A DNA stretch of 60,592 nt, taken from Planctomycetia bacterium. GTDB taxonomy: Bacteria; Planctomycetota; Planctomycetia; Gemmatales; Gemmataceae. A model generated the notes under the pieces. That model did not search any database and was not told the DNA's origin. It saw nothing but the letters and a program-made list of their open reading frames with translations. Made by a program: the position numbers and the translations under genes. The stretch lies in contig SYHD01000114.1 in assembly GCA_005799265.1 (NCBI GenBank), forward strand, positions 1 to 60,592, given 5' to 3'. Positions 1-60,592 of the stretch are shown here, one piece after another (within the stretch, counting starts at the first letter, position 1; each line of letters opens with the position of its first letter).

Positions 1-1116
1 ATTGGCGAGCTCATCCGCGACAAGATCGCCGCCACGCGCCGCAAGGGAAAGTGGTCGGGCGGTTACCCGATCCTGGGGTACGATGTGGATCGTTCCAACG
101 GCGGTCCGCGCTTGGTAATCAATGCCAGGGAGTCCGCACGGGTCCGCGACATTTTTCAACTCTACTTGTCGCTTGGGTCGCTGCTGCCCGTTGTGGACGA
201 GCTGATCCGACGCGGCTGGCGGAACAAGGACTGGAGCACCAAGAAGGGAACGGCTAAAGGCGGTCGCCCGTTTGACAAAGGCACGCTGTACGCGCTGCTG
301 ACCAACCCGCTCTACATCGGGAAGATCAAACACAAAACCGATCTGCACCAGGGGGTGCATGAGCCAATCGTCAATGCCGAGGTGTTTCAGAAAGTGCAAG
401 GTACGCTGCAACGCAACTGCCGTTCCGGCGGCGTCACGGTGCGGAACCGCCACGGGGCATTGCTCAAGGGGATGCTTTTCTGCAAAGCCTGCGACCGGGC
501 AATGGTCCACAGCTTCACCTGCAAGAGCGAGAAGCGATACCGCTACTACACTTGCACGCGGGCCATGCAGAACGGACGGAAGGCCTGCCCCTCCGGTTCG
601 TTGCCCGCATCCGAGATCGAACGGGTGGTCGTGGAACAGATTCACGGAATTGCCGACGATCCGGCGCTGCGTGCGGAGGTTCTTTGCCAGGCCCAGGAGC
701 AATTCGAGGCCGAACGCGCCGAGCTTGAAACAGAAATGCGTGGCCTTGAAAAGGAACTCGGCTGGCACCACGCCGACATTCGCAAGCTCTGTGCTGGCGG
801 GCCGGCGACGGGGCCAGGCGGTGCCCGCCTCGCCGAACTCCACGACCGCGTCGGTCAGGCCGAGACCCGTCTGGCGGAACTTCGCCGTCGAATCGAAGAA
901 CACGGGCGCGAACAATTGGACGCCGGCGACATCGACACGGCGTTCGCCGAATTCGATAACGTCTGGAACACGTTGAGTCCGCGAGAGCAATCCCAGGTGC
1001 TGGCCCTGTTGGTAGCTCGCGTCGAATTCGACGCGGCTGACAGCACAGTCGCGGTCTCTTTTCACCCGACGGCGGTTAAGGCCTTGGCACGAAAGCAACT
1101 CGGAGGTGCGGCATGA
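1..1116 (+). CDS. Large serine recombinase, C-terminal part (5' end outside window)
   Basis: The reading frame is open from base 1, so the gene begins before the window. It opens with IRDKIAATRRKGKW, the segment that follows the catalytic domain in large serine recombinases. Next come the recombinase domain (to about codon 120), a zinc beta-ribbon with Cys pairs (FCKAC about codons 160-163, then a later Cys pair) and a long coiled coil (about codons 230-300), the standard C-terminal order. These enzymes integrate and excise phages and elements between attP and attB. The catalytic serine part is absent here but is present at the other end of the window (60320-60592), and the two pieces probably belong to one gene. 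The stop overlaps the next start (ATGA). Confidence 0.9.
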   Translation: MGELIRDKIAATRRKGKWSGGYPILGYDVDRSNGGPRLVINARESARVRDIFQLYLSLGSLLPVVDELIRRGWRNKDWSTKKGTAKGGRPFDKGTLYALLTNPLYIGKIKHKTDLHQGVHEPIVNAEVFQKVQGTLQRNCRSGGVTVRNRHGALLKGMLFCKACDRAMVHSFTCKSEKRYRYYTCTRAMQNGRKACPSGSLPASEIERVVVEQIHGIADDPALRAEVLCQAQEQFEAERAELETEMRGLEKELGWHHADIRKLCAGGPATGPGGARLAELHDRVGQAETRLAELRRRIEEHGREQLDAGDIDTAFAEFDNVWNTLSPREQSQVLALLVARVEFDAADSTVAVSFHPTAVKALARKQLGGAA

Positions 1117-1535
1117 TCACGATGAAACAGAAGGTCTTCTTCACACGTAGCGAGCGCGGGCGGAGGCGGATCGAGGACAAGCCGTCGCCTTCTCAGGTGG
1201 TCGCGTCGGGCCGCGTGCCCCGCGTCTCGCGCGTCATGGCGTTGGCCATCCAGTTTGGTGACCTCCTGCAAAGCGGCACCGTCGCCAACACGATCGAGTT
1301 GGCGCGTCTGGCCAAGGTCACGCAGCCGCGCATTACGCAGGTAATGAACCTGCTCCACTTAGCACCGGACATCCAGGAGGAGGTGCTATTTCTCCCCATA
1401 GTGATGAGGGGCCGAGACCAGATTCATGAAAAACACCTACGTGCGATCTGCTCGGAGTTCGATTTTTCCCGTCAGCGTCGCATGTGGGAAGCGATAAAGC
1501 AAAGCATCTCAGCGGAACCAACGTATCTGGTGTAA
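1113..1535 (+). CDS. ParB/KorB-like HTH protein downstream of recombinase
   Basis: A 140-residue basic protein whose start overlaps the recombinase stop by 4 bases, so the two are translationally coupled. Its centre (about residues 55-95, LARLAKVTQPRITQVMNLL then LAPDIQEEVLFLP) is the helix-turn-helix arrangement of ParB/KorB-type DNA-binding proteins, without the N-terminal ParB nuclease-like domain. From memory, small HTH proteins of this type often follow large serine recombinases in planctomycetes and proteobacteria. It may help regulate or direct recombination, but its function is unproven. Confidence 0.7.
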   Translation: MITMKQKVFFTRSERGRRRIEDKPSPSQVVASGRVPRVSRVMALAIQFGDLLQSGTVANTIELARLAKVTQPRITQVMNLLHLAPDIQEEVLFLPIVMRGRDQIHEKHLRAICSEFDFSRQRRMWEAIKQSISAEPTYLV

Positions 1536-1636
1536 GGCGTTGCGGACATACCGCGGGCGCTGTGGATTGATTGCCCGATAACCGATTCAACCTTCCCGAT
1601 GGTCAGCTTTGAAATGGACGGCTCGTTTCAAAATAT

Positions 1637-1684
1637 GAATCAGTTGATTCTGTTTACGAATCAAATATAATATAAAATGAATCA
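1637..1684 (+). promoter_or_regulatory. Promoter with repeated GAATCA operator half-sites
   Basis: A sigma70-like promoter is visible: TTGATT (1644-1649), a 16-bp spacer and TATAAT (1666-1671). The half-site GAATCA occurs at 1637, 1658 and 1679, and its inverse TGATTC at 1645, so the copies overlap the -35 and -10 and form an inverted pair (AATCA-N2-TGATT). This is the layout of an autoregulated controller promoter of a restriction-modification locus. The HTH protein encoded directly downstream is the obvious candidate to bind it (inference). Confidence 0.6.
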
Positions 1685-1721
1685 ACTGTTTCATCATCGA
1701 GTATGGCGCGATGAGGGGCAC

Positions 1722-2012
1722 ATGGCGAAGCGACGTGCCGCCGCTGACCTGGGAAGCGTGGCAAGCTGGCTAGCGGAGAATCCCCTGCGCAAATGGCGAG
1801 GCGCACAAAAGCCGGAAGGGTGGAGGCAAGCCGTTTTGGCGAGGCAAATAAAGGCGTCCCACACGGCGGTTCGATTATGGGAAGAAGGCAAGCGCCTACC
1901 CAAGATCGACGCATTCGCCAAATTGGAGGCTCTAACCAAGATTACTTGCCAGGAGTGGATGGACTGGTATAAGCGGCGTCCCAAGCCCAAGAAAAAGGGA
2001 GAGGCACGATGA
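1722..2012 (+). CDS. HTH transcriptional regulator (controller-like) of the R-M locus
   Basis: A 96-residue basic protein with a helix-turn-helix at about residues 36-56 (RQAVLARQIKASHTAVRLW) and a lysine-rich tail. I chose the ATG at 1722 because GAGGGG lies just upstream. The in-frame ATG at 1677 sits only 5 bases after the -10 box and is probably part of the leader. The stop overlaps the methyltransferase start (ATGA), so the two are one operon. By position it resembles controller proteins that delay restriction until methylation is established, and the repeated half-sites in its promoter fit autoregulation. The family was not recognised more precisely. Confidence 0.75.
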   Translation: MAKRRAAADLGSVASWLAENPLRKWRGAQKPEGWRQAVLARQIKASHTAVRLWEEGKRLPKIDAFAKLEALTKITCQEWMDWYKRRPKPKKKGEAR

Positions 2013-3172
2013 ACGTACAACCATTGATCGACGCGATCAACTTCAAGGGAATTGTCACAGGGCTAACGCATGATTTCTATCGCTACCCGGCTAGGTTCTC
2101 ACCTCTCTTCGCACGGGCCGCCATCGAAGCGTTCACTAGCCCAGGCGAGACAATACTGGATCCGTTCATGGGGAGTTCAACCACATTGGTTGAGGCCCTG
2201 GCTCTTGGCCGCAATGCGGTCGGCACGGACATCAGCTCACTCTCCGTTTTTCTCGCTCGCGTGAAGACTAAACTCTTATCCGGGCACGACCTTGACGCTC
2301 TAGAGGAATGGGCAATTGACACCGCCCCTGAACTGTCAACCCGGAGCCCCGTGGTTCGCCACATGGATTGGCATGAACTTGGTTATCAGATAAACCTGCC
2401 CTGGCGATTCCGCAAATTTGCGGAACAGGCGCTCAATAGCATTGCTGAGCTGCCAACTCAGGTGCAGCCTGCCGCTCGTTGCATTTTGCTAAAAACCGTT
2501 CAATGGGCAGTTGACTGCAAAAAGCGATTGCCTACGACACCGGATTTTCGCGAACGCCTCATCGAGAACACTTTCACAATCGTGGCTGGCATGATTGAAT
2601 TGACCAAGCGCGTGAAAGCTCTTGGCAAGGAGCCAGGCGGGATCGAGGCTCATCAGTGCGCCGCCGCAGACATCGGAGAACTCCAATCAGAATTGCTTCG
2701 ACGCAGGCCGCCTAAGTTGGTCGTGACATCGCCCCCTTACCCAGGTGTCCATGTACTCTATCACCGATGGCAGGTCCTTGGGCGCCGCGAAACCCCGGCT
2801 CCCTACTGGATCGCTGACTGTCAGGACGGACAAGGCGGTGCCCATTACACCTTCGGCGACCGCCGGCGCAGTGACCATGATGATCACTATTTTGCGCGGC
2901 TGCGCACGGCATTCGCGGGGGTGCGGCAGGTTGTACATCGAGATTGCATCGTGGCCCAGCTTGTCGGCTTCGCAAAACCCGAGCAGCAGTTGCCTCTGTA
3001 CATGGCGGCAATGGAAGACGCAGGCTTTAAAGAACATGATCTTGGTGGTAACGGAAAACGGCCCAGCCAGGAGAAGTTCTGGCGGGCCGTTCCTAACAGG
3101 AAATGGTACACGTGGCTAAGGGATGAAACTAAACAAACATCCGAGGTACTCCTCGTCCATCGCCCCGCCTAG
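2009..3172 (+). CDS. DNA methyltransferase (N4-cytosine/N6-adenine type)
   Basis: 387 residues. Motif I (SAM binding) is DPFMGSSTT at residues 51-59, preceded by HDFYRYPARFSP, and the catalytic motif IV is SPPY at 241-244. Ser-Pro-Pro-Tyr is the usual form in amino-methyltransferases of the N4-cytosine class and is also seen in some N6-adenine enzymes. It transfers a methyl group from S-adenosylmethionine to DNA, probably to protect self DNA. It is coupled to the HTH gene upstream and converges on the minus-strand split GHKL operon (34-bp gap), which makes a restriction-modification-like unit. The target sequence cannot be read from the protein. Confidence 0.88.
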   Translation: MNVQPLIDAINFKGIVTGLTHDFYRYPARFSPLFARAAIEAFTSPGETILDPFMGSSTTLVEALALGRNAVGTDISSLSVFLARVKTKLLSGHDLDALEEWAIDTAPELSTRSPVVRHMDWHELGYQINLPWRFRKFAEQALNSIAELPTQVQPAARCILLKTVQWAVDCKKRLPTTPDFRERLIENTFTIVAGMIELTKRVKALGKEPGGIEAHQCAAADIGELQSELLRRRPPKLVVTSPPYPGVHVLYHRWQVLGRRETPAPYWIADCQDGQGGAHYTFGDRRRSDHDDHYFARLRTAFAGVRQVVHRDCIVAQLVGFAKPEQQLPLYMAAMEDAGFKEHDLGGNGKRPSQEKFWRAVPNRKWYTWLRDETKQTSEVLLVHRPA

Positions 3173-3206
3173 CGCGAAATCTGCATCATCTTCATGAGCG
3201 TCGTAG

Positions 3207-5063
3207 TCATTTCTGGGATAGCTCCATCATCTTCATGATTGTGGTGCCCACGCGGTTAATTTCGGCCTGCATCTCCTGTTCTGTCGGAGGCCGGGCATTC
3301 TCATCTTCCGATTTCGACTCAGAGCTTTTCTTGAACTGGCCGTACATCTGGTAAAGATGGAACGCAATGTGGGAAACGTACCGCGTTCCTCGTTCCTTCA
3401 CGGTCGCCTCCGTCAGTTTCCGCTTAACCATTTCGTCCTGGAAGTCCTTGAGGAGCTGCATGTCCATGTTGATGACGAGAAACAACGGATTGGTTTCTGT
3501 CGGTTCGATGAACCTGCCAGCGTCCCCCCCGGTCCACTCGCCACCATCCCATCGCGTGCGGTCGGGATTCATCCAATCCTTCTGGTAGATGGATTTCAGC
3601 TCATAGGGAGGATGCCGTTGACTTGCCGTGTCGAGCGAGACGAGGCTGATCTTTCGCGGCCCGATCTGCGGTGGTGTGGCCGGCTCAATGACAACGGCCT
3701 TGAAGACAACCTTGAAGCTCTTGTCCGCCGGTCCCGCAGCGATCACCTCGAACTCAAGCCGGGTGTTCGTAATCAGACCGTGCGGAGGATACAGGACGAA
3801 TTCAAGCCGGCCGTCGCCCAAACTGGCGAAGCCCATCTTGGGGAACGTGCTGAGGCTAAGGCAACGGGCGGTGATTTTCCATTCCGGCGATGTCCCGCGG
3901 ATCAATGATTCTTTGCCGTTCCATTCCAGCTTAACGTGGATCGCGGGGCCGCCGGAAACGATCTTGATCGGCTGGCGGCTCTTCACCTTGAGGTAGGTGG
4001 GATCGTCCAGCAATTCGATTTCCTTTTCTGGTTCCGGATTTTTCTTCTTCGTAACGACAACGGGGATTTTGAGCATCCTGGTTTCAGGACGACCTTTGAA
4101 TCGAGCCAGTGCTTGGACCTCACCCATGACGGGGTAGTCAGATTCGTCGTCGTCATCCAGATGGAAGGCGACAGCAAGGCTTGATCCCTCCTTACCGCGG
4201 GATTCTTTGACCGAAAGGCCTTCTACACCAGTCGCGAGTTGGACTCTCAAGTCTTCCAACGACGCCCACTCTTCCGCTGGGAATGCTGCGAGAGCAATTA
4301 TTCTGGTCTGCCCGGCATACATGCGAATCGACGCGATGGGCGGGTTCGTCACGAGGACGGGCAGATCAGCATCTTTGCCAACAGAAGGATGCCCCATGAC
4401 CACGACATCGTGTTTGTTGGACGTGCTCGCGAAGAGAGGCGCATCCGCGAGATGGGCGCCAGCACCGCCGCTGCCTGGCCCCGTTCCCTTCGCGGCCGCA
4501 TGATGGCCTTCGATGAGTTGATCGAGCTTACTCTTGACCGCCTCGTCGCCGGATTCCATCTCCAACATTTTTTGCTCGGCGTCCAATTGCAACTTCTTGA
4601 GTTGCGGATCGGATTTGAGCGTTTGGATGATGCGATCGCGAATCGCGAAATAGACTTTCCCCTCGAACAGTCCTTGTCGGGACCCTTGGATGATCTCCGC
4701 CATGCCGTGCATCGCAAGACCGTCGAGATCGACAATAATCATCGTCCGGTCCCGAAGCTGGTTGAAGCCGAGATCCTTGTTGATGAACGTCTTGTCCCAT
4801 GCGTGGTGACGCTGGCCGTTCACCAGGAACACTACGCACCATTTGCCGTAGGACTGCTTTTCAAGGTACGAGGCGAGGGGTGATTTCTTCCCCGTTTCGC
4901 CCACGTCTTCGTCTTCGCCTTCCAGGACAGGAACGTCCTCGTCATCATCCTTTTCGTCCTTGGCCTTTGGCTTCAGGACCACAACGCGAATGGATATGGT
5001 GCCGTACGACTCGCCGGCGTCGGTCGTAAACTGCTTGTCCAATTCAACCCGAACGCTGCTCAT
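3207..5063 (-). CDS. S5-like transducer / C-terminal half of split GHKL ATPase, R-M associated
   Basis: 618 residues. After an acidic linker (about 38-55), residues about 75-160 (VVFLVNGQRHHAWDKTFI, then IIVDLDGL and GSRQGLFEG) look like the ribosomal-S5-fold transducer segment that follows the ATPase domain in MutL/MORC-type GHKL proteins. A helical stretch, a Gly/Ala linker (about 190-205) and beta-rich segments follow (about 210-480). No nuclease motif was recognised. It begins 14 bases after the stop of the GHKL ATPase gene. I read the pair as one ancestral GHKL ATPase split in two, serving as the motor or effector arm of a restriction system (inference). The acidic and Ala/Gly-rich linkers suggest a multidomain scaffold. 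Confidence 0.6.
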   Translation of the reverse strand: MSSVRVELDKQFTTDAGESYGTISIRVVVLKPKAKDEKDDDEDVPVLEGEDEDVGETGKKSPLASYLEKQSYGKWCVVFLVNGQRHHAWDKTFINKDLGFNQLRDRTMIIVDLDGLAMHGMAEIIQGSRQGLFEGKVYFAIRDRIIQTLKSDPQLKKLQLDAEQKMLEMESGDEAVKSKLDQLIEGHHAAAKGTGPGSGGAGAHLADAPLFASTSNKHDVVVMGHPSVGKDADLPVLVTNPPIASIRMYAGQTRIIALAAFPAEEWASLEDLRVQLATGVEGLSVKESRGKEGSSLAVAFHLDDDDESDYPVMGEVQALARFKGRPETRMLKIPVVVTKKKNPEPEKEIELLDDPTYLKVKSRQPIKIVSGGPAIHVKLEWNGKESLIRGTSPEWKITARCLSLSTFPKMGFASLGDGRLEFVLYPPHGLITNTRLEFEVIAAGPADKSFKVVFKAVVIEPATPPQIGPRKISLVSLDTASQRHPPYELKSIYQKDWMNPDRTRWDGGEWTGGDAGRFIEPTETNPLFLVINMDMQLLKDFQDEMVKRKLTEATVKERGTRYVSHIAFHLYQMYGQFKKSSESKSEDENARPPTEQEMQAEINRVGTTIMKMMELSQK

Positions 5064-5077
5064 GTGGGGCTCCTTGG

Positions 5078-6163
5078 TTAGACGCTCACATTATCGAACT
5101 TCTTTTCGAGGTCCTTTTTCTCGCGTTTCAATTTGGTTAGCCGGTAGGCGTTGCCGGTCATCAAGTCAGGCTTGTCCTTGCCGGATTCCTTGTCTTTTCG
5201 CGTCACGATGTAGTAAGGCAGGATCGGGTTAAACAGCAGGTGGTTCAGCGAGGAGTACAACCCGTAAGCCTGGTTGCTTGTTGCGAACTTGTAGCCAATA
5301 TGCCCGATCTTGGTGCCGCGATTGAAGCCGACGGCATCTGCCGCCGACTCCGGCAGGCGTGGCACCTGGCCGTCCGGCCCGGCGGCAAGGTAGGCCCAAT
5401 AAACATCGCGACGGCCGACAGGCATGATCTGGCGAACGAATGTCCAGCCGACACCGCCGCCTTTGTGATCCGGAAGCTCCGCAGAACGACGCGACAGAAA
5501 CCACGAATAGACGCTGGCCGCAAAGGCTGACGAACCGCCCTGGCCGAACATGCCGATGAGATAGGGTTTGTCGGGCTTGTCGCTGCAACCGAGGGACAGC
5601 AGCGTTTCGTGCATCCGCGAGGCAGTTTGGCCGATCCCATCATCTTCAACGGTGATGGTGTAGTCTTTTCCTTTACCTTCTTGCCGCAAAGCGATCTTGA
5701 TGCGTTCCGCGATCTCCGTCACTTCCTTGGTTGGCCTGTTGCCTTTCATCAGCTTCGCATCGAGCGGCAACTGGTCCAGCGAAGGAAGCCCGAAGTAATG
5801 GCGGACGGCATCTCGCGGAGATTTCGGCAACGGTGCATTTGGCGTGAGGATCATTGCTTTCTGGCATGCCAGCTCAATCAACGCCTCCATTGCATTGATG
5901 ATCCTTTCGCCAATCGGATTCTCTGGCGACCCGGCCAACTTGATGCGGCCTGCATTTCCCCGGTCGGCGCCGACGGGATACCAGTGGAGCTTCCCTTCCT
6001 TCCACGTTTCAACCGGATTCTTGGAATTAAACCGATAATCTGGCTCGGGAGTGATCGGCAGCTTCGCGAGAATATCCTCGATAGCGTTGGAACTGAACGA
6101 CTGCATGGTCGCCTTCAGCAACAGCGTCGGATCAATGATCTTGGTGATGTCGGTAATTTTCAT
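5078..6163 (-). CDS. GHKL (Hsp90/MutL-type) ATPase, R-M associated
   Basis: 361 residues with the Bergerat ATP fold: N-box around E86-N90 (GERIINAMEALIE), DDGIG at 174-178 and the glycine-rich lid GMFGQGGSS at 204-212. Established knowledge: stand-alone MutL/MORC-like GHKL ATPases occur in bacterial restriction-modification operons. The protein stops after linker strands (to residue 361) just where an S5 transducer would start, and that piece is encoded by the next gene. The gene upstream (winged-helix protein) ends 12 bases before it, so the three minus-strand genes form an operon convergent with the methyltransferase. Confidence 0.82.
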   Translation of the reverse strand: MKITDITKIIDPTLLLKATMQSFSSNAIEDILAKLPITPEPDYRFNSKNPVETWKEGKLHWYPVGADRGNAGRIKLAGSPENPIGERIINAMEALIELACQKAMILTPNAPLPKSPRDAVRHYFGLPSLDQLPLDAKLMKGNRPTKEVTEIAERIKIALRQEGKGKDYTITVEDDGIGQTASRMHETLLSLGCSDKPDKPYLIGMFGQGGSSAFAASVYSWFLSRRSAELPDHKGGGVGWTFVRQIMPVGRRDVYWAYLAAGPDGQVPRLPESAADAVGFNRGTKIGHIGYKFATSNQAYGLYSSLNHLLFNPILPYYIVTRKDKESGKDKPDLMTGNAYRLTKLKREKKDLEKKFDNVSV

Positions 6164-6175
6164 GGACGGACTTCC

Positions 6176-7294
6176 TTATGACACTTTGAGAAAAGCTTCG
6201 ACACGATCTTTGTTTTCCAATTCGTAGGTCACGAAGCGGCCTTCCCAACGGCGACGCACCAGGCCAAGATCGCTCAGTCGAGCGATGATGCCGCTTACCT
6301 GCGTTTTGAACACATCATCCGATTCGTCAGTCGCGAGATGTTGACGGGTGCCTTCTGAGAGTGCTGCCGGGGTCACTTTTCCTTCCGCCAGAACTCGCAG
6401 CACCACTTGCATGTCGTCACGCTCGACCGGAATCTGGTTGAGGACGAGCCGAACCAGGAATTCGCTGTCGGATTTGCTGAGTGTTGCTTTGGCCGTCAGC
6501 AGGTTGTCTCCGTCAAGAATCGGATTCGAGAAACTGGCGAATTCCAGCCCTTGTTCGGTCAACGCGATGGTGCCGTCCTCAAACTTGGCCAGTTGATATT
6601 GAGCGATTGTCGTTGGGAACAACCCCGCTCGCGTAACGCGTGCAAGGAACTGGGCGAGGAACCGTTCTTTGGATGGCGTGTTTCCACGCCGAGGCAGACC
6701 AATGGAAAGCACCTCGTCCCGCTTGCGATTTGCCGAGGTATCTAATTGTTCGAGGTAGGAGCCTACGACGCCGGCATCTTCAGCAAGGGCACCGCTGATC
6801 GAGTCGAATGTGGGCCACTTATCGATGGTCGCCGAGTAATGAGCGAGCCAACGACAAGCCAGTTTCAACGGGAAGAGTCGATTAACCTGGCCGAAAACAT
6901 GTGACCCCGGTTCAGACGTTCCAGATGCCTTGCAAGGTTCAGCACTCAGCTCGGTTCTCTTCACCCAAGTAAGCCGACTCCACGTATCTGCGATTTCGTC
7001 CTTCGTCAGTGGGCTAGGCTGAATCGGAACCGAAGCAGCTGGCTGGGTTTTTGGTTTCACAGGCTTCTTTTTTCGCGTTTCTTTGCCGTTTCGATCCTTT
7101 GCCGTATCTTCGTCAACGATTTTCCGGTGCCCGCGGGCAATTACTTCGTCTGGCGTCACCCCCCTTTCTAGCGCAAGTTGGTTGAAGGCAGCGATTTCCA
7201 GAAAACTCTCTGGGTTCTGATAGGCCCCTTTTTCGACTAATTCCTTGATTTGCAAGAATAGTTTGTCCGACAAATTCATCGCCAACAGTGGCAT
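6176..7294 (-). CDS. Winged-helix protein with ribbon-helix-helix-like N-terminus, R-M operon
   Basis: 372 residues. The ATG at 7294 is preceded by a near-perfect ribosome binding site (AAAGGAGGTG). Residues about 6-40 resemble a ribbon-helix-helix motif (LSDKLFLQIKELVEKGAYQ). A basic linker follows (65-90), and the C-terminal 90 residues look like a winged helix (SGIIARLSDLGLVRRRWEGR). It is the first gene of the minus-strand GHKL operon. It could provide DNA targeting for the ATPase pair or regulate the operon; no enzymatic motif is seen. The direct repeats upstream (7332-7388) may be its operators (inference). Confidence 0.65.
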   Translation of the reverse strand: MPLLAMNLSDKLFLQIKELVEKGAYQNPESFLEIAAFNQLALERGVTPDEVIARGHRKIVDEDTAKDRNGKETRKKKPVKPKTQPAASVPIQPSPLTKDEIADTWSRLTWVKRTELSAEPCKASGTSEPGSHVFGQVNRLFPLKLACRWLAHYSATIDKWPTFDSISGALAEDAGVVGSYLEQLDTSANRKRDEVLSIGLPRRGNTPSKERFLAQFLARVTRAGLFPTTIAQYQLAKFEDGTIALTEQGLEFASFSNPILDGDNLLTAKATLSKSDSEFLVRLVLNQIPVERDDMQVVLRVLAEGKVTPAALSEGTRQHLATDESDDVFKTQVSGIIARLSDLGLVRRRWEGRFVTYELENKDRVEAFLKVS

Positions 7295-7315
7295 TTTTCA
7301 CCTCCTTTGGTTCAT

Positions 7316-7388
7316 GTATTATTTTGTCGTCTGTCCGAAAAGTAAATGGCTCGCAGACAATATTTGTCGGAAAGTTAACGCATTCCAT
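7316..7388 (-). promoter_or_regulatory. Putative promoter region with direct-repeat operators for the GHKL operon
   Basis: On the plus strand TGTCCGAAAAGTAA (7332-7345) and TGTCGGAAAGTTAA (7375-7388) form an imperfect direct repeat 43 bp apart, about four helical turns. On the minus strand a weak TAATAC -10-like box lies at 7321-7316, upstream of the 7294 start. The 406-bp gap 7295-7700 has no supported gene; it holds this region and the palindromic operator at 7583-7605. Confidence 0.4.
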
Positions 7389-7582
7389 CGTAAGTTATTG
7401 ATAATTAATTGTTTGTGGAATGTCGGTTTTTTTCTGGGTTCGCTTGATGCCTGCAGCTGACGTTTTTTGTCACGGATTGGTCTTGGCGCCGCTGGCGGGT
7501 AACTTCCTCCGCCTCGCTTTCCTTTCTCAGTTTTTTCCGAATCCAACATTGCCACCTGCTGATGGGTGGGTTAGGATACGTC

Positions 7583-7605
7583 CGTTTACTGTTCAGTAAT
7601 AAACG
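7583..7605. promoter_or_regulatory. Palindromic operator upstream of XRE/ImmA genes
   Basis: A 23-bp imperfect palindrome: outer arms CGTTTA and TAAACG, inner arms TACTG and CAGTA around TT. The left 13 bases (CGTTTACTGTTCA) recur exactly at 8834-8846, ahead of the unknown two-gene module. This is the expected pattern for an XRE repressor that controls its own operon and a neighbouring one; the repressor encoded at 7701 is the likely ligand (inference). Confidence 0.6.
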
Positions 7606-7700
7606 TACATTCCAGCTGCAGCTGCCGTCATATGCAACGGTGGACCAGTAGTCCCCAATGCGCGGCTAGCGTAACGGAGTTCGATGCGGCAGGTGCAATC

Positions 7701-8081
7701 ATGAGCCAACGAGCAAAATCATTCGGCCAGGTTCTCCGCGATGCGCGGTTGGCGAAGAGTATTACGCTCCGCAAGTTCGCAGAGATGGTGGGGATCAGCC
7801 CGACCTACCTTTCGCAAGTCGAACAGAACAACGTCGATCCGCCGACGGCCGAGCGAGTCAAAAAGATGGCCGAACTCCTGGGTGCAAACTCCGACGAGTG
7901 GATCGCCTTGGCTGGTCGTGTGCCGGAAGACTTGCCGGGGATCATTCAGAATGAACCGACCGCGATGCCAGAACTTTTGCGAGAAGCGAGCGGTTTGACG
8001 GCAGACCAGTTGCGCAAACTAAGCGAGCAGGTTCGCAAGATAAAGGAACGAGGCAAGTCCGACGACGGAGAGAAACAATGA
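7701..8081 (+). CDS. XRE-family transcriptional repressor
   Basis: 126 residues with a cI/XRE helix-turn-helix at about 19-45 (SITLRKFAEMVGISPTYLSQ) and a C-terminal helical tail. The ATG at 7701 starts the conserved domain; an earlier ATG at 7632 only adds a low-complexity leader. The last bases overlap the ImmA start (ATGA). XRE/ImmA pairs control mobile elements: the metalloprotease cleaves the repressor after DNA damage or another cue and the element is derepressed. The palindrome at 7583-7605 is its probable operator. Confidence 0.9.
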   Translation: MSQRAKSFGQVLRDARLAKSITLRKFAEMVGISPTYLSQVEQNNVDPPTAERVKKMAELLGANSDEWIALAGRVPEDLPGIIQNEPTAMPELLREASGLTADQLRKLSEQVRKIKERGKSDDGEKQ

Positions 8082-8809
8082 AAAGCGATGTGCCCTACCT
8101 AACCAAGAGTGCCATCGAGCGCGACGCAGCCCTCCTGTTGGCTGAATTCGCGCGCGACCATCGCCCGATACCAACGCCGCCGGTGCCAATCGACGAGATC
8201 ATCGAGTTGCATCTGAAGTTGTCGTTCGAGATCCGCGACCTACGAGCGCTTTTCGGGTTCGGCGACGTTCATGGCGCGATCTGGTTCCGCGACAAGTTGA
8301 TTGCCGTAGACCAGCAACTTGATCCCGACAAATACCCGATCAAGCGGGGGCGCTACCACTTCACGCTGGCGCACGAGACCGGCCACTGGCGCCTGCACCG
8401 GCATCTTTACCTTGGTCGCGCAGATCAGCCGAACCTCTTCTCTGACGAGGACGCGAAACCCAACTACGTCTGCCGGTCCAGCGACGCAAAGGTGCCGGTC
8501 GAGTTCCAAGCCGACCAGTTCGCGGCGTATCTGCTGATGCCGCGCGACCTTGTCGCGCAAGCCTGGCAAGATTGGCGCGGCAACCTGGAGCCGATCGTGC
8601 TGGATGATATGAAGGCGAATCGGGACCAGATCTTGGCTGCCGAGATGGGACGCCGGGGTGGTTTCCGCGCCGACGATGATGAGATGATACTCGAGCATTG
8701 CAGCCGACCGCTCGCGGAAAAGTGTCAGGTTTCCGCGAAGGCAATGCGGATTCGGTTGGAGGATTTGGGTCTACTGCTGCGGAAGAGGGAATCATCGCTG
8801 TTCGCGTGA
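8078..8809 (+). CDS. ImmA/IrrE-family metallopeptidase
   Basis: 243 residues. The zinc-protease motif HETGH is at 99-103 (LAHETGHWRLH), followed by the FQADQFAAYLLMP segment carrying the downstream Glu/Asp zinc ligand region; both are signatures of the ImmA/IrrE family (DUF955). It is coupled to the XRE repressor, its likely substrate. This is the antirepressor switch found on ICEs and phages. A C-terminal helical segment (about 170-243) could sense the inducing signal, but which signal is not visible. Confidence 0.92.
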   Translation: MKSDVPYLTKSAIERDAALLLAEFARDHRPIPTPPVPIDEIIELHLKLSFEIRDLRALFGFGDVHGAIWFRDKLIAVDQQLDPDKYPIKRGRYHFTLAHETGHWRLHRHLYLGRADQPNLFSDEDAKPNYVCRSSDAKVPVEFQADQFAAYLLMPRDLVAQAWQDWRGNLEPIVLDDMKANRDQILAAEMGRRGGFRADDDEMILEHCSRPLAEKCQVSAKAMRIRLEDLGLLLRKRESSLFA

Positions 8810-8833
8810 GCGGCGATTCTTTTTTTGTCTGTG

Positions 8834-8846
8834 CGTTTACTGTTCA
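8834..8846. promoter_or_regulatory. Second copy of the XRE-type operator half
   Basis: CGTTTACTGTTCA is repeated exactly from the palindrome at 7583-7595 and lies 31 bp upstream of the start at 8878. It suggests that the XRE/ImmA pair also controls the two genes downstream. Confidence 0.5.
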
Positions 8847-8877
8847 TTGGACAGAGAACGCGGATTGGGGGACCATC

Positions 8878-10062
8878 ATGGCAAAGCATTTCGATCTGAG
8901 GAAGCAGCTCAGGCTGCACGACAAGGGCTTGCTTCGGCGCTTGTTCGCCGAGCACAAGGAACTGCTCGAGTTCCCTTGGGACTCGCTCAAGCCCCACGAG
9001 GTGAACCCACTCGTCGAAGCATGGGAGGGCCTTGATGAGGACAAGCGCAAGCAGGTCCAAGTCATCCTTCAGGACGTCCACGAGTTGGCCGACGAGCGCA
9101 GCCATAAGGTGCTGACCGAGGACCTGGAATGGCGCCATCCCGGCAAGCTGAATTCCTTTGGCGAACAGAAGAGCCTGCTCGACAAGGCGCTGTGGGCATA
9201 CCTCGAAACGCGGGACGCGTTCGATGAGGCGGCAATCTTCGCGCGCGCCGAGTCGCTGCGCAACGGGCAGTTCGCCAACCGCTGGAACAGCCTGCCGCCC
9301 AAGAAGATCAAGCTCACCGACGCAATGCGGGAGGCCCTCCAAGAGGAGATTCGCACCTACTACTGGAAGAAGGAGCTGCGCGGCGAGGTCTGCCGGGTCC
9401 ATCATTATCCGCGGGCCAATGGCGCCGAATTCTTCTTCGCCTACCTGCCGGACTGGCCCGACAAGAGGCTCGTCTTCGATTCTGATGGGAACCTGACGCC
9501 GCGCGAAGAGAGCTACACCTTCACCAACGTCTTCATTTACCTGCCCGACGAAGGCGCCATCGAGATGATCGCCAAGGGCGGCAAGAAGGTCCATCTCTCT
9601 CTTCGCAAGGCGTTCTGCAAAACTGTCCTCGACATCGACGTGGATGACGACGAGCCGATTCGGGCGACCTATCAGCTCGAGCACTTGCTCGACCCCAAGT
9701 TCGCGTTCACGACCGAGGACGACGACCGAATCGCCGTGGTCCGCCTGCGGCGTATGCGATTGGTGCCGATGATGGGCGCGCCGGCAATCGAGTACGTCGA
9801 GCCGAAATTCCTGGAAGACGCCAGCCATGCCGACGTCGTATCAGCAATCAATGCGCTCCTCGGGGCATACGAATTGAATCGCTCCCTGGTCAATGTGACG
9901 CAGGTCAGCATCCAACTCCAATTCCTCGGTGATGGCCGACGCAAGCCCAAGACGATGACCTTCAATGTCAGCTGTCCGACCTCCTGCGACCTGAAGAGCA
10001 AGCCCGACGACGTGCGCGTCGTCGGCGAGCGATGCATCAAGCGTTGGGGGATTCTCAAATGA
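8878..10062 (+). CDS. Unknown protein A, XRE/ImmA-linked module
   Basis: 394 residues. The ATG at 8878 is preferred over a longer frame that would overlap the ImmA gene. I do not recognise the family. The N-terminus is charged and helical (LRKQLRLHDKGLLRRLFAEH), the middle is mixed alpha/beta with aromatic strands (VHHYPRANGAEFFFAYLPDW), and the C-terminus is beta-rich with an SCPTSC cysteine pair. No signal peptide, membrane segment or catalytic motif is seen. It is coupled to the next gene (ATGA overlap) and preceded by the same 13-bp sequence found in the XRE operator, so the two genes look like a co-regulated module, perhaps defence or lysogeny-related (inference). Confidence 0.7.
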   Translation: MAKHFDLRKQLRLHDKGLLRRLFAEHKELLEFPWDSLKPHEVNPLVEAWEGLDEDKRKQVQVILQDVHELADERSHKVLTEDLEWRHPGKLNSFGEQKSLLDKALWAYLETRDAFDEAAIFARAESLRNGQFANRWNSLPPKKIKLTDAMREALQEEIRTYYWKKELRGEVCRVHHYPRANGAEFFFAYLPDWPDKRLVFDSDGNLTPREESYTFTNVFIYLPDEGAIEMIAKGGKKVHLSLRKAFCKTVLDIDVDDDEPIRATYQLEHLLDPKFAFTTEDDDRIAVVRLRRMRLVPMMGAPAIEYVEPKFLEDASHADVVSAINALLGAYELNRSLVNVTQVSIQLQFLGDGRRKPKTMTFNVSCPTSCDLKSKPDDVRVVGERCIKRWGILK

Positions 10063-11027
10063 CAAGCGCGCTCGACTATCTGTGGCCGCTTGTGGACGCT
10101 CCGAGGCCGATGGTGGCCGCGCACGTCGTCGCGGCCTGGCCCGCGGGCGTTCACCAGCGCCTTCTCGACCTTGGGTTCCTGGTCCAGGCTGCGGACGCCG
10201 ATCGCGTGATTTGCCCTGAGTGCCAGGGACACATCGAGGAGGTGATTGCCTGTGACGGTCCCGGTGGGGCCGTCCGATTCTATGTCGCGTGTCCCGAGGT
10301 CTCTCGTGCCCACGTTCCGGCAACGGCACGCCGCCAGTGGGCGGTGAACGCGCCGCGCCTCGCGGAGGCCCTCGCCGCCACGCTGAAGCTGACCGGAGTC
10401 TGCACGGAGCTTGTGCCGAATCGTTCGTGGCGCCTGGGCTGCACAACGTGGCAGGATGCGACGCGCGACGTTGTGTTGGCTCGTGGCCTGCATTGGGACG
10501 ACGCGCCGACCGTGCGCGCAGTCATCGTGCGGGCGCGCAAGCCGATCGTGTTTGTCCCTGACGCGAAACCGTCTGACGATCTTTGGCGTGGGCGTGTTCC
10601 CCCGATTCTTGCCTTGTCGCAGGTTGCGACACTTGGCGACACGGGCATGGAAGTCGATCCGTTGGAGATCGTGGCGGCGGTCCAGGACACCGAGGCACGA
10701 GCCATCAACTCGAACGCCGGTGTGATCGGCATGGAACAACTAAAGGTGATGATCCGCCAGCAAGTGAAAGCAGAAGTGAAGGCCAGCCTTTCGGATGACT
10801 TACTCGTGGCCGCGTATCGTCAACATGGCTCGATTCGTGCGGCTGCGGCATTCCTATCGCAACAATCTGACCAAGACGTGTCCAAGGACCAGGTGCGTCG
10901 CGCCGTGCAGCGTGCCGGAGGCGTAGCCGCCGTTCTGAACGATCAGAGCAGCGATTCAGTCGTTCGGACAACCCCTTCAAGGAAGCGAGGCCGGACTGCA
11001 AAAAAGATCGACCGACCCAACACCTGA
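10059..11027 (+). CDS. Unknown protein B with zinc-ribbon-like and HTH-like segments
   Basis: 322 residues starting at the ATG that overlaps the upstream stop. Residues about 50-85 hold CPEC, then ACDG and a VACPE segment, like a degenerate zinc ribbon. The C-terminal 100 residues are basic and helical, with an HTH-like stretch (LLVAAYRQHGSIRAAAAFLS, then SKDQVRRAVQ), which suggests nucleic-acid binding. The family was not recognised. Genetic coupling with protein A implies a joint function. It ends 24 bases before the LexA-like gene. Confidence 0.65.
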   Translation: MTSALDYLWPLVDAPRPMVAAHVVAAWPAGVHQRLLDLGFLVQAADADRVICPECQGHIEEVIACDGPGGAVRFYVACPEVSRAHVPATARRQWAVNAPRLAEALAATLKLTGVCTELVPNRSWRLGCTTWQDATRDVVLARGLHWDDAPTVRAVIVRARKPIVFVPDAKPSDDLWRGRVPPILALSQVATLGDTGMEVDPLEIVAAVQDTEARAINSNAGVIGMEQLKVMIRQQVKAEVKASLSDDLLVAAYRQHGSIRAAAAFLSQQSDQDVSKDQVRRAVQRAGGVAAVLNDQSSDSVVRTTPSRKRGRTAKKIDRPNT

Positions 11028-11051
11028 ATACTCCACCCCATTGAGGACCAC

Positions 11052-11444
11052 ATGAACGCCTACGACATGACTCCGCGCCAAGAAGCCATCTTCCATTTCA
11101 TGAAATGGCATCTGGTGGAATACCAGCGCCTTCCGACAGTTCGGGAGATCGCCGAGGAATTCAAGATCCGATCACCGAACGGAGTCGTCGCCCACCTTCA
11201 GGCATTGGTCCGACACGGAGTGATCACCCGGTTGGAAAAAGGACGCGCCATGAATTACCGGTTGAACGGAATGCTGCTCCGCCTGGAGACGGTATCGATC
11301 TCTTCATTCGAGAGCGACTCCACGGATAGCGAACTGTCGCGGCGCAGCGCCGCGACAACTTGGACGCCAGAGCAAGAAAACCGGAAGTCCTTGGAGGACA
11401 CCGAGTTATTCGTCTCGCAGGCCGCAGCCAATGCGTGCGCATGA
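11052..11444 (+). CDS. LexA-like DNA-binding protein (no peptidase domain)
   Basis: 130 residues. The N-terminal 65 residues match the LexA winged-helix domain (MTPRQEAIFHFMKWH, PTVREIAEEFKIRSPNGVVAHL, GVITRLEKGRA). The remaining about 60 residues lack the Ser-Lys autopeptidase domain, so it cannot self-cleave like LexA. It could be a constitutive regulator of early genes or compete with host LexA at SOS boxes. GAGGA precedes the ATG. It stands directly before the sigma-factor gene. Confidence 0.85.
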   Translation: MNAYDMTPRQEAIFHFMKWHLVEYQRLPTVREIAEEFKIRSPNGVVAHLQALVRHGVITRLEKGRAMNYRLNGMLLRLETVSISSFESDSTDSELSRRSAATTWTPEQENRKSLEDTELFVSQAAANACA

Positions 11445-11609
11445 TGTCGCAAACGCGACAGGGCGGCTGCCGGGTGAAGGCCGAGAGGCAAATAACCCGG
11501 CAGCCATCTTTCAGCGCTTGCGATTGATCGCGGTGACACACCGCGACGCAGCGTTTCCGCCCGCCAAGGGCGGATGTCCGTGGTTCAGCCTCCGGTCCCG
11601 GAGGCTATC

Positions 11610-12194
11610 ATGGACCGTGCGCACGCGAAAGATTTCATCCTCACCGATTACGCCAGGAAGCTCATCAAATTCAAGGCTCGCCAACTCAGCCGGCGCAGCG
11701 ACTTCCAATCGACCGATCGAGAGGACTTGCAACAGGAACTCTGGCTCGCTCTCGTCAAAGCCGCCAAGCAATTCGACCCGGCGAAAGCTTCGCTGGACAC
11801 TTTCATCGACCGCGTCGTGAATTCGGCAGTGGCGATGCTCGTGCGCGCTCGCGAGTGTCCAACACGCAGCGATGGCTTCCACGCAAAATCTCTCGACCGG
11901 GATTGCGCTTCGACCGACGACACGTCGGAGCCACTTGCGCTCATGGTCGGGCCCAACGATATGACGCGCCGCACGGGCGCCGAGACTCGGGAGGAGGCTC
12001 ACCGCGACGAAGACGACAAGGCGATCCAACACGCGCTGGCACAAATGCCGGCTGGACTGCGAGACATTTGCCGTCGGCTCATGGGCGGCACTGTCGCCTC
12101 GGTCGCAAACGAAATTGGTCTCTCGCGCCGCCAGGTACGGAACATGATTGCCTCAGCCAAACCCTTTTTTGAGCAGGTCGGCATCGATTTTTGA
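11610..12194 (+). CDS. Phage-encoded sigma-70-family sigma factor
   Basis: 194 residues from the ATG at 11610, which has GGAGG 9 bases upstream; an ATG at 11574 is in frame but has a poor site. Region 2 is visible at about residues 10-75 (DREDLQQELWLALVKAAKQFDPAKASLDTF, seen in parts) and a region-4 HTH at the C-terminus (VASVANEIGLSRRQVRNMI). The linker is short, as in ECF-like or phage sigma factors. It should redirect RNA polymerase to phage promoters. The 38-bp element that starts 7 bases after its stop occurs three times in the window and is the best candidate for its promoter (inference). Confidence 0.85.
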   Translation: MDRAHAKDFILTDYARKLIKFKARQLSRRSDFQSTDREDLQQELWLALVKAAKQFDPAKASLDTFIDRVVNSAVAMLVRARECPTRSDGFHAKSLDRDCASTDDTSEPLALMVGPNDMTRRTGAETREEAHRDEDDKAIQHALAQMPAGLRDICRRLMGGTVASVANEIGLSRRQVRNMIASAKPFFEQVGIDF

Positions 12195-12200
12195 GAATTT

Positions 12201-12238
12201 CGGACAACTCGACTTTTTCGAGCATACGTATCAGACAG
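12201..12238 (+). promoter_or_regulatory. 38-bp promoter-like element, copy 1
   Basis: Contains CGGACAACTC and GCATACGTA at the same spacing as the copies at 24596-24633 and 59540-59577; 26 of 38 positions are identical in all three. It lies between the sigma-factor stop and the replication genes, 36 bp before the ATG at 12275. CGGACA could be the -35-like and GCATAC the -10-like part of a dedicated promoter. Confidence 0.65.
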
Positions 12239-12274
12239 GCGAAGCATCGGACTTGATGTGTTTGGAGGCTGGTC

Positions 12275-12592
12275 ATGGGCCGTTCGTTTCTTTTCGTACT
12301 TGAATCGAATGTCCCGCTGGCGGAAGCAGAGATGTCACTCCACCTGGCCATGTTTGCAGTCGAAGGTTTGGCCGGCCGGGTGCGAGTGCGCATGGACGCC
12401 CATTACCGCGTTGATGAGGACGGCCATGCCATTCTCATCGACGGGCGCAATCGCGTCGGCCGATTGGTCGCCCGCATTCTCGCCGGGCTCCTGCAACGGG
12501 AGTTCGGCGAAGGATCCTTCCAGTTCAGTCGGGTCCATCAGGCTAACGAGCAACCCGTCAGCACCCACAAAGCCGAGGAAGCTGTCGCATGA
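12275..12592 (+). CDS. Hypothetical phage protein, first gene of replication module
   Basis: 105 residues, mixed alpha/beta, with no recognised domain. The ATG at 12275 follows promoter-like copy 1. The segment DEDGHAILIDGRNRVGRLVARILAGLL suggests a compact soluble fold. It precedes the Sak4-like ATPase gene by 67 bp, so it probably belongs to the early replication/recombination operon. Function unknown. Confidence 0.7.
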   Translation: MGRSFLFVLESNVPLAEAEMSLHLAMFAVEGLAGRVRVRMDAHYRVDEDGHAILIDGRNRVGRLVARILAGLLQREFGEGSFQFSRVHQANEQPVSTHKAEEAVA

Positions 12593-12659
12593 TTGATTGC
12601 CTCCATGAAATCTGATTTCTGAAACACCACGAACTAACCACTCTCACCGAGGGCATTCC

Positions 12660-13439
12660 ATGAGCTTGATGGCGAAAATCGAGCGCGGACGGACATCCAA
12701 ACCGCCGCGGATCCTGCTGTATGGTGTCGAAGGGATCGGCAAGAGCACGTTCGGCTCCCAGGCCCCGAAGCCGATCTTCATCCAAACCGAAGACGGTCTG
12801 GATGAAATCGCCTGCGACAAGTTCCCCCTGGCCAGGACCTACGACGACATCGTCGGCGCCTTGGCGGAACTCCGCACCCAGAAACACGACTACGAATCGG
12901 TCGTGATCGACAGCCTCGACTGGCTCGAGCGGCTGATCTGGGACAAGGTCTGTCAGGACACCGGCGCCAAGAACATCGAGAAGGCGGACGGCGGCTACGC
13001 TCGCGGTTACATGCACGCCTTGACCTACTGGCGCGAGATCGTCGACCAGCTCAACCAACTCCGTTCTGGCCACGGGATGGTCGTGTTGCTCATCGCGCAT
13101 GCCAAGGTCGAGAAGTTCGAGGACCCAGAATCGTCCCCCTACGACCGCTATTCGCCACGTCTGCACAAGCACGCCGGGGCCCTTGTCGGCGAGTGGGTTG
13201 ATGCCGTGCTGTTCGCGACGCGGAAGATGCGCACGCAGACCGAGGAAGCCGGCTTCAACCGCAAGCGGACCATCGCCCATGCCATCGGCAAAGATGGCGG
13301 CGAGCGCGTCCTCCGCTGCGTCGGCGGGCCGTCGTGCATCGCCAAGAACCGTTACGGGATCACCGACGACTTGCCGCTTGCGTGGCAGTCGTTCATCGCG
13401 GCACTTTCCAACCATCCCAACCAACAAGGAGCGAACTGA
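12660..13439 (+). CDS. Sak4-like RecA-fold ATPase (AAA_24), ssDNA annealing/recombination
   Basis: 259 residues. The P-loop GVEGIGKST is at 22-30, with a Walker B-like VVIDSLDWL near residue 85. The pattern of an N-terminal P-loop, IFIQTEDGLDEI, and LLIAHAKVEKF, followed by a DUF669 gene, is typical of phage AAA_24/Sak4 proteins. These RecA-like ATPases support single-strand annealing or recombination during phage replication and work with an SSB-like partner, here the next gene (1-bp gap). Confidence 0.85.
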   Translation: MSLMAKIERGRTSKPPRILLYGVEGIGKSTFGSQAPKPIFIQTEDGLDEIACDKFPLARTYDDIVGALAELRTQKHDYESVVIDSLDWLERLIWDKVCQDTGAKNIEKADGGYARGYMHALTYWREIVDQLNQLRSGHGMVVLLIAHAKVEKFEDPESSPYDRYSPRLHKHAGALVGEWVDAVLFATRKMRTQTEEAGFNRKRTIAHAIGKDGGERVLRCVGGPSCIAKNRYGITDDLPLAWQSFIAALSNHPNQQGAN

Positions 13440-13440
13440 C

Positions 13441-13905
13441 ATGGCCGATCTTCGTGGCTTCGATGCGAATGCCGTGGAACCGTCGAGCGACTTCGAGCCG
13501 ATTCCGGCCGGCAAGTACCCGGCCCTCATCACCGAATCGGAAATGAAGGCGAACAAGGCCGGCACCGGCAACTACCTCCAGTTCACGTTCCAGGTTCTCG
13601 ACGGGCCGCACAAGAACCGGCTCTTGTGGGCGCGATTGAACCTCGACAATCCGAACGCGATCACCGTGCAGATCGCGAAGGCAGAACTGTCTGCCATCTG
13701 CCGGGCGGTCGGCGTGCTGGCGCCGAACGATTCGACCGATCTGCACAACCTGCCGATGGTGATTCACGTGAAGTGCAAGAAGCGGACCGACACCGGCGAG
13801 ATCACCAACGAGATCAAGGGCTTCTCGAAAAAGGAAGCACCGGCGGCGGCCCAGGCGGCGAACGCGCCGCCGCAGGCCAACAGCACTCCCCCCTGGAGGC
13901 GATGA
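13441..13905 (+). CDS. DUF669 family ssDNA-binding-like protein
   Basis: 154 residues beginning MADLRGFDANAVEPSSDFEP, the characteristic opening of DUF669 phage proteins, with GKYPALITESEMKANKAGTG and NYLQFTFQVLDG forming an OB-like fold. The tail (about 125-154) is Ala/Pro/Gln-rich and flexible, as in SSB proteins. AAGGAG lies before the ATG, which I prefer over a longer frame running inside the ATPase gene. Pairing with Sak4-like ATPases is well known; it probably coats ssDNA and stimulates annealing. Confidence 0.85.
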   Translation: MADLRGFDANAVEPSSDFEPIPAGKYPALITESEMKANKAGTGNYLQFTFQVLDGPHKNRLLWARLNLDNPNAITVQIAKAELSAICRAVGVLAPNDSTDLHNLPMVIHVKCKKRTDTGEITNEIKGFSKKEAPAAAQAANAPPQANSTPPWRR

Positions 13906-14098
13906 GGACAAAGTGACTGGCATGCGTGCGAACCGGCGCGGTTGAGCGGCGACGACAGGTCTGCGTCCCGGTGAAGCCGATTTGAAAGGCCACGACGACA
14001 TGATTGTCCCCGCGACTCCAAGGGGCGTTCATCAGCCACGGCTGGTGCGCTCCGACGAGAGACGCATGCCTTCACTTTTTGAAACGGAGTCCGATGTG

Positions 14099-14464
14099 AT
14101 GTTCAGCGTCGAATTGCCGTATCCGCCGTCAATCAATCACTACTGGCGGCGGGTTGGGTATCGAACGCTAATCAGCCGAGAAGGGCGAAGATTCCGCGAG
14201 CGCGTCGTGGCGATCCTCGCGGCCAAGCGGCTCGTGCCGATGACTGGGCCGCTCAAAGTCGAGATCGACCTCTACCCACCCGATAGCCGGCGCCGCGACA
14301 TCGATAACGTGCAGAAGGCCCTGCTCGATGCCCTCCAGCACGGAGGGGTTTATGAAGACGACAGCCAGATCATCGACTTGCACGCGCGGAAGGGCGAACC
14401 CAAACCGGCCGGCATGGTCCGCGTCACAATCCGGCCGATCGAGGATTCCAGCGATGACGATTGA
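14099..14464 (+). CDS. rusA: RusA-family Holliday junction resolvase
   Basis: 121 residues: LPYPPSINHYWRR near the N-terminus, then RRRDIDNVQKALLDALQ and YEDDSQI, the conserved RusA signature in which the Asp residues bind metal. RusA cuts Holliday junctions and resolves branched phage DNA before packaging. The start is uncertain: GTG 14096 or ATG 14099 both follow CGGAG at a suitable distance, while ATG 14066 would add 11 unconserved residues. The gap 13906-14098 has no clear gene. Confidence 0.9.
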   Translation: MFSVELPYPPSINHYWRRVGYRTLISREGRRFRERVVAILAAKRLVPMTGPLKVEIDLYPPDSRRRDIDNVQKALLDALQHGGVYEDDSQIIDLHARKGEPKPAGMVRVTIRPIEDSSDDD

Positions 14465-14699
14465 AGGCTGGATTGCGATCAGCAAGTTCGGCCTGATGCC
14501 GGGCACGTTTCGCGAGGATCAGGCCGAGGCTGACGAAGCGGCCAAGCAAATCCTGCGGTTGCTGGGCGGGCCGCAAATGCTCGCCGGCTATCGCATGCGG
14601 AATGCAACCTTAATCGTTGACGACGACGATGGCGAAAGAGAATGCATCCCGATCAGTGAAGGGAGACGTCCCGGTGGAGTTGCGCCCGTACCAGCATGA
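14454..14699 (+). CDS. Small hypothetical phage protein
   Basis: 81 residues from the ATG at 14454, overlapping the RusA end by 11 bases and the helicase start by about 70. MTIEGWIAISKFGLMPGTF looks like real protein, and the C-terminal part is acidic (VDDDDGERE). The long overlap with the helicase suggests a coupled small gene, or that the helicase begins further downstream. No family recognised. Confidence 0.5.
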   Translation: MTIEGWIAISKFGLMPGTFREDQAEADEAAKQILRLLGGPQMLAGYRMRNATLIVDDDDGERECIPISEGRRPGGVAPVPA

Positions 14700-16368
14700 G
14701 GCCAAGAACGCCTTGTACGCGCATCTGCGTTCGCGAGACGACAATCCGTGCGTCGTGATTCCGACCGCTGGCGGCAAGACGCCGGTCATGGCGTCGATCT
14801 GCAAGGACGCAGTCGGGTTGTGGCAGGGCCGCGTCCTGATCCTGGCGCACGTCAAGGAGTTGCTCGAGCAGACAGCCGACAAACTGAGCAAGGTATGTGC
14901 CGATGTTCGCTTTGGCATTTACTCGGCCGGCCTCAAACGGCGCGACACCGGCCAAGCCGTCATCGTTGCAGGCATCCAGTCGGTCTACAAGCGGGCCTGC
15001 GAACTGGATGCGTTTGACCTCGTGGTGATTGACGAAGCGCACATGATTCCCGATGACGGCGACGGCATGTACCGTCAGTTCCTGGCCGAGGCCAAGACGA
15101 TCAACCCGTACCTGCGGATCATCGGTTTCACGGCAACCCCGTTTCGCCTCAAGACCGGGGCGATTTGCACGCCGGACGGATTCCTCAATCACGTTTGCTT
15201 CGAGGTGGGCGTCCGTGAATTGATCGTTCAAGGCTACCTGTGTCCGCTAGTCACCAAGGCCGGCAAGACAAAGGTCGACACCAGTGGGTTGCATGTACGC
15301 AGCGGTGAGTATATCGCGGGCGAGGTCGAGAACCTCATGGATCAAGGCACCTTGGTCGACGCCGCTTGCGCCGAGATTGTCCAGCAGACCGCCACACGCA
15401 ACGCAGTGCTGATTTTCGCCAGCGGAGTCAAGCACGGCGAGCACGTCGTGTCGGTGCTGAAGGCAAAGCACGGCATCGACTGTGGCTTCGTCACCGGCGA
15501 GACGCCGGCGCGCGAACGGGACGCGATCCTGGCCCGGTTCCGCGCCGGCGCCCTCAAGTACCTGACCAACGTCAACGTGCTAACAGCTGGGTTCGACGCC
15601 CCACACATCGACTGCGTCGCGCTGGTGCGGCCGACGCTGTCGCCGGGCCTGTACTACCAGATGGTCGGGCGTGGCTTCCGGCTTCATTCCGGCAAAGAGA
15701 ACTGCTTGGTTCTGGACTTCGGCGGCAACGTGCTGCGGCATGGTCCAGTGGACCAGATCAAGCTCAAGGATTGCATCGCTGGCAATGGCCAGGCGCCGGC
15801 GAAGGAATGTCCAGAGTGCCATTCGGTCATCGCTGCCGGCTACGCTCGCTGCCCTGATTGTGGCTTTGAGTTTCCACCGCCCGAACGGAGCAAGCACGAT
15901 GCCAAGGCCAGCGAGGCTGGGATTCTCTCCGGGCAGGTGACGAGAACGAAATTCGCCGTGGAGGATGTGTCGTTCAGCGTCCACGTCAAACGCAGCGCCG
16001 GTCCCGATGCGCCCCGCAGCATGCGCGTCGATTATGCGGTCGGCTGGCACGATTCCAAGTCCGAGTGGATCTGCTTTGAGCATGACGGTTACGCCCGTCA
16101 GAAGGCGGTGCAGTGGTGGAAACGCCGATCGCATGACCCGGTGCCAGATACAGCTGAGGAAGCAGTCGAATCAGCGAACGCCGGACGCCTAGCCTCCACG
16201 CGCGAGATTACCGTCCGAAGCGTGACGGGCGAGGACTTCGAGCGGATCGTCGGTTACGAGCTGGGTGAGTTCCCGCCACCGATCGATGATCAGGCTCTTA
16301 CCGAGGACGCTCTGGACTTTCCGTTCGGGGCCAACGCGGTTGCCGCGGAGGAGGAGATTCCGTGGTGA
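14629..16368 (+). CDS. SF2 DEAH-box helicase of phage replication
   Basis: 579 residues from the ATG at 14629. Motif Q-like RPYQHEA (19-25), Walker A TAGGKT (46-51), DEAH (135-138), GFTATPFR (motif III region), and QMVGRGFR (motif VI) are all present, so this is an active-looking superfamily 2 helicase. A four-Cys knuckle (CPECHS...CPDC) lies around residues 390-410, followed by an extra C-terminal domain. It probably unwinds DNA at forks or recombination intermediates. Its stop overlaps the primase start (GTGGTGA). Confidence 0.92.
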   Translation: MAKENASRSVKGDVPVELRPYQHEAKNALYAHLRSRDDNPCVVIPTAGGKTPVMASICKDAVGLWQGRVLILAHVKELLEQTADKLSKVCADVRFGIYSAGLKRRDTGQAVIVAGIQSVYKRACELDAFDLVVIDEAHMIPDDGDGMYRQFLAEAKTINPYLRIIGFTATPFRLKTGAICTPDGFLNHVCFEVGVRELIVQGYLCPLVTKAGKTKVDTSGLHVRSGEYIAGEVENLMDQGTLVDAACAEIVQQTATRNAVLIFASGVKHGEHVVSVLKAKHGIDCGFVTGETPARERDAILARFRAGALKYLTNVNVLTAGFDAPHIDCVALVRPTLSPGLYYQMVGRGFRLHSGKENCLVLDFGGNVLRHGPVDQIKLKDCIAGNGQAPAKECPECHSVIAAGYARCPDCGFEFPPPERSKHDAKASEAGILSGQVTRTKFAVEDVSFSVHVKRSAGPDAPRSMRVDYAVGWHDSKSEWICFEHDGYARQKAVQWWKRRSHDPVPDTAEEAVESANAGRLASTREITVRSVTGEDFERIVGYELGEFPPPIDDQALTEDALDFPFGANAVAAEEEIPW

Positions 16369-18524
16369 CGCCGGACGAGCTCCTGACTGCCGCGCTTCGA
16401 TATGCCGAACTTGGCTACCCGGTCTTCCCGTGCGCTCCCGGCGACAACAAGCCGGCAACCGAACATGGCTTCAAGAATGCCAAGACCGACAGCGACCAGA
16501 TTGAACGCTGGTGGAGCGCGTTGCCCGAGGCGAATATCGGCATCGCCTCCGAGGGATTGCTCGTTGTTGATCTCGATCCGTTGGAACCCGGACAAGCGAA
16601 CACCTGGCTTCTGGCCGAGCCGGAAAAGCTGATTGACCTGGCCGCCGCGCCAACCGCGCTCACGCCTCGCGGTGGTCGGCACTATGTTTTTCGCCGGCCC
16701 GCCGGCAAGGCCTGGCGCTGCACGACGAGTCGCCTGGCGCCGAAGGTCGATACGCGGACCGATGGCGGCTATTTCGTGGTCGCGCCGTCGCGCCGGCCTG
16801 ACGGAGCATACCAGTGGGTCTCGGGGCTAGAACTGGACGTTCCGGCTGATGGGTTGCCAGAACCGCCGGCGTGGTTGGCACAGGAACTCGACCGTTTGGC
16901 CACGTCGGCCAACGCAACGCCCAAATTGGCCAACGGAACGCCCACGTTGGCCCACGTGGCGACCGACGGGGGCGAGGCGAACGCGATACCAGAGGGCCAA
17001 CGGAACGCGACCCTGGCGCGACTGGGCGGAAACATGCGCCGCTTCGGGATGACGGGGGCCGAGATCGTCGCCGCCTTGCGTCAAACCAACCAGGACCGGT
17101 GCGTGCCGCCTTTGCCGCCGCGCGAGGTCGAGCGGATCGCGGGCAGTGTCGCCAGGTACGAGCCGGACGCCATCTCGGTCGCCTTGGCCGAGAACCACTA
17201 CGACCAGATGTTCGCAGAGGGGCCGGAGGGTGAGCAATGCAACAACCCCGACCCGGGGCCGATGCCCGACGAGCTGTTGCGTGTGCCCGGTTTCGTTGAC
17301 GAGGTCATGCGTTACACACTCGACACCGCCCCATACCCGGAACCGGTGCTGGCGTTCGCCGGCGCCCTGGCCCTGCAAGGCTTCCTTGCTGGCCGCAAGG
17401 TTCGCGATGCGATGGATAATCGTACCAACCTGTACGTGCTGAGCCTCGCCAACTCCGGCGTCGGCAAAGACCATGCCCGCAAGGTCAACGCCCGCATCTT
17501 GCTCGAGACCGGTTTGGCCGATGGCCTGGGCACGTCGTTCGCCAGCGGCGAGGGCATCGAGGATCGCCTGTTCGTTCAGCCGGCGACGCTGTTCCAGGTC
17601 GATGAAATCGACGGGCTGCTGTTGCGGGTCAGCCAGTCCAAGGACGCCCGGCACGAGCAGATCGTGTCGATGCTGCTGCAGATGTACTCGGCGTCCTCAA
17701 CCATCTACGTCATGCGCGCCAAGGCCGGCCGCGAACGGACCGTAATCGATCAGCCGTGCCTGTGCTTATTTGGCACCGCCGTGCCCAAGCACTTCTACGA
17801 ATCGCTGTCGGCGCGGCTCATGACCAACGGCTTCCTGGCCCGGCTTTTGATCCTCGAATGCCGCCGGCGTGGCTCTGGGCGCGATGACACCGCGCGTTCG
17901 ATCCCTGCGTCGATCCTGGCTGCAGCCCGCTGGTGGGCTGACTTCCGAACTGGTGGAAACCTCGGTGACGAACACCCTACGCCTGTGCTGGTGCCGCATA
18001 CCGCCGATGCCCAGGCCGTGTTCCGCGACTTGCGACTGCGGGCCGACGCCGAGTACGACCAGGCCCAAAACGCAAACGACCCAGCCGGCATGGCGATCTG
18101 GGCGCGGGCCTACGAGAAGACGCGACGGCTGGCGTTGATCCACGCGTGCAGCGCCCAGCGCGAACGCCTGGAGATCGGACGCGAGGCCGCAGAGTGGGCC
18201 GGCGCCTTCATCGAGCACCAGACCCGCCGCATGCTCTTCATGGCCGGACGCTACGCCAGTGAAAGCGACTTCGATGCCAAGCGCAAGCGCCTCCTAGACG
18301 TCCTGAACGAGTGGCGCGAGCAGCACGGCGACGATTGGATGCCGTTCTGGAGGATCAACCGCAAGCTGCCGTGGTCGAGCCGTGAACATGAAGAGGTTCG
18401 CGCCACGCTCTTGGAACAACGCCTGATCGAAGCGCAGACTAGCGCGACAGGACGACGCGGTCGGCCTGGGTTGTGCTATCGCTTGCAGCCGGCGGTGAGT
18501 GGAAGGGAAGTAGGAAAGGCATGA
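16362..18524 (+). CDS. Bifunctional primase-polymerase / DUF3987 helicase
   Basis: 720 residues, GTG start at 16362 (or 16365) preceded by GGAGGAGGAG. The N-terminal Prim-Pol domain shows YPVFPC, the catalytic DLD at 70-72 (LLVVDLDP) and GGRHYVF. A repeat-rich Ala/Thr linker (about 185-205) follows. The C-terminal half is DUF3987-like with a P-loop variant SGVGKDH (about residue 365) and further ATPase motifs. The protein is the likely initiator primase-helicase of the element. A perfect-looking inverted repeat lies directly downstream (18530-18629). Confidence 0.9.
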   Translation: MVTPDELLTAALRYAELGYPVFPCAPGDNKPATEHGFKNAKTDSDQIERWWSALPEANIGIASEGLLVVDLDPLEPGQANTWLLAEPEKLIDLAAAPTALTPRGGRHYVFRRPAGKAWRCTTSRLAPKVDTRTDGGYFVVAPSRRPDGAYQWVSGLELDVPADGLPEPPAWLAQELDRLATSANATPKLANGTPTLAHVATDGGEANAIPEGQRNATLARLGGNMRRFGMTGAEIVAALRQTNQDRCVPPLPPREVERIAGSVARYEPDAISVALAENHYDQMFAEGPEGEQCNNPDPGPMPDELLRVPGFVDEVMRYTLDTAPYPEPVLAFAGALALQGFLAGRKVRDAMDNRTNLYVLSLANSGVGKDHARKVNARILLETGLADGLGTSFASGEGIEDRLFVQPATLFQVDEIDGLLLRVSQSKDARHEQIVSMLLQMYSASSTIYVMRAKAGRERTVIDQPCLCLFGTAVPKHFYESLSARLMTNGFLARLLILECRRRGSGRDDTARSIPASILAAARWWADFRTGGNLGDEHPTPVLVPHTADAQAVFRDLRLRADAEYDQAQNANDPAGMAIWARAYEKTRRLALIHACSAQRERLEIGREAAEWAGAFIEHQTRRMLFMAGRYASESDFDAKRKRLLDVLNEWREQHGDDWMPFWRINRKLPWSSREHEEVRATLLEQRLIEAQTSATGRRGRPGLCYRLQPAVSGREVGKA

Positions 18525-18529
18525 ATGAT

Positions 18530-18629
18530 TTATTGCACTTATTACATTGTTGCGCCGGGTCGCGCGAGCGAACGAGAGTGGTGAGGGAGCATTGCGCGAG
18601 GGGGCGCAACAATGTAATAAATGCAATAA
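18530..18629. repeat. 27-bp inverted repeat with 46-bp loop after the primase gene
   Basis: Arms 18530-18556 and 18603-18629 are reverse complements with a single mismatch (26 of 27), AT-rich outside and ending in GCGCC at the loop side. The repeat starts 6 bases after the primase stop and is followed by a long pyrimidine tract (18630-18664). It could be a replication-origin hairpin, a strong bidirectional terminator or a remnant of a small mobile element. Confidence 0.8.
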
Positions 18630-18789
18630 TTCTCTCTCTTCCTCTCTCTCCTTGTCTCCTTCCCCCGGCGGTTAGGTACTTCCCGGCCCAGGGTTCGGTG
18701 TGACGCGTCGCGGAAGAGTGGTGGGATTAGACAGACGTGCTTTTGCTTGTCCGAATTTTTGCGACGGACGTTCACCCCGGAGGAAGCCC

Positions 18790-19077
18790 ATGAAGAAAAC
18801 CGCCGACCAAACTTGCTGCGCTCGCTGCCAATCTACTTTTTGCGCCAGCGGGTCAGGGTTGTGCTCTGGTTGTAACCGGCTTTTCATGTCGGGATACCGC
18901 GCCCGAAAGCCGCCCCACAGGCCCATCGACGACGAATGCAACCCGTGGCAAGAGAATGCCATTCGTTGCATGGAAGATGCAGCGAGCGACTTGGCTGACG
19001 ACCGATCCGATTGCTGGGCATGGCCGGTTTCGGTGACGCACGGTTCGGACCTGCCGAATCATTCTCGAACCACGTAG
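18790..19077 (+). CDS. Small cysteine-rich protein, putative zinc finger
   Basis: 95 residues from the ATG at 18790, with GGAGG upstream. The N-terminal third has CCARC, FCASGSGLC and SGC, five to six cysteines spaced like a treble-clef or ribbon zinc site. The rest is hydrophilic and unrecognised. It lies between the primase inverted repeat and the ParB-methyltransferase. Confidence 0.55.
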   Translation: MKKTADQTCCARCQSTFCASGSGLCSGCNRLFMSGYRARKPPHRPIDDECNPWQENAIRCMEDAASDLADDRSDCWAWPVSVTHGSDLPNHSRTT

Positions 19078-19089
19078 GAGGAGTTTTCT

Positions 19090-20433
19090 GTGAAAATCGA
19101 ACTACGCAAGCTGTCCGAAATCAAACCCTACGACAAGAACCCTCGGCTCAACGACGATGCCGTTGATGCCGTGGCGGCGTCGATCCGTGAGTTCGGGTTC
19201 CGCCAGCCGATCGTGGTGGACGCCGACGGGGTCATCATTTGCGGGCACACCCGCTACAAGGCTGCGCAAAAACTGGGCCTGGAGAAAGTGCCCGTCCACG
19301 TCGCCAAGGATCTGACGCCGGAAAAGATCAAAGCCTACCGCATTGCCGACAACAAGACGTCCGAGCTGTCCGACTGGAACTACGATCTGCTGCCGATCGA
19401 GCTGGGCGAGCTTCAAGGCATGAACTACGACCTCGGTCTGCTCGGCTTCGACCAGGACGAACTCGCCAAGCTGCTCGACCCCGGCATTCAGGACGGTCTG
19501 TGCGATCCCGACGATGTGCCGGCGCCACCCGACGAAGCAATCACGCAGCCTGGCGACCTGTGGGTGCTTGGCAACCATCGCCTGCTTTGCGGCGACAGCA
19601 GCAAACCGGAGGACGTGGACCGCCTGCTCGACGGAGCGCCGATCCACTTGGTCAACACGGACCCGCCTTACAACGTGAAAGTCGAGCCGCGTTCCAACAA
19701 CGCCATCGCCGCCGGCTTGTCTTCGTTCGAGGGGACCAAGCATCACCAGGGTCTCGACCTGGCTCGGCACCCGGAGAAGTCGAAACCGACGCAGAAGAAG
19801 CTGCGGCCCAAGGACCGGCCGCTCGCCAATGACTTCGTTTCGGATGAAGCGTTCGAGCAGATGCTCGATGCCTGGTTCGGGAACATGGCCCGCGTCCTGG
19901 TGCCGGGTCGCGGATTCTACATTTGGGGCGGCTATGCGAACTGCGGGAACTACCCGCCGGTGCTGAAGGCCAAGGAGCTTTACTTCTCGCAGGCGATCAT
20001 CTGGGTGAAGGAGCATCCGGTGCTGACGCGCAAGGATTTCATGGGCAATCACGAGTGGTGCTTCTACGGCTGGAAGCTCGGGGCAGCGCATCAATTCCTC
20101 GGACCCAACAACGCGGTCGATGTCTGGTCCGTGAAAAAGGTCAACCCGCAGAGCATGATCCATCTCACCGAGAAGCCGGTCGAACTCGCGGCGCGGGCCA
20201 TGCAGTATTCGTCGCGAGTCGGCGAGAACGTGATCGACTTGTTCGGCGGGTCCGGCTCGACGTTGATCGCCGCCGAGCAGACGGGTCGCAAGTCGTTTTT
20301 GATGGAATTGGACGCGCTCTACTGCGATGTCATCGCCGATCGTTATCAACGGTTTACCGGCAAGCCAGCAGTCCTCGAACGAACGGGCACGTCGCCATTG
20401 CCCATGAAGCCGCGCGAACAAGGCATGCAGTGA
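19090..20433 (+). CDS. ParB-domain DNA methyltransferase
   Basis: 447 residues with GTG start and a strong AGGAGGAG site. Residues 1-100 are a ParB/Spo0J N-terminal nuclease-like domain (CGHTRYKAAQKLGLEKVPVH at 51-70). The rest is an amino-methyltransferase with DPPY at 191-194 and FGGSGST near residue 385, so permuted motif order (IV before I). This fusion is common in phages and modifies DNA to evade restriction or regulate packaging. A hairpin follows the stop at 20448-20473. Confidence 0.93.
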   Translation: MKIELRKLSEIKPYDKNPRLNDDAVDAVAASIREFGFRQPIVVDADGVIICGHTRYKAAQKLGLEKVPVHVAKDLTPEKIKAYRIADNKTSELSDWNYDLLPIELGELQGMNYDLGLLGFDQDELAKLLDPGIQDGLCDPDDVPAPPDEAITQPGDLWVLGNHRLLCGDSSKPEDVDRLLDGAPIHLVNTDPPYNVKVEPRSNNAIAAGLSSFEGTKHHQGLDLARHPEKSKPTQKKLRPKDRPLANDFVSDEAFEQMLDAWFGNMARVLVPGRGFYIWGGYANCGNYPPVLKAKELYFSQAIIWVKEHPVLTRKDFMGNHEWCFYGWKLGAAHQFLGPNNAVDVWSVKKVNPQSMIHLTEKPVELAARAMQYSSRVGENVIDLFGGSGSTLIAAEQTGRKSFLMELDALYCDVIADRYQRFTGKPAVLERTGTSPLPMKPREQGMQ

Positions 20434-20447
20434 CCCAAAAGAAGACA

Positions 20448-20473
20448 AAGCCGAGTCTCCGTCGGCTCGGCTT
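20448..20473 (+). terminator. Hairpin, possible terminator after the methyltransferase
   Basis: Perfect 8-bp arms AAGCCGAG and CTCGGCTT around a 10-base loop, 14 bases after the stop at 20433. No T-run follows, so it could be a weak terminator or an mRNA end-stabilising structure. Confidence 0.5.
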
Positions 20474-20536
20474 GGATGGATACGGCATGGCATGGATTCT
20501 TGTTTTCAACAGGCTATTTTTTCAGGAGAAGACCGC

Positions 20537-21124
20537 ATGAACGAAGGCACGCTTCAGGACACCAGTCGGCAACAAACAACAAGGTGCGCCAACGTCAAGG
20601 TCCACTATTGGGACCGCGAAGACTTCGACCGTCAGGTCGGGCCATGCTCTCGTGGGTCCATTCCCGTTCCGGGGTACGGTGTCGCGAACTTCCACTATCC
20701 CAAGTCCACGTTGCAGGCGATGCTGGAACTTCGCGTGCGCGGTCTTGACGCTTCGATATCGGGCCTGCAAGCGCTGCTTGGCGATGGCTATAACACGCCG
20801 ACGCCGAAGAGCTGCAGCAAGGACCCGCTGGACGTGGTGTGGGAGAAAGAGCATATCGATGCCGTGGCGGCGTGGTTCGATGAACTTGAGTTCTGGCTCC
20901 CGCAGACCCACCTATGCGTGTCATGCAACCTGCACTATGGCCAGTTCGCTCGCGCGTTCTTGAAGGGCCTGGTGTTTTTTGGGTGGAACCAGAAGGCTTG
21001 GATGGAATTCGACGTCTCGTGCCTGCTGATGGTCGTTCAGCCGGCGAAGACGCAGTACGGATATGGTCGAGTCATTTTCCTGCCGAAGGAAACGGAATTG
21101 GTTGTGGAGATGCCAGTGGCATGA
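20537..21124 (+). CDS. Hypothetical phage protein
   Basis: 195 residues from ATG 20537 (CAGGAG upstream). Tryptophan-rich (VHYWDREDF, EFWLPQTHL, FGWNQKAWMEF), soluble, with a CVSC pair. No family recognised. It is the last rightward gene before the virion module. Confidence 0.65.
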   Translation: MNEGTLQDTSRQQTTRCANVKVHYWDREDFDRQVGPCSRGSIPVPGYGVANFHYPKSTLQAMLELRVRGLDASISGLQALLGDGYNTPTPKSCSKDPLDVVWEKEHIDAVAAWFDELEFWLPQTHLCVSCNLHYGQFARAFLKGLVFFGWNQKAWMEFDVSCLLMVVQPAKTQYGYGRVIFLPKETELVVEMPVA

Positions 21125-21357
21125 AACCAGCGAGCGCGGATTTTGGACATCGACCGGCTGGTGGATTCGTGAAGAACATCAAGCCAATTTGGGCTGGATT
21201 CGCCGGAAATTTGCCCGGGGCGGACGGCCCCGTGGTTGGCCAACGGGTCGCCCACGTTCGCCTACGTCGGGGCGGGCTGGCGGGGTTGGCCAAAGACGCG
21301 TCCAACGAGCAGAGACCCCGCCAGGGGGTCTCGTGGGCGAAGGGGCTTGGGACGAGT

Positions 21358-21701
21358 TTAGCTCGCCAGCACGAACTTGCCGCGTTCGCTCTTCTTGAAG
21401 CGGGCGTCCTTCCCCTTCGTGTTGATTTCGCGAAGGATCGCGGAGTAGAGCGTCGCGTGCGGCGTCTTGCCGCCGGGGCTGGACCAGTACTTCTTCGCCG
21501 CCATCGCGTCGATCATTTCCTTGCAATTCATTGTCTGCCCGCTCTCCCCGAGCACCTTGGCGGCGGCGTCAATGGCGCTGAGCTTCGTTGCCTTCGCGGG
21601 GCCTCGGGCTTGGCCTTGGTGGACTTCGCGGCCTTGGCCTTCGGGGCCTTGTTGGCGGTGTCTGCCGGGGCCTGGGTCTTGGTGGTCGTCTTCTTCGCCA
21701 T
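21358..21701 (-). pseudogene. HARE-HTH-like protein gene, disrupted by a 1-base frameshift
   Basis: Reading leftward from the ATG at 21701, the first 33 codons give a Lys/Ala/Thr-rich tail (MAKKTTTKTQAPADTANK...). From about 21602 the continuing protein is in another frame (KATKLSAIDAAAKVLGESG, then MNCKEMIDAM and GKTPHATLYSAILREI), ending at 21358. The C-terminal part is a HARE-HTH/winged-helix type domain. One extra C in the run of four at 21598-21601 (G on the plus strand) would restore a single 114-residue protein. It is either a real loss of function, a phase-variable homopolymer or a sequencing error. It is the only minus-strand gene in the phage core. Confidence 0.75.
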
Positions 21702-21843
21702 GTTACATCTCCCAATACGGTGTTGCGGAATGCGGCGTCGCGGACATCGCGACGCATCGCAGGGTCAGTGACTTACCTCGCATGCGGAGCGGGTTCAAGC
21801 GCAGCTTGACCAGATTTCTGAGGATTTTCCGGAGGCGGGGATC

Positions 21844-22065
21844 ATGGCCGAAAACGGCGATTCGACGCCAGGGGCGGGGCTGAATCCGAACGCCCTCACG
21901 CTCGCCAATGCAGCCCGGATGCTGACCAGGGCCGGCGGGCAGCCGGTCACCATTGAAAAGCTCGAGGCGGACGTCGCAGCCGGCGCGCCGAGGAACGCGG
22001 ACGGAACGATCAACCTGGTCCATTACGCCGCGTGGCTCGTGAAGGAGATGGGGCACCGTGATTGA
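21844..22065 (+). CDS. Small terminase-like HTH protein
   Basis: 73 residues with GGAGGCGGGG upstream, overlapping the terminase start. The helical part (LTLANAARMLTRAGGQPVTI and INLVHYAAWLVKEMGH) parallels the first 60 residues of the large terminase encoded next, so both carry a related small domain of gpNu1-like size. Position directly before TerL supports a role in DNA recognition for packaging. Confidence 0.65.
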   Translation: MAENGDSTPGAGLNPNALTLANAARMLTRAGGQPVTIEKLEADVAAGAPRNADGTINLVHYAAWLVKEMGHRD

Positions 22066-24373
22066 CCCGCGCAAACTGCGTCCGACCGAGCTCTGCCGAC
22101 TGCTCAACTCGACGCCGCTGGGCGAGGTGTTGAGCGAGCGGCAACTCCACCGTCATCGCGTGCGTGCCGGCTTGCGAATCGGGGATGCGCGGCACGTCGA
22201 CCTTTTGCGCTACGTCGCCTGGCTCGTGCAAATTCGGCATTCACCGAGAACAGACACGGGCGATCCATATGAGGCAGTCAAGGAGAGGTCCCACGCCCGC
22301 AACCAAGCGATCTCGCTTGCCGGTCGGGACATCGGCCGGCTGCCCGACCAGGTCGACGTGAGCCGTCGGCGTCAGACAGCAAAGGACTTTCGCTTCTTCT
22401 GTGAGAGCTACTTTCCGCTGACGTTTTCGCTGCCGTGGTCACCGGATCACCTGAAGGTAATCGCCAAGATTGAACAGGCAGTGCTGCGCGGCGGATTGTT
22501 CGCGATGGCGATGCCGCGCGGCTCGGGGAAGACGACCATCTGCGAGTGCGCCTGCATCTGGGCGGTGCTCAACGGGCATCGCGAGTTTGTCTGCTTGATC
22601 GGCTCGGACGAAGGCCACGCGATGGACATGCTCGATTCGATCAAGATGGAACTCGATGGCAACGACCTCTTGCTCGCCGACTATCCCGAGGTCGTCCACC
22701 CGATCCAGAGCCTTGATGGCATCGCCAATCGCTGCAACGGTCAACTCTACGAACGCGAGCGCACGCATATCGGCTGGACCGCCCGCGATGTTGTGCTGCC
22801 GACGTTGAAGCCCGCGGACTGGCTCGAGCGGGAGGACCGCCGCGAGTTCGTGCGGCCCGATGGGTATTCGCTTGCAAGCGGCGCCATCGTCAAGGTGGCT
22901 GGCATTACCGGGCGCATTCGCGGCATGAAATACAAGCGTGCCGACGGCAAGACGGTGCGGCCGACGCTCGTCGTCCTCGACGATCCGCAGACCGACGAAT
23001 CGGCGCGATCCCTATCGCAGTGCGCCACGCGCGAGAGCATTCTGGCTGGCGCCGTCCTTGGCCTGGCTGGTCCTGGCAAAAAGATCTCTGGCATCATGCC
23101 GTGCACAGTGATCCGGCCCGACGACATGGCCGACAACATCCTCGGCCGTGACAAGCACCCGGAATGGAACGGCGAACGGACCAAGATGGTCTACTCGTTC
23201 CCGAGCGACGAGAAACTCTGGCAGCGTTACGCCGAGATACGCGCCGAGAGCATGCGGCAAGGCAACGCTGGCGACGAGGCGACGGAGTTCTACCGCGCCA
23301 ACCGGGCGGCGATGGACGAGGGCTCGCTCGTCGCCTGGGCGGAGCGCTTTAACTACGACGAGCTTTCGGCCATCCAGCACGCGATGAACTTGAAATTGCA
23401 GGACGAGGCAGCGTTCTTTGCCGAGTACCAGAATGAGCCGTTGCTTGAGGAAGTGGAAGGCGACAATGAACTGACTGGTGACCAGATTGCCAGCAAATTC
23501 AACCGGATGAAACGTGCCGAAGTGCCGATTGGCTGCAACAACCTGACCATGTTCATTGACGTACAGGCCAATTTGTTGTTCTTCGTCGTCGCGGCATGGG
23601 AGGATGATTTCACCGGCTACGTGATCGACTATGCGTCGTTCCCGGACCAGAAACGATTGTACTTCACGCTTCGCGACGCCCGTCACACTCTATCGGCAGT
23701 GACTCAGGCCAGCGGGCTCGAAGGAGCCATTTACGCCGGGCTGGATGCGATCACGAAGGAACAAATTGGCCGCGAGTGGCGGCGAGACGATGGGGCCATG
23801 TTGCGGATCGAACGCTGTCTCATTGATGCCAACTGGGGTTCTTCCACCGACATCGTCTACCAGTTCTGCCGCCAGTCGGGCTACGCCGGAATCGTTTTGC
23901 CCAGTCACGGGCGATTCGTCGGTGCGTCGAGCCAACCCTTCAGCGAGTACAAACGCAAGCCTGGAGACCGCGTTGGATTGAACTGGCGGATACCCAACGT
24001 TCAGGGCAAGCGAGCGGTGCGCCACGCCATTTATGACACGAACTACTGGAAATCGTTTGTGCACGCACGCCTGGCCGTGGCGATGGGTGACCGTGGTTGC
24101 CTCTCGCTCTTCGGCGACAAGCCAGAACAGCATCGCCTTCTTTCCGAGCACCTGACCGCCGAGTACCGCGTGAAGACCGAAGGGCGAGGCCGCACAGTGG
24201 ACGAGTGGAAGCAGCGGCCCGAGCGCGGCGACAATCACTGGTTCGACTGCCTGGTCGGCTGCGCCGTGGCGGCGTCCATTCAAGGCGCCGTGCTACCGGG
24301 AACCGACGGCCAGGCCGTTGCCAAACGCGGGCGTGTCAGCTTCGCCGAATTGCAACGGAGGACCCGGCGATGA
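22058..24373 (+). CDS. Terminase large subunit
   Basis: 771 residues, GTG start at 22058. An N-terminal helical domain (1-60) resembles the preceding small protein. The ATPase has Walker A PRGSGKTT (153-160) and Walker B LVVLDDP (304-310). The nuclease half begins around MFIDVQANLLFFVVAAW, where the Asp is the expected metal ligand. It powers DNA translocation into proheads and cuts the concatemer. Its end overlaps the small zinc-ribbon gene (ATGA). Confidence 0.93.
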   Translation: MIDPRKLRPTELCRLLNSTPLGEVLSERQLHRHRVRAGLRIGDARHVDLLRYVAWLVQIRHSPRTDTGDPYEAVKERSHARNQAISLAGRDIGRLPDQVDVSRRRQTAKDFRFFCESYFPLTFSLPWSPDHLKVIAKIEQAVLRGGLFAMAMPRGSGKTTICECACIWAVLNGHREFVCLIGSDEGHAMDMLDSIKMELDGNDLLLADYPEVVHPIQSLDGIANRCNGQLYERERTHIGWTARDVVLPTLKPADWLEREDRREFVRPDGYSLASGAIVKVAGITGRIRGMKYKRADGKTVRPTLVVLDDPQTDESARSLSQCATRESILAGAVLGLAGPGKKISGIMPCTVIRPDDMADNILGRDKHPEWNGERTKMVYSFPSDEKLWQRYAEIRAESMRQGNAGDEATEFYRANRAAMDEGSLVAWAERFNYDELSAIQHAMNLKLQDEAAFFAEYQNEPLLEEVEGDNELTGDQIASKFNRMKRAEVPIGCNNLTMFIDVQANLLFFVVAAWEDDFTGYVIDYASFPDQKRLYFTLRDARHTLSAVTQASGLEGAIYAGLDAITKEQIGREWRRDDGAMLRIERCLIDANWGSSTDIVYQFCRQSGYAGIVLPSHGRFVGASSQPFSEYKRKPGDRVGLNWRIPNVQGKRAVRHAIYDTNYWKSFVHARLAVAMGDRGCLSLFGDKPEQHRLLSEHLTAEYRVKTEGRGRTVDEWKQRPERGDNHWFDCLVGCAVAASIQGAVLPGTDGQAVAKRGRVSFAELQRRTRR

Positions 24374-24567
24374 AAAATACCCGTCCCTCCAGAGACGACA
24401 TGGGCATTTGTTGTCCACGCTGTGGTTGCCGTCATTTCAAGACCACCAATACCGAACCGCTTCGTGACGGGCGCATCCGGCGGCGAAAAACGTGCCGGCA
24501 CTGCGGCCGTAAGCTTGTGACGTTTGAGGCGTCGCCGGCTCCGAGCAAGGCGGATTGCTACCGGTAG
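24370..24567 (+). CDS. Small zinc-ribbon protein
   Basis: 65 residues with CCPRCGC and CRHCG pairs, a NrdR-like zinc ribbon: CPRCGCRHFKTTNTEPLRDG, then RRRKTCRHCGRKLVTFE. The start overlaps the terminase stop. It probably binds nucleic acid; its role may be regulatory or in packaging. Confidence 0.75.
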   Translation: MKNTRPSRDDMGICCPRCGCRHFKTTNTEPLRDGRIRRRKTCRHCGRKLVTFEASPAPSKADCYR

Positions 24568-24595
24568 CACGATTTCTCTTCTATTTGCAAAGTCG

Positions 24596-24633
24596 CGGAC
24601 AACTCCCATTTTCCTGGCATACGTAACAGACAT
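24596..24633 (+). promoter_or_regulatory. 38-bp promoter-like element, copy 2
   Basis: Contains CGGACAACTC and GCATACGTA at the same spacing as the copies at 12201 and 59540. It lies 39 bp before the ATG at 24673, at the head of the portal-capsid-tail genes, so it probably drives late transcription. Confidence 0.65.
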
Positions 24634-24672
24634 CTGCAATGAAGACCGCGCGCTTTTGACCGAGAACCACGT

Positions 24673-24870
24673 ATGGCCGACGATCTGGAAAACGAAATTC
24701 GCAAGAATGCCGAGGGACCGGCGAAGGCCGCAAACGACACCGGCAGCGTCGAGCAGCATCCGTTGCCCGATCAAATCGAGGCCGATCGCTACCTCGCATC
24801 GAAGAAGGCGGCCAAGGACAAGAAACGCGGTTTGAAACTCAACAAACTCGTTCCGCCGGGGGCTAACTGA
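24673..24870 (+). CDS. Small phage head protein (gpW-like position)
   Basis: 65 residues, highly charged, ending in a lysine-rich tail (KKAAKDKKRGLKLNKL). It lies directly against the portal gene with no gap. In lambda-like gene orders a small head-tail joining protein (gpW) occupies this spot, but the sequence alone does not prove membership. Confidence 0.6.
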   Translation: MADDLENEIRKNAEGPAKAANDTGSVEQHPLPDQIEADRYLASKKAAKDKKRGLKLNKLVPPGAN

Positions 24871-26322
24871 GTGTTGCGCTGGCTGTCGAATCTTTTTGCT
24901 ACCAGGCAGTCGTCGCCACGACGTGCAGCGCGCGTAGTTCGCGCCCGTTATGACGCGGCGGCGACGAACCCGGACAACCGCCGGCATTGGGCCAACGCGG
25001 ATGGGCTTTCCGCCAACGCGGCCAACAGCGCTGAAGTTCGGCGTATTCTGCGAAACCGTTCACGGTACGAGGTCGCCAACAATAGCTATGCCCGGGGCAT
25101 CGTCCTGACGCTGGCCAATGACGTGATCGGAACCGGTCCGCGACTTCAGATGCTCACCGTCGACACCGAGGCGAATCGCCGCATCGAGCAGGCGTTTGCG
25201 AATTGGGCCAAGGTCGTTGGCCTGGCCGAGAAACTCCGCACGATGCGGATGGCTCGCGCCACGGATGGCGAATCTTTTTCGATCCTGACTAACAATCCGA
25301 AGTTGCCGACGCAGGTGCAACTCGATTTGCGTTTGATTGAGGCGGACCAGGTATGCACGCCGGACCTAGCGTCAATGGATGCGAATGCTGTTGACGGGAT
25401 TGTCTTTGACGCGGCTGGCAACCCGGTCATGTACCACGTACTTCGTGAACATCCGGGCGGAACCGCGGGGCGTTTCATCCTCGGATACGACCGCGTGCCG
25501 GCCGCGTCGATGTTGCACTGGTTCCGCGCCGATCGCGCAGGGCAGGCGCGAGGCATCCCCGACATCATGCCGGCGCTGCCGCTCTTCGCGCAATTGCGGC
25601 GCTTCACGTTGGCGGTAATCGCCGCCGCTGAAACGGCTGCAGACTTCGCCGGCATCCTTTACACCGATGCTCCTGCCGGCGGTGAGTCGGAGGCGGCCGA
25701 GCCGTTCGAGCCGATCGAGCTGGAACAGCGAGCGCTCGTGACCATGCCGGGTGGTTGGAAGATGAGTCAGCTTCAGGCTGAGCAGCCGGCCACGACTTAC
25801 GCGGAATTCAAAAAAGAGATCCTCAACGAAATTGCCCGCTGCCTCAACATGCCGTTCAACGTCGCGGCCGGAAATTCGTCAGGCTACAACTATGCCTCCG
25901 GTCGCCTCGACCACCAGACGTATTTCAAGGCGATCCGCGTGGACCAGTCGCAACTCGAATGCGTTGTGTTGGATCGCGTCCTTGCGGCCTGGCTCGATGA
26001 AGCCGCGTTGATTCCCGGTTTGCTGCCGGCCGAACTCGGGCCATTCGCCGAGTGGTCACATCAGTGGTTTTTTGACGGTCAAGAACATGTAGATCCTGCC
26101 AAGGAAGCGAATGCTCAGGCCACACGCCTAGCAAATCACACGACAACGCTCGCTCACGAGTACGCCCGACAAGGTCGGGACTGGGAAGAGGCTTTGCGCC
26201 AGCGGGCCAAGGAAATGGCGTTGATGCAGGAACTCGGGCTTACGCCCGCGCAGGCCATCCCGACAAATCCAAAGGAGACCATTGATGAAATCGACCAACC
26301 GGAAGCCCAATGGGCAGCATGA
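24871..26322 (+). CDS. Portal protein (lambda family)
   Basis: 483 residues, GTG start at 24871. The N-terminus (YDAAATNPDNRRHW, RSRYEVANNSYARGIVLTLANDVIG) is the lambda-type portal signature. EIARCLNMPFNVAAGNSSGYNYASGR (seen in parts) is the conserved C-terminal stretch. It forms the dodecameric portal at the capsid vertex. The next gene overlaps it by 38 bases. Confidence 0.92.
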   Translation: MLRWLSNLFATRQSSPRRAARVVRARYDAAATNPDNRRHWANADGLSANAANSAEVRRILRNRSRYEVANNSYARGIVLTLANDVIGTGPRLQMLTVDTEANRRIEQAFANWAKVVGLAEKLRTMRMARATDGESFSILTNNPKLPTQVQLDLRLIEADQVCTPDLASMDANAVDGIVFDAAGNPVMYHVLREHPGGTAGRFILGYDRVPAASMLHWFRADRAGQARGIPDIMPALPLFAQLRRFTLAVIAAAETAADFAGILYTDAPAGGESEAAEPFEPIELEQRALVTMPGGWKMSQLQAEQPATTYAEFKKEILNEIARCLNMPFNVAAGNSSGYNYASGRLDHQTYFKAIRVDQSQLECVVLDRVLAAWLDEAALIPGLLPAELGPFAEWSHQWFFDGQEHVDPAKEANAQATRLANHTTTLAHEYARQGRDWEEALRQRAKEMALMQELGLTPAQAIPTNPKETIDEIDQPEAQWAA

Positions 26323-28273
26323 TCTTGGTGTGCCCAACCTGCTGAACCTCTCAGCGACCGCCACGATTGAACTGGCCGCCGTCGGCGCCGATGCCGAGAA
26401 GACGCTGCCGCGTTTCCGCATGGTCGCCTACACCGGTGGGCCGATGCGTATTGCCGGCTGGCGCTACCCGGTCGTACTCGACCTTGCAGGCCTGGCGGTG
26501 CCATCGCAATCGCGGCCCATCCGCTTTGGGCACGATCCGCTCTCCGGCGTCGGGCACACCGACGCCATCCGCATCGAGGACGGTCAGCTCGTGGCTACCG
26601 GCATGGTGTCTCGCGATACGTCCGCCGCGCGCGAAATCGTCGTCTCGGCCAAGAACGGCTTCCCCTGGCAGGCGTCGGTAGGCGCCGGCGTCGAGGAGTT
26701 CGAGTTCATCAAGGAAAACCAAAAGGTCGTGGTCAATGGTCAGTCGCTGAGCGGCCCGCTCAACGTCGTCCGCAAGGCGACCTTGGGAGAGATCAGCTTT
26801 GTCGATCTCGGGGCCGACGGCCGCACCAGTGCGACCATCGCCGCAACCAATCCGGCAGGAGATGCAATCGTGAACAACCCAGATCCAGCCAATGACACGC
26901 AAGGCGCCGGCCCTTCTTCCACGCAGGTGACGAATCCCGGTGCGGACACGCAGCCGACGGCGGAAACCGTCCGCGCCCAGGCGTTGGCAGAAACCAATCG
27001 CATCGTGGCAATTCGCCGCGTCTGCGGCGGCCGGCACGCCGAGATCGAGTCGCGTGCCATCCAGGAGAATTGGGATGCGACGCGCTGTGAGCTGGAAATC
27101 CTTCGCGCGGATCGGCCGCGCACGCCCGCGATCCGCACGAGCGACAAAGCGGTCACGGCCACGGTGCTCGAAGCCGCATGCGTTCTCACCGCCAAGCTTG
27201 GCCAGGCCGAAGAAATGTACGAGCCGCAGACGCTCGATCTGGCGTCACGACGATTCCGCGGCGGCATCGGCTTGCAAGAATTGCTGCTCGAAGCGGCTTG
27301 GGCCAACGGCTATATCGGTCGCAACTTCCGCGATCACCGTGAGGTTCTACGCTTTGCATTTGGACGCGGCATCGAGGCCGGATTTTCCACAATCGACATC
27401 GGCGGCATTCTGTCGAACGTCGCCAACAAGTTCCTGCTCGACGGCTTCTTCTCTGTCGAACGGACCTGGCGCAACATCTGCGCGGTGCGGAACGTCAGCG
27501 ACTTCAAGACGGTCACCAGCTACCGCTTGATCGGCAAAGATCAATACGAGCAAGTTGCCCCGGGCGGTGAGCTCAAGCACGGCACGCTCGGCGATGAGAA
27601 GTACGAGAACCGCGCCGACACCTACGGTCTCGTGTTGTCCATCGACCGTCGCGACATCATCAACGACGACCTCAACGCCATCACCACGGTGCCGCGTAAG
27701 CTTGGTCGCGGCTCCGGCCTGAAGATCAACGATGTGTTCTGGACGATCTTCATGGCCAACAGCGCGTTCTTCACGTCAGGCCGCAACAACTACCTGACGG
27801 GCACGGCTACGGCGCTCGGGATCGATGGTCTAACCGCGGGCGAAGTCGCCTTTATGGATCAAGTTGATTCTGACGGCAAGCCGATCGGAATCATGCCGGC
27901 AATCATGCTGGTGCCCACGGCGCTGTCGGCAATCGGTTCACAACTCTTCAAGTCGCTGGAGCTGCGCGACAACACATCGAGCGCGAAGTACCCGATCACC
28001 AACCCGCACCAAGGCAAGTTCCGTGTCGAGGTGAGCCGCTACCTCGGCAACAGCAAGTACACCGGCAACTCAAACAAGGCGTGGTATCTCTTGGCCGAGC
28101 CGACGGACTTGCCGGTGATCGAGGTCGCGTTCCTCAACGGTCAGGAGGCGCCGACCATCGAGACGGCGGACGCGGACTTCAACGTCCTCGGCGTGCAGAT
28201 GCGCGGCTACCACGATTTTGGCGTTGCCCTGCAAGACTATCGCGGCGGTGTGAAGGCCAAGGGCGAGGCGTAA
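26285..28273 (+). CDS. Prohead protease fused to major capsid protein
   Basis: 662 residues, ATG 26285 after AAAGGAGACC. Residues about 30-190 look like a prohead serine protease: RFGHDPL with His83 and WQASVGAGV with Ser131. An Asn/Asp/Thr-rich linker follows (about 195-230). From about 250 on is a capsid domain of the Mu gpT type (FGRGIEAGFSTIDIGGILSN, NKFLLDGFF, RNNYLTGTATALG). The fusion puts the maturation protease in the same chain as its substrate; the linker is the likely cleavage zone (inference). Confidence 0.88.
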   Translation: MKSTNRKPNGQHDLGVPNLLNLSATATIELAAVGADAEKTLPRFRMVAYTGGPMRIAGWRYPVVLDLAGLAVPSQSRPIRFGHDPLSGVGHTDAIRIEDGQLVATGMVSRDTSAAREIVVSAKNGFPWQASVGAGVEEFEFIKENQKVVVNGQSLSGPLNVVRKATLGEISFVDLGADGRTSATIAATNPAGDAIVNNPDPANDTQGAGPSSTQVTNPGADTQPTAETVRAQALAETNRIVAIRRVCGGRHAEIESRAIQENWDATRCELEILRADRPRTPAIRTSDKAVTATVLEAACVLTAKLGQAEEMYEPQTLDLASRRFRGGIGLQELLLEAAWANGYIGRNFRDHREVLRFAFGRGIEAGFSTIDIGGILSNVANKFLLDGFFSVERTWRNICAVRNVSDFKTVTSYRLIGKDQYEQVAPGGELKHGTLGDEKYENRADTYGLVLSIDRRDIINDDLNAITTVPRKLGRGSGLKINDVFWTIFMANSAFFTSGRNNYLTGTATALGIDGLTAGEVAFMDQVDSDGKPIGIMPAIMLVPTALSAIGSQLFKSLELRDNTSSAKYPITNPHQGKFRVEVSRYLGNSKYTGNSNKAWYLLAEPTDLPVIEVAFLNGQEAPTIETADADFNVLGVQMRGYHDFGVALQDYRGGVKAKGEA

Positions 28274-28303
28274 TCACCCGAACGCAATCAAGGAGACCAA
28301 ACA

Positions 28304-28639
28304 ATGGCTCAAGCGACTTTTGTCCACGAAGGATGCGCCATCGACTACACGCCCAGCGCGGATGTCGCAGTTGGCGATGTAATCGTCCAGGCCGACCTGA
28401 TTGGCGTCGCCAAGCAGGCCATCGCCGCCAACAAACTCGGCGCGCTGGCGGTCGAGGGCGTCTTCGACTTCGCCAAGGCCACGGGCGGCGGATCGGGAAT
28501 CGCGGTCGGCACCACGGTGTACTGGGACGACACGAACAACGTCGCCACGGCCACGGCGACGAGCAACAAGCTGCTCGGCAAGGTCGTCAAGGCGGCGGCT
28601 GACGCGGACACCACGGTGCGCGTCCGGCTCATGCAGTAA
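28304..28639 (+). CDS. DUF2190 capsid decoration-like protein
   Basis: 111 residues, beta-rich, with AAGGAGACC before the ATG. VGTTVYWDDTNNVATAT and LLGKVVKAAADADTTVRVRL match the DUF2190 pattern found right after capsid genes, where these small proteins decorate the capsid. Confidence 0.82.
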   Translation: MAQATFVHEGCAIDYTPSADVAVGDVIVQADLIGVAKQAIAANKLGALAVEGVFDFAKATGGGSGIAVGTTVYWDDTNNVATATATSNKLLGKVVKAAADADTTVRVRLMQ

Positions 28640-28654
28640 TGACGGAGGCCGTGC

Positions 28655-29110
28655 ATGGCGAACCTGCTCGCGAACGGCATGGCCTGGCTCAACGACCAGC
28701 TTGCCGAGCATGTCGCGGTGACGATGCGTTTCCATCGCAAGGGCCAGAGTTGCGAGGTGCAAGTCATCCCGCGAACGCCGGCCACGCCGCCGATCTCCCC
28801 AGGAGGTGCGCCGCTCAATCCGAGCATTTACGAGCGTGACTTAGACGTGCGCTTGGCGGACCTGGTTAGTGTGCTCGGCACCACGATGCCATCGTCGTTC
28901 GATTACTTCACCGAGGAGATCAACGGCCGAAAGGTGGTTTACAAGATCACGCAGCCTATCGGCGGCGGGCCTCGGTTCGATTGGGTCAACGGTGATCGCG
29001 GACCGGAAGCGCGGATTCGGATTCACACCAAGCAGACCGGCGCATCGACCGGCGAAGGCGACCTGATGCTTGGCAAGCAAGCCGTCGCGGGCAATGGAAC
29101 GCTGACATGA
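28655..29110 (+). CDS. Head-tail connector-like hypothetical protein
   Basis: 151 residues, coupled to the next gene by a 4-base overlap. Beta-rich with no recognised family. Position between the decoration protein and the tail genes suggests a head-completion or joining role. Confidence 0.65.
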   Translation: MANLLANGMAWLNDQLAEHVAVTMRFHRKGQSCEVQVIPRTPATPPISPGGAPLNPSIYERDLDVRLADLVSVLGTTMPSSFDYFTEEINGRKVVYKITQPIGGGPRFDWVNGDRGPEARIRIHTKQTGASTGEGDLMLGKQAVAGNGTLT

Positions 29111-29712
29111 TTGGCACCGGCACGCTGACGCTTGAGGCACTGCACGGCACGGGCCTCGGCGTTCGCTGGGTGGTTGGCCGGGGAACCTTGAACGCGGGAA
29201 GGATGCAGACGGCAGCGATCGGCATTCGACGCCCGCCGCCTCCTCCAGCGCCACCCAAGATCACGGTGCTTCGCGACGCGCTCGTCGCGGACATCAACGC
29301 CACGGTCAAGCCGAGCTCGCCGACGGCGTTCGTGGCCGAGGCGGCGTACAGTGTGATCGATTCGGAAGCGTTGAAGGTTTGCGTCCTTGGCGTTGACCTG
29401 ACCGAGGAACACGAAGCCGCCAAAGAAACGGACACGCAACACCTGCAAGTGCATGTGGTCGTGCGGCAGAAGGTGGAACCGACGGATGTCGCGGAAAACG
29501 ATCGGCTTTTGGCGCTCGCGCATGCCATTGCGAACCGCTACAAGCTGGACACGGATGTGAGCCAACTGAGCGCGGAGTTGGCGGGCGTCGGACAAATGGT
29601 GCTGGTCGAGAAACGGTGGTTCCCGCTGTATCACCGCTACCTGATGGACACGACCGGCTTCTTCCACAGCGAGTTGGTGCTGACGTTCCGTGAATGGGTA
29701 GATCGGCCATGA
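29107..29712 (+). CDS. Hypothetical head-tail/tail-terminator-like protein
   Basis: 201 residues. A proline run (RRPPPPPAPPKI, residues about 40-52) separates a short N-terminus from a larger domain. The KVTxRDA-like start (KITVLRDALVADINAT) and HAIANRYKLDTDVSQLSA suggest a connector-type alpha/beta protein. Coupled at both ends (ATGA). Function by position only. Confidence 0.6.
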   Translation: MIGTGTLTLEALHGTGLGVRWVVGRGTLNAGRMQTAAIGIRRPPPPPAPPKITVLRDALVADINATVKPSSPTAFVAEAAYSVIDSEALKVCVLGVDLTEEHEAAKETDTQHLQVHVVVRQKVEPTDVAENDRLLALAHAIANRYKLDTDVSQLSAELAGVGQMVLVEKRWFPLYHRYLMDTTGFFHSELVLTFREWVDRP

Positions 29713-30167
29713 GCCAGATCAAGACAAGCTTCTCCAGCAGACTCGACGGCAAGCCGATCTTGTCCGCCGCCGAACGTGCCGAGCAGAAGCTACTCATGCA
29801 GTTCGGCGCTTACGTGATGCGGACGGCCAAGCGATCCATCAAGAAAGGCGGGCCGAAGCAAACGTCAACGCCAGGAGAGCCGCCCGTGGGTCATGGCCAG
29901 GAGTTGTACGCGAACTTCATCGCATTCGCGCACGATCCGTCGCGGCACGAGGTCGTGATCGGCAGCCAGCTATTGAGCAGCACGTTGGGCGACGTGGCTC
30001 CGGAGAAGATTGAGTACGGCGGCACCGAGGCAATCATCGTCGGCAAATGGCCGTTCCGCAAGCGGAAGGTCGTGAACTACCTACCGCGTCCTGCGATGCG
30101 GCTCGCCTACGACGTCGCGGTGAAGAAGTTCCTGCCCAAGCTGATCGAGAACAGCATCGTGCCGTGA
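29709..30167 (+). CDS. HK97 gp10-like tail-completion protein
   Basis: 152 residues from the ATG at 29709 that overlaps the previous stop. A short basic protein with AYVMRTAKRSIKKGG and a C-terminal RPAMRLAYDVAVKKFLPKL helix, the overall shape of gp10/minor tail-completion proteins. Family assignment is moderate. Confidence 0.62.
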   Translation: MSQIKTSFSSRLDGKPILSAAERAEQKLLMQFGAYVMRTAKRSIKKGGPKQTSTPGEPPVGHGQELYANFIAFAHDPSRHEVVIGSQLLSSTLGDVAPEKIEYGGTEAIIVGKWPFRKRKVVNYLPRPAMRLAYDVAVKKFLPKLIENSIVP

Positions 30168-30175
30168 GGTGAACC

Positions 30176-31066
30176 ATGCCCCGACCACTCGGAACCGAAT
30201 TGACGATCAACCGCAACACCGGACCCAACTGGGCTTCGCCGGCGTGGACGCGGGTTCGTGGCATCCAGGATGCCAAGCTCAACATTCAACCCGCGGGCAT
30301 GGTCAAGTCGAGCGACCGCTCCGTCGCGGTCGATACCGAGATCCCGGCCCGGTTCAAGGTCGAAGTCGAAGCGACGGCGTTCTGGAATGGCGGCGCTGGC
30401 CTGACGGCGCTGCGGGCTGCATTCCTCAATGGAACGCCGATCGAGCTGGCGGTGCTGTATGGTGCGGCCGCGACGGGCAAGAAGGGCGTCCGTGCTGAAT
30501 GGGCCGTCACGCAATTCCCGCTCGAGTTCCCGCTGGGCGACAACCAGAAGATCGCGATCAAGCTGCAGCCGCACGCCGACTATGCCAACGAGCCGCTGTT
30601 CTACACCGACGCGACTAGCAGCGCCGGCACCGCCGAGACGATCTCGACCAAGAAAGTCGGTGCAACAGCGTCCGTGAGCGTGGCCGACGGCACGCCGATC
30701 GGCGCGGCGATGGACATCAAGCTCGGTCTGCAGCCCGGCGCGCTCATCGATTCGAGCGACCGCGACACGATCTTCGATGTGGTCAAGCCGACGCGATTTA
30801 AGTTCGAGCCCGAGTTCTCGTTCCTGTGGAACCCGTCGAACACGCAACTCATGGCGATCTACACAGCCGCGACGACCAACGCACCGATCGAGCTTTTCAT
30901 TCTCGACGGCGCCCATGCGACGACCGGCAGTTGGGGCGTGCATTCGGACTGGGCGATCAATGGCTTCCCCGTGGATGCGAAGCTCAAGGATGGACAACTC
31001 GTCACCGTCAAGTTGACGCCGCACGGCGACGGCACCACGCCGCCGGCGTTCTTCACCGTTCCGTGA
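30176..31066 (+). CDS. Major tail tube protein with internal duplication
   Basis: 296 residues made of two homologous halves: KLNIQPAGMVKSSDR...ARFKVEVEATAFW in the first half (about 38-75) and KLGLQPGALIDSSDR...TRFKFEPEFSFLW in the second (about 180-220). Each half also carries GTPIEL/NAPIEL and IAIKLQPHAD/VTVKLTPHGD. Two tube folds in one chain would give trimeric rings instead of hexamers, as proposed for other duplicated tube proteins. Confidence 0.82.
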   Translation: MPRPLGTELTINRNTGPNWASPAWTRVRGIQDAKLNIQPAGMVKSSDRSVAVDTEIPARFKVEVEATAFWNGGAGLTALRAAFLNGTPIELAVLYGAAATGKKGVRAEWAVTQFPLEFPLGDNQKIAIKLQPHADYANEPLFYTDATSSAGTAETISTKKVGATASVSVADGTPIGAAMDIKLGLQPGALIDSSDRDTIFDVVKPTRFKFEPEFSFLWNPSNTQLMAIYTAATTNAPIELFILDGAHATTGSWGVHSDWAINGFPVDAKLKDGQLVTVKLTPHGDGTTPPAFFTVP

Positions 31067-31079
31067 TTCGGAGGCGTTC

Positions 31080-31610
31080 ATGTTCGACAAGCATTTCATC
31101 GACCGCAAGGGCCGGCGCTGGGACCTGGATCTCACCTGGTTCACGGTGCAGCAGCTCAAGCGCGAGATCGGCCTCGACATCGAGACGCTCGTGCCCAAGC
31201 AAGGCGACGCCAAAGGCGCGAGCTTCCAAGCGTTCCATGACTTCATCACCGACGGACTCCGCTTGTTCGAGGCACTTTGGCTGTTGCTCAAACCCGAATG
31301 CGACAAGCAGAACATTACACAAGAGGATTTCGGATCCGGATTTGGCGGCGACACGTTCGAGGCCGCCGGGATGGCATTCACACAGGCCCTGATCGATTTT
31401 TTCCCGAGTCCCCTCCGAAAAGCCCTGCTTCGGAAGGTGCTGGAAAAGGGCAAGGCGGCGATGGCGATTGCGGGCGAGCGGCTGGCGAAGGAAATGGACA
31501 AGATCGATCTGGAGTCGCTGGTCAACACCAACCTCGACGAAGCCTTGAAGAAATCGTCTGGCGAACAGCCGGGGCTGCCGGCGTCGCCAACCCCGGTCCC
31601 TACAGCCTGA
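31080..31610 (+). CDS. Tail assembly chaperone, upstream (G-like) product
   Basis: 176 residues, GGAGG before the ATG. Mostly helical. It sits between the tail tube and tape-measure genes, the usual slot for tail assembly chaperones. The 3' end overlaps an open stretch in the -1 frame (coding to 31843), as in lambda G/GT. Confidence 0.75.
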   Translation: MFDKHFIDRKGRRWDLDLTWFTVQQLKREIGLDIETLVPKQGDAKGASFQAFHDFITDGLRLFEALWLLLKPECDKQNITQEDFGSGFGGDTFEAAGMAFTQALIDFFPSPLRKALLRKVLEKGKAAMAIAGERLAKEMDKIDLESLVNTNLDEALKKSSGEQPGLPASPTPVPTA

Positions 31611-31624
31611 GACGATTGGCGTGG

Positions 31625-31843
31625 ATGGCATGGGGTCGCGAAGAGTTTGAGTGGGAGCGATTCAGTCACCTGATGGCGGTCGTGTTCAACGCGAGCATCT
31701 GGGACACGTCGAAGACCAGCCCGAAACAGCCGCGCGACTTCAATCCAATGCGGCAAGAAGGCGAGTGTGGCCCGGTGGAAGACGACGACGAGGCTTACCG
31801 AATCGTGGAGCGAATGACGGATGGCGAACAAGGGGAGCATTGA
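31625..31843 (+). CDS. Tail assembly chaperone, downstream (T-like) segment in the -1 frame
   Basis: 72 residues if started at the ATG at 31625, but the coherent sequence begins earlier in this frame (NPGPYSLRRLAWMAWGR from about 31589), which points to a -1 frameshift from the upstream gene rather than independent initiation. No clear ribosome binding site precedes 31625. The candidate slip region is around 31587-31598 (CCAACCCCGG). The tape-measure gene overlaps its end. Confidence 0.65.
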   Translation: MAWGREEFEWERFSHLMAVVFNASIWDTSKTSPKQPRDFNPMRQEGECGPVEDDDEAYRIVERMTDGEQGEH

Positions 31844-34148
31844 AGCCGGGCGCGGGCATGTGACGCTCGAGACTCGCAACCTGCTCCAGAAGGGGCTGGA
31901 CGAGGCTAAGGCGACGCTGCAAGCTTGGGGAACCACGGTCATGGCGATTGGCGCTGCCGTCGCTGCGACCGGCGTGCTGATCGCCGCGCCGTTTCTTCAG
32001 GGCCTCGACACCCTTTCCGCCTGGGGCAAGGAGATGCGAACCGCCATGCGCCAGACCGGGATGAGCTTCGAGGAGCTCGACCTGGCGATGGACGGCACCC
32101 GAACATCGGCCGATGAGCTGGTCCCCGCGATTGCCAAGATGGACGAGTTCATCTTCAGCGCCGCGAACGGTTCGCGCGAAGCGAATCAGGCGCTCGCAGA
32201 GATGGGCATCTCCTTGAGCGACCTGCAGCACGCGAGCCAGGGCGACCGGTTGCTTCTGCTTGCCGATGGCCTCAATCGAATCGGCGACGCCGGTCAGCGC
32301 ATCGCCCGCCAGCGCGACGTGTTTGGACGTGGTGGCTTGAGCCTTAACATCGAAGGCGGGGCGGCGGGCATGCGGTCGCGTGCCGCGCGAGCAGATTACC
32401 TCGAAGGCGAGACGCTGAACTCGCGAGCCACGCTGGAACTCGTCGGCCAGTACAACACGGCGAAGCGCGAGTTCGGCATGGCGATGAGCGGGTTCTGGGC
32501 CACGCTCGGTGCGGCTGCCGCGCCGGTCATGACCGACTTCCTCCGCATGATCACGCAGATCGTTGTCGGCGTGCGGCAATGGCTGGAAGCAAATCGACCC
32601 CTCCTGACCACGATTTTCTACGTCGCGGACAAGCTCATCCTGCTCGGCACCATTATCGGATTCGTCGGCAGCATGATCTACGCCGGGGCCTATGCGTTCA
32701 CGTTCATCGGCGGGGCGATCAGCATTGTCGGCGGCGTTATCTCGTGGTTCGTCTCGCTGGCATCTGGCGGTTTCGGCCTGTTGACCGTCTTGTCCTGGGG
32801 ATGGGGAGCGGCAACCTTTGCTGCCGGCATGATCGCGACGGCAGCGTTGCTCGTTTACAAGACGGGTCTGCTGGCGCTGACTGCAATCACCTGGCTATGG
32901 AATGCCGCCGGCGCCGCGCTGGCCGCAGTCCTCGGATTGTTCAGCGGTGCCGCGACCGTGGCCACCGGCGCGACGGGCGGCTACACGATCGGCCTGATTG
33001 CAGCGTGGATCTGGGAAAACATCTGCTCGGTTGGCATCACGCTCCTCATCACGGCGCTCGGCGCTCTCGTGATCGCCATCGGCGCTGTCGTCTTGGCACT
33101 CGGTGGGTTCGTGATCTTCGCCGTCGCAGTGGCGTTCTTGCCAATGGCGATTAGCGCCCTTGCGGACGCCTTCGTCGATCTGTGGGAGTCCATTGGGAAC
33201 AGCACCTGGTTCGCCAATCTCACCAATATGTTTGGCGCGGTCGTCGGCACCGCGCAAACGGCATGGGCCGGTATCAAGGCCGCGTTTGACGCCGGCGAGT
33301 GGGGCTTGCTGTGGGAAATCTTGAAGGTGACGGCGCTGCTGGAGTGGGAACACATCAGCAACTACGCGATGGGCGTTTTCTACTACTGGAAGGACGCCAT
33401 CAGCGACACGTTCGATGAAGCCTGGACCTACATCAAGGTCACGTTCGTTGCGGTTTGGGGCGAAATCAAGGCGCTGTTCTTCGACGGGATCGCCGCCATC
33501 GCCAGCGGCTTCACCGCGATGGTCAACGTGATCATCACGGCACTGAACGGAATGATCGGTCGCGTGGTTCAGGGCATGAACGCGATCATCGACATGATCA
33601 ACAACACCATCTCGCGGCTGCCTCAATCGGTTCGCAACACGCTTGGCATCGGCACGCTTTCACGGGCAACTGCGCCCGAACTCCAGAACGTCGCCGACGG
33701 CGGTCAACGCTTTCGCGACATGGCCCGAGACGAGCGCCGAAGCACGCAAGACCAGGTCCGCGACATCGAGAGCCAGGCGATGGCCGACTGGTTCGACGAG
33801 CAGGTTCGCCGCGTCGAGCGCGACACGGCGCTTGCAGAAGGCAACCAGGCCCGCGTCGCGGAACTTAACGCCGAGCTTGCGGACCTGACGGCCTACGCGG
33901 AATTCCTCCGCGATTCTCAGCCGGCGCTGGCCGGTGCCGGCGAGGCAATGGGGCGAAGTCCCGGCATGACTGGATCACCGACGACGCACGTTGCAGGTTC
34001 ATTTTCCGCGGCGGTCATCGCTGGTTTCATTGGGGCGTCGATGGGCGCAGGCGAGACACGCGGCGAGCGCGAGACCCGCATGGCGCGCGAACGCCTTGAT
34101 GAAATCCTTCGCGAGCTGGAACGTCGGCCCGGAGTGGTGATGGGATGA
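31821..34148 (+). CDS. Tail tape-measure protein
   Basis: 775 residues, the longest phage gene after the repeat protein. The N-terminal segment is amphipathic, and residues about 260-430 carry several long hydrophobic segments. The C-terminal part is helical (RDEVRDIESQAMADWFDEQ-like). This is the classic tape-measure layout of siphoviruses: length sets tail length, and the hydrophobic part is ejected into the host membrane. Confidence 0.88.
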   Translation: MANKGSIEAGRGHVTLETRNLLQKGLDEAKATLQAWGTTVMAIGAAVAATGVLIAAPFLQGLDTLSAWGKEMRTAMRQTGMSFEELDLAMDGTRTSADELVPAIAKMDEFIFSAANGSREANQALAEMGISLSDLQHASQGDRLLLLADGLNRIGDAGQRIARQRDVFGRGGLSLNIEGGAAGMRSRAARADYLEGETLNSRATLELVGQYNTAKREFGMAMSGFWATLGAAAAPVMTDFLRMITQIVVGVRQWLEANRPLLTTIFYVADKLILLGTIIGFVGSMIYAGAYAFTFIGGAISIVGGVISWFVSLASGGFGLLTVLSWGWGAATFAAGMIATAALLVYKTGLLALTAITWLWNAAGAALAAVLGLFSGAATVATGATGGYTIGLIAAWIWENICSVGITLLITALGALVIAIGAVVLALGGFVIFAVAVAFLPMAISALADAFVDLWESIGNSTWFANLTNMFGAVVGTAQTAWAGIKAAFDAGEWGLLWEILKVTALLEWEHISNYAMGVFYYWKDAISDTFDEAWTYIKVTFVAVWGEIKALFFDGIAAIASGFTAMVNVIITALNGMIGRVVQGMNAIIDMINNTISRLPQSVRNTLGIGTLSRATAPELQNVADGGQRFRDMARDERRSTQDQVRDIESQAMADWFDEQVRRVERDTALAEGNQARVAELNAELADLTAYAEFLRDSQPALAGAGEAMGRSPGMTGSPTTHVAGSFSAAVIAGFIGASMGAGETRGERETRMARERLDEILRELERRPGVVMG

Positions 34149-35170
34149 GCATTCGATGGCGTGAAGAATCCCGACAGGAGATCGGGCTGAAGTTCAACGA
34201 CCCGGCGTCACGGCGGGAGTGGTTGTTCACCGGCTCAAACGACCGCAACGCGATCATCGCAGCGGCGGCGGCAGTGATCCCGGCCATCGATGTCGTCGGC
34301 GGCGTGCCGTTGTTCTACGACCATCACGACATCAAGGAGGAATCGACGGGAGCATGGCGAGTCAAAGTCGAATGGCGAAAGAACCCGACGTATTGGGAAC
34401 TGTCCATCGACACGACGGGCGGCACGGGCAAGATCCTCCAGTCGTTCGCGACGGTGCGCGGCTATGACTGCGAAGGCGCCATGCGGACATTCAACCAGGA
34501 TCCTCGCCAATGGATCGACACCGGCCTGATCTCGAACTTCCAGCGGGCGATCGGCGTCAACGGCAACAACATTGAAGGCGTCGATGTCGTCATCCCGAAG
34601 TTCGATTTCTCGATCAACTACAAGCTGCGTTTGAGCACGTTGTCGTCGCTGTACCTGATGACGCTCTATGACCTGACGGGCAAGGTCAATGACAAAAACT
34701 ATGTGCTGGCATGGAAGGGCCAAACGCTAACCTTCCGGCCCGGCGATCTGCGATTCCTCGGCTCGCCGGCCAAGATTTCGAGCGACGACAACCTCGACAT
34801 CACGTTTCGCTTCAGCGCGTCCAAACGGATCGAGGTGTACACGGCAAGTGCAGTCTGGTTGCCCGGCACCAATTACGACGCCGGCGACCTGGTCGAGCAC
34901 CTCGACGACGACAACGTGCCGCGCGTGTATCGCTGTCTGATTGGCCACACGGCCATCGCCGACAATGAACCGCCCTTCGAGGACTGCTGGGAGCATGCGA
35001 ACCTGACGATCGGTGACAGCTTGCCGATCGAGAAGCGCGGTTGGGAGTACCTGTGGGTGCGTTACGAAGAGGCCCTTGATCGCGAGACGAACCAGATGGT
35101 CCGACGGCCGATCGCGGCCTACGTGGAGCAGGTGTGTCGCTATGGGAATTTTGATCTCCTTGGCATTTAG
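34145..35170 (+). CDS. Distal tail-like protein
   Basis: 341 residues, coupled to the tape measure by ATGA. Beta-rich. It contains ATYTASAVWLPGTNYDAG-like carbohydrate-binding-module segments (VWLPGTNYDAGDLVEHL, VYRCLIGH) in the last third, suggesting a receptor- or surface-contacting tail component. Position is that of a distal tail protein. Confidence 0.65.
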   Translation: MSIRWREESRQEIGLKFNDPASRREWLFTGSNDRNAIIAAAAAVIPAIDVVGGVPLFYDHHDIKEESTGAWRVKVEWRKNPTYWELSIDTTGGTGKILQSFATVRGYDCEGAMRTFNQDPRQWIDTGLISNFQRAIGVNGNNIEGVDVVIPKFDFSINYKLRLSTLSSLYLMTLYDLTGKVNDKNYVLAWKGQTLTFRPGDLRFLGSPAKISSDDNLDITFRFSASKRIEVYTASAVWLPGTNYDAGDLVEHLDDDNVPRVYRCLIGHTAIADNEPPFEDCWEHANLTIGDSLPIEKRGWEYLWVRYEEALDRETNQMVRRPIAAYVEQVCRYGNFDLLGI

Positions 35171-37706
35171 CCTGGTGCTGAGCATGGCGGGCGATCCGTT
35201 TCGAGTCCTGACGCCTGGTGATCCGTTGGGCGCGGGCGAAGGCCCGTTCAACGCCCAGTGGCACAACATGGCGACAGAAGCGATTCGCGTCAGCCAGCGC
35301 GCGACGCCGCCGGGCATGACGCCGCGCGAAGTGGTCAAGGAACGTGACACCGACGTATGGATTGCCAACATCACGGAAGCAGACATCGACGAATACCGGC
35401 CCGCGGGTCTTGGTGATCTGGCGATCTATCCGTCGGAGAACGGCGATTTCCGCGAACGGCTATGCTTCCTGACGCAAAAGCTCAAGAGCGGACGGCCGTT
35501 CGGAATCGTGCAGGAACCGGTTGGGGCGGGAAAGCTCTATGCGTGCAAGCTCGCGGCGGGGCCGGGCGGTCAACCACCTAACAAGAAATGGATGCGCCTT
35601 GTCGGTGATCCCGAGCCGTGGGATGTTCTGCGCACCTACGTCCTCGGCGAACAGGTCATCTACATCGGGCCGGCAAGCCCGTGGACGAGCGGGCAAAGCT
35701 ACATCGTTGGTGACCTGGTTGACGCTGGCAGCATCGTCTATCGTTGCGTGTCAGCGCATGTCGCCAGCTCCGGGAACGCACCACCGGACGCGGATCATTG
35801 GGAGGTGTACGCAGGCAAGCAGTACATCGCGCTGCTCAAGCACAGCGGCCGTGTGCCGCCAACGAACGCTTCCTACTGGCTGGCGAGCGGCGCGCACCGT
35901 GGCATCTGGAACAAGGGCGACACTTATGCGGCTGGCGACATCGTGGTCGAACCGCAACTTGGCCGCATCGTTGTCGATGGCGTGTCGCGGGCCTGGCTGA
36001 ATGTCCAACAAGCCGCGCACCAGCACGCGCGGATCGTTAACGGCGAATTGCAAAGTGCCGAAGAAGGACCGGTTGACATCCTTTGGCGCCAGGGAGGGTT
36101 TGGCAATCAATGGGCGGTAGTCCGCCTGTGTTGCGATTCCCTGACGTTGCCTACGGCGAACGGCGACGCCGGCTTGACCATCCCGGTAATGCTGTGCGAC
36201 GGCGTCGGCTCATACATCTTTCGGCCAGGCGGCGCGCTCATGATGGGCGCGATGACCTGCGTTGGCACGGGCACGCACAGCTATCCGGCTCGAACTGGAA
36301 TCGGGTCCCTGGCATTGGGCGTGATGTGGTCAAGCGGCAATGGCAACTTTTATGCGCCGACTCCCTCGGGAAGCCTCTACGCGCCACCGATGACGTTGGC
36401 GGGCGCGGGTTCAAGAACGCTGCCGCCGACAGGCAACGGCAACCTGAATGCCGGTGCAATGACCAGCATCGGCTTCGGCACTCGCTCCGCGCCGACTCGG
36501 ACGGCTTCGGGCATGCTTGTGCTCGCTCCCCTTGTCTTGTCCTCGAGCAGTGGCACCTACTCCAACACGGCCATGTTCGTGGCGAAGATTTCCAACCCGC
36601 TTTTCGATGCGACCACGGGGCGATGGGTCTACGACTGGATCGAGCAAACGATCAACACATCCACTGGCGCCTACCAGGATCTCGCAGGCGGCAAGGCAGG
36701 CAACACCAGTTCCGGCCCGTTCATGCGCGAGCGGAACAACAATCTGGTCAAGACGCCGCTCTTCAGCTTGGCTCGGCTGCGGGGGCCGTGGAGCGGTCAG
36801 CCGCTTTACGACTTCGAACATTGCTGCACCGACGGGGCCGAAACCGCCAGTGGCTCGCTCATGCTCGGCTCGATGATCTGCGACGGCGACGGAACGTTCA
36901 CCCCACCGCCGCCCAAGGTTGGCTCAGGCACCTTGCTGCTCGGAGCGATGACCTGTGCCGGCACGGGCTACGCCAGCGCGTCCTCAGTCAACGTAGGGGC
37001 TGGCACACCTGAACTCGGCGCAATGGTGTGCATGGCGAAAGGCCTGTCCAGCGCTTTCTCCGTCCATCTCGGCATCGGCAAGCCTCTGTGCAGCGGAATG
37101 TTGCTGGTCGGAACAGGAACCGCGGATGCGCCTGTCTTTGCGGGGACCGGTGCCGGCCTAGCCGGGACGATGTCCTGCGTGGGCAGCGGGCTATCGAGCG
37201 ACTTCTCCGTCAGCATCGGCAATGGTGTCGTTCAGAACGGCACGATGATTTGCGCAGGGCTGGGGACGTTTCTCGCGCCGGTCTATTCAGGCAACGCGGC
37301 CCTGCAATGCGGATCAATGGTCTGTGTCGGAGCCGGTTTGGCGAGTGCCGAGTCGGTGAGTATCGGCACCTGCACGCTGCAACTGAGCGCAATGCTCTGC
37401 ACGGCCAGCGGTCAATTCACTCCGAAGCGAATCGGCACGGGCAACCTGCAACTCGCCGCGATGCTGCTTAACGGCGCGGCCGAGGCGTGGCTCGACACGT
37501 TCGAGGTGTCCGAGGGAGGCGTCGCTGCGGGCGGAATCCATCAGGTGCTTGCCGACATCGGCACCGATGGTGGAGTAGCAGCCGGCGGTAGTCATCAGGT
37601 GCTTGCGGACCTCGGCACCGATGGTGGTGTCGCCCCGGGTGGAAGTCATCAAGTCCTGGCGGACCTCGGCACCGATGGCGGCGTGGCGACCGGCGGAAAC
37701 GACTAG
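35142..37706 (+). CDS. Repeat-rich tail tip/fibre protein
   Basis: 854 residues from the ATG at 35142, which overlaps the upstream gene by 29 bases; a hydrophobic start (MGILISLAFSLVL) may be a signal or the overlap product. Residues about 180-300 contain chitin-binding-like modules (WTSGQSYIVGDLV, IVYRCVSAH, WNKGDTYAAGDIV). From about residue 360 glycine-rich repeats of about 30-37 residues recur (GSLALGVMWSSGNG, GTLLLGAMTCAGTG, GTPELGAMVC). The C-terminus has an 18-residue tandem repeat. It is likely the main surface-binding protein of the tail. Confidence 0.8.
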   Translation: MGILISLAFSLVLSMAGDPFRVLTPGDPLGAGEGPFNAQWHNMATEAIRVSQRATPPGMTPREVVKERDTDVWIANITEADIDEYRPAGLGDLAIYPSENGDFRERLCFLTQKLKSGRPFGIVQEPVGAGKLYACKLAAGPGGQPPNKKWMRLVGDPEPWDVLRTYVLGEQVIYIGPASPWTSGQSYIVGDLVDAGSIVYRCVSAHVASSGNAPPDADHWEVYAGKQYIALLKHSGRVPPTNASYWLASGAHRGIWNKGDTYAAGDIVVEPQLGRIVVDGVSRAWLNVQQAAHQHARIVNGELQSAEEGPVDILWRQGGFGNQWAVVRLCCDSLTLPTANGDAGLTIPVMLCDGVGSYIFRPGGALMMGAMTCVGTGTHSYPARTGIGSLALGVMWSSGNGNFYAPTPSGSLYAPPMTLAGAGSRTLPPTGNGNLNAGAMTSIGFGTRSAPTRTASGMLVLAPLVLSSSSGTYSNTAMFVAKISNPLFDATTGRWVYDWIEQTINTSTGAYQDLAGGKAGNTSSGPFMRERNNNLVKTPLFSLARLRGPWSGQPLYDFEHCCTDGAETASGSLMLGSMICDGDGTFTPPPPKVGSGTLLLGAMTCAGTGYASASSVNVGAGTPELGAMVCMAKGLSSAFSVHLGIGKPLCSGMLLVGTGTADAPVFAGTGAGLAGTMSCVGSGLSSDFSVSIGNGVVQNGTMICAGLGTFLAPVYSGNAALQCGSMVCVGAGLASAESVSIGTCTLQLSAMLCTASGQFTPKRIGTGNLQLAAMLLNGAAEAWLDTFEVSEGGVAAGGIHQVLADIGTDGGVAAGGSHQVLADLGTDGGVAPGGSHQVLADLGTDGGVATGGND
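37515..37703 (+). repeat. 54-bp tandem repeat, 3.5 copies, within the tail-fibre gene
   Basis: Units at 37515-37568, 37569-37622 and 37623-37676 plus a partial at 37677-37703. Each encodes GGVAxGGxHQVLADxGTD. The units are nearly identical at the DNA level, so the copy number is probably variable. Confidence 0.85.
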
Positions 37707-37716
37707 GAGGCGAGCA

Positions 37717-38562
37717 ATGCCCAACGAACTGGTGATCTGTGACGACGCGATTGTGCGGCAGATGGATGTTCTCAGGAACAACCTGCTGAGTGGCGCAAGC
37801 CTGCTTCTTTACAAGACCAACATCACGCCGGCGCATGGCGACGTAATCGGCACATATTCTTCGAGCGAGGCAGATTTCAGCGGCTACAGCGCGGCGACGC
37901 CGTCCTGGTCATCCGTGACGCTTGGCGCCAACCGTGCGAAAAGTACCGGCTCGCCCATCAGTTGGACCAAGAGTGGCGCGACTGGCAACACGATCTACGG
38001 CTATTTACTTCGACGCAACACCGGGACGCTGATCGGGGCACGCAAATATGCCAGCACCATCGACATGAACGACGACGGCGACAACATGACCGTGCAACCG
38101 ATTTGCACGCTCGTCGATCAGGCGATCTTGAATGCAGGCTCATCGAGTTTCGTGTGGTGCAACGGAGCGCTTCAGGAATTCGCCGACGTGCTGGTCGGCA
38201 ATGGCGACGGAATCTGGGCCAACACCCTGCACCTGTTCAAGGATAGCGGCCTGACGCCATCGCGATCCGACACAGCGTCCACCTACACCGCCACCGGCGT
38301 AGAGGCGGATTTCAGTGGGTACGGTGCGGTTGGCATCACCTGGCAAGCCGATGTGCTCGTCAGTGATCAGGTGCGAATCCCGGCCGATCCCATTGTCTGG
38401 ACCAAGAACGGGACCACGGGCAACACGATCTACGGCTACTTCATCCTCGACTACGTCGGCCGCTTAGTCGGCGCGAAGAAGTACGACACGCCCGTGGCCA
38501 TGACCGGCAACGGTCAGCAACACACCGCCCAGGTTGTTTACACGATTGAAAGCGAGCTCTAG
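37717..38562 (+). CDS. Tail-fibre-associated protein with internal duplication
   Basis: 281 residues from ATG 37717 (AGGAGG upstream). Two homologous halves: ADFSGYSAATPSW, WTKSGATGNTIYGYLL and GTLIGARKY in the first, ADFSGYGAVGITW, WTKNGTTGNTIYGYFI and GRLVGAKKY in the second. Each half is beta-rich. Probably a virion surface component. Confidence 0.72.
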   Translation: MPNELVICDDAIVRQMDVLRNNLLSGASLLLYKTNITPAHGDVIGTYSSSEADFSGYSAATPSWSSVTLGANRAKSTGSPISWTKSGATGNTIYGYLLRRNTGTLIGARKYASTIDMNDDGDNMTVQPICTLVDQAILNAGSSSFVWCNGALQEFADVLVGNGDGIWANTLHLFKDSGLTPSRSDTASTYTATGVEADFSGYGAVGITWQADVLVSDQVRIPADPIVWTKNGTTGNTIYGYFILDYVGRLVGAKKYDTPVAMTGNGQQHTAQVVYTIESEL

Positions 38563-38603
38563 CCGAGCGCTAGACTCAAGACCTCAAACTCGAAAGGAAC
38601 GCC

Positions 38604-39005
38604 ATGAAGATTTCCGATTCTGCCCGCAACGCCGCAGTCAACGCCGTGGCCGGCCTCCTCGATGGCGGCTCGTCCAACGCCAACATCACCATCCGCACCG
38701 GCGCAGCGCCCACGAACACGTCCGACCCGGATTCGGGCACGCTCCTGGCGACGCTGCCGATGAGCGATCCCGCCTTCGGCTCGGCGTCGGGCGGCACGGC
38801 AATCGCTGGCGCAATCACCAGCGACACGAACATCGCCGCCACAGGAACCGCTGGCCATTTTCGCGCCAAGGATTCGAGCGGCAACACGGTCTTCCAGGGC
38901 TCGTGCGGCACGTCGGGCGCCGACATCAATTTCGATTCGGTCTCGTTCATCGCCGGCGGCACCTGTGCGATCTCGAGCCTGACGCTCACGCAGCCGGCGT
39001 CGTGA
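38604..39005 (+). CDS. Hypothetical phage structural protein
   Basis: 133 residues, Ser/Thr/Gly/Ala-rich and beta-like (GTLLATLPMSDPAFGSASGG, TAGHFRAKDSSGNTVFQ). Phage-tail-associated family by position; not recognised further. GAAAGGA upstream of the ATG. Confidence 0.65.
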   Translation: MKISDSARNAAVNAVAGLLDGGSSNANITIRTGAAPTNTSDPDSGTLLATLPMSDPAFGSASGGTAIAGAITSDTNIAATGTAGHFRAKDSSGNTVFQGSCGTSGADINFDSVSFIAGGTCAISSLTLTQPAS

Positions 39006-39042
39006 TCGAGGCAACTGACCATCCTAAGGAGGAACTCACTCA

Positions 39043-39249
39043 ATGCTGAGCTTTCCATTTCCAGACATGCAGATTCGTGGAGCGGGGACCGTGAAGCCGC
39101 CGCCCTTGACCGACCAGGACATGGCCGAGATGTGGGGCCGGGCAGAGAAGGTACAAGACCCACAAACTCGCACCGACTTGTTCCGGCTGCTGACCGCAGT
39201 CGAGGCGCTAACCGACACCTTCGACGCATTTGCAAAGGGGAAAAAATGA
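39043..39249 (+). CDS. Small hypothetical protein
   Basis: 68 residues, strong AAGGAGG site. Helical C-terminus (TDLFRLLTAVEALTDTFDAFAKGK). Coupled by overlap to the secreted proline-rich protein gene. Confidence 0.6.
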   Translation: MLSFPFPDMQIRGAGTVKPPPLTDQDMAEMWGRAEKVQDPQTRTDLFRLLTAVEALTDTFDAFAKGKK

Positions 39250-39998
39250 ACGCCGCGTTTGTTCTGTTGGCCGCTTGCACAATTGCGCAGCCGGCCGATC
39301 CGCTCAGGTTGCCCAAAGAGATCAAGGGGCTGCCGGGCAAGTTCATTTCGATCAAGGCCGAGACGATGGGCAAGCAAGTTCGTTGGCGCGCCGTTGATCC
39401 GGGTCTTGAGATCCTTGATGATTTGCCCAGTCTCAAAGAAGGCAAGGAGATTCGCTGCATCGCATGCAAGCCCGGACGCTATCGCGTCGAGGCTTATACG
39501 TCGATCAACGACGAGCCGACGCCGATCGTCGTCTGCACGGTGGTCGTCGGCAATCCGCCTGGCCCGAGCCCACCGCCCAATCCCAATCCACCCAGTCCGA
39601 ACCCGCCGAATCCGACTCCACCGAATCCGCCCATTGATCGGATGGTCGCCAAGTTTTCCGCAGCGCTCGCCACCGATGGCGGCACGACCCCGGTCAACCG
39701 CGCTCAGTTGATCGCGCTGATTGGCCTGTACGAGGCCGCCGCCGACCACGCGGCCAAGCCCGGCATCACGACTGTCGGCATGTTGCTCGAGGACATTCGC
39801 AAAGTCGCCTACGGCGAAGGCGGTCAGCCAGGCCTTATCCGGCCGGACGTGCTCGTCGGCGTGCGGAAGGCAATCTCGGCCGAGGTGGTGAATGTGCTCG
39901 GCGATGAGCCAAGCTCGCAATTGGATGCACCAACGCGAACACGTGCCGTCGACATCTTCCGTCGGATCGCGGCTGCGTTGGCGAAGGTGCAAGCGTGA
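39246..39998 (+). CDS. Secreted protein with proline-rich linker
   Basis: 250 residues from ATG 39246 (GGGGA upstream). A short hydrophobic start (AAFVLLAACTIAQP) looks like a signal sequence. A beta domain (about 20-95) is followed by a PPNP/PSPNPP-rich linker (about 100-125) and a helical C-terminal domain. Unusual for a phage; probably exported or virion-surface. Confidence 0.65.
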   Translation: MNAAFVLLAACTIAQPADPLRLPKEIKGLPGKFISIKAETMGKQVRWRAVDPGLEILDDLPSLKEGKEIRCIACKPGRYRVEAYTSINDEPTPIVVCTVVVGNPPGPSPPPNPNPPSPNPPNPTPPNPPIDRMVAKFSAALATDGGTTPVNRAQLIALIGLYEAAADHAAKPGITTVGMLLEDIRKVAYGEGGQPGLIRPDVLVGVRKAISAEVVNVLGDEPSSQLDAPTRTRAVDIFRRIAAALAKVQA

Positions 39999-40037
39999 GA
40001 AAACGGTTCGCCCGCAACTCGAATTCGGAGGACAGAT

Positions 40038-41147
40038 ATGATTCCCAAGAACTGGAAAGCCTATCTTGTTTGGGCGATCGGCATTGCTGTCATCACGGCC
40101 TTGATCGCGCTCGGCCTCCTTCCGAAGGACACGCCGATGCCTCCACCGCCAGTGCCTGCGTTCGATGAGGCGCAGATCCAAGAGCGGTGCGGCTGGCAGC
40201 GCGACGATGAGGCAGTGAAAACCATCGCCGACGTCTTGGTGTTCAAGGTGTTTGCTAATACGCCGGCTGGCCAGGCGGAAGACCCGTTGCCAGATCACGT
40301 CTACCTTTGGGATTCGTTCAGCAAGGTCCTCGGCCGGGCACCTCCGTCGAAGGACCAGGGGCAAATTGGCTCGTGCGTTTCGTTCGGCACCAACAACGCC
40401 GTGACGTACACGCTTGCAACGCAACTCATGCAGGGCGGCGGCGCAGACCAGTTTCGCGACATCGCCGAGGAGGTGACCTACGGCGGCTCGCGCGTCCAGG
40501 TCGGCGGCGGAAAAATTCGCGGCGATGGGTCCGTCGGCGCCTGGGCAGCACAGTTTGTGAACAAATGGGGCATCGTCGCGCGGGAGAAGCAGGGTCAGTA
40601 TGATCTTTCGACATACAGCGTCCAGCGATGCCGCGAGTTCGGTCAAACCGGCGTGCCCGCACCATTGCAGGACGTGGCGCGGAAGCATCCGGTCAAAGAC
40701 ATCACGCAGGTCAAAAGTTGGGGCGAGGCAAAGAAGGCCTTGGCCTCGGGATACGCAATTGCAGTTTGCTCGAATCAGGGTTTCACGATGCAGCGCGACG
40801 CCAACGGCATTTGCAAGCCAAGCGGGTCGTGGGCTCATTGCATGGCCTTGATCGGATACGCATCGATAAATGGCAAGGAATATGGCCGCATCGAGAACAG
40901 TTGGGGCCCAACCGCGCACACCGGTCCGCTTGGACCCGGTAATCCGCCGCCGTCAGGGTTCTACGCTGACGGACCGTCTGTGATCCACCGAATGCTTCAG
41001 CAAGGCGATTCCTGGGCGTTCTCGGCTGTCCAAGGTTGGCCCGTCCGAAAACTCAACTGGTTTATTCGTCACGACAACCGCGCCGAGCCATTGGAACGGC
41101 TGGCGCTCAACCGACAGAGGGAGGTTCTCTATGCGATGGCTCCTTAG
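40038..41147 (+). CDS. Membrane-anchored papain-like (C1A) cysteine peptidase
   Basis: 369 residues. An N-terminal membrane segment (about 9-27) is followed by a proline stretch. The catalytic set is complete: Gln107 (oxyanion), Cys113 in GQIGSCVSFG, His267 in SWAHCMALIGY and Asn287 in IENSWGP, with papain-like Gln-to-Cys spacing of six. Papain-type peptidases are uncommon in phages. It lies among exported proteins at the end of the late operon, where lysis genes are usually found, and may act on the cell envelope (inference). Confidence 0.85.
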   Translation: MIPKNWKAYLVWAIGIAVITALIALGLLPKDTPMPPPPVPAFDEAQIQERCGWQRDDEAVKTIADVLVFKVFANTPAGQAEDPLPDHVYLWDSFSKVLGRAPPSKDQGQIGSCVSFGTNNAVTYTLATQLMQGGGADQFRDIAEEVTYGGSRVQVGGGKIRGDGSVGAWAAQFVNKWGIVAREKQGQYDLSTYSVQRCREFGQTGVPAPLQDVARKHPVKDITQVKSWGEAKKALASGYAIAVCSNQGFTMQRDANGICKPSGSWAHCMALIGYASINGKEYGRIENSWGPTAHTGPLGPGNPPPSGFYADGPSVIHRMLQQGDSWAFSAVQGWPVRKLNWFIRHDNRAEPLERLALNRQREVLYAMAP

Positions 41148-41676
41148 TTTGGCGATGGCGTTCACGTGGGCGTTCACATGCTGCGCGCAGGATGTGGAGC
41201 TGGCTACGGCCAAGGCCAGTGCGGCGTTTTCACTGACCAAGCTCAAGCGCGACGCCTTGCCCTCCGACGCCAAGGTCAAGGCAGCGGCCATTTTCAAGAA
41301 GCGCCAGGAGGACCGCGACCTCGATTGCCTCAGCGACCTGGGAGAGGCGATCAAGCGAGCGGACGCGGCAAAGAAACCCCTATTCATCCTCGTCGGCATG
41401 GGATGTCACGATGCGCCTGAAATCCGCAAAGGTTTTCCCGACGCGGTGTGGGTGCATGTCGGTGACTCGTTCAACGGTAACTCCACGCCTCGTTTGCTCG
41501 TGCGGCCGATTGGCTCGCCGACGGGAATCCCGTTCTTTCGCAAGGACTTTGGCGCTGGCACGCCTGCCGAGATACGCGAGCTGTTGCGCCAGACGCCCGG
41601 CCGAGTGTCGGCGGAAAGCAAGGCGGGGCCAGCGCCGACCTCTTATCGTCCCGTGCGTGGCAGCGCCAATTGCTGA
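41131..41676 (+). CDS. Secreted hypothetical protein, thioredoxin-fold-like
   Basis: 181 residues, with GGGAGG upstream. A signal-like start (LLSLAMAFTWAFTCCA) precedes a domain in which KPLFILVGMGC could be the first strand of a thioredoxin-like fold with a single cysteine instead of CxxC. It overlaps the peptidase gene and is probably exported alongside it. Confidence 0.6.
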   Translation: MRWLLSLAMAFTWAFTCCAQDVELATAKASAAFSLTKLKRDALPSDAKVKAAAIFKKRQEDRDLDCLSDLGEAIKRADAAKKPLFILVGMGCHDAPEIRKGFPDAVWVHVGDSFNGNSTPRLLVRPIGSPTGIPFFRKDFGAGTPAEIRELLRQTPGRVSAESKAGPAPTSYRPVRGSANC

Positions 41677-41835
41677 CGGTGACTTGATCGGTGCGGTCAT
41701 GCAGCCCAAAGGCTTGGATTTCGCCGGTGCCACAGCAGCGGCAGATGAAGAAATGATCGACGCAAATCGAGTCGGCGTTCACTGTCGAGAAAGATCATGT
41801 CGGTCACCCTGCTCCTAACAAGAGGAGAACACGCT

Positions 41836-42032
41836 ATGCATTTTGAATTCTGCAAGACCGTCGTCTTCAAGACGCCGTCCGAAGCGCTGAGGAACAAAGC
41901 GGCAAACCGCTGCTGGACGTACTCTCCGTCGTATTCGCGCACCTGCCTGAAATCCTGGCGGCCATCAACAATCCCGCGGCGCTGATCGCAGTGATCCTGT
42001 CGCTGCTCCAGCCGCCGAAGACCGCCGTTTGA
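41836..42032 (+). pseudogene. Small membrane protein gene with 1-base frameshift
   Basis: From ATG 41836 (AGAGGAG upstream) the frame gives MHFEFCKTVVFK. One base later the adjacent frame continues coherently as DAVRSAEEQSGKPLLDVLSV, then FAHLPEILAAINNPAALIAV, ending at 42032 with a hydrophobic helix. Restoring one base near 41870 would give a 65-residue protein with one C-terminal membrane helix. Holin-like size, but no family recognised. Confidence 0.55.
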
Positions 42033-42064
42033 GGAAATGTGGTGTTTGCGGGTATGAACTGATT

Positions 42065-42100
42065 GCGGCATCGGGGCATCGGAATGCCATCCGATGCCGC
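42065..42100 (+). terminator. Hairpin at the end of the late genes
   Basis: GCGGCATCGG (42065-42074) pairs with CCGATGCCGC (42091-42100), perfect 10-bp arms, followed by CCATTTT. A good candidate terminator closing the virion operon. The remaining 42101-42358 has no supported gene. Confidence 0.6.
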
Positions 42101-42358
42101 CCATTTTCTCTCGTGTCCGTCACCTGGAGCTGTGCCGGCCTGTCTGAATTCGGCGGAGTAGATCCTTGAGAAATGGACCCTCTTATGATAGATTGACTAT
42201 GAATGGTGATTCCGAGGAGTTGGGACCGACCTGGCGACGGGGAGGAGATCGCCCAATGGGCCGGGTAAGGCGAATGCAGCAAGCCTTTCGAAGCAGGCAT
42301 GGTCTGACGAGTGCCACAATGTATTTTCAGGCTTGTTTTGATTGAGGAGACTTCGCCG

Positions 42359-42778
42359 ATGCCACAGAGACCTAGTGCAATAAGCTTGATGCTCTGCGAC
42401 CAGGTAGCATTCGAACAGGGGACCCAAAAGCCGTTTCTCCTTGGTGTTTTCACTGGTGTGGCCGCCGACGGATTTCCGACGCTACCGCAACGCTTCGACG
42501 TGTTTGCGGCACTTACAGATGGCCAGGGAAAGGTGACAATGACCTTGACCGTCGTTCACCTGGAGTCCAATCAGGAGGTGTATTCCCAAGGAATGATTGT
42601 TAAGTTCCCTGACCCGTTGCGCGTAGTCAACCTGCGTTTCCGGGTTCGCCAACTGCAATATACAGTCCCCGGTACATATCTCTTTTCACTGACGGTAGTG
42701 GAGAAAGAGCACGGCAAAGAGACCAACGTCGAAATCGCTGCCCGGCGTGTGCGTGTTTACGAAGCAGGAGGATCATGA
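42359..42778 (+). CDS. DUF6941-like protein at the start of the cargo locus
   Basis: 139 residues from ATG 42359 with GAGGAG upstream. LMLCDQVAFEQGTQKPFLLGVFTG resembles the DUF6941 pattern (assignment from memory, moderate). A small beta-rich domain without catalytic motifs. It converges on the Hsp90-cyclase gene and forms a pair with the next gene (1-bp gap). Confidence 0.6.
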   Translation: MPQRPSAISLMLCDQVAFEQGTQKPFLLGVFTGVAADGFPTLPQRFDVFAALTDGQGKVTMTLTVVHLESNQEVYSQGMIVKFPDPLRVVNLRFRVRQLQYTVPGTYLFSLTVVEKEHGKETNVEIAARRVRVYEAGGS

Positions 42779-42779
42779 A

Positions 42780-43028
42780 ATGAGTACTCCGAATACTGAC
42801 CCCAAACTGTGTAAGGCACCAACGGCCGACGACTTGGCCGGGACACCGCTCTCCAAGGAAGAGGACAAGCCAACGATTAACGTTCCTGAGTTCCGAGGCA
42901 ACAAGGTACGCAAGCGCGGCGGCCCGGAAAAGGCGCTTCCAACGGTCGACGATCTTGCAGGAATTCCAGTATCTGTTGAAGCGGATGAAGATTTGACGGT
43001 TCGCCCAAGAAGGCGCGTCACGCAGTGA
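42780..43028 (+). CDS. Small charged protein with internal repeat
   Basis: 82 residues. APTADDLAGTPLS and LPTVDDLAGIPVS are an internal duplication (about residues 12-25 and 50-63), in a Lys/Glu/Arg-rich, probably disordered protein. No family recognised. It lies just downstream of the DUF6941-like gene. Confidence 0.55.
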   Translation: MSTPNTDPKLCKAPTADDLAGTPLSKEEDKPTINVPEFRGNKVRKRGGPEKALPTVDDLAGIPVSVEADEDLTVRPRRRVTQ

Positions 43029-43133
43029 TGCGCAGACTCGACAAACGCGCGTTCGGTCCGTTCCAGACAGTCACGCGGTTGAATTCGTTACGGTTCGGTT
43101 GCGTGCGGATGCACCGTTTGGCGACGGGACGCT

Positions 43134-45908
43134 CTAGGAACTCGCGGAGACGTTGGTGATCATCTTTCCAGCCAACGTCGGATGCGGATAAATCGCCATG
43201 GGAGCCAGGCTTGGGTCAAGCTCCACGCCACGTTCGAGTGGCTCGGGAGATCTGGCTGGTCGAAGATGATGCAGCGCCGACTCGGAGATCAACACCGGGC
43301 AGCGCTCAAATAGCTCCTTCTTATCAACGGCGCGGCAAAGGGCGACGACATGCTTGCCCATCAGCGCCGGCGCCCCAGCAAAGATGCCATGAACGACGCT
43401 CCCAAAATGGACGAACGTTCGACATCCCTCGATGACGATACTGGCTCGGTCCCTCAGGAGCGTTGCGATCTTGCCTTGGCACAAAGTCTGATCCGTTACG
43501 CCAAGCACCTCAAAGGCGCAGTCGCACGCTTTTTTTACCAATTCTTCCGAAGTCGCTTCCCGAGACCAGAAGGAAGCAAACAGGCCGTCGCCCGTGAACT
43601 TGTCGACGGTGCCGCCGTGTTTTTCGATCACGGCCTTGATTCGTGCGGCGTACTCCTGGAAAATCTGGGAGCTTTCGTCATTGTCCAGGAAACCGACCAT
43701 GCGCGTCGAACCACGCAAATCCGTCAATAGGAGCGCGGCATTGCGGTGTTCGAGGCCTGCCGTTTTCTCAGGCGGCAAGACGCGGGTTTTGAGCTCATCG
43801 GTCAGACGGATGTTCTTCTGTTCAATGTTCTCGACCTGTACCGCGAGACGGTCATTCTTCTGCCGCAGGTCCTCGAGATCCTCTTCCCGCTCGAGCAGGC
43901 GGCAGAGCAAGGTGTTGCGGTGATCAAAGAAATGCTCGGTCATGGCGGAACTCGGGTCCGTGATGGCGCGGGCATTGTGATAGATTTCGTGGAGAACATC
44001 CGCCATCATCCCGCTCAGGGGGAGTCCGCGGACGCAGTTGTCGCGAATTTTTTGGACGACTTTGTTATTGGCATTCAGCGTGAGCGCCATGAACTCACGC
44101 CCCTCCTTGGCGGCCTTGGCGGCCTCGTCCATGGCCTTGCGCAGCTTGGGGTCAAGTTCCGCGCCGCCCTGCTTGATCCACGTCTCGACCATGTTCGCCT
44201 GCTCTGGGCTGCGCGACGCGGTCAGGGTCATCAGGGCCGGCACGTAGGGAGGATCGAATTTCGATACCGTGACCTCGTCCGGCCCCGCGCCGTCGAGGCT
44301 CTTGAGGAATTGTTTCATCCGTTCATAAGGTGTCTCGTCGAACTCTTCGGTCTCGCCCAGGAAAATATGCTTGATCTTGCGAACATCCACAACCGAGCAC
44401 TCGTCGCCGAACACCTGGCCATAGCACTCGAGCAGAAGAGCTTCTCCCTCTTTCGTCGCCAGGATCACGGGGATGTCCTTCTGGACGATCAGAGCCCGCC
44501 ACTGGCTCATCGCGCCCTGGTCACCAAAATAGTAGATCTGCGGCTTCTCAGCCTTACTCTTCAGGGCGGCGGATTCGGCGATGTACTCGGGCAGGGTCAT
44601 GAACTGGCCGGCTGGCCGGCTGCGGTCGAAGACGGTGAAGGGGATGTACTTGATGATCGTGCGAAAGAACTCGGTCCCTTCCTGTTGGGGCGAGTGCTTG
44701 ATGTCTTCCAGTAGGGCCTTGTACAAGCGAGTCTGGTGGGCCGAGATGACCCTGTGAAAATCCTGACGCCGCTTCTCGGCCAGGAATTTCAGCACATCGA
44801 CGACCTGGCGAGACAGACCTTTCTTCAGCTCCGCAAACGCCGCGTCATGCCGGATCACATCATTTCGGTTCAGAGTGGGGGTCAAGTCCGGGCATTCGAC
44901 GAGCACGCCCACGAAAATGGCCCATTCCGGCAGCAGCGCCTTCATCTCGCTGGAGATGAACATGCGCCGCGAGAACAGATCGACCCGTGAAACCGATTCG
45001 AACGACTTTTGCAGCTCTTGGGGCGGCGTTGGGAAGTAGATGATCCCATGGGCGTCCACTCCGTCCTGCGCGTGGTGAAGCCGAAAGGGCTCGGCCCAGA
45101 ACGGATCGTTTTCCCCTTCATGTCGCTTCGTCAAGAACTCGATCACCTGAGGCGAATGACCGGAATTGTCCTCCCAGGGACCGCGCATAGTATTGGTCAA
45201 GGCGGGATTGCGATCATCGGGAGTGCGGTAGACGTAGATTGGAAAGGGGAGTAGATCGCCGAAGCGGCGCACTTCTTCCTGAAGACGCTGAAAGGTCAAG
45301 AGATCTCTGAGTGATTTCGTTTTTCCCGTCACCGGGTCAATGATATCGTCCTTCTTGAGAAATAACTTGACCCGGGTGCCAGGCGACTTGATGTCGCGCA
45401 CGTCCGCGTCGTCGAAGTACCATTTTGTTCCACCTGTAAACACTGCGCGCACACCCCGAGCGCTGGGTTCGGTAGCGCTTTTCGTGAGAACCTCGACACG
45501 GTCCGCAATGATGAAGGCAGAAAGAAACCCAATCCCGTACTGGCCGATCAGCTGCGTAAGTTCCCCCCGCGCTTCCGGATTCTCTTTTTTCAGGCGCTCG
45601 ATTTGTTCCCTCTTACCACTGTAGCCAACCGTGGCCAAGTATTGTTCAACGTGCGGTAGCGTCATGCCGATGCCGTTGTCGCCAAACGTCAGCGTTCCTG
45701 CCGAGGGATCTGGAATAATCTCGACCCGGTAGGCCTCCCCTCGAGGAAGGGACTTCCGCCCCACGAGTGCGTCATGACAATTCTGCAGTAGTTCTCGGAT
45801 TGAGATCCGCCAATCGTCTCCGTAGAGGTTCTTGGCCAGTGCAGGGAGAATGTTCTCCAGGCTGATGGAAATGTCCTTGCTTTTCATGCCCGAAGTGTCG
45901 CTTGACAT
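43134..45908 (-). CDS. Hsp90-like ATPase fused to class III nucleotide cyclase
   Basis: 924 residues. The N-terminal GHKL/Hsp90 domain has its N-box at E39-N43-D46, DNGIGM at 77-82 and GIGF at 125-128, followed by Hsp90 middle-like sequence. A coiled coil (about 671-708) and LPPEKTAGLEH lead into a class III cyclase homology domain (722-924): LLLTDLRGST with metal Asp730, DKFTGDG with Lys770 and Asp774, and GKHVVALCR with Arg859. The position of the catalytic Asn is Val855. Two metal Asps and Arg are kept, so activity is plausible but not certain. It would make a cyclic nucleotide in response to the chaperone domain. It is transcribed with the second Hsp90 gene (16-bp gap). Confidence 0.88.
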   Translation of the reverse strand: MSSDTSGMKSKDISISLENILPALAKNLYGDDWRISIRELLQNCHDALVGRKSLPRGEAYRVEIIPDPSAGTLTFGDNGIGMTLPHVEQYLATVGYSGKREQIERLKKENPEARGELTQLIGQYGIGFLSAFIIADRVEVLTKSATEPSARGVRAVFTGGTKWYFDDADVRDIKSPGTRVKLFLKKDDIIDPVTGKTKSLRDLLTFQRLQEEVRRFGDLLPFPIYVYRTPDDRNPALTNTMRGPWEDNSGHSPQVIEFLTKRHEGENDPFWAEPFRLHHAQDGVDAHGIIYFPTPPQELQKSFESVSRVDLFSRRMFISSEMKALLPEWAIFVGVLVECPDLTPTLNRNDVIRHDAAFAELKKGLSRQVVDVLKFLAEKRRQDFHRVISAHQTRLYKALLEDIKHSPQQEGTEFFRTIIKYIPFTVFDRSRPAGQFMTLPEYIAESAALKSKAEKPQIYYFGDQGAMSQWRALIVQKDIPVILATKEGEALLLECYGQVFGDECSVVDVRKIKHIFLGETEEFDETPYERMKQFLKSLDGAGPDEVTVSKFDPPYVPALMTLTASRSPEQANMVETWIKQGGAELDPKLRKAMDEAAKAAKEGREFMALTLNANNKVVQKIRDNCVRGLPLSGMMADVLHEIYHNARAITDPSSAMTEHFFDHRNTLLCRLLEREEDLEDLRQKNDRLAVQVENIEQKNIRLTDELKTRVLPPEKTAGLEHRNAALLLTDLRGSTRMVGFLDNDESSQIFQEYAARIKAVIEKHGGTVDKFTGDGLFASFWSREATSEELVKKACDCAFEVLGVTDQTLCQGKIATLLRDRASIVIEGCRTFVHFGSVVHGIFAGAPALMGKHVVALCRAVDKKELFERCPVLISESALHHLRPARSPEPLERGVELDPSLAPMAIYPHPTLAGKMITNVSASS

Positions 45909-45924
45909 GTTTGCCTCGATGGTT

Positions 45925-47811
45925 TCATTGCGCTATCTGGCGCAGCAGGGCGGCGATTAGGGCCGTGTGATTCTGGGAAATCTCCGCTAACTTTCTTGGC
46001 AAGAGCGGCAGTCCGGAGGACAACAGGGCCTGGTCGTAAAGAAACTTCGCGATGAGCGGACGAAGGGCAGCCGTTTCAGGCTTGGCCCGAGCCGATCCGT
46101 TGCGCCAACGCGCGTGTTCGTCTTGCAGTCGACCGAGCAGTTGCTGGACGATGTCGTTGGAATGATTGAGCAGGAGCGACTGGCCGGTCAGTTCTTCGAG
46201 AGCGTCCAGACCGCCTCCTTCGACGATGCGCCGCATTTCGTCGGACAACTCATGCAGCAATCCCTCGCGCTCGTATCGGCGCAGCGCGGCCGCGGCTGTG
46301 ACGTGTCGCCGGGTTTCATCGGGGAGTGTCAGAACCGCCGGGGGACCGCCGTCCCCCAGGGGCCGCACCTCGATGAAGATCTTTGGGTCCACCGCCAAAC
46401 GGAACACTTGCTGCACCATTTCAAGAATCGTGGGCTCCAGCGCCTTCTCGCCAACTTTCGCGCGCTGATCAGCCGATGCGGTTCGCTCGCCCGGCGGCGC
46501 CACGTCCACCCGACGGAACGTGATCGTCCGGGGGCCAATCTGCCAGTCCTTCCGCAGTTCGCGGTCCACGGCGTCCGTCATGTAGAGCACTTCCGTGTTG
46601 ACCCGCTGATATACCGGCAGCAAAGGAGCAGCCTGGCCGAGATCGTCCGCGTAAATGACAACGGGATCCGCAGCCGTTGCCAGATATTCAAACACGGTGA
46701 CGCGCTCGCGCACGGAAGAACGGAACGAAAAATGTTCCCGGAGCCGGGCGAGCATCGTCGGATGCTGGAGGCACGCCTGCTTGATGGCGGGACCGTGGCT
46801 GGCCATGATCCTGCGGAAATCCTGACGCCGCCGCACCGCCAGCTCCGCCAGCGATTCCGACAGAAAGTCGACCAGCACGGTGCGAATGCGCCGAATTTGC
46901 GCCGAGTGGGTTACGACGGCGTCGCGACTGATAACCAGAGGCAGTTGTTCGATGTCGATGACACCGCCGAGAAACGGCCGCAGCTCCTCGCCCAGGATGG
47001 CCTCGTCGCGCGCGGTGATCAGGACGCGCCTCGAGAAAAGGTGCACAGAAGGGCTCTCCTGCGCGTCGGACAGATACAGGACGCCCTGGATACGGCTGCC
47101 AGGACCTGCCTCCAACTGAAGCGGCAATAGGACGAGCGGGTCGCGCAGGCCGAATGCCTTGGACAAAACGGCGCGGATCTGCTCTTCCGGCGCCTCCTTG
47201 TGATACCACGGCGCGTCCATATCATTGAGTAGGTCGTCGTTCAAGAATATGGGGAAGCGGACGTAGTTGCAATAACGGCGCACGATCTCCTTCAGGGTTG
47301 CCGCTTCCGTGAGGCGCTTGTGATCGCGCAGCAGATGCAGCGTGACGGTGGTACCGGGATTCTCGACCGGATACGATCCGACGTCCATCTCGGCGCCGCC
47401 TGCGTAGACCAGGCGCGTCCCCGGATCGTCGACGTTGCGCGACCGTGTCAAGACTTCAACACTGCGGCATAAGGGCAGGCAGGAGTAGAAGCCGATGCCA
47501 AACTTGCCGATCGCATCAACTTGGTTTTCTTTCCCTGAGTAGAACAAGCGGCCCAGGTAGCCCTTGGCTTCGTCGGTGGTCATCCCGATGCCGGTGTCGA
47601 TAATGCGCAGGACGCGTGCATCGTCTCCACCTTTGAGGATGGGGGCAAGTCGGATTTGGCCCCCGCGCCGTTGTTCGATGGGCAGTGCGGCCAATCCGTC
47701 GGCGGCATTCGCCACGAGTTCACGGATGGTCGCCTCGGGACCGGCGAAAACGGAGCCGCCAAGGATCTCGAGGGCCTTGCGAACGTCAACGTCGATCCGG
47801 ACTTTTTTCAC
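45925..47811 (-). CDS. Second Hsp90-like ATPase
   Basis: 628 residues, GTG start at 47811. N-box E31-N35-D38, DTGIGM at 72-77 and GIGFYS at 105-110, then Hsp90 middle-domain-like sequence; no cyclase domain. It heads the leftward operon, opposite the GAP1 operon across a 155-bp divergent region. It may form a heterodimer with the cyclase-linked Hsp90 (inference). Confidence 0.88.
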   Translation of the reverse strand: MKKVRIDVDVRKALEILGGSVFAGPEATIRELVANAADGLAALPIEQRRGGQIRLAPILKGGDDARVLRIIDTGIGMTTDEAKGYLGRLFYSGKENQVDAIGKFGIGFYSCLPLCRSVEVLTRSRNVDDPGTRLVYAGGAEMDVGSYPVENPGTTVTLHLLRDHKRLTEAATLKEIVRRYCNYVRFPIFLNDDLLNDMDAPWYHKEAPEEQIRAVLSKAFGLRDPLVLLPLQLEAGPGSRIQGVLYLSDAQESPSVHLFSRRVLITARDEAILGEELRPFLGGVIDIEQLPLVISRDAVVTHSAQIRRIRTVLVDFLSESLAELAVRRRQDFRRIMASHGPAIKQACLQHPTMLARLREHFSFRSSVRERVTVFEYLATAADPVVIYADDLGQAAPLLPVYQRVNTEVLYMTDAVDRELRKDWQIGPRTITFRRVDVAPPGERTASADQRAKVGEKALEPTILEMVQQVFRLAVDPKIFIEVRPLGDGGPPAVLTLPDETRRHVTAAAALRRYEREGLLHELSDEMRRIVEGGGLDALEELTGQSLLLNHSNDIVQQLLGRLQDEHARWRNGSARAKPETAALRPLIAKFLYDQALLSSGLPLLPRKLAEISQNHTALIAALLRQIAQ

Positions 47812-47916
47812 AGAACTCTCGATGTGTTCGCAGGCAAGGCCCCCCTCCGAGCGCCCGGTGCTTCGTGGCGAATCGCGGTTTGGTTCCCTGTTCTTGCGAC
47901 ATTTCCTGTTAAGTTC

Positions 47917-47945
47917 TTCCCATCAGGCACGCCGGCCAGTATTAT
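47917..47945 (+). promoter_or_regulatory. Putative promoter of the GAP1 operon
   Basis: TTCCCA (47917-47922), 17-bp spacer, TATTAT (47940-47945), then GGAG and the ATG at 47967. It lies in the 155-bp region shared with the leftward Hsp90 operon. Confidence 0.45.
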
Positions 47946-47966
47946 AGCGGGTTAGAGAACGGAGTC

Positions 47967-49808
47967 ATGGCAATCCCAGCGCTGATTACCGATGGGACGC
48001 CACGTGGGGTGTATCCTAGCCTAGATCAAATCAATCCTTGGTCGTGGCACATCAGCCAAAACCCGATAGTGAATCATCGGATGGGAAAGGAACAGGCCGT
48101 GAACACGATCCCAGCCGGACAGTTTGTCTACTCCCGAGTTGATCGAGATCGATCACCCAATCGTCGCGATGGGTTTCAGACAATCTTTTACACCCGCGAC
48201 CGCTTGACAAAGAAGGAAATCGAAGAGATCGAGCCGCGCGTGCTCTACTATGCTGGCGACGGCCAGCCTCTTAAGCGGGTCTTTTTCTTGACTTCAACTG
48301 GCAAGGCCGTAATCGCACAGATGGTCCCCCTGGCAGAGACCGATAGCGCGGGGCGAGGCGGACTTTACCTGGCCCACGGTCTGGTGTTTGAAGGAAATGA
48401 TTTCGAGTCCATTGGAGCACACCCATTTGGCGTGTTTAAGCGTTTCCCATTCATTTCTTCGTTAAATGACGCCTTTGCCCAAGGGGATCTCAAGACTGGA
48501 AACATTCCAGACGCCAATTATTCTGCCTGCCCTGAAGAGGATCGGGAGCATGAATTGAACCTGGCCGTGAAATGGCCGGCCAAGGAACTGAAAAAACTGG
48601 CAATGGCAGCGCTGGCGGCAGAGTACTTGGCGGAGAAACGCTCCGCGGTGTACTTTGTGGGCCCAGTCTCGAAGATTGAGGAGGGGCTGGCTGCCGCCCT
48701 GTTCGCCGTTCCGACACGTCAGCGCTTTCGCTGTAGCTTCGCCGCTCACTTTTACAAGTGCAATCTGAACTCCACGTTCTTTTGGGGCGTGGGGCAGGAC
48801 AAGCCTCCTGCCAATCCACATTACCTCGTCGTGGACGTTGTGAAGAAGATACTTGACGGGGATTGTCCGGAAATGGATACGTGCTACGGCCGGTGGTTGA
48901 GCCGGACCATCGAATCGGAGTCATTTGTCGACCTCGTTGAGCATAAGGACCGTGCCGAGGCTCTCGGTAACATGCTCGATGGCAAGGAGCACAACGAGCG
49001 CCTGGCGCGCGAAGCCCCGGAGAAGATTGTCGCGACGATGTGCGAGGCCAATCCGAGGCCCTATCAACAGCACGTCTTTCAGACGCTCGCCCGCGTCTTG
49101 CACAGCAGGTTTCTTGCCAAGCGCCTGCTTGCATCCGTAATCTCAGACGAGAAGCTTCGGTTCTCCACACTTTGGGGTGTCTCATTCGCTGATCTGGTGA
49201 AAATGTTGTTTTACTCCTTTCGCAAAAACGATTACCGCGTTCCAGAGGAGGAGTGGCCCGAATTCCAAGCCGTCGTAGACAGAGCGCGGGACGAGGCGAA
49301 CAACCATGAAGTGGTGGGCCTGGAGTTGATCTTGGCTTGTAAGAAGAAAAACGTTGCTGACGTGAGAAGTCGAATCAGCCGTCTGAGCAAGGAGTGGTAT
49401 ATCGATTTCGTCACCCGCAGTGTGGCCTCTAGGTTTATCGAACCGGCCGCCTTGCTATTGCCCGGTCGCAGCGAGATGTTCTTCGCCGGCGTGGAGAAGT
49501 CAGAGGGGGCGCTCCAGGATGAAGACATTTTGGCGGTTATTCAGACCCTCGTCGCGAATGGTGACACGAATCGATTGGACCAAGTCGTCCCATATCTGAA
49601 CGGCGTTTCCAAGAACACGCTCAAATCAATCGAACAGTACATTCGGGCGCAGATGCAAGTATTGTCAACCTTCTGTGAGCATCTCCGTACACAAAAGGCT
49701 ATCGAACAGTTCATTCGGATGCAGGTGGAAATGTTGGCGACCTTTTGTCAGCAGGTAAGAGAACCAAGAGAGGCAATCAAGCGACAGGATGCTATTCGGA
49801 ACGCGTAG
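47967..49808 (+). CDS. GAP1-like (GTPase-associated) protein
   Basis: 613 residues. The N-terminus (GQFVYSRVDRDRSP, RRDGFQTIFYTRDRLTKKEI, GLYLAHGLVF) has the pattern of GAP1-N2-type domains, which accompany conflict-system GTPases (from memory). The C-terminus carries a helical tandem repeat (IEQYIRAQMQVLSTFCEHL, then IEQFIRMQVEMLATFCQQV) in the last 60 residues, likely an adaptor or self-association module. First gene of the conflict operon, followed by the radical-SAM activase gene (21-bp gap). Role as partner and signal adaptor of the GTPase is inferred. Confidence 0.72.
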   Translation: MAIPALITDGTPRGVYPSLDQINPWSWHISQNPIVNHRMGKEQAVNTIPAGQFVYSRVDRDRSPNRRDGFQTIFYTRDRLTKKEIEEIEPRVLYYAGDGQPLKRVFFLTSTGKAVIAQMVPLAETDSAGRGGLYLAHGLVFEGNDFESIGAHPFGVFKRFPFISSLNDAFAQGDLKTGNIPDANYSACPEEDREHELNLAVKWPAKELKKLAMAALAAEYLAEKRSAVYFVGPVSKIEEGLAAALFAVPTRQRFRCSFAAHFYKCNLNSTFFWGVGQDKPPANPHYLVVDVVKKILDGDCPEMDTCYGRWLSRTIESESFVDLVEHKDRAEALGNMLDGKEHNERLAREAPEKIVATMCEANPRPYQQHVFQTLARVLHSRFLAKRLLASVISDEKLRFSTLWGVSFADLVKMLFYSFRKNDYRVPEEEWPEFQAVVDRARDEANNHEVVGLELILACKKKNVADVRSRISRLSKEWYIDFVTRSVASRFIEPAALLLPGRSEMFFAGVEKSEGALQDEDILAVIQTLVANGDTNRLDQVVPYLNGVSKNTLKSIEQYIRAQMQVLSTFCEHLRTQKAIEQFIRMQVEMLATFCQQVREPREAIKRQDAIRNA

Positions 49809-49829
49809 CAATCGCCGGTTGAACCAAAG

Positions 49830-50441
49830 ATGACCCACAGCGAAGTCACGATTAATGTTCACGACATCCAGTTGCGGAGCGCCGTCAACGGCCCAGGAGA
49901 ACGGTTCGTTCTATGGCTACAAGGATGCCCACTTGCGTGTCCCGGTTGTTTTAACCCAGATACCCATTCCTTTCAGCCGCGGCGAGTTTTTTCGATTCAC
50001 GAATTATCGAACCAGATTCTTCAGACGGCTGGCATTGAAGGTGTGACCTACAGCGGAGGTGAGCCGATGTCTCAAGCAGGGCCGCTCTCACTGCTGACGG
50101 AGCGATTGCGCGAGGCCGGTTTGACGGTGGTTTGCTACTCGGGCTACACGTTGGAGTCGCTGCGCGCCCGGATGGATCCGTCGATCGATCGTATGCTCGC
50201 GGGGATTGACGTTTTGATTGACGGGCCCTTCCTACAAGAGCGTGCCGGACCCTTCCAGTGGCGCGGCAGCAGTAACCAACGGATCCATTTTCTCACGGAC
50301 GCCTATACCCACTTGCGAACGCAGGTTGGTGACGGTCAGTTCCAAGTTGAATTCACGATTCGCGAAGACGGCTTTGACGTCACAGGGATTTGGCCGGAAG
50401 GCTTTGTCGACCGGCTCACCAAGACTCTGAACAGGAGCTAG
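49830..50441 (+). CDS. 4Fe-4S radical-SAM activating-enzyme-like protein
   Basis: 203 residues. CPLACPGC (Cys33, Cys37, Cys40; CxxxCxxC) binds the [4Fe-4S] cluster, and GGEP at 76-79 binds SAM. Size and layout resemble glycyl-radical activases (NrdG/PflA), but no glycyl-radical enzyme is seen nearby, so the target may be a protein of this locus. It precedes the GTPase gene by 4 bases. Confidence 0.85.
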   Translation: MTHSEVTINVHDIQLRSAVNGPGERFVLWLQGCPLACPGCFNPDTHSFQPRRVFSIHELSNQILQTAGIEGVTYSGGEPMSQAGPLSLLTERLREAGLTVVCYSGYTLESLRARMDPSIDRMLAGIDVLIDGPFLQERAGPFQWRGSSNQRIHFLTDAYTHLRTQVGDGQFQVEFTIREDGFDVTGIWPEGFVDRLTKTLNRS

Positions 50442-50445
50442 CCCG

Positions 50446-51468
50446 ATGTTGTGCCCTTACTGCCTGGAAGAGGTCAAGGAATTTATACAGACTACGGCGC
50501 GAAACAGCAAGGCAAAGCTCAACACCTGCCCTGCGTGCCACAAGGAAGTTCCGATCCTCTATGCCGACGAATACCACGATTATCCCAATGTGATCGTCAA
50601 TGCCATCGGCTTCACACAACACGGAAAGACGGCATATTTGACGGCTCTCTTCTACGAATTGTGGGTGCGAAGGAAATTTGACGACGGTTTCTTCGCGATG
50701 GCTCTCGATGACGAGGACCTCAAGACTGTTTACGACAACATCAACCGCTGGAAAAAGGGTCAACTGCACGATGCGAATCCCAAAGTTTTCCCTCGGCCAA
50801 CGATCGTGCGGCTTAATAACCTGCCTGGCCGAAGGAAAAACATCAACTGCTCACTCATTGTTTATGACACGAGTGGTGAGGCATTCCTCGACGCGGACGG
50901 CCTTGCGGAATATGCGCACTTTGTGCAAAAAGCGCCGACGGCGATGTTCATGATCAGCATCCCGGATATCAAAACCAACGGCGACGATGTTGCCATGGAA
51001 ATGAAGCGACTTCTGAACATCTATGTTATGGGAATGAGCAAGCTTGGCGGCGACACCAAACAGCAGAATCTCGTCGTCGTCTACACCAAGGCAGACCTGC
51101 TCCAGGAATACACAAAGGGGGACTGGCAAGACCTGGACAAATACTTGAAAAGCGGTTGGATTCACCCTGAACTCAAGGTCGCGAGGGAGAACTTCATGCG
51201 GAACCTCCGAATGGCATCGGACCGGTTAAAGGAATTCACGGCCAAGTGCCTGGACGCACATCAGTTCATTAGTTTTGCCGAACAGCGGTTTCGCAGCGTC
51301 CGGTATTCCATGGTGTCAGCTTTAGGTGCCGCGCCTGACATGCAGTCTAAGACGCTTCTCGAAAAGGCGAATCCGCGCTGCGTGCTGCATCCGATCATCT
51401 GGAAAATCGTGAAGTCCGTATTGGAGCCACGCAAGAGAGGTGAATTATCGAGCACCTTGTTGGACTGA
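50446..51468 (+). CDS. Zinc-ribbon GTPase of the conflict operon
   Basis: 340 residues. N-terminal double zinc knuckle (Cys3, Cys6, Cys28, Cys31). P-loop GFTQHGKT (55-62), G3 DTSGE (141-145), G4 TKAD (214-217): a TRAFAC-type GTPase of the kind associated with GAP1 proteins. The likely switch of the locus. The C-terminus has no membrane segment. Followed by the membrane-protein gene. Confidence 0.85.
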   Translation: MLCPYCLEEVKEFIQTTARNSKAKLNTCPACHKEVPILYADEYHDYPNVIVNAIGFTQHGKTAYLTALFYELWVRRKFDDGFFAMALDDEDLKTVYDNINRWKKGQLHDANPKVFPRPTIVRLNNLPGRRKNINCSLIVYDTSGEAFLDADGLAEYAHFVQKAPTAMFMISIPDIKTNGDDVAMEMKRLLNIYVMGMSKLGGDTKQQNLVVVYTKADLLQEYTKGDWQDLDKYLKSGWIHPELKVARENFMRNLRMASDRLKEFTAKCLDAHQFISFAEQRFRSVRYSMVSALGAAPDMQSKTLLEKANPRCVLHPIIWKIVKSVLEPRKRGELSSTLLD

Positions 51469-51501
51469 AAGCCATAGATTCTGAAAACACGGCAGACCGA
51501 A

Positions 51502-52887
51502 ATGAGTTGGGAAAAAACGTTGCTGGCCGAATGGCGGAATAACGATGATGAGGAGTACAGTGACTGGCTGTTCAATACTGTCGGTGACCGGACTTCGGTT
51601 ATCCCGTTTGCGATGACCGGCGTACTTTTGGGCGTGATTTATGGTCTAGTAGTCGCATATGCCCTTACCATTGTGTGGCACGCTTGGGCGGGAAGCATAG
51701 GCTTCTTTCTTGTATGCGGAATATCGGGCCTCGCGCCATTTGCTGTGCCGAAAAGCTGGCTGAGTTGGCGCAGATGGTTACAGTGGTTGAGTCCGGAACC
51801 GAGAGTTTTCGATGCGAAGAACTCCGGCGTATGGCAGTGGCTTTTTCTTTCCGTTATCTGCTGCGTACCGGCTCAACCGATCGTACTGTTTCTTGTAGGC
51901 CGGATCCTTGGTCCGGTCATCGTGACGCTGCCAGCAGTCCTAGCTATCGCCGCTGGCGTGACTCTTTACCGCCTGAGTCCTACAGACCTCGGGTTGGATC
52001 CGGTTTTCAGAAATTGCCTTGTGGCGATTCTTATCATCGGTGGATCTGCAGCCGGTTTCGGATCACTACTGCCAGGCCAGAGGCTAAGAAACGCTTGGCG
52101 CTATCGGTGGCTGTGGTTCTGGTGGGCTAACCGGCCGGCGCCGTTGGAGGTCGAACGGGCATTGAGGGATTCGCGTGATGGTGAAGCCAAAGTACTTCTC
52201 GAACGCTTGGAACAGACGAAGCTGGGTTATCGCTTCCCTATGGACGCGACTGTGGCATCTCCTCAGAAACTCGTAGAGGAATTGGAAGCCTACAATTGGA
52301 AGGAGCGGTTCGCCGCCCGTCACACTCTCCTCAATCTTGGCGGTGAGGCCGTGGATTTGCTGATTAGCAAGAAAGGGGCAACGAGCCTTTGGCTGCTCAT
52401 TTGGATTGCCGATGAGACGGCTAACCGACTTGCTGACGCCACTCGGTTTGTTTGCAAACGCTGCCTGTGCCGATGCGCACCTCATGTTGTGGAGCACGAT
52501 GGTGGACAAACACTTGTCTACCACGGCTGCATCAGGTGCAAGCAAAGTCGGGAGTTTTATGAATGTCCAGGAAAGGTAATTGCCTGCGTGGGTAGCGCGC
52601 CATCGAATGAGATCGTATGCGAGAACGGACACTTATACGTTAACTGTAGCTTGAGGGGTGACGCCGGGGAGTTTGATGAGGTAACCATTGCCGACGCTAC
52701 CGACCAAGACGTAGAAGCCTTCGTCATCCGCGCTGAGATTTTTTTTGCGTCCGGAATGTCAGGTCGACCTTCTAGGACGTGCCTGATCGCCCTTACTTGT
52801 AAGCTCTTGCCAAACACCGTGAACATGTTGAGGTCTCGAATCGGAAAAGTCAAGTTCGTTCCGCTGCAAAAGGGAGCAAAACCATGA
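51502..52887 (+). CDS. Multi-pass membrane protein with C-terminal zinc cluster
   Basis: 461 residues. About five to six membrane segments in the first 200 residues (LLGVIYGLVVAYALTIVW, LFLSVICCVPAQPIVLFLV, VAILIIGGSAAGFGSLL). The cytoplasmic half has a helical part and a Cys cluster (CKRCLCRC, CIRCK, YECPG). Probably anchors or senses at the membrane for the GTPase/ClpB complex (inference). Overlaps the coiled-coil gene (ATGA). Confidence 0.7.
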   Translation: MSWEKTLLAEWRNNDDEEYSDWLFNTVGDRTSVIPFAMTGVLLGVIYGLVVAYALTIVWHAWAGSIGFFLVCGISGLAPFAVPKSWLSWRRWLQWLSPEPRVFDAKNSGVWQWLFLSVICCVPAQPIVLFLVGRILGPVIVTLPAVLAIAAGVTLYRLSPTDLGLDPVFRNCLVAILIIGGSAAGFGSLLPGQRLRNAWRYRWLWFWWANRPAPLEVERALRDSRDGEAKVLLERLEQTKLGYRFPMDATVASPQKLVEELEAYNWKERFAARHTLLNLGGEAVDLLISKKGATSLWLLIWIADETANRLADATRFVCKRCLCRCAPHVVEHDGGQTLVYHGCIRCKQSREFYECPGKVIACVGSAPSNEIVCENGHLYVNCSLRGDAGEFDEVTIADATDQDVEAFVIRAEIFFASGMSGRPSRTCLIALTCKLLPNTVNMLRSRIGKVKFVPLQKGAKP

Positions 52888-53825
52888 GTGGCCGCAAGAA
52901 GTCTGACTTTGAACTGCGGCGCGAACGCGCAGAGAAACTCAATCTTTTGCAGCGCGTGATGGGCTTATGCAATCAGGCCGTGGGCCTTCGTCAAGACATT
53001 AACGAGCGGGTTGCCGCCGTCTCGGAAGGCCTGCGCACGACGTTCGCGCGGGAAATTGCTCGTGCCTCGAGCTGGGCCAAACAAACCGCCCCCGAAAGCG
53101 CATCGCTGAGCATGGACAGCGATACCGCGGCGCTGCAACAGACGCAGCAGCGCCTGGAGCAGTTCGCCAAGGAAGGCCTCGCGGCGCAGCAGCAACTGCA
53201 GTTGACGCTCACCCAGAAGGCGGATCAATTCGGCCAGCGCCTCACGACTCGGTTGGCAGAGGCGCGGGGGGAATACCTGGCCCGGCGTGAATTGATCGGC
53301 CAGTGGTTTCCCGAGATCCGTCAGCGGACGGATGAGCAATTCCGTCAAGCGGAAAAGATGCTCCAGGAGGAACACTATTCCAAGCTGGATCCCCTGCTGG
53401 GCAACCTCCATGGCGCTATTACGAAGGCTGGAAGCGAATCCGAAAGTCTGGAGAGCCAACACCAGAAACGGATGTATCTGCTCAAAGCGCTCCGGCAGGT
53501 ATGTCAGGACATGGGCATGAAAGAAGTCTCGACGCCGCAGTTCGAATCAAGCAGCCAACGCGGCAGTAAAATCAATTTGCAGGTGGACACGATCAATCAC
53601 GGCCATATCAAGTTCAGCCTGGCGCTGGACGGCATCAGCAGCTTTGCCGGCACGGAGCAACAGACGCACTGTTTCCATGACTTCGGCCGTCTTTCGCGCC
53701 ATCTGGAAGAGCAGTTCGGCATCCAGACCAAATTCCGCACCGAAGCCGGCGAGGAGATTCCAGAGGACCGGGCCCGCAACGAACTCGACCTGCCCGAGGA
53801 CACCGGGTTGGAAGCAACCGACTGA
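52884..53825 (+). CDS. Long coiled-coil protein
   Basis: 313 residues. About 30-220 are heptad-like and Gln/Glu/Ala-rich (QQTQQRLEQFAKEGLAAQQQ). A globular C-terminus (GHIKFSLALDGISSFAGTEQ) follows. It could be a scaffold between the membrane protein and the ClpB-like ATPase. Ends 32 bp before the ClpB gene. Confidence 0.7.
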   Translation: MSGRKKSDFELRRERAEKLNLLQRVMGLCNQAVGLRQDINERVAAVSEGLRTTFAREIARASSWAKQTAPESASLSMDSDTAALQQTQQRLEQFAKEGLAAQQQLQLTLTQKADQFGQRLTTRLAEARGEYLARRELIGQWFPEIRQRTDEQFRQAEKMLQEEHYSKLDPLLGNLHGAITKAGSESESLESQHQKRMYLLKALRQVCQDMGMKEVSTPQFESSSQRGSKINLQVDTINHGHIKFSLALDGISSFAGTEQQTHCFHDFGRLSRHLEEQFGIQTKFRTEAGEEIPEDRARNELDLPEDTGLEATD

Positions 53826-53857
53826 CCCGGAATCCATTCACTCATTCGAGGCCCGTC

Positions 53858-55738
53858 ATGTCCGCCAAGATCAATCCGTGCCTGTGGCTCCGCAACCTCA
53901 AAACAACACTGGAAACGCGGCCGGTGGTGATTCTCCACGGCAACGTGAGAGACCGCTACATCGATGAGAGCGGTCGGGTGTTCGAGAATCTGACCGGTCT
54001 CCTCGTGGAGCTGTCCCGAAGCTTGCCGGGCAGTTTCAGCGAGACCATTTTTTACGATCACGTCGCCGGTGAACGAAAAACGACGCTTCATGGCAATACC
54101 AAGGTTGCCCCGCAGGCGACGGGCAATGCGGAACTGGATGCCACGCGCGCGGAGCGTCGCACAGGCGAGCGCGTTCCTCCGGAGCGCGTGTTTGCCACCT
54201 GGGTCGGGCAGCTGCGCGCGCGCGATCAGAACCGCTTCGTGGTCGCGTACTACCTGGACAAGCTCGTCGCCTACAAAAAGAATGGTTATCAGGACAATGA
54301 AAAAGAGGTCCTTCTCTGGTTGGAGAAGGCGGTCGAGAACATCACGGAAAACCACCGCTTGATCCTCGTGGCGCTCGAGGACACGATGATTCCTCTCGAA
54401 CTATACACAAATTCCCCAAAGACGGCGGTTGTGCCAGTGCCGCTGCCCAATCAATCCGATCGCCGCCGCTATCTGGAACATCGCCTGGCAGAACGAGGAA
54501 ATCGCTCCGGCGCACGAGCGCAACTCGACAACTTCAAGCTGATCTGTGACCTGACGGACGGGCTGTTTCTGCGCGACCTGGACCGCATCGCGCAGCCGCT
54601 CGCGGGCCGCCTCCACGAGCTCAGCAGTCGCGAAGTCTCACAAATCGTCAACAAATACCGTATAGGAGAACAGGAGGACTACTGGGGACAGTTAAGCGTC
54701 GCCGCCCTGGATGGCGCCACGGACTGGTTCACCGAACGCGTGAAAGGACAGAATGATGCGATTCGCAAGCTGACGGACACTCTTTGCGTCGCGCGCGCGG
54801 GGCTCTCCGGCATGGCCAGCGGTACCCCGTCCAAACCGAAAGGCGTCTTGTTCTTTGCCGGACCAACCGGCGTAGGTAAGACGCTGCTTGCCAAGAAACT
54901 GGCGGAATTCCTGTTCGGCACCGAGGAAGCTTTCCTGCGATTTGACATGAGCGAATTCAAGGAGGAGCACACCGTCTCCAAACTGATTGGCTCGCCGCCG
55001 GGCTACGTCGGCTTCGAACGTGGCGGTCTGCTCACCAACCGCGTTCGCGAACGGCCTTTTTCCGTCATCTTGTTCGACGAAATCGAAAAGGCGCATCCCA
55101 AGATCATGGACATCTATCTGCAGATCCTCGACGACGGGCGCCTTACCGACAGCCGCGGCCAAACGGTTTTCTTCACCGAAACATTGATTATCTTCACCAC
55201 CAACCTGGGCACACGCTCCAAGGATAGCCAGGATCGCGAGCTTCACGAAAAGGCGGCGCTCGAGAGCATCGTCAACAACGCCGAGCTGCCTGACGAAGTT
55301 AAGAAACAGAAGGTCCAGCAGCACTTCAAAGACACCGTGACCAGGTTCTTCACGACCGAAATCTCGCGACCCGAATTGATGAACCGCATTGGCAACAATA
55401 TCGTTCCGTTCAACTACATTGACAGCGCCGAAGTGCAGCGGGAGATTATCCAGACGCATCTGCAACGCATGACGGTTGACTACGCAGACAAGTATCGAAC
55501 GGCGCGGCATCAACTTGTTTTCGATGACAACGTCGTCGAATGGATCCTGACGCAAAGATCGGAAGGATTCAAGACGTTTGGAGCACGCGGCATCACCAAT
55601 GCGCTGGCGGAGGATGTCAGTCCCCTGCTTGCCCGCGCCACGCTTCGGGCTGAGGAACGCGGCTACGAAGGCGCCGTGTTTCGCTGCGTGCTGAACGAAG
55701 AGGGCTCGGTGTCAAAGCTGGAGATACGCGAAGTATGA
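53858..55738 (+). CDS. ClpB-like AAA+ ATPase with degenerate first domain
   Basis: 626 residues. Residues 1-290 look like a divergent AAA domain without Walker A. The second is canonical ClpA/B D2: GPTGVGKT (335-342), pore loop GYVG (382-385), Walker B ILFDEIEKAHP (404-414), a TTN sensor 1 and FGARGI sensor 2. It probably remodels or threads a substrate within the ternary complex. Coupled to the next gene (ATGA). Confidence 0.9.
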   Translation: MSAKINPCLWLRNLKTTLETRPVVILHGNVRDRYIDESGRVFENLTGLLVELSRSLPGSFSETIFYDHVAGERKTTLHGNTKVAPQATGNAELDATRAERRTGERVPPERVFATWVGQLRARDQNRFVVAYYLDKLVAYKKNGYQDNEKEVLLWLEKAVENITENHRLILVALEDTMIPLELYTNSPKTAVVPVPLPNQSDRRRYLEHRLAERGNRSGARAQLDNFKLICDLTDGLFLRDLDRIAQPLAGRLHELSSREVSQIVNKYRIGEQEDYWGQLSVAALDGATDWFTERVKGQNDAIRKLTDTLCVARAGLSGMASGTPSKPKGVLFFAGPTGVGKTLLAKKLAEFLFGTEEAFLRFDMSEFKEEHTVSKLIGSPPGYVGFERGGLLTNRVRERPFSVILFDEIEKAHPKIMDIYLQILDDGRLTDSRGQTVFFTETLIIFTTNLGTRSKDSQDRELHEKAALESIVNNAELPDEVKKQKVQQHFKDTVTRFFTTEISRPELMNRIGNNIVPFNYIDSAEVQREIIQTHLQRMTVDYADKYRTARHQLVFDDNVVEWILTQRSEGFKTFGARGITNALAEDVSPLLARATLRAEERGYEGAVFRCVLNEEGSVSKLEIREV

Positions 55739-56862
55739 AAAGCTCCCCCCCTGCCACTCTGAACTCTGGGTGCTTTTCGACCGGCGCCGGAACCGGCGCG
55801 AAGGTGGCCATCGTCCTGGACGCCGCACGCACGCCTGCACCGGAGCGCAACCGTGTGATCGGTCTGATCGACGAAGTGCTGTCACGCCTGCCGGCCATTT
55901 ATGATCGGGAGATCTACTTCCTCGGCAATCCGCAGCCATACCTCGCGCGGCGCTTTAACCACGAGGCTCAGAAATGGTTCGAGATGAATTCCAGCCGTGT
56001 CAGCCTAGTGACGCCCGTGCTGGAGACGATTTGCCGTGGTTCTCCGCTTGTCGTGATCGTAGGTGCGGGACATGTTTTTGATTTGGCTGACTGGCTGAAT
56101 CAGCCAGTGGCTCGGCAAATGATCCTTGCCACCGTCGCCGAGCCGCTGGGCGATGTTGGCACGACCCTGAGCGTCCTGAAACAGCCCACTGCGGATCGCC
56201 TGCTCGAACAGATTCACGATCCGGTGCAAGCCGTCGAGATATCCGGGCCTGACTTCATGCCGTTCTTTTGGGATAATCTGGCATACAAAGTTGAGGCCGA
56301 TTCGCACGCTCACGGTTTTCGGCTGAACGTTCAAAAGGCAGAGCATTACGACGTGTGTTTTGAGTGCTTGTACACGGGCAAGTCGGCGCCGGCAGTTCGA
56401 TCCACCCACGCAAGTGGACGCGAAACCGTCCCGGCGCTCGAGGTCATGGCCCCGGCTTCCATCGAACGACCGCCCATTCATCGTATGAGCAAGGAGGAGG
56501 AAGTTGTCTTTCGTCGAGCCGTTGACAAGAAGTCATTTCGTTGCCTGCACTGCCAACACGATCACTGCTGGCACGAAGTTCGTTGCCTGTCCGGCGGAAG
56601 CATTCTTGGAAAACTGGTGTATCCATCGATGGAGCGCGAGCGGCTTTCCGGATTTGTTCTCTGCGCTCTCAAGCAGGAGGGAGCCGAATATCAATTGCAC
56701 CCGGTGCAAGTGCTAAGACTTTCCCAGGACGAGGTTGCGATCAGGCAGAAGCAAAAAGCAGTCATTTATCGGTTTGTCGCCGGACGCGGCTGGGTTTCCA
56801 CCGCCGAGGCGTTCGAGCCCTATTCTTCGCTTGGCGGGGGGGCGTATGCGCTGCTCGTTTAA
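55735..56862 (+). CDS. vWA-like protein with zinc-binding segment
   Basis: 375 residues. The start VAIVLDAARTPAPERNRVIGL (seen in parts) resembles a vWA MIDAS-type strand with modified residues, followed by REIYFLGN and LVVIVGAGHVFDL strands. Later cysteines/histidines (RCLHCQHDHCWH) could bind zinc. vWA proteins accompany AAA+ ATPases in ternary conflict systems. Overlaps the FGE-like gene. Confidence 0.65.
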   Translation: MKSSPPATLNSGCFSTGAGTGAKVAIVLDAARTPAPERNRVIGLIDEVLSRLPAIYDREIYFLGNPQPYLARRFNHEAQKWFEMNSSRVSLVTPVLETICRGSPLVVIVGAGHVFDLADWLNQPVARQMILATVAEPLGDVGTTLSVLKQPTADRLLEQIHDPVQAVEISGPDFMPFFWDNLAYKVEADSHAHGFRLNVQKAEHYDVCFECLYTGKSAPAVRSTHASGRETVPALEVMAPASIERPPIHRMSKEEEVVFRRAVDKKSFRCLHCQHDHCWHEVRCLSGGSILGKLVYPSMERERLSGFVLCALKQEGAEYQLHPVQVLRLSQDEVAIRQKQKAVIYRFVAGRGWVSTAEAFEPYSSLGGGAYALLV

Positions 56863-57472
56863 TGTTGACCGCACAGGCTTTCCCCTCCTTCACGTCCCGG
56901 CAGCGGGCCTGTACGTACACCTGTTGCCCGTGACCAAGATTCAATTTGAGCGTTTTCTGGCTGAGCCCAATGAATTCGATAATCGCTGGTATGAGGAGGT
57001 CCTGGCCGCCAATCCTCGTTATTGTCAGTCGCGCGCGGTCGATGAGAAACGGGAGCGGCTCTTTCTGACAAACGTGCTGCCGGAGGAAGCGCGCCAGTTT
57101 GCCGACTGGCTGGGAGATGGGTTTGGCCTTCCGACGGTGAGCCAGTGGCGGGCCGTCTACCGCGCCCTGGCGCGAATCGATTACACGGACAAACTGCTCG
57201 ACCTGGTCGCCCTGGCCCCGGCGGCGCGGGCGATTCTGGTGCAGCTAGTCAAGGAGTTGAAGCCGACCTCCCTCCTGTCGTTGTCTCTGATGGTTGAGGG
57301 CGTGGTCGAGTGGGTCATGGATGGAACCGCCTGGGTGGGAGTCGGGGCTCCGCGCGCATCGCTCCACCCAGTTATTTCGGACCCAACCAGGGACACGCAC
57401 AAGCCGATCGATCCCTCGCGCCGCTTGCATTTCTTCGGTTTCCGGCTAGTGTGCAACCAGGCACAATCGTGA
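56846..57472 (+). CDS. FGE-sulfatase (C-type-lectin-fold) domain protein
   Basis: 208 residues from ATG 56846. HLLPVTKIQFERFL, LPTVSQWRAVYRAL, GVVEWVMDG and FFGFRLVC match the FGE-sulfatase superfamily pattern (Pvt-x-x-x-F, RLPTEAEWE, GNVWEW, GFR). The catalytic cysteines of true FGE were not located. Such domains occur in conflict systems as binding modules. Confidence 0.8.
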   Translation: MRCSFNVDRTGFPLLHVPAAGLYVHLLPVTKIQFERFLAEPNEFDNRWYEEVLAANPRYCQSRAVDEKRERLFLTNVLPEEARQFADWLGDGFGLPTVSQWRAVYRALARIDYTDKLLDLVALAPAARAILVQLVKELKPTSLLSLSLMVEGVVEWVMDGTAWVGVGAPRASLHPVISDPTRDTHKPIDPSRRLHFFGFRLVCNQAQS

Positions 57473-57494
57473 GAGGGGCGATTCCGCTTTGGTC

Positions 57495-58697
57495 ATGAGC
57501 AAGCGCAGATTTCTCATACTGATCCCCGTGTCGGTCTATGTGGATCGCAACGTGCCGGCGCTGCCGGGTGTGCGGCGCGACGCTGAACGTCTGCGGTCCG
57601 TGTTACAAACACACGCCGACGGTGGCGTGCATCGGGTCGATTGGCTCCCCGACGGCAAGGCCCGCAAACGCGCGATCGTCCGCACCCTGCGCAAGGTTGC
57701 CCAGGAGGCGGGCGTAAGTGACCAGGTCGTCATTTACTTCGGTGGGCATGGCTGGCGCGAACGAGACCGGGCAGGGACCGATTGGAAGTATTACTTGCTG
57801 ACGTCCGAAGCATCTTTTTCCTCTGCGTGCGACGGCCTTTCACTGGCCAACCTCGGCGACCTCTTGAACGGTTTTCACGCCGGCGAGTTGGTGGTTATCC
57901 TGGATTGTTGTTTTAGCGGCGGAATGGCCAACTTCTTGTGGACTCCGAACAATTTGGATGAGGCGCTAGAGGGATGGAAGAACCACTATGTGATGGCAGC
58001 CTCGCGCGGCCGTGAGCAAGCGGGCGAGGATGACGACGGTGGGTTCTTCGTGCAGGCCCTGTGCGACTGTCTGGAGGGAAATGGTGTTGCTCCAGACGCA
58101 CAGGGGCGCATCTCAGCGCAGGCCGCATGGGCCAGCGCGGCAGCCGCTACAACCAAACGAGCAGACCGTCGTGGGCACAGCCAGAGCCCCGTAAGCTCAA
58201 GTCCTCCGACCGCGCTCATCTATCTGACTCGAATTGACAGCGGTCCATCTGTCGCGGCGGCGAAAGGACAGCTGAAAGATAGGTTTCGGGAAAGGGCCAC
58301 CCTCATTAAGGCGCTTCGATTGCAGGCAATTGTGCGCGGCGACAAGCAACTCGCAAATGAAATCGCGTCTGTCGCTGAGGTGCAAGCGATACAGCCCGGT
58401 GAGAACCTGATCAGTCAGGGAGCCTCAGACAATGACGTGTACTTCATATTGGCTGGCCGGCTTGCGATTGTGGTCGATGGACAAAAAGTCGCCGAAAGAA
58501 CTGCTGGCCAACAGGTTGGCGAAATGGCACTTATTGATCCTGCCGCGAAAAGGTCGGCAACGGTCACAGCAATTGAAGAGACGGTTTTGGCCAAGGTAAC
58601 GGAACCGGCATTTGCTAAACTAGCCGACGGCAACGCCGACCTGTGGCGGGACCTGGCCATCGAACTAACTAGGCGTGTTGCGACAGGAAAGAGATAA
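57495..58697 (+). CDS. Caspase-like protease with C-terminal cNMP-binding domain
   Basis: 400 residues from ATG 57495. The caspase fold carries the His/Cys dyad: VIYFGGHG with His85 and DCCFSGG with Cys139 (DCCFSG, cf. DSCHSG of metacaspases). The last 108 residues (293-400) are a cyclic-nucleotide-binding domain: IQPGENLISQG, DNDVYFILAGRLAI and an intact phosphate-binding cassette VGEMALIDPAAKRSATV with Glu343 and Arg353. A linker of about 40 residues joins them. It should be a protease switched on by a cyclic nucleotide. Last gene of the operon. Confidence 0.93.
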   Translation: MSKRRFLILIPVSVYVDRNVPALPGVRRDAERLRSVLQTHADGGVHRVDWLPDGKARKRAIVRTLRKVAQEAGVSDQVVIYFGGHGWRERDRAGTDWKYYLLTSEASFSSACDGLSLANLGDLLNGFHAGELVVILDCCFSGGMANFLWTPNNLDEALEGWKNHYVMAASRGREQAGEDDDGGFFVQALCDCLEGNGVAPDAQGRISAQAAWASAAAATTKRADRRGHSQSPVSSSPPTALIYLTRIDSGPSVAAAKGQLKDRFRERATLIKALRLQAIVRGDKQLANEIASVAEVQAIQPGENLISQGASDNDVYFILAGRLAIVVDGQKVAERTAGQQVGEMALIDPAAKRSATVTAIEETVLAKVTEPAFAKLADGNADLWRDLAIELTRRVATGKR

Positions 58698-58706
58698 GAT
58701 AAGTGG

Positions 58707-58862
58707 CTACTTCTTGCCGCTCCCATTGCAAACTGTACATCGCCCAGTGCCCTCGCACCGTTTGCATTTGTGTTTTGTGGCAAGCAAGCCCTCATAGGTA
58801 TGCCCTTTCCCGTCGCAATTCTGGCAATTACCCGTTCCCTTGCAGCCTTTGCACTCTGCCAT
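58707..58862 (-). CDS. DnaJ-type zinc-finger mini-protein
   Basis: 51 residues. Four CxxCxGxG motifs: CKGCKGTG (4-11), CQNCDGKG (13-20), CKRCEGTG (33-40) and CTVCNGSG (42-49), a complete DnaJ zinc domain with no J domain. A GGGGGAT site precedes the ATG on the minus strand. It fits the chaperone theme of the locus. Confidence 0.8.
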   Translation of the reverse strand: MAECKGCKGTGNCQNCDGKGHTYEGLLATKHKCKRCEGTGRCTVCNGSGKK

Positions 58863-59539
58863 GATGATATCCCCCAAAGAAGTCGCCACAAGCAAACGGG
58901 CTGGCCTGCGCCAAATTGCCGGAATTACGCCACGAGATACGGTATTCCGCAATCTTTCAAAATCAACCTAAACTTCAAACTTCTATCTCGGCGCAGTTGT
59001 CTGGTGGCTGAGGCGAGGGGCAGGGAGTAGCCATACGGGTTCGGCCCGGAGGTTCGGGGCGGACATCGAATTGTCTCGCGCGGTGTTATTCGGTATTTTG
59101 AAGAGGGTTCGGCCCGCTGTACTATCTTCTCGCCGTTGCGAACTCTGGTCCCCGCTGGTTTGCGGTTTCGTCGCCATCGGCATCTCTCCACCTTCGTGTA
59201 CAAACGCGATTCCCCGCAACGGGTTGTACCATCTCAAACGGTTGCCATCGCTCTCGACATCGACAACGGAGACAACCCCTACCCCGCGGTTCCGCGCATA
59301 CGGCGGCCGTTCCGGTGCAAACTCTCGGTGTCTCTCCTGGTCGCAACGTTGTGATTTAGACGGAGTTCACGCCCGGAGCGTTACACCGCATATCGACGTG
59401 CGACCGGTCACGCTGGGCTAATTGCCCCCCCCGATAGGCGCCTCTGCCAGCTTGCCGCCATCCGTACTCGCGGCGTTCGGCGCTATCGCCGCCTCCTCCG
59501 CCGCCATTCCCATCCCGAAGAATGAGTTTCTGAAAATAC
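58863..59539. other. Gene-poor region before the integration module
   Basis: About 680 bp without a supported gene; the ORFs seen here lack ribosome binding sites and overlap on both strands. It includes a likely decayed copy of the small ORF downstream (see 59452-59488). Position just before the recombinase operon makes it a candidate for the phage attachment site, but no att core can be identified without the integrated junctions. Confidence 0.55.
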
Positions 59540-59698
59540 CGGACATCTCGCGATTTTCGAGCATACATAACCGACAGGTCACTTTTTTCGTGGAGCCTGT
59601 CGCAAATGCTGGACTCACCTCTCGCCTCAGAATTAACGCCGGACGAAAGACTCAAGCAAATTGCCGCCATTCTCGCTCGCGGCGTCCGGCGCTACCAT
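59452..59698 (+). repeat. Direct repeat: decayed copy and copy in the small ORF
   Basis: 59452-59488 and 59661-59697 share TTGCCGCCAT and CTCGCGGCGT with few mismatches between. The second is inside the ORF at 59606 (IAAILARGVRR), the first reads QLAAIRTRGVRR in an interrupted frame. Confidence 0.6.
59540..59577 (+). promoter_or_regulatory. 38-bp promoter-like element, copy 3
   Basis: CGGACATCTC and GCATACATA at the same spacing as copies 1 and 2; 28 bp before the ATG at 59606, the head of the integration operon. Confidence 0.65.
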
Positions 59699-59815
59699 CT
59701 CCAGTTGCGTCGCAGCGAATCTTGCACCGAAAAAGAAGTTCCAAGATCTTCGGCAAATGGCCTTGAGGTTGGCGACGACCCGAGGCTCAGTGTGTCTCGG
59801 CGTATCGGGGTTTAA
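59606..59815 (+). CDS. Small protein of the recombinase operon
   Basis: 69 residues beginning MLDSPLASELTPDERLKQIA. Helical first half, then polar tail. Small ORFs of this kind commonly precede DUF2924/recombinase pairs (from memory). 25 bp before DUF2924. Confidence 0.6.
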   Translation: MLDSPLASELTPDERLKQIAAILARGVRRYHLQLRRSESCTEKEVPRSSANGLEVGDDPRLSVSRRIGV

Positions 59816-59840
59816 CGAACCGAGATCCAGAGGGCCTACC

Positions 59841-60323
59841 ATGAAACTCAGGATCGAGAAGGAAGTTGCTGCGCTTCAGCAGATGCCAACGGGGCAACTC
59901 TGCGAGCGCTACGCCGAGCTATTCGGCGAACCGACGCGGACGCGGAACCGGACGTACCTGGTCCGCAAGATCGCATGGAAGCTTCAAGCCCTGGCCGAGG
60001 GTGACCTTAGCGACCGGGCACGGCGGCGAGCCGAGGAACTGGCTCGCGGCGAGGAACTGCGAGTCATGCCGCCGAAGTCCACCGAGGCGGCGCATCCGGC
60101 GGCGGTGGTGATGCACGAAGTCATTTCGACCGATCCGCGTCTGCCCTCGCCCGGCACGGCGATTGTTCGCGAGTACAAGGGCCAGAAACTGCAGGTGCTG
60201 GTGCTAGCGGACGGCTTTGAGTTCGAGGGCGAGCGCTACAAGTCGCTCTCGGCCGTCGCCAAGAAGATCACGGGCTCGCACGTCAACGGCTATCGCTTCT
60301 TCGGGTTGGAGGGCAAGCAATGA
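59841..60323 (+). CDS. DUF2924 protein
   Basis: 160 residues. [40 protein letters not shown] and [20 protein letters not shown] are the DUF2924 signature. It overlaps the recombinase start (ATGA), the usual DUF2924-recombinase coupling. Role in recombination unknown. Confidence 0.9.
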
Positions 60324-60592
60324 AGCGCACAACCGTCACCAAGCCGGCGGCGGCGAATGTCCGCTGCGCCATTTACACGCGCAAGTCCACGGAAGAGGGG
60401 CTGGAGTTGGAATTCAACTCACTCGACGCCCAACGCGAATCGGGCGAGGCTTACATCGCCAGCCAGAAGCAAGAGGGCTGGTCGTGCCTTGCCGACCGCT
60501 ACGACGATGGCGGCTTCACCGGCGGGAACATGGAGCGTCCTGCCCTGAAGCGACTGATGATGGACATCGAGGCGGGCAAGGTCGATTGCGTC
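60320..60592 (+). CDS. Large serine recombinase, N-terminal part (3' end outside window)
   Basis: The first 91 codons, ending at the window edge. [10 protein letters not shown] with the catalytic Ser in the resolvase N-domain, [27 protein letters not shown]. By family length about 60 residues are missing before the C-terminal part at 1-1116. Confidence 0.92.

What the first reader, a model, noticed from the sequence alone, without database searches (positions are those of the whole stretch)
43134..58697. Cyclic-nucleotide circuit in a conflict locus: Hsp90-cyclase plus cNMP-gated caspase
One locus encodes both a class III nucleotide cyclase domain (fused to an Hsp90-like ATPase, residues 722-924) and a caspase-like protease with a cNMP-binding domain that keeps the phosphate-binding Glu343 and Arg353. 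The other genes (GAP1-like, GTPase, ClpB-like, vWA-like, FGE-like) are sensor and signalling families known from bacterial conflict systems. The simplest reading is a CBASS/Pycsar-like logic with different parts: a chaperone and GTPase complex senses infection, the cyclase makes a cyclic nucleotide, and the caspase is activated to damage the cell or cleave a local partner. I do not know a described system with this exact combination.
Basis: partly seen in the sequence, partly recalled or inferred. Interest (0 to 1): 0.93.

Follow-up and report, generated by a model that had tools for sequence, protein, structure and literature searches.

The report
Hsp90-cyclase and nucleotide-gated caspase locus
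A bacterial gene cluster beside a prophage pairs a chaperone fused to a likely nucleotide-making enzyme with a caspase that carries the signal-sensing domain of a known phage-defence system, which suggests an immune alarm built from an unusual set of parts.

Summary
In one planctomycete contig, 43134-58697 holds two divergent operons: two Hsp90-like genes, one ending in a class III cyclase domain, and nine genes (GAP1-N2, DO-GTPase, ClpB-like AAA+, FGE-like and others) ending in caspase-CNBD. Key new result: the caspase's CNBD is of the PycTIR (Pycsar) family (PADLOC 2.9e-48; PDB 8jsk 2.6e-30). Seven of eight named ligand or oligomerisation residues are kept; the uracil-specifying Asn is Lys. 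Of 17 other PycTIR-type loci examined, 16 have a class III cyclase nearby; the only cyclase found in this window is the one on Hsp90. Prophage genes lie left of the locus, a serine recombinase right.

A Pycsar-like circuit with new parts is the best reading, not proven. The cyclase keeps both metal Asps, the Lys and the Arg but has Val for the transition-state Asn. The Hsp90 pair occurs in two other genomes without a detectable caspase-CNBD or GAP1. No second caspase-PycCNBD fusion was found. The GAP1 match is marginal; the vWA label was not confirmed. New variant of a known kind; confidence 0.55, interest 0.75.

The parts
43134..45908 (-). P0001: Hsp90-like N and middle domains (about residues 1-640), helical linker, C-terminal class III cyclase domain
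   Evidence: Pfam HSP90 44.1 bits; NCBIfam HtpG 209 bits, below its 371 cut-off; E39, N43, D77, G79, G81 and R348 invariant in an alignment of 8 Hsp90-like proteins (ATP-site roles recalled)
43137..43742 (-). class III nucleotide cyclase domain of P0001 (residues 723-924); D730, D774, K770, R859 kept, V855 where the catalytic Asn is expected
   Evidence: PADLOC PycC 3e-11; profile to PDB 1wc1 6.9e-14 and 7r65 1.6e-9; alignments
45925..47811 (-). P0002: second Hsp90-like protein without cyclase, first gene of the minus-strand pair
   Evidence: Pfam HSP90 64.3 bits; Desulfocapsa homologue 45% over residues 193-628, in the same order
47812..47966 (.). 155-bp divergent intergenic region between the two operons
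   Evidence: gene coordinates; sequence; promoter-like matches near it on both strands, weak evidence: 8 in the region against 4.4 (sd 2.3) in shuffles
47967..49808 (+). P0003: GAP1-like protein (GAP1-N2)
   Evidence: PF20013 25.0 bits, cut-off 24
49830..50441 (+). P0004: NrdG-like radical SAM activase
   Evidence: PF13353 114.3 bits; TIGR02491 NrdG 115 bits, cut-off 126.1
50446..51468 (+). P0005: DO-GTPase type 2
   Evidence: PF19993 45.3 bits, cut-off 27
51502..52887 (+). P0006: probable membrane protein, unassigned
   Evidence: no Pfam or NCBIfam match; hydrophobic stretches read by eye only
52884..53825 (+). P0007: coiled-coil-like protein, unassigned
   Evidence: only sub-threshold coiled-coil and GrpE-like matches
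53858..55738 (+). P0008: ClpB-like AAA+ ATPase
   Evidence: AAA_2 179.5 bits, ClpB_D2-small 22.4 against cut-off 21.9
55735..56862 (+). P0009: unassigned; vWA label not confirmed
   Evidence: no Pfam match over cut-off, no NCBIfam match at 0.01, no PDB match at E 1
56846..57472 (+). P0010: FGE/sulfatase-modifying-factor-like protein
   Evidence: PF03781 24.3 bits, cut-off 23.3
57495..58697 (+). P0011: caspase-like protease with C-terminal PycTIR-type cyclic-nucleotide-binding domain
   Evidence: Peptidase_C14 38.5 bits and cNMP_binding 51.0 bits; His in FGGHG and Cys in DCCFSG present (catalytic roles recalled)
58275..58679 (+). PycTIR-type CNBD of P0011 (residues 263-397)
   Evidence: PADLOC PycTIR 162.7 bits, 2.9e-48; PDB 8jsk 2.6e-30; residue map; tree
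59841..60592 (+). DUF2924 gene and serine recombinase (resolvase N-terminal domain), the latter cut by the contig end: mobile-element context
   Evidence: PF11149 156.2 bits; PF00239 38.8 bits

Best explanation
A prophage-borne or prophage-adjacent Pycsar-like defence circuit with swapped parts. Shown: a caspase carrying the PycTIR-type cyclic-mononucleotide sensor closes a GAP1/DO-GTPase/ClpB-like operon, and a divergent operon encodes an Hsp90-like pair, one member ending in the only class III cyclase domain found in the window. Inferred: infection, sensed through the GAP1-GTPase unit and/or a client of the Hsp90 clamp, changes the state of the Hsp90 dimer so that two cyclase domains meet and form an active site; the cyclic mononucleotide made binds the caspase CNBD, which dimerises and oligomerises as in PycTIR and brings caspase domains together; the protease then kills or arrests the cell or cleaves a partner in the locus. 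The nucleotide is probably not cUMP. P0002, an Hsp90 without cyclase, may hold P0001 in inactive mixed dimers (speculative).
For: The P0011 CNBD is PycTIR-type: PycTIR 162.7 bits over the CNBD alone against 51 for Pfam cNMP_binding, whereas the one generic CNBD control scores 62.8 against 71; best PDB match 8jsk PycTIR 2.6e-30, CRP 1.7e-4; G86, E87, A89, R97, S98, E114 and R138 of PsPycTIR kept; a split with support 91 sets it and 17 PycTIR-type CNBDs apart from two generic CNBDs and L059. Class III cyclase nearby in 9 of 9 plasmid loci examined (of 25 records with a match) and in 7 of 8 planctomycete loci. One cyclase found in the window. Cyclase assignment. Active-site residues kept. Tight operon, gaps of at most 33 bp or overlaps. 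Prophage and recombinase context. Caspase dyad present.
Against: Cyclase and caspase lie 11.6 kb apart on opposite strands, unlike ordinary Pycsar pairs. Val replaces the transition-state Asn in all three Hsp90-cyclases. The PycC model also rings in 5 of 14 control genomes, so it shows class III, not PycC. Hsp90-cyclase pairs in two other genomes come without a detectable caspase-CNBD, GAP1, P0005 or P0009. Uracil-specifying N143 is K401. No second caspase-PycCNBD fusion in 391 other phylum or 296 other class genomes, 72,556 plasmids or 50,697 phages. One PycTIR-type locus of 17 has no recognised cyclase. After PycTIR, protozoan cGMP kinases also match P0011 in the PDB (3.4e-15 summed over several domains). 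The tree does not resolve its place among PycTIRs (support 43). AF2 model of the cyclase is poor (pLDDT 46.7). No functional data.
Confidence: 0.55

Rival explanations
1. Two independent modules share an island: the Hsp90 pair is one system, and the GAP1-caspase operon another whose caspase answers a cyclic nucleotide made elsewhere (for example by the canonical cyclase on contig C186) or by the phage.
For: Hsp90 pair found without detectable GAP1 or caspase-CNBD in two genomes; a canonical Guanylate_cyc protein exists on C186 (80.7 bits); opposite strands.
Against: PycTIR-type sensors have a nearby cyclase in 16 of 17 other loci examined, and here the only one found nearby is P0001's; the PycC model finds two cyclases in the 6.47-Mb MAG, so one within 15 kb by chance has an expectation of about 0.01 if that count is complete (no full class III census was run; the MAG is 87% complete); the operons share a 155-bp divergent region.
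Confidence: 0.2
2. The cyclase domain is catalytically dead and works as a nucleotide sensor, scaffold or decoy; Kaur et al. note inactive cyclase domains among variable effectors of related systems.
For: Transition-state Asn is Val in all three homologues and the second base-specifying residue is Ala in two of three (alignment read by eye); inactive cyclase domains described in PMC7159879 (passages).
Against: Both metal Asps, the Lys and the Arg are invariant at 28-44% identity; all six PycC-like proteins aligned keep the Asn but have Lys for the Arg, so one change in this pair need not mean a dead enzyme (their activity was not tested either).
Confidence: 0.15
3. Inverted logic as in Panoptes: the cyclase makes its signal all the time, the nucleotide holds the caspase off, and phage anti-defence enzymes that remove the nucleotide release it.
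For: Panoptes is a precedent (passages of PMC12657218); phage Apyc1 degrades cyclic mononucleotides (passages of PMC9117128).
Against: The CNBD belongs to a family in which the nucleotide activates (PMC11224242 section 8), and the elaborate GAP1-GTPase-chaperone set is not needed for a constitutive cyclase.
Confidence: 0.07

Closest known systems
Pycsar (PycC + PycTIR / PycTM)
   Same: Effector with a PycTIR-type CNBD, including an N-terminal extension with the RF motif shared by most aligned PycTIR-type proteins and the ligand contacts; class III cyclase encoded nearby
   Different: Caspase instead of TIR or TM, and at the N-terminus; no uracil-specifying Asn; cyclase fused to an Hsp90, 11.6 kb away on the other strand; GAP1/GTPase/AAA+ genes in the effector operon
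GAP1-N2 DO-GTPase-centric conflict systems (Kaur et al. 2020, PMC7159879)
   Same: GAP1-N2 and DO-GTPase2, a probable membrane protein, chaperones, and an FGE-type protein (the paper reports FGS-domain effectors in some planctomycete systems; that FGS means FGE-type is my recall)
   Different: No FNIII protein recognised; Hsp90 and ClpB-like instead of HSP70/GrpE/DnaJ; the terms Hsp90, HtpG and GHKL have 0 occurrences in that paper's main text; none of 20 planctomycete stretches fetched around PF20013 matches has Hsp90, ClpB-like or caspase-CNBD homologues by tblastn, though P0003 itself did not find those GAP1s either
Cyclic-oligonucleotide-activated caspase-like proteases of type III CRISPR (SAVED-CHAT; recalled, only a paper listing seen)
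   Same: A nucleotide second messenger gates a caspase-fold protease
   Different: SAVED sensor and oligonucleotide from Cas10 there; CNBD and a class III cyclase here
EACC1 and VMAP systems with caspase or cNMP cyclase modules (PMC7159879, passages)
   Same: Caspases and cNMP cyclases as alternative parts; P0011's caspase is nearest to NCBIfam caspase_w_EACC1 (94.3 bits, below cut-off 140)
   Different: No EACC1, VMAP or MoxR component recognised here, and no confirmed vWA

Membership tests
Pycsar | Effector with PycTIR-family CNBD that keeps ribose/phosphate contacts | tested here: met
Pycsar | Cyclase of the PycC family | tested here: inconclusive
   PycC models match (3e-11) but also ring in 5 of 14 control genomes; best PDB profile match is CyaC, then PycC
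Pycsar | Cyclase and effector genes together in one small operon | tested here: not met
   11.6 kb apart, opposite strands; within a few kb in 16 of 17 other loci examined
Pycsar | TIR or transmembrane effector domain | tested here: not met
   Peptidase_C14 instead
Pycsar | Uracil-specifying Asn (PsPycTIR N143) in cUMP receptors | tested here: not met
   K401 at that position; Ser (L056) and Ala (L057) also occur in the same alignment
Pycsar | Synthesis of cUMP or cCMP on infection | not testable with these tools
   needs enzymology
GAP1-N2 DO-GTPase system | GAP1-N2 domain | tested here: met
   25.0 bits against cut-off 24, narrow
GAP1-N2 DO-GTPase system | DO-GTPase | tested here: met
   PF19993 45.3 bits against 27
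GAP1-N2 DO-GTPase system | FNIII-repeat protein | tested here: not met
   no fn3 match in the 11 locus proteins scanned; a very divergent one could be missed
CBASS | CD-NTase oligonucleotide cyclase | tested here: not met
   no such family among Pfam or PADLOC matches of the ten locus proteins scanned (P0010 had Pfam only)
Class III nucleotide cyclase | Two metal Asps, substrate Lys, transition-state Asn/Arg (roles recalled) | tested here: inconclusive
   D730, D774, K770, R859 kept; Asn is V855
Caspase (C14) protease | Domain match and His/Cys dyad | tested here: met
   38.5 bits against 21.4; FGGHG and DCCFSG
HtpG chaperone | NCBIfam HtpG over its cut-off | tested here: not met
   209.1 and 216.8 bits against 371: Hsp90-like, not HtpG

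The most novel reading that the evidence does not exclude
A chaperone-gated second messenger: the ATP-driven Hsp90 clamp is itself the infection switch, loading a phage-derived or misfolded client and closing so that two tethered cyclase domains form an active dimer, with the cyclase-free Hsp90 paralogue as a brake; the (probably non-uracil) cyclic nucleotide then turns on a caspase that replaced the TIR of a Pycsar effector. As far as I know it would be the first immune sensor in which an Hsp90 directly drives nucleotide signalling.
Probability: 0.3. Interest if true: 0.92.

Novelty: new variant of a known kind. Interest (0 to 1): 0.75.

Why it matters
It would join three immune themes usually described apart: Pycsar cyclic-mononucleotide signalling, GAP1-GTPase conflict systems, and caspases. 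How Pycsar cyclases notice a phage is, to my knowledge, open; a cyclase built onto an Hsp90 offers a concrete, testable sensor. A caspase in place of a TIR would also show that CNBD-gated immunity can run proteolytic death, a bacterial parallel to apoptosis.

Tried and rejected
Pfam Guanylate_cyc as proof of the cyclase: no Pfam match on the isolated window domain or on that of G013; the Desulfocapsa one has only DUF2652 below its cut-off (16.4 against 22.1). Replaced by profile search. PADLOC PycC as proof of Pycsar membership: rejected, since it rings in 5 of 14 control genomes. CBASS reading: rejected, no CD-NTase seen. AlphaFold model of the cyclase domain from three sequences: poor (pLDDT 46.7, pTM 0.51); 49 of the 50 Foldseek rows shown are class III cyclases but the best E is only 3e-3, so it counts as weak support. 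Viral contigs: two single-protein scans, no relatives. Phages: no P0011 match at 1e-6; for P0001 the 20 listed of 35 records match only up to residue 418. Plasmids: no GAP1 match. GAP1 neighbourhoods in planctomycetes as a source of sister loci: 22 of 294 genomes (the window's own included) have PF20013; 20 stretches fetched, none with the other parts, weak GTPase matches in 5; P0003 itself did not find the GAP1s there, so the test is insensitive for that gene. Direct repeats as prophage att sites: none convincing. vWA label for P0009: not confirmed. Rows dropped: L059 (G164, CNBD match with three stops in the frame) was left out of the 17; it showed no cyclase in its 1.5-kb flanks. L188 and L191 have no annotated cyclase and L190 no annotation; their cyclases were found by tblastn. 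L057/L192 has a PycTIR-type protein and no recognised cyclase: counted as the one miss. Of the planctomycete loci only L192, L193 and L194 were checked as PycTIR by PADLOC; L199-L203 rest on 39-48% identity to the P0011 CNBD and a 307-327-residue frame. In one search L133, L195 and L197 were on the script's list but gave no row, so only L134 and L135 served as generic CNBDs.


Full report
WHAT IS THERE. The window is contig C68 of a 6.47-Mb MAG (87% complete). The finding's interval holds two divergent operons separated by 155 bp. On the minus strand lie P0002, then P0001, both Hsp90-like. On the plus strand lie GAP1, a NrdG-like radical SAM protein, a DO-GTPase, a probable membrane protein, a coiled-coil-like protein, a ClpB-like AAA+, P0009, an FGE-like protein and caspase-CNBD, with gaps of at most 33 bp or short overlaps. 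GC is 52-62% in these genes and 60-64% in the five other window genes measured.

THE CYCLASE. Pfam misses it. A three-sequence profile (window, Desulfocapsa, G013) finds CyaC at 6.9e-14 and PycC at 1.6e-9 in the PDB, and PADLOC PycC models match residues 723-808. Because the PycC model also rings in 5 of 14 control genomes, I take this as 'class III cyclase', not 'PycC'. Invariant in the three are D730, D774, K770 and R859. The catalytic Asn position is Val in all three, and the second base-specifying position is Ala, Ala and Thr (read by eye; residue roles recalled). All six PycC-like plasmid proteins aligned keep the Asn but carry Lys for the Arg, so a change in this pair is not by itself proof of death. 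Activity is open.

THE CASPASE. Peptidase_C14 with His and Cys in place, then a CNBD. Over the CNBD alone PADLOC PycTIR scores 162.7 bits while Pfam cNMP_binding scores 51. The one generic CNBD scanned with both libraries, on a TPP enzyme, scores 62.8 against 71, so the excess is specific. The best PDB match is PycTIR 8jsk at 2.6e-30, then PycTIR 8jsj 5.6e-16 and, summed over several domains, protozoan cGMP kinases 3.4e-15; CRP is at 1.7e-4. With the offset of 258 from that alignment, PsPycTIR G86, E87, A89, R97, S98, E114 and R138 are kept; of six hydrophobic contacts four are identical and two are Ile-to-Val; N143, which reads uracil, is K401, one residue before the end (residue roles from PMC11224242, section 8 read whole, and passages). 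In a tree of 21 CNBDs a split with support 91 sets P0011 and 17 PycTIR-type domains apart from two generic CNBDs and L059; its position among the PycTIR-type domains is weakly supported (43). The simplest account is a Pycsar effector whose TIR was exchanged for a caspase.

GUILT BY ASSOCIATION. If the sensor is a Pycsar sensor, a cyclase should be near. On plasmids P0011 matches 25 records; all 20 listed rows match from residue 231 or later, that is the CNBD and at most some linker, and 13 of the 16 with an annotation are named TIR or PycTIR proteins. I fetched 9 of the 25: cyclase within 3.5 kb in 9 of 9, six by annotation and three by tblastn (loci). In planctomycetes, searches of 392 phylum and 297 class genomes gave eight PycTIR-type loci; 7 of 8 have a cyclase in the stretch held, one (G303) has none recognised. 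In the window, HMMs of three cyclase groups find one protein only, P0001. The genome has two PycC-model matches in all; on that count a cyclase within 15 kb either side by chance has an expectation of about 0.01, but a full class III census was not run.

CO-OCCURRENCE, TOLD BOTH WAYS. The genome-contig scan (two 8-residue patterns, so relatives with other residues there are missed) gave 67 loci. Only Desulfocapsa L063 (53% identity, residues 1-914, with a P0002 homologue at 45% just upstream) and OFTM341 L064 (30%, residues 8-867) align through the cyclase; the rest stop by residue 672, some because contigs end. Of 294 phylum genomes, 30 others match P0001 at 1e-30, one (G013, the same OFTM341) through the cyclase; none of 296 other class genomes matches at 1e-50. 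GAP1, P0005 and P0009 do not ring in Desulfocapsa or OFTM341 (the tool warns that such silence shows little), and for P0011 only separate caspase or CNBD matches do, none a fusion. The Desulfocapsa contig is 4.5 kb, so neighbours are unknown; for OFTM341 39 kb around the pair were fetched and show HerA/mads_8-like ATPases but no P0011 match by tblastn. So the Hsp90 pair is a separable module: this weakens, and does not exclude, the proposed wiring. No other caspase-PycCNBD fusion was found.

GAP1 CONTEXT. PF20013 is present in 22 of 294 planctomycete genomes including the window's; in 20 stretches fetched around such matches tblastn finds no Hsp90, ClpB-like or caspase-CNBD homologue, and weak GTPase matches in five; P0003 did not find those GAP1s, so this window's version is far from them. 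It has no match at 1e-5 in 391 other phylum genomes. Kaur et al. 2020 (sections 27 and 29 whole, part 1 of section 35, passages elsewhere) describe HSP70/GrpE as a theme in about 14% of GAP1-N2 loci; Hsp90, HtpG and GHKL have no occurrence in the main text. This locus thus looks like a further chaperone theme in a divergent branch.

MOBILE CONTEXT. Left of the locus are tailed-phage genes: primase (16362-18524), ParB/methyltransferase (19090-20433), terminase (22058-24373), portal (24871-26322), capsid (26282-28273), tape measure (31821-34148). Right of it are DUF2924 and a serine recombinase cut by the contig end. The locus may be prophage cargo; the boundary was not found.

HSP90 AS A PLATFORM. 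Among relatives met by the way, an Hsp90-like protein of G181 ends in a TIR domain (71.6 bits), and those of G238 and of two Herpetosiphon loci scanned (L066, L093) carry extra C-terminal stretches without a Pfam match over cut-off. Hsp90-like proteins with exchangeable signalling domains may therefore be a wider immune theme.

LITERATURE. Nine searches of the open library showed no paper describing an Hsp90-cyclase fusion or a caspase with a Pycsar CNBD in the titles and abstract openings listed; PMC3501461, on prokaryotic caspase architectures, has no occurrence of 'cyclic nucleotide', 'cNMP' or 'adenylate cyclase' in its main text (figures are not held). Tal et al. 2021 is not held, so the published list of Pycsar effectors was not checked.

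VERDICT. Observation confirmed. The Pycsar-like reading is well supported on the sensor side, plausible on the cyclase side and unproven as a circuit. New variant of a known kind.

Noticed in passing
window 14617-34148: Tailed-phage genes (helicase, primase, ParB/methyltransferase, terminase, portal, capsid-protease fusion, tape measure) left of the conflict locus; the locus may be prophage cargo.
   Followed up: partly
window 59841-60592: DUF2924 gene followed by a serine recombinase cut by the contig end; possible integrase of the prophage or of another element.
   Followed up: partly
L035:12989-15649 minus (G181): Hsp90-like protein with a C-terminal TIR domain (TIR_2 71.6 bits, HSP90 64.9 bits).
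   Followed up: partly
L037:10161-12758 plus (G238); L066, L074, L075, L093 (Herpetosiphon): Hsp90-like proteins longer than usual; in Herpetosiphon as tandem Hsp90 pairs (838 and 595 aa). G238, L066 and L093 were scanned and their C-terminal stretch has no Pfam match over cut-off.
   Followed up: partly
L186, L187, L188, L189 (plasmids): PycTIR-type loci with genes annotated as E2, E1-associated or Mov34/JAB-type between or beside cyclase and effector, suggesting a ubiquitin-like branch of Pycsar.
   Followed up: no
L192:6601-7530 minus (G303): PycTIR-type protein without a recognised cyclase nearby; the upstream 299-aa and 481-aa frames have no Pfam or PADLOC match at 0.001.
   Followed up: partly
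L197:4723-6789 plus (G013): Thiamine-pyrophosphate enzyme with a C-terminal cyclic-nucleotide-binding domain.
   Followed up: no
window 40038-41147 and 42311-42778: Papain-family protease and a DUF6941 protein between the phage tail region and the conflict locus.
   Followed up: no
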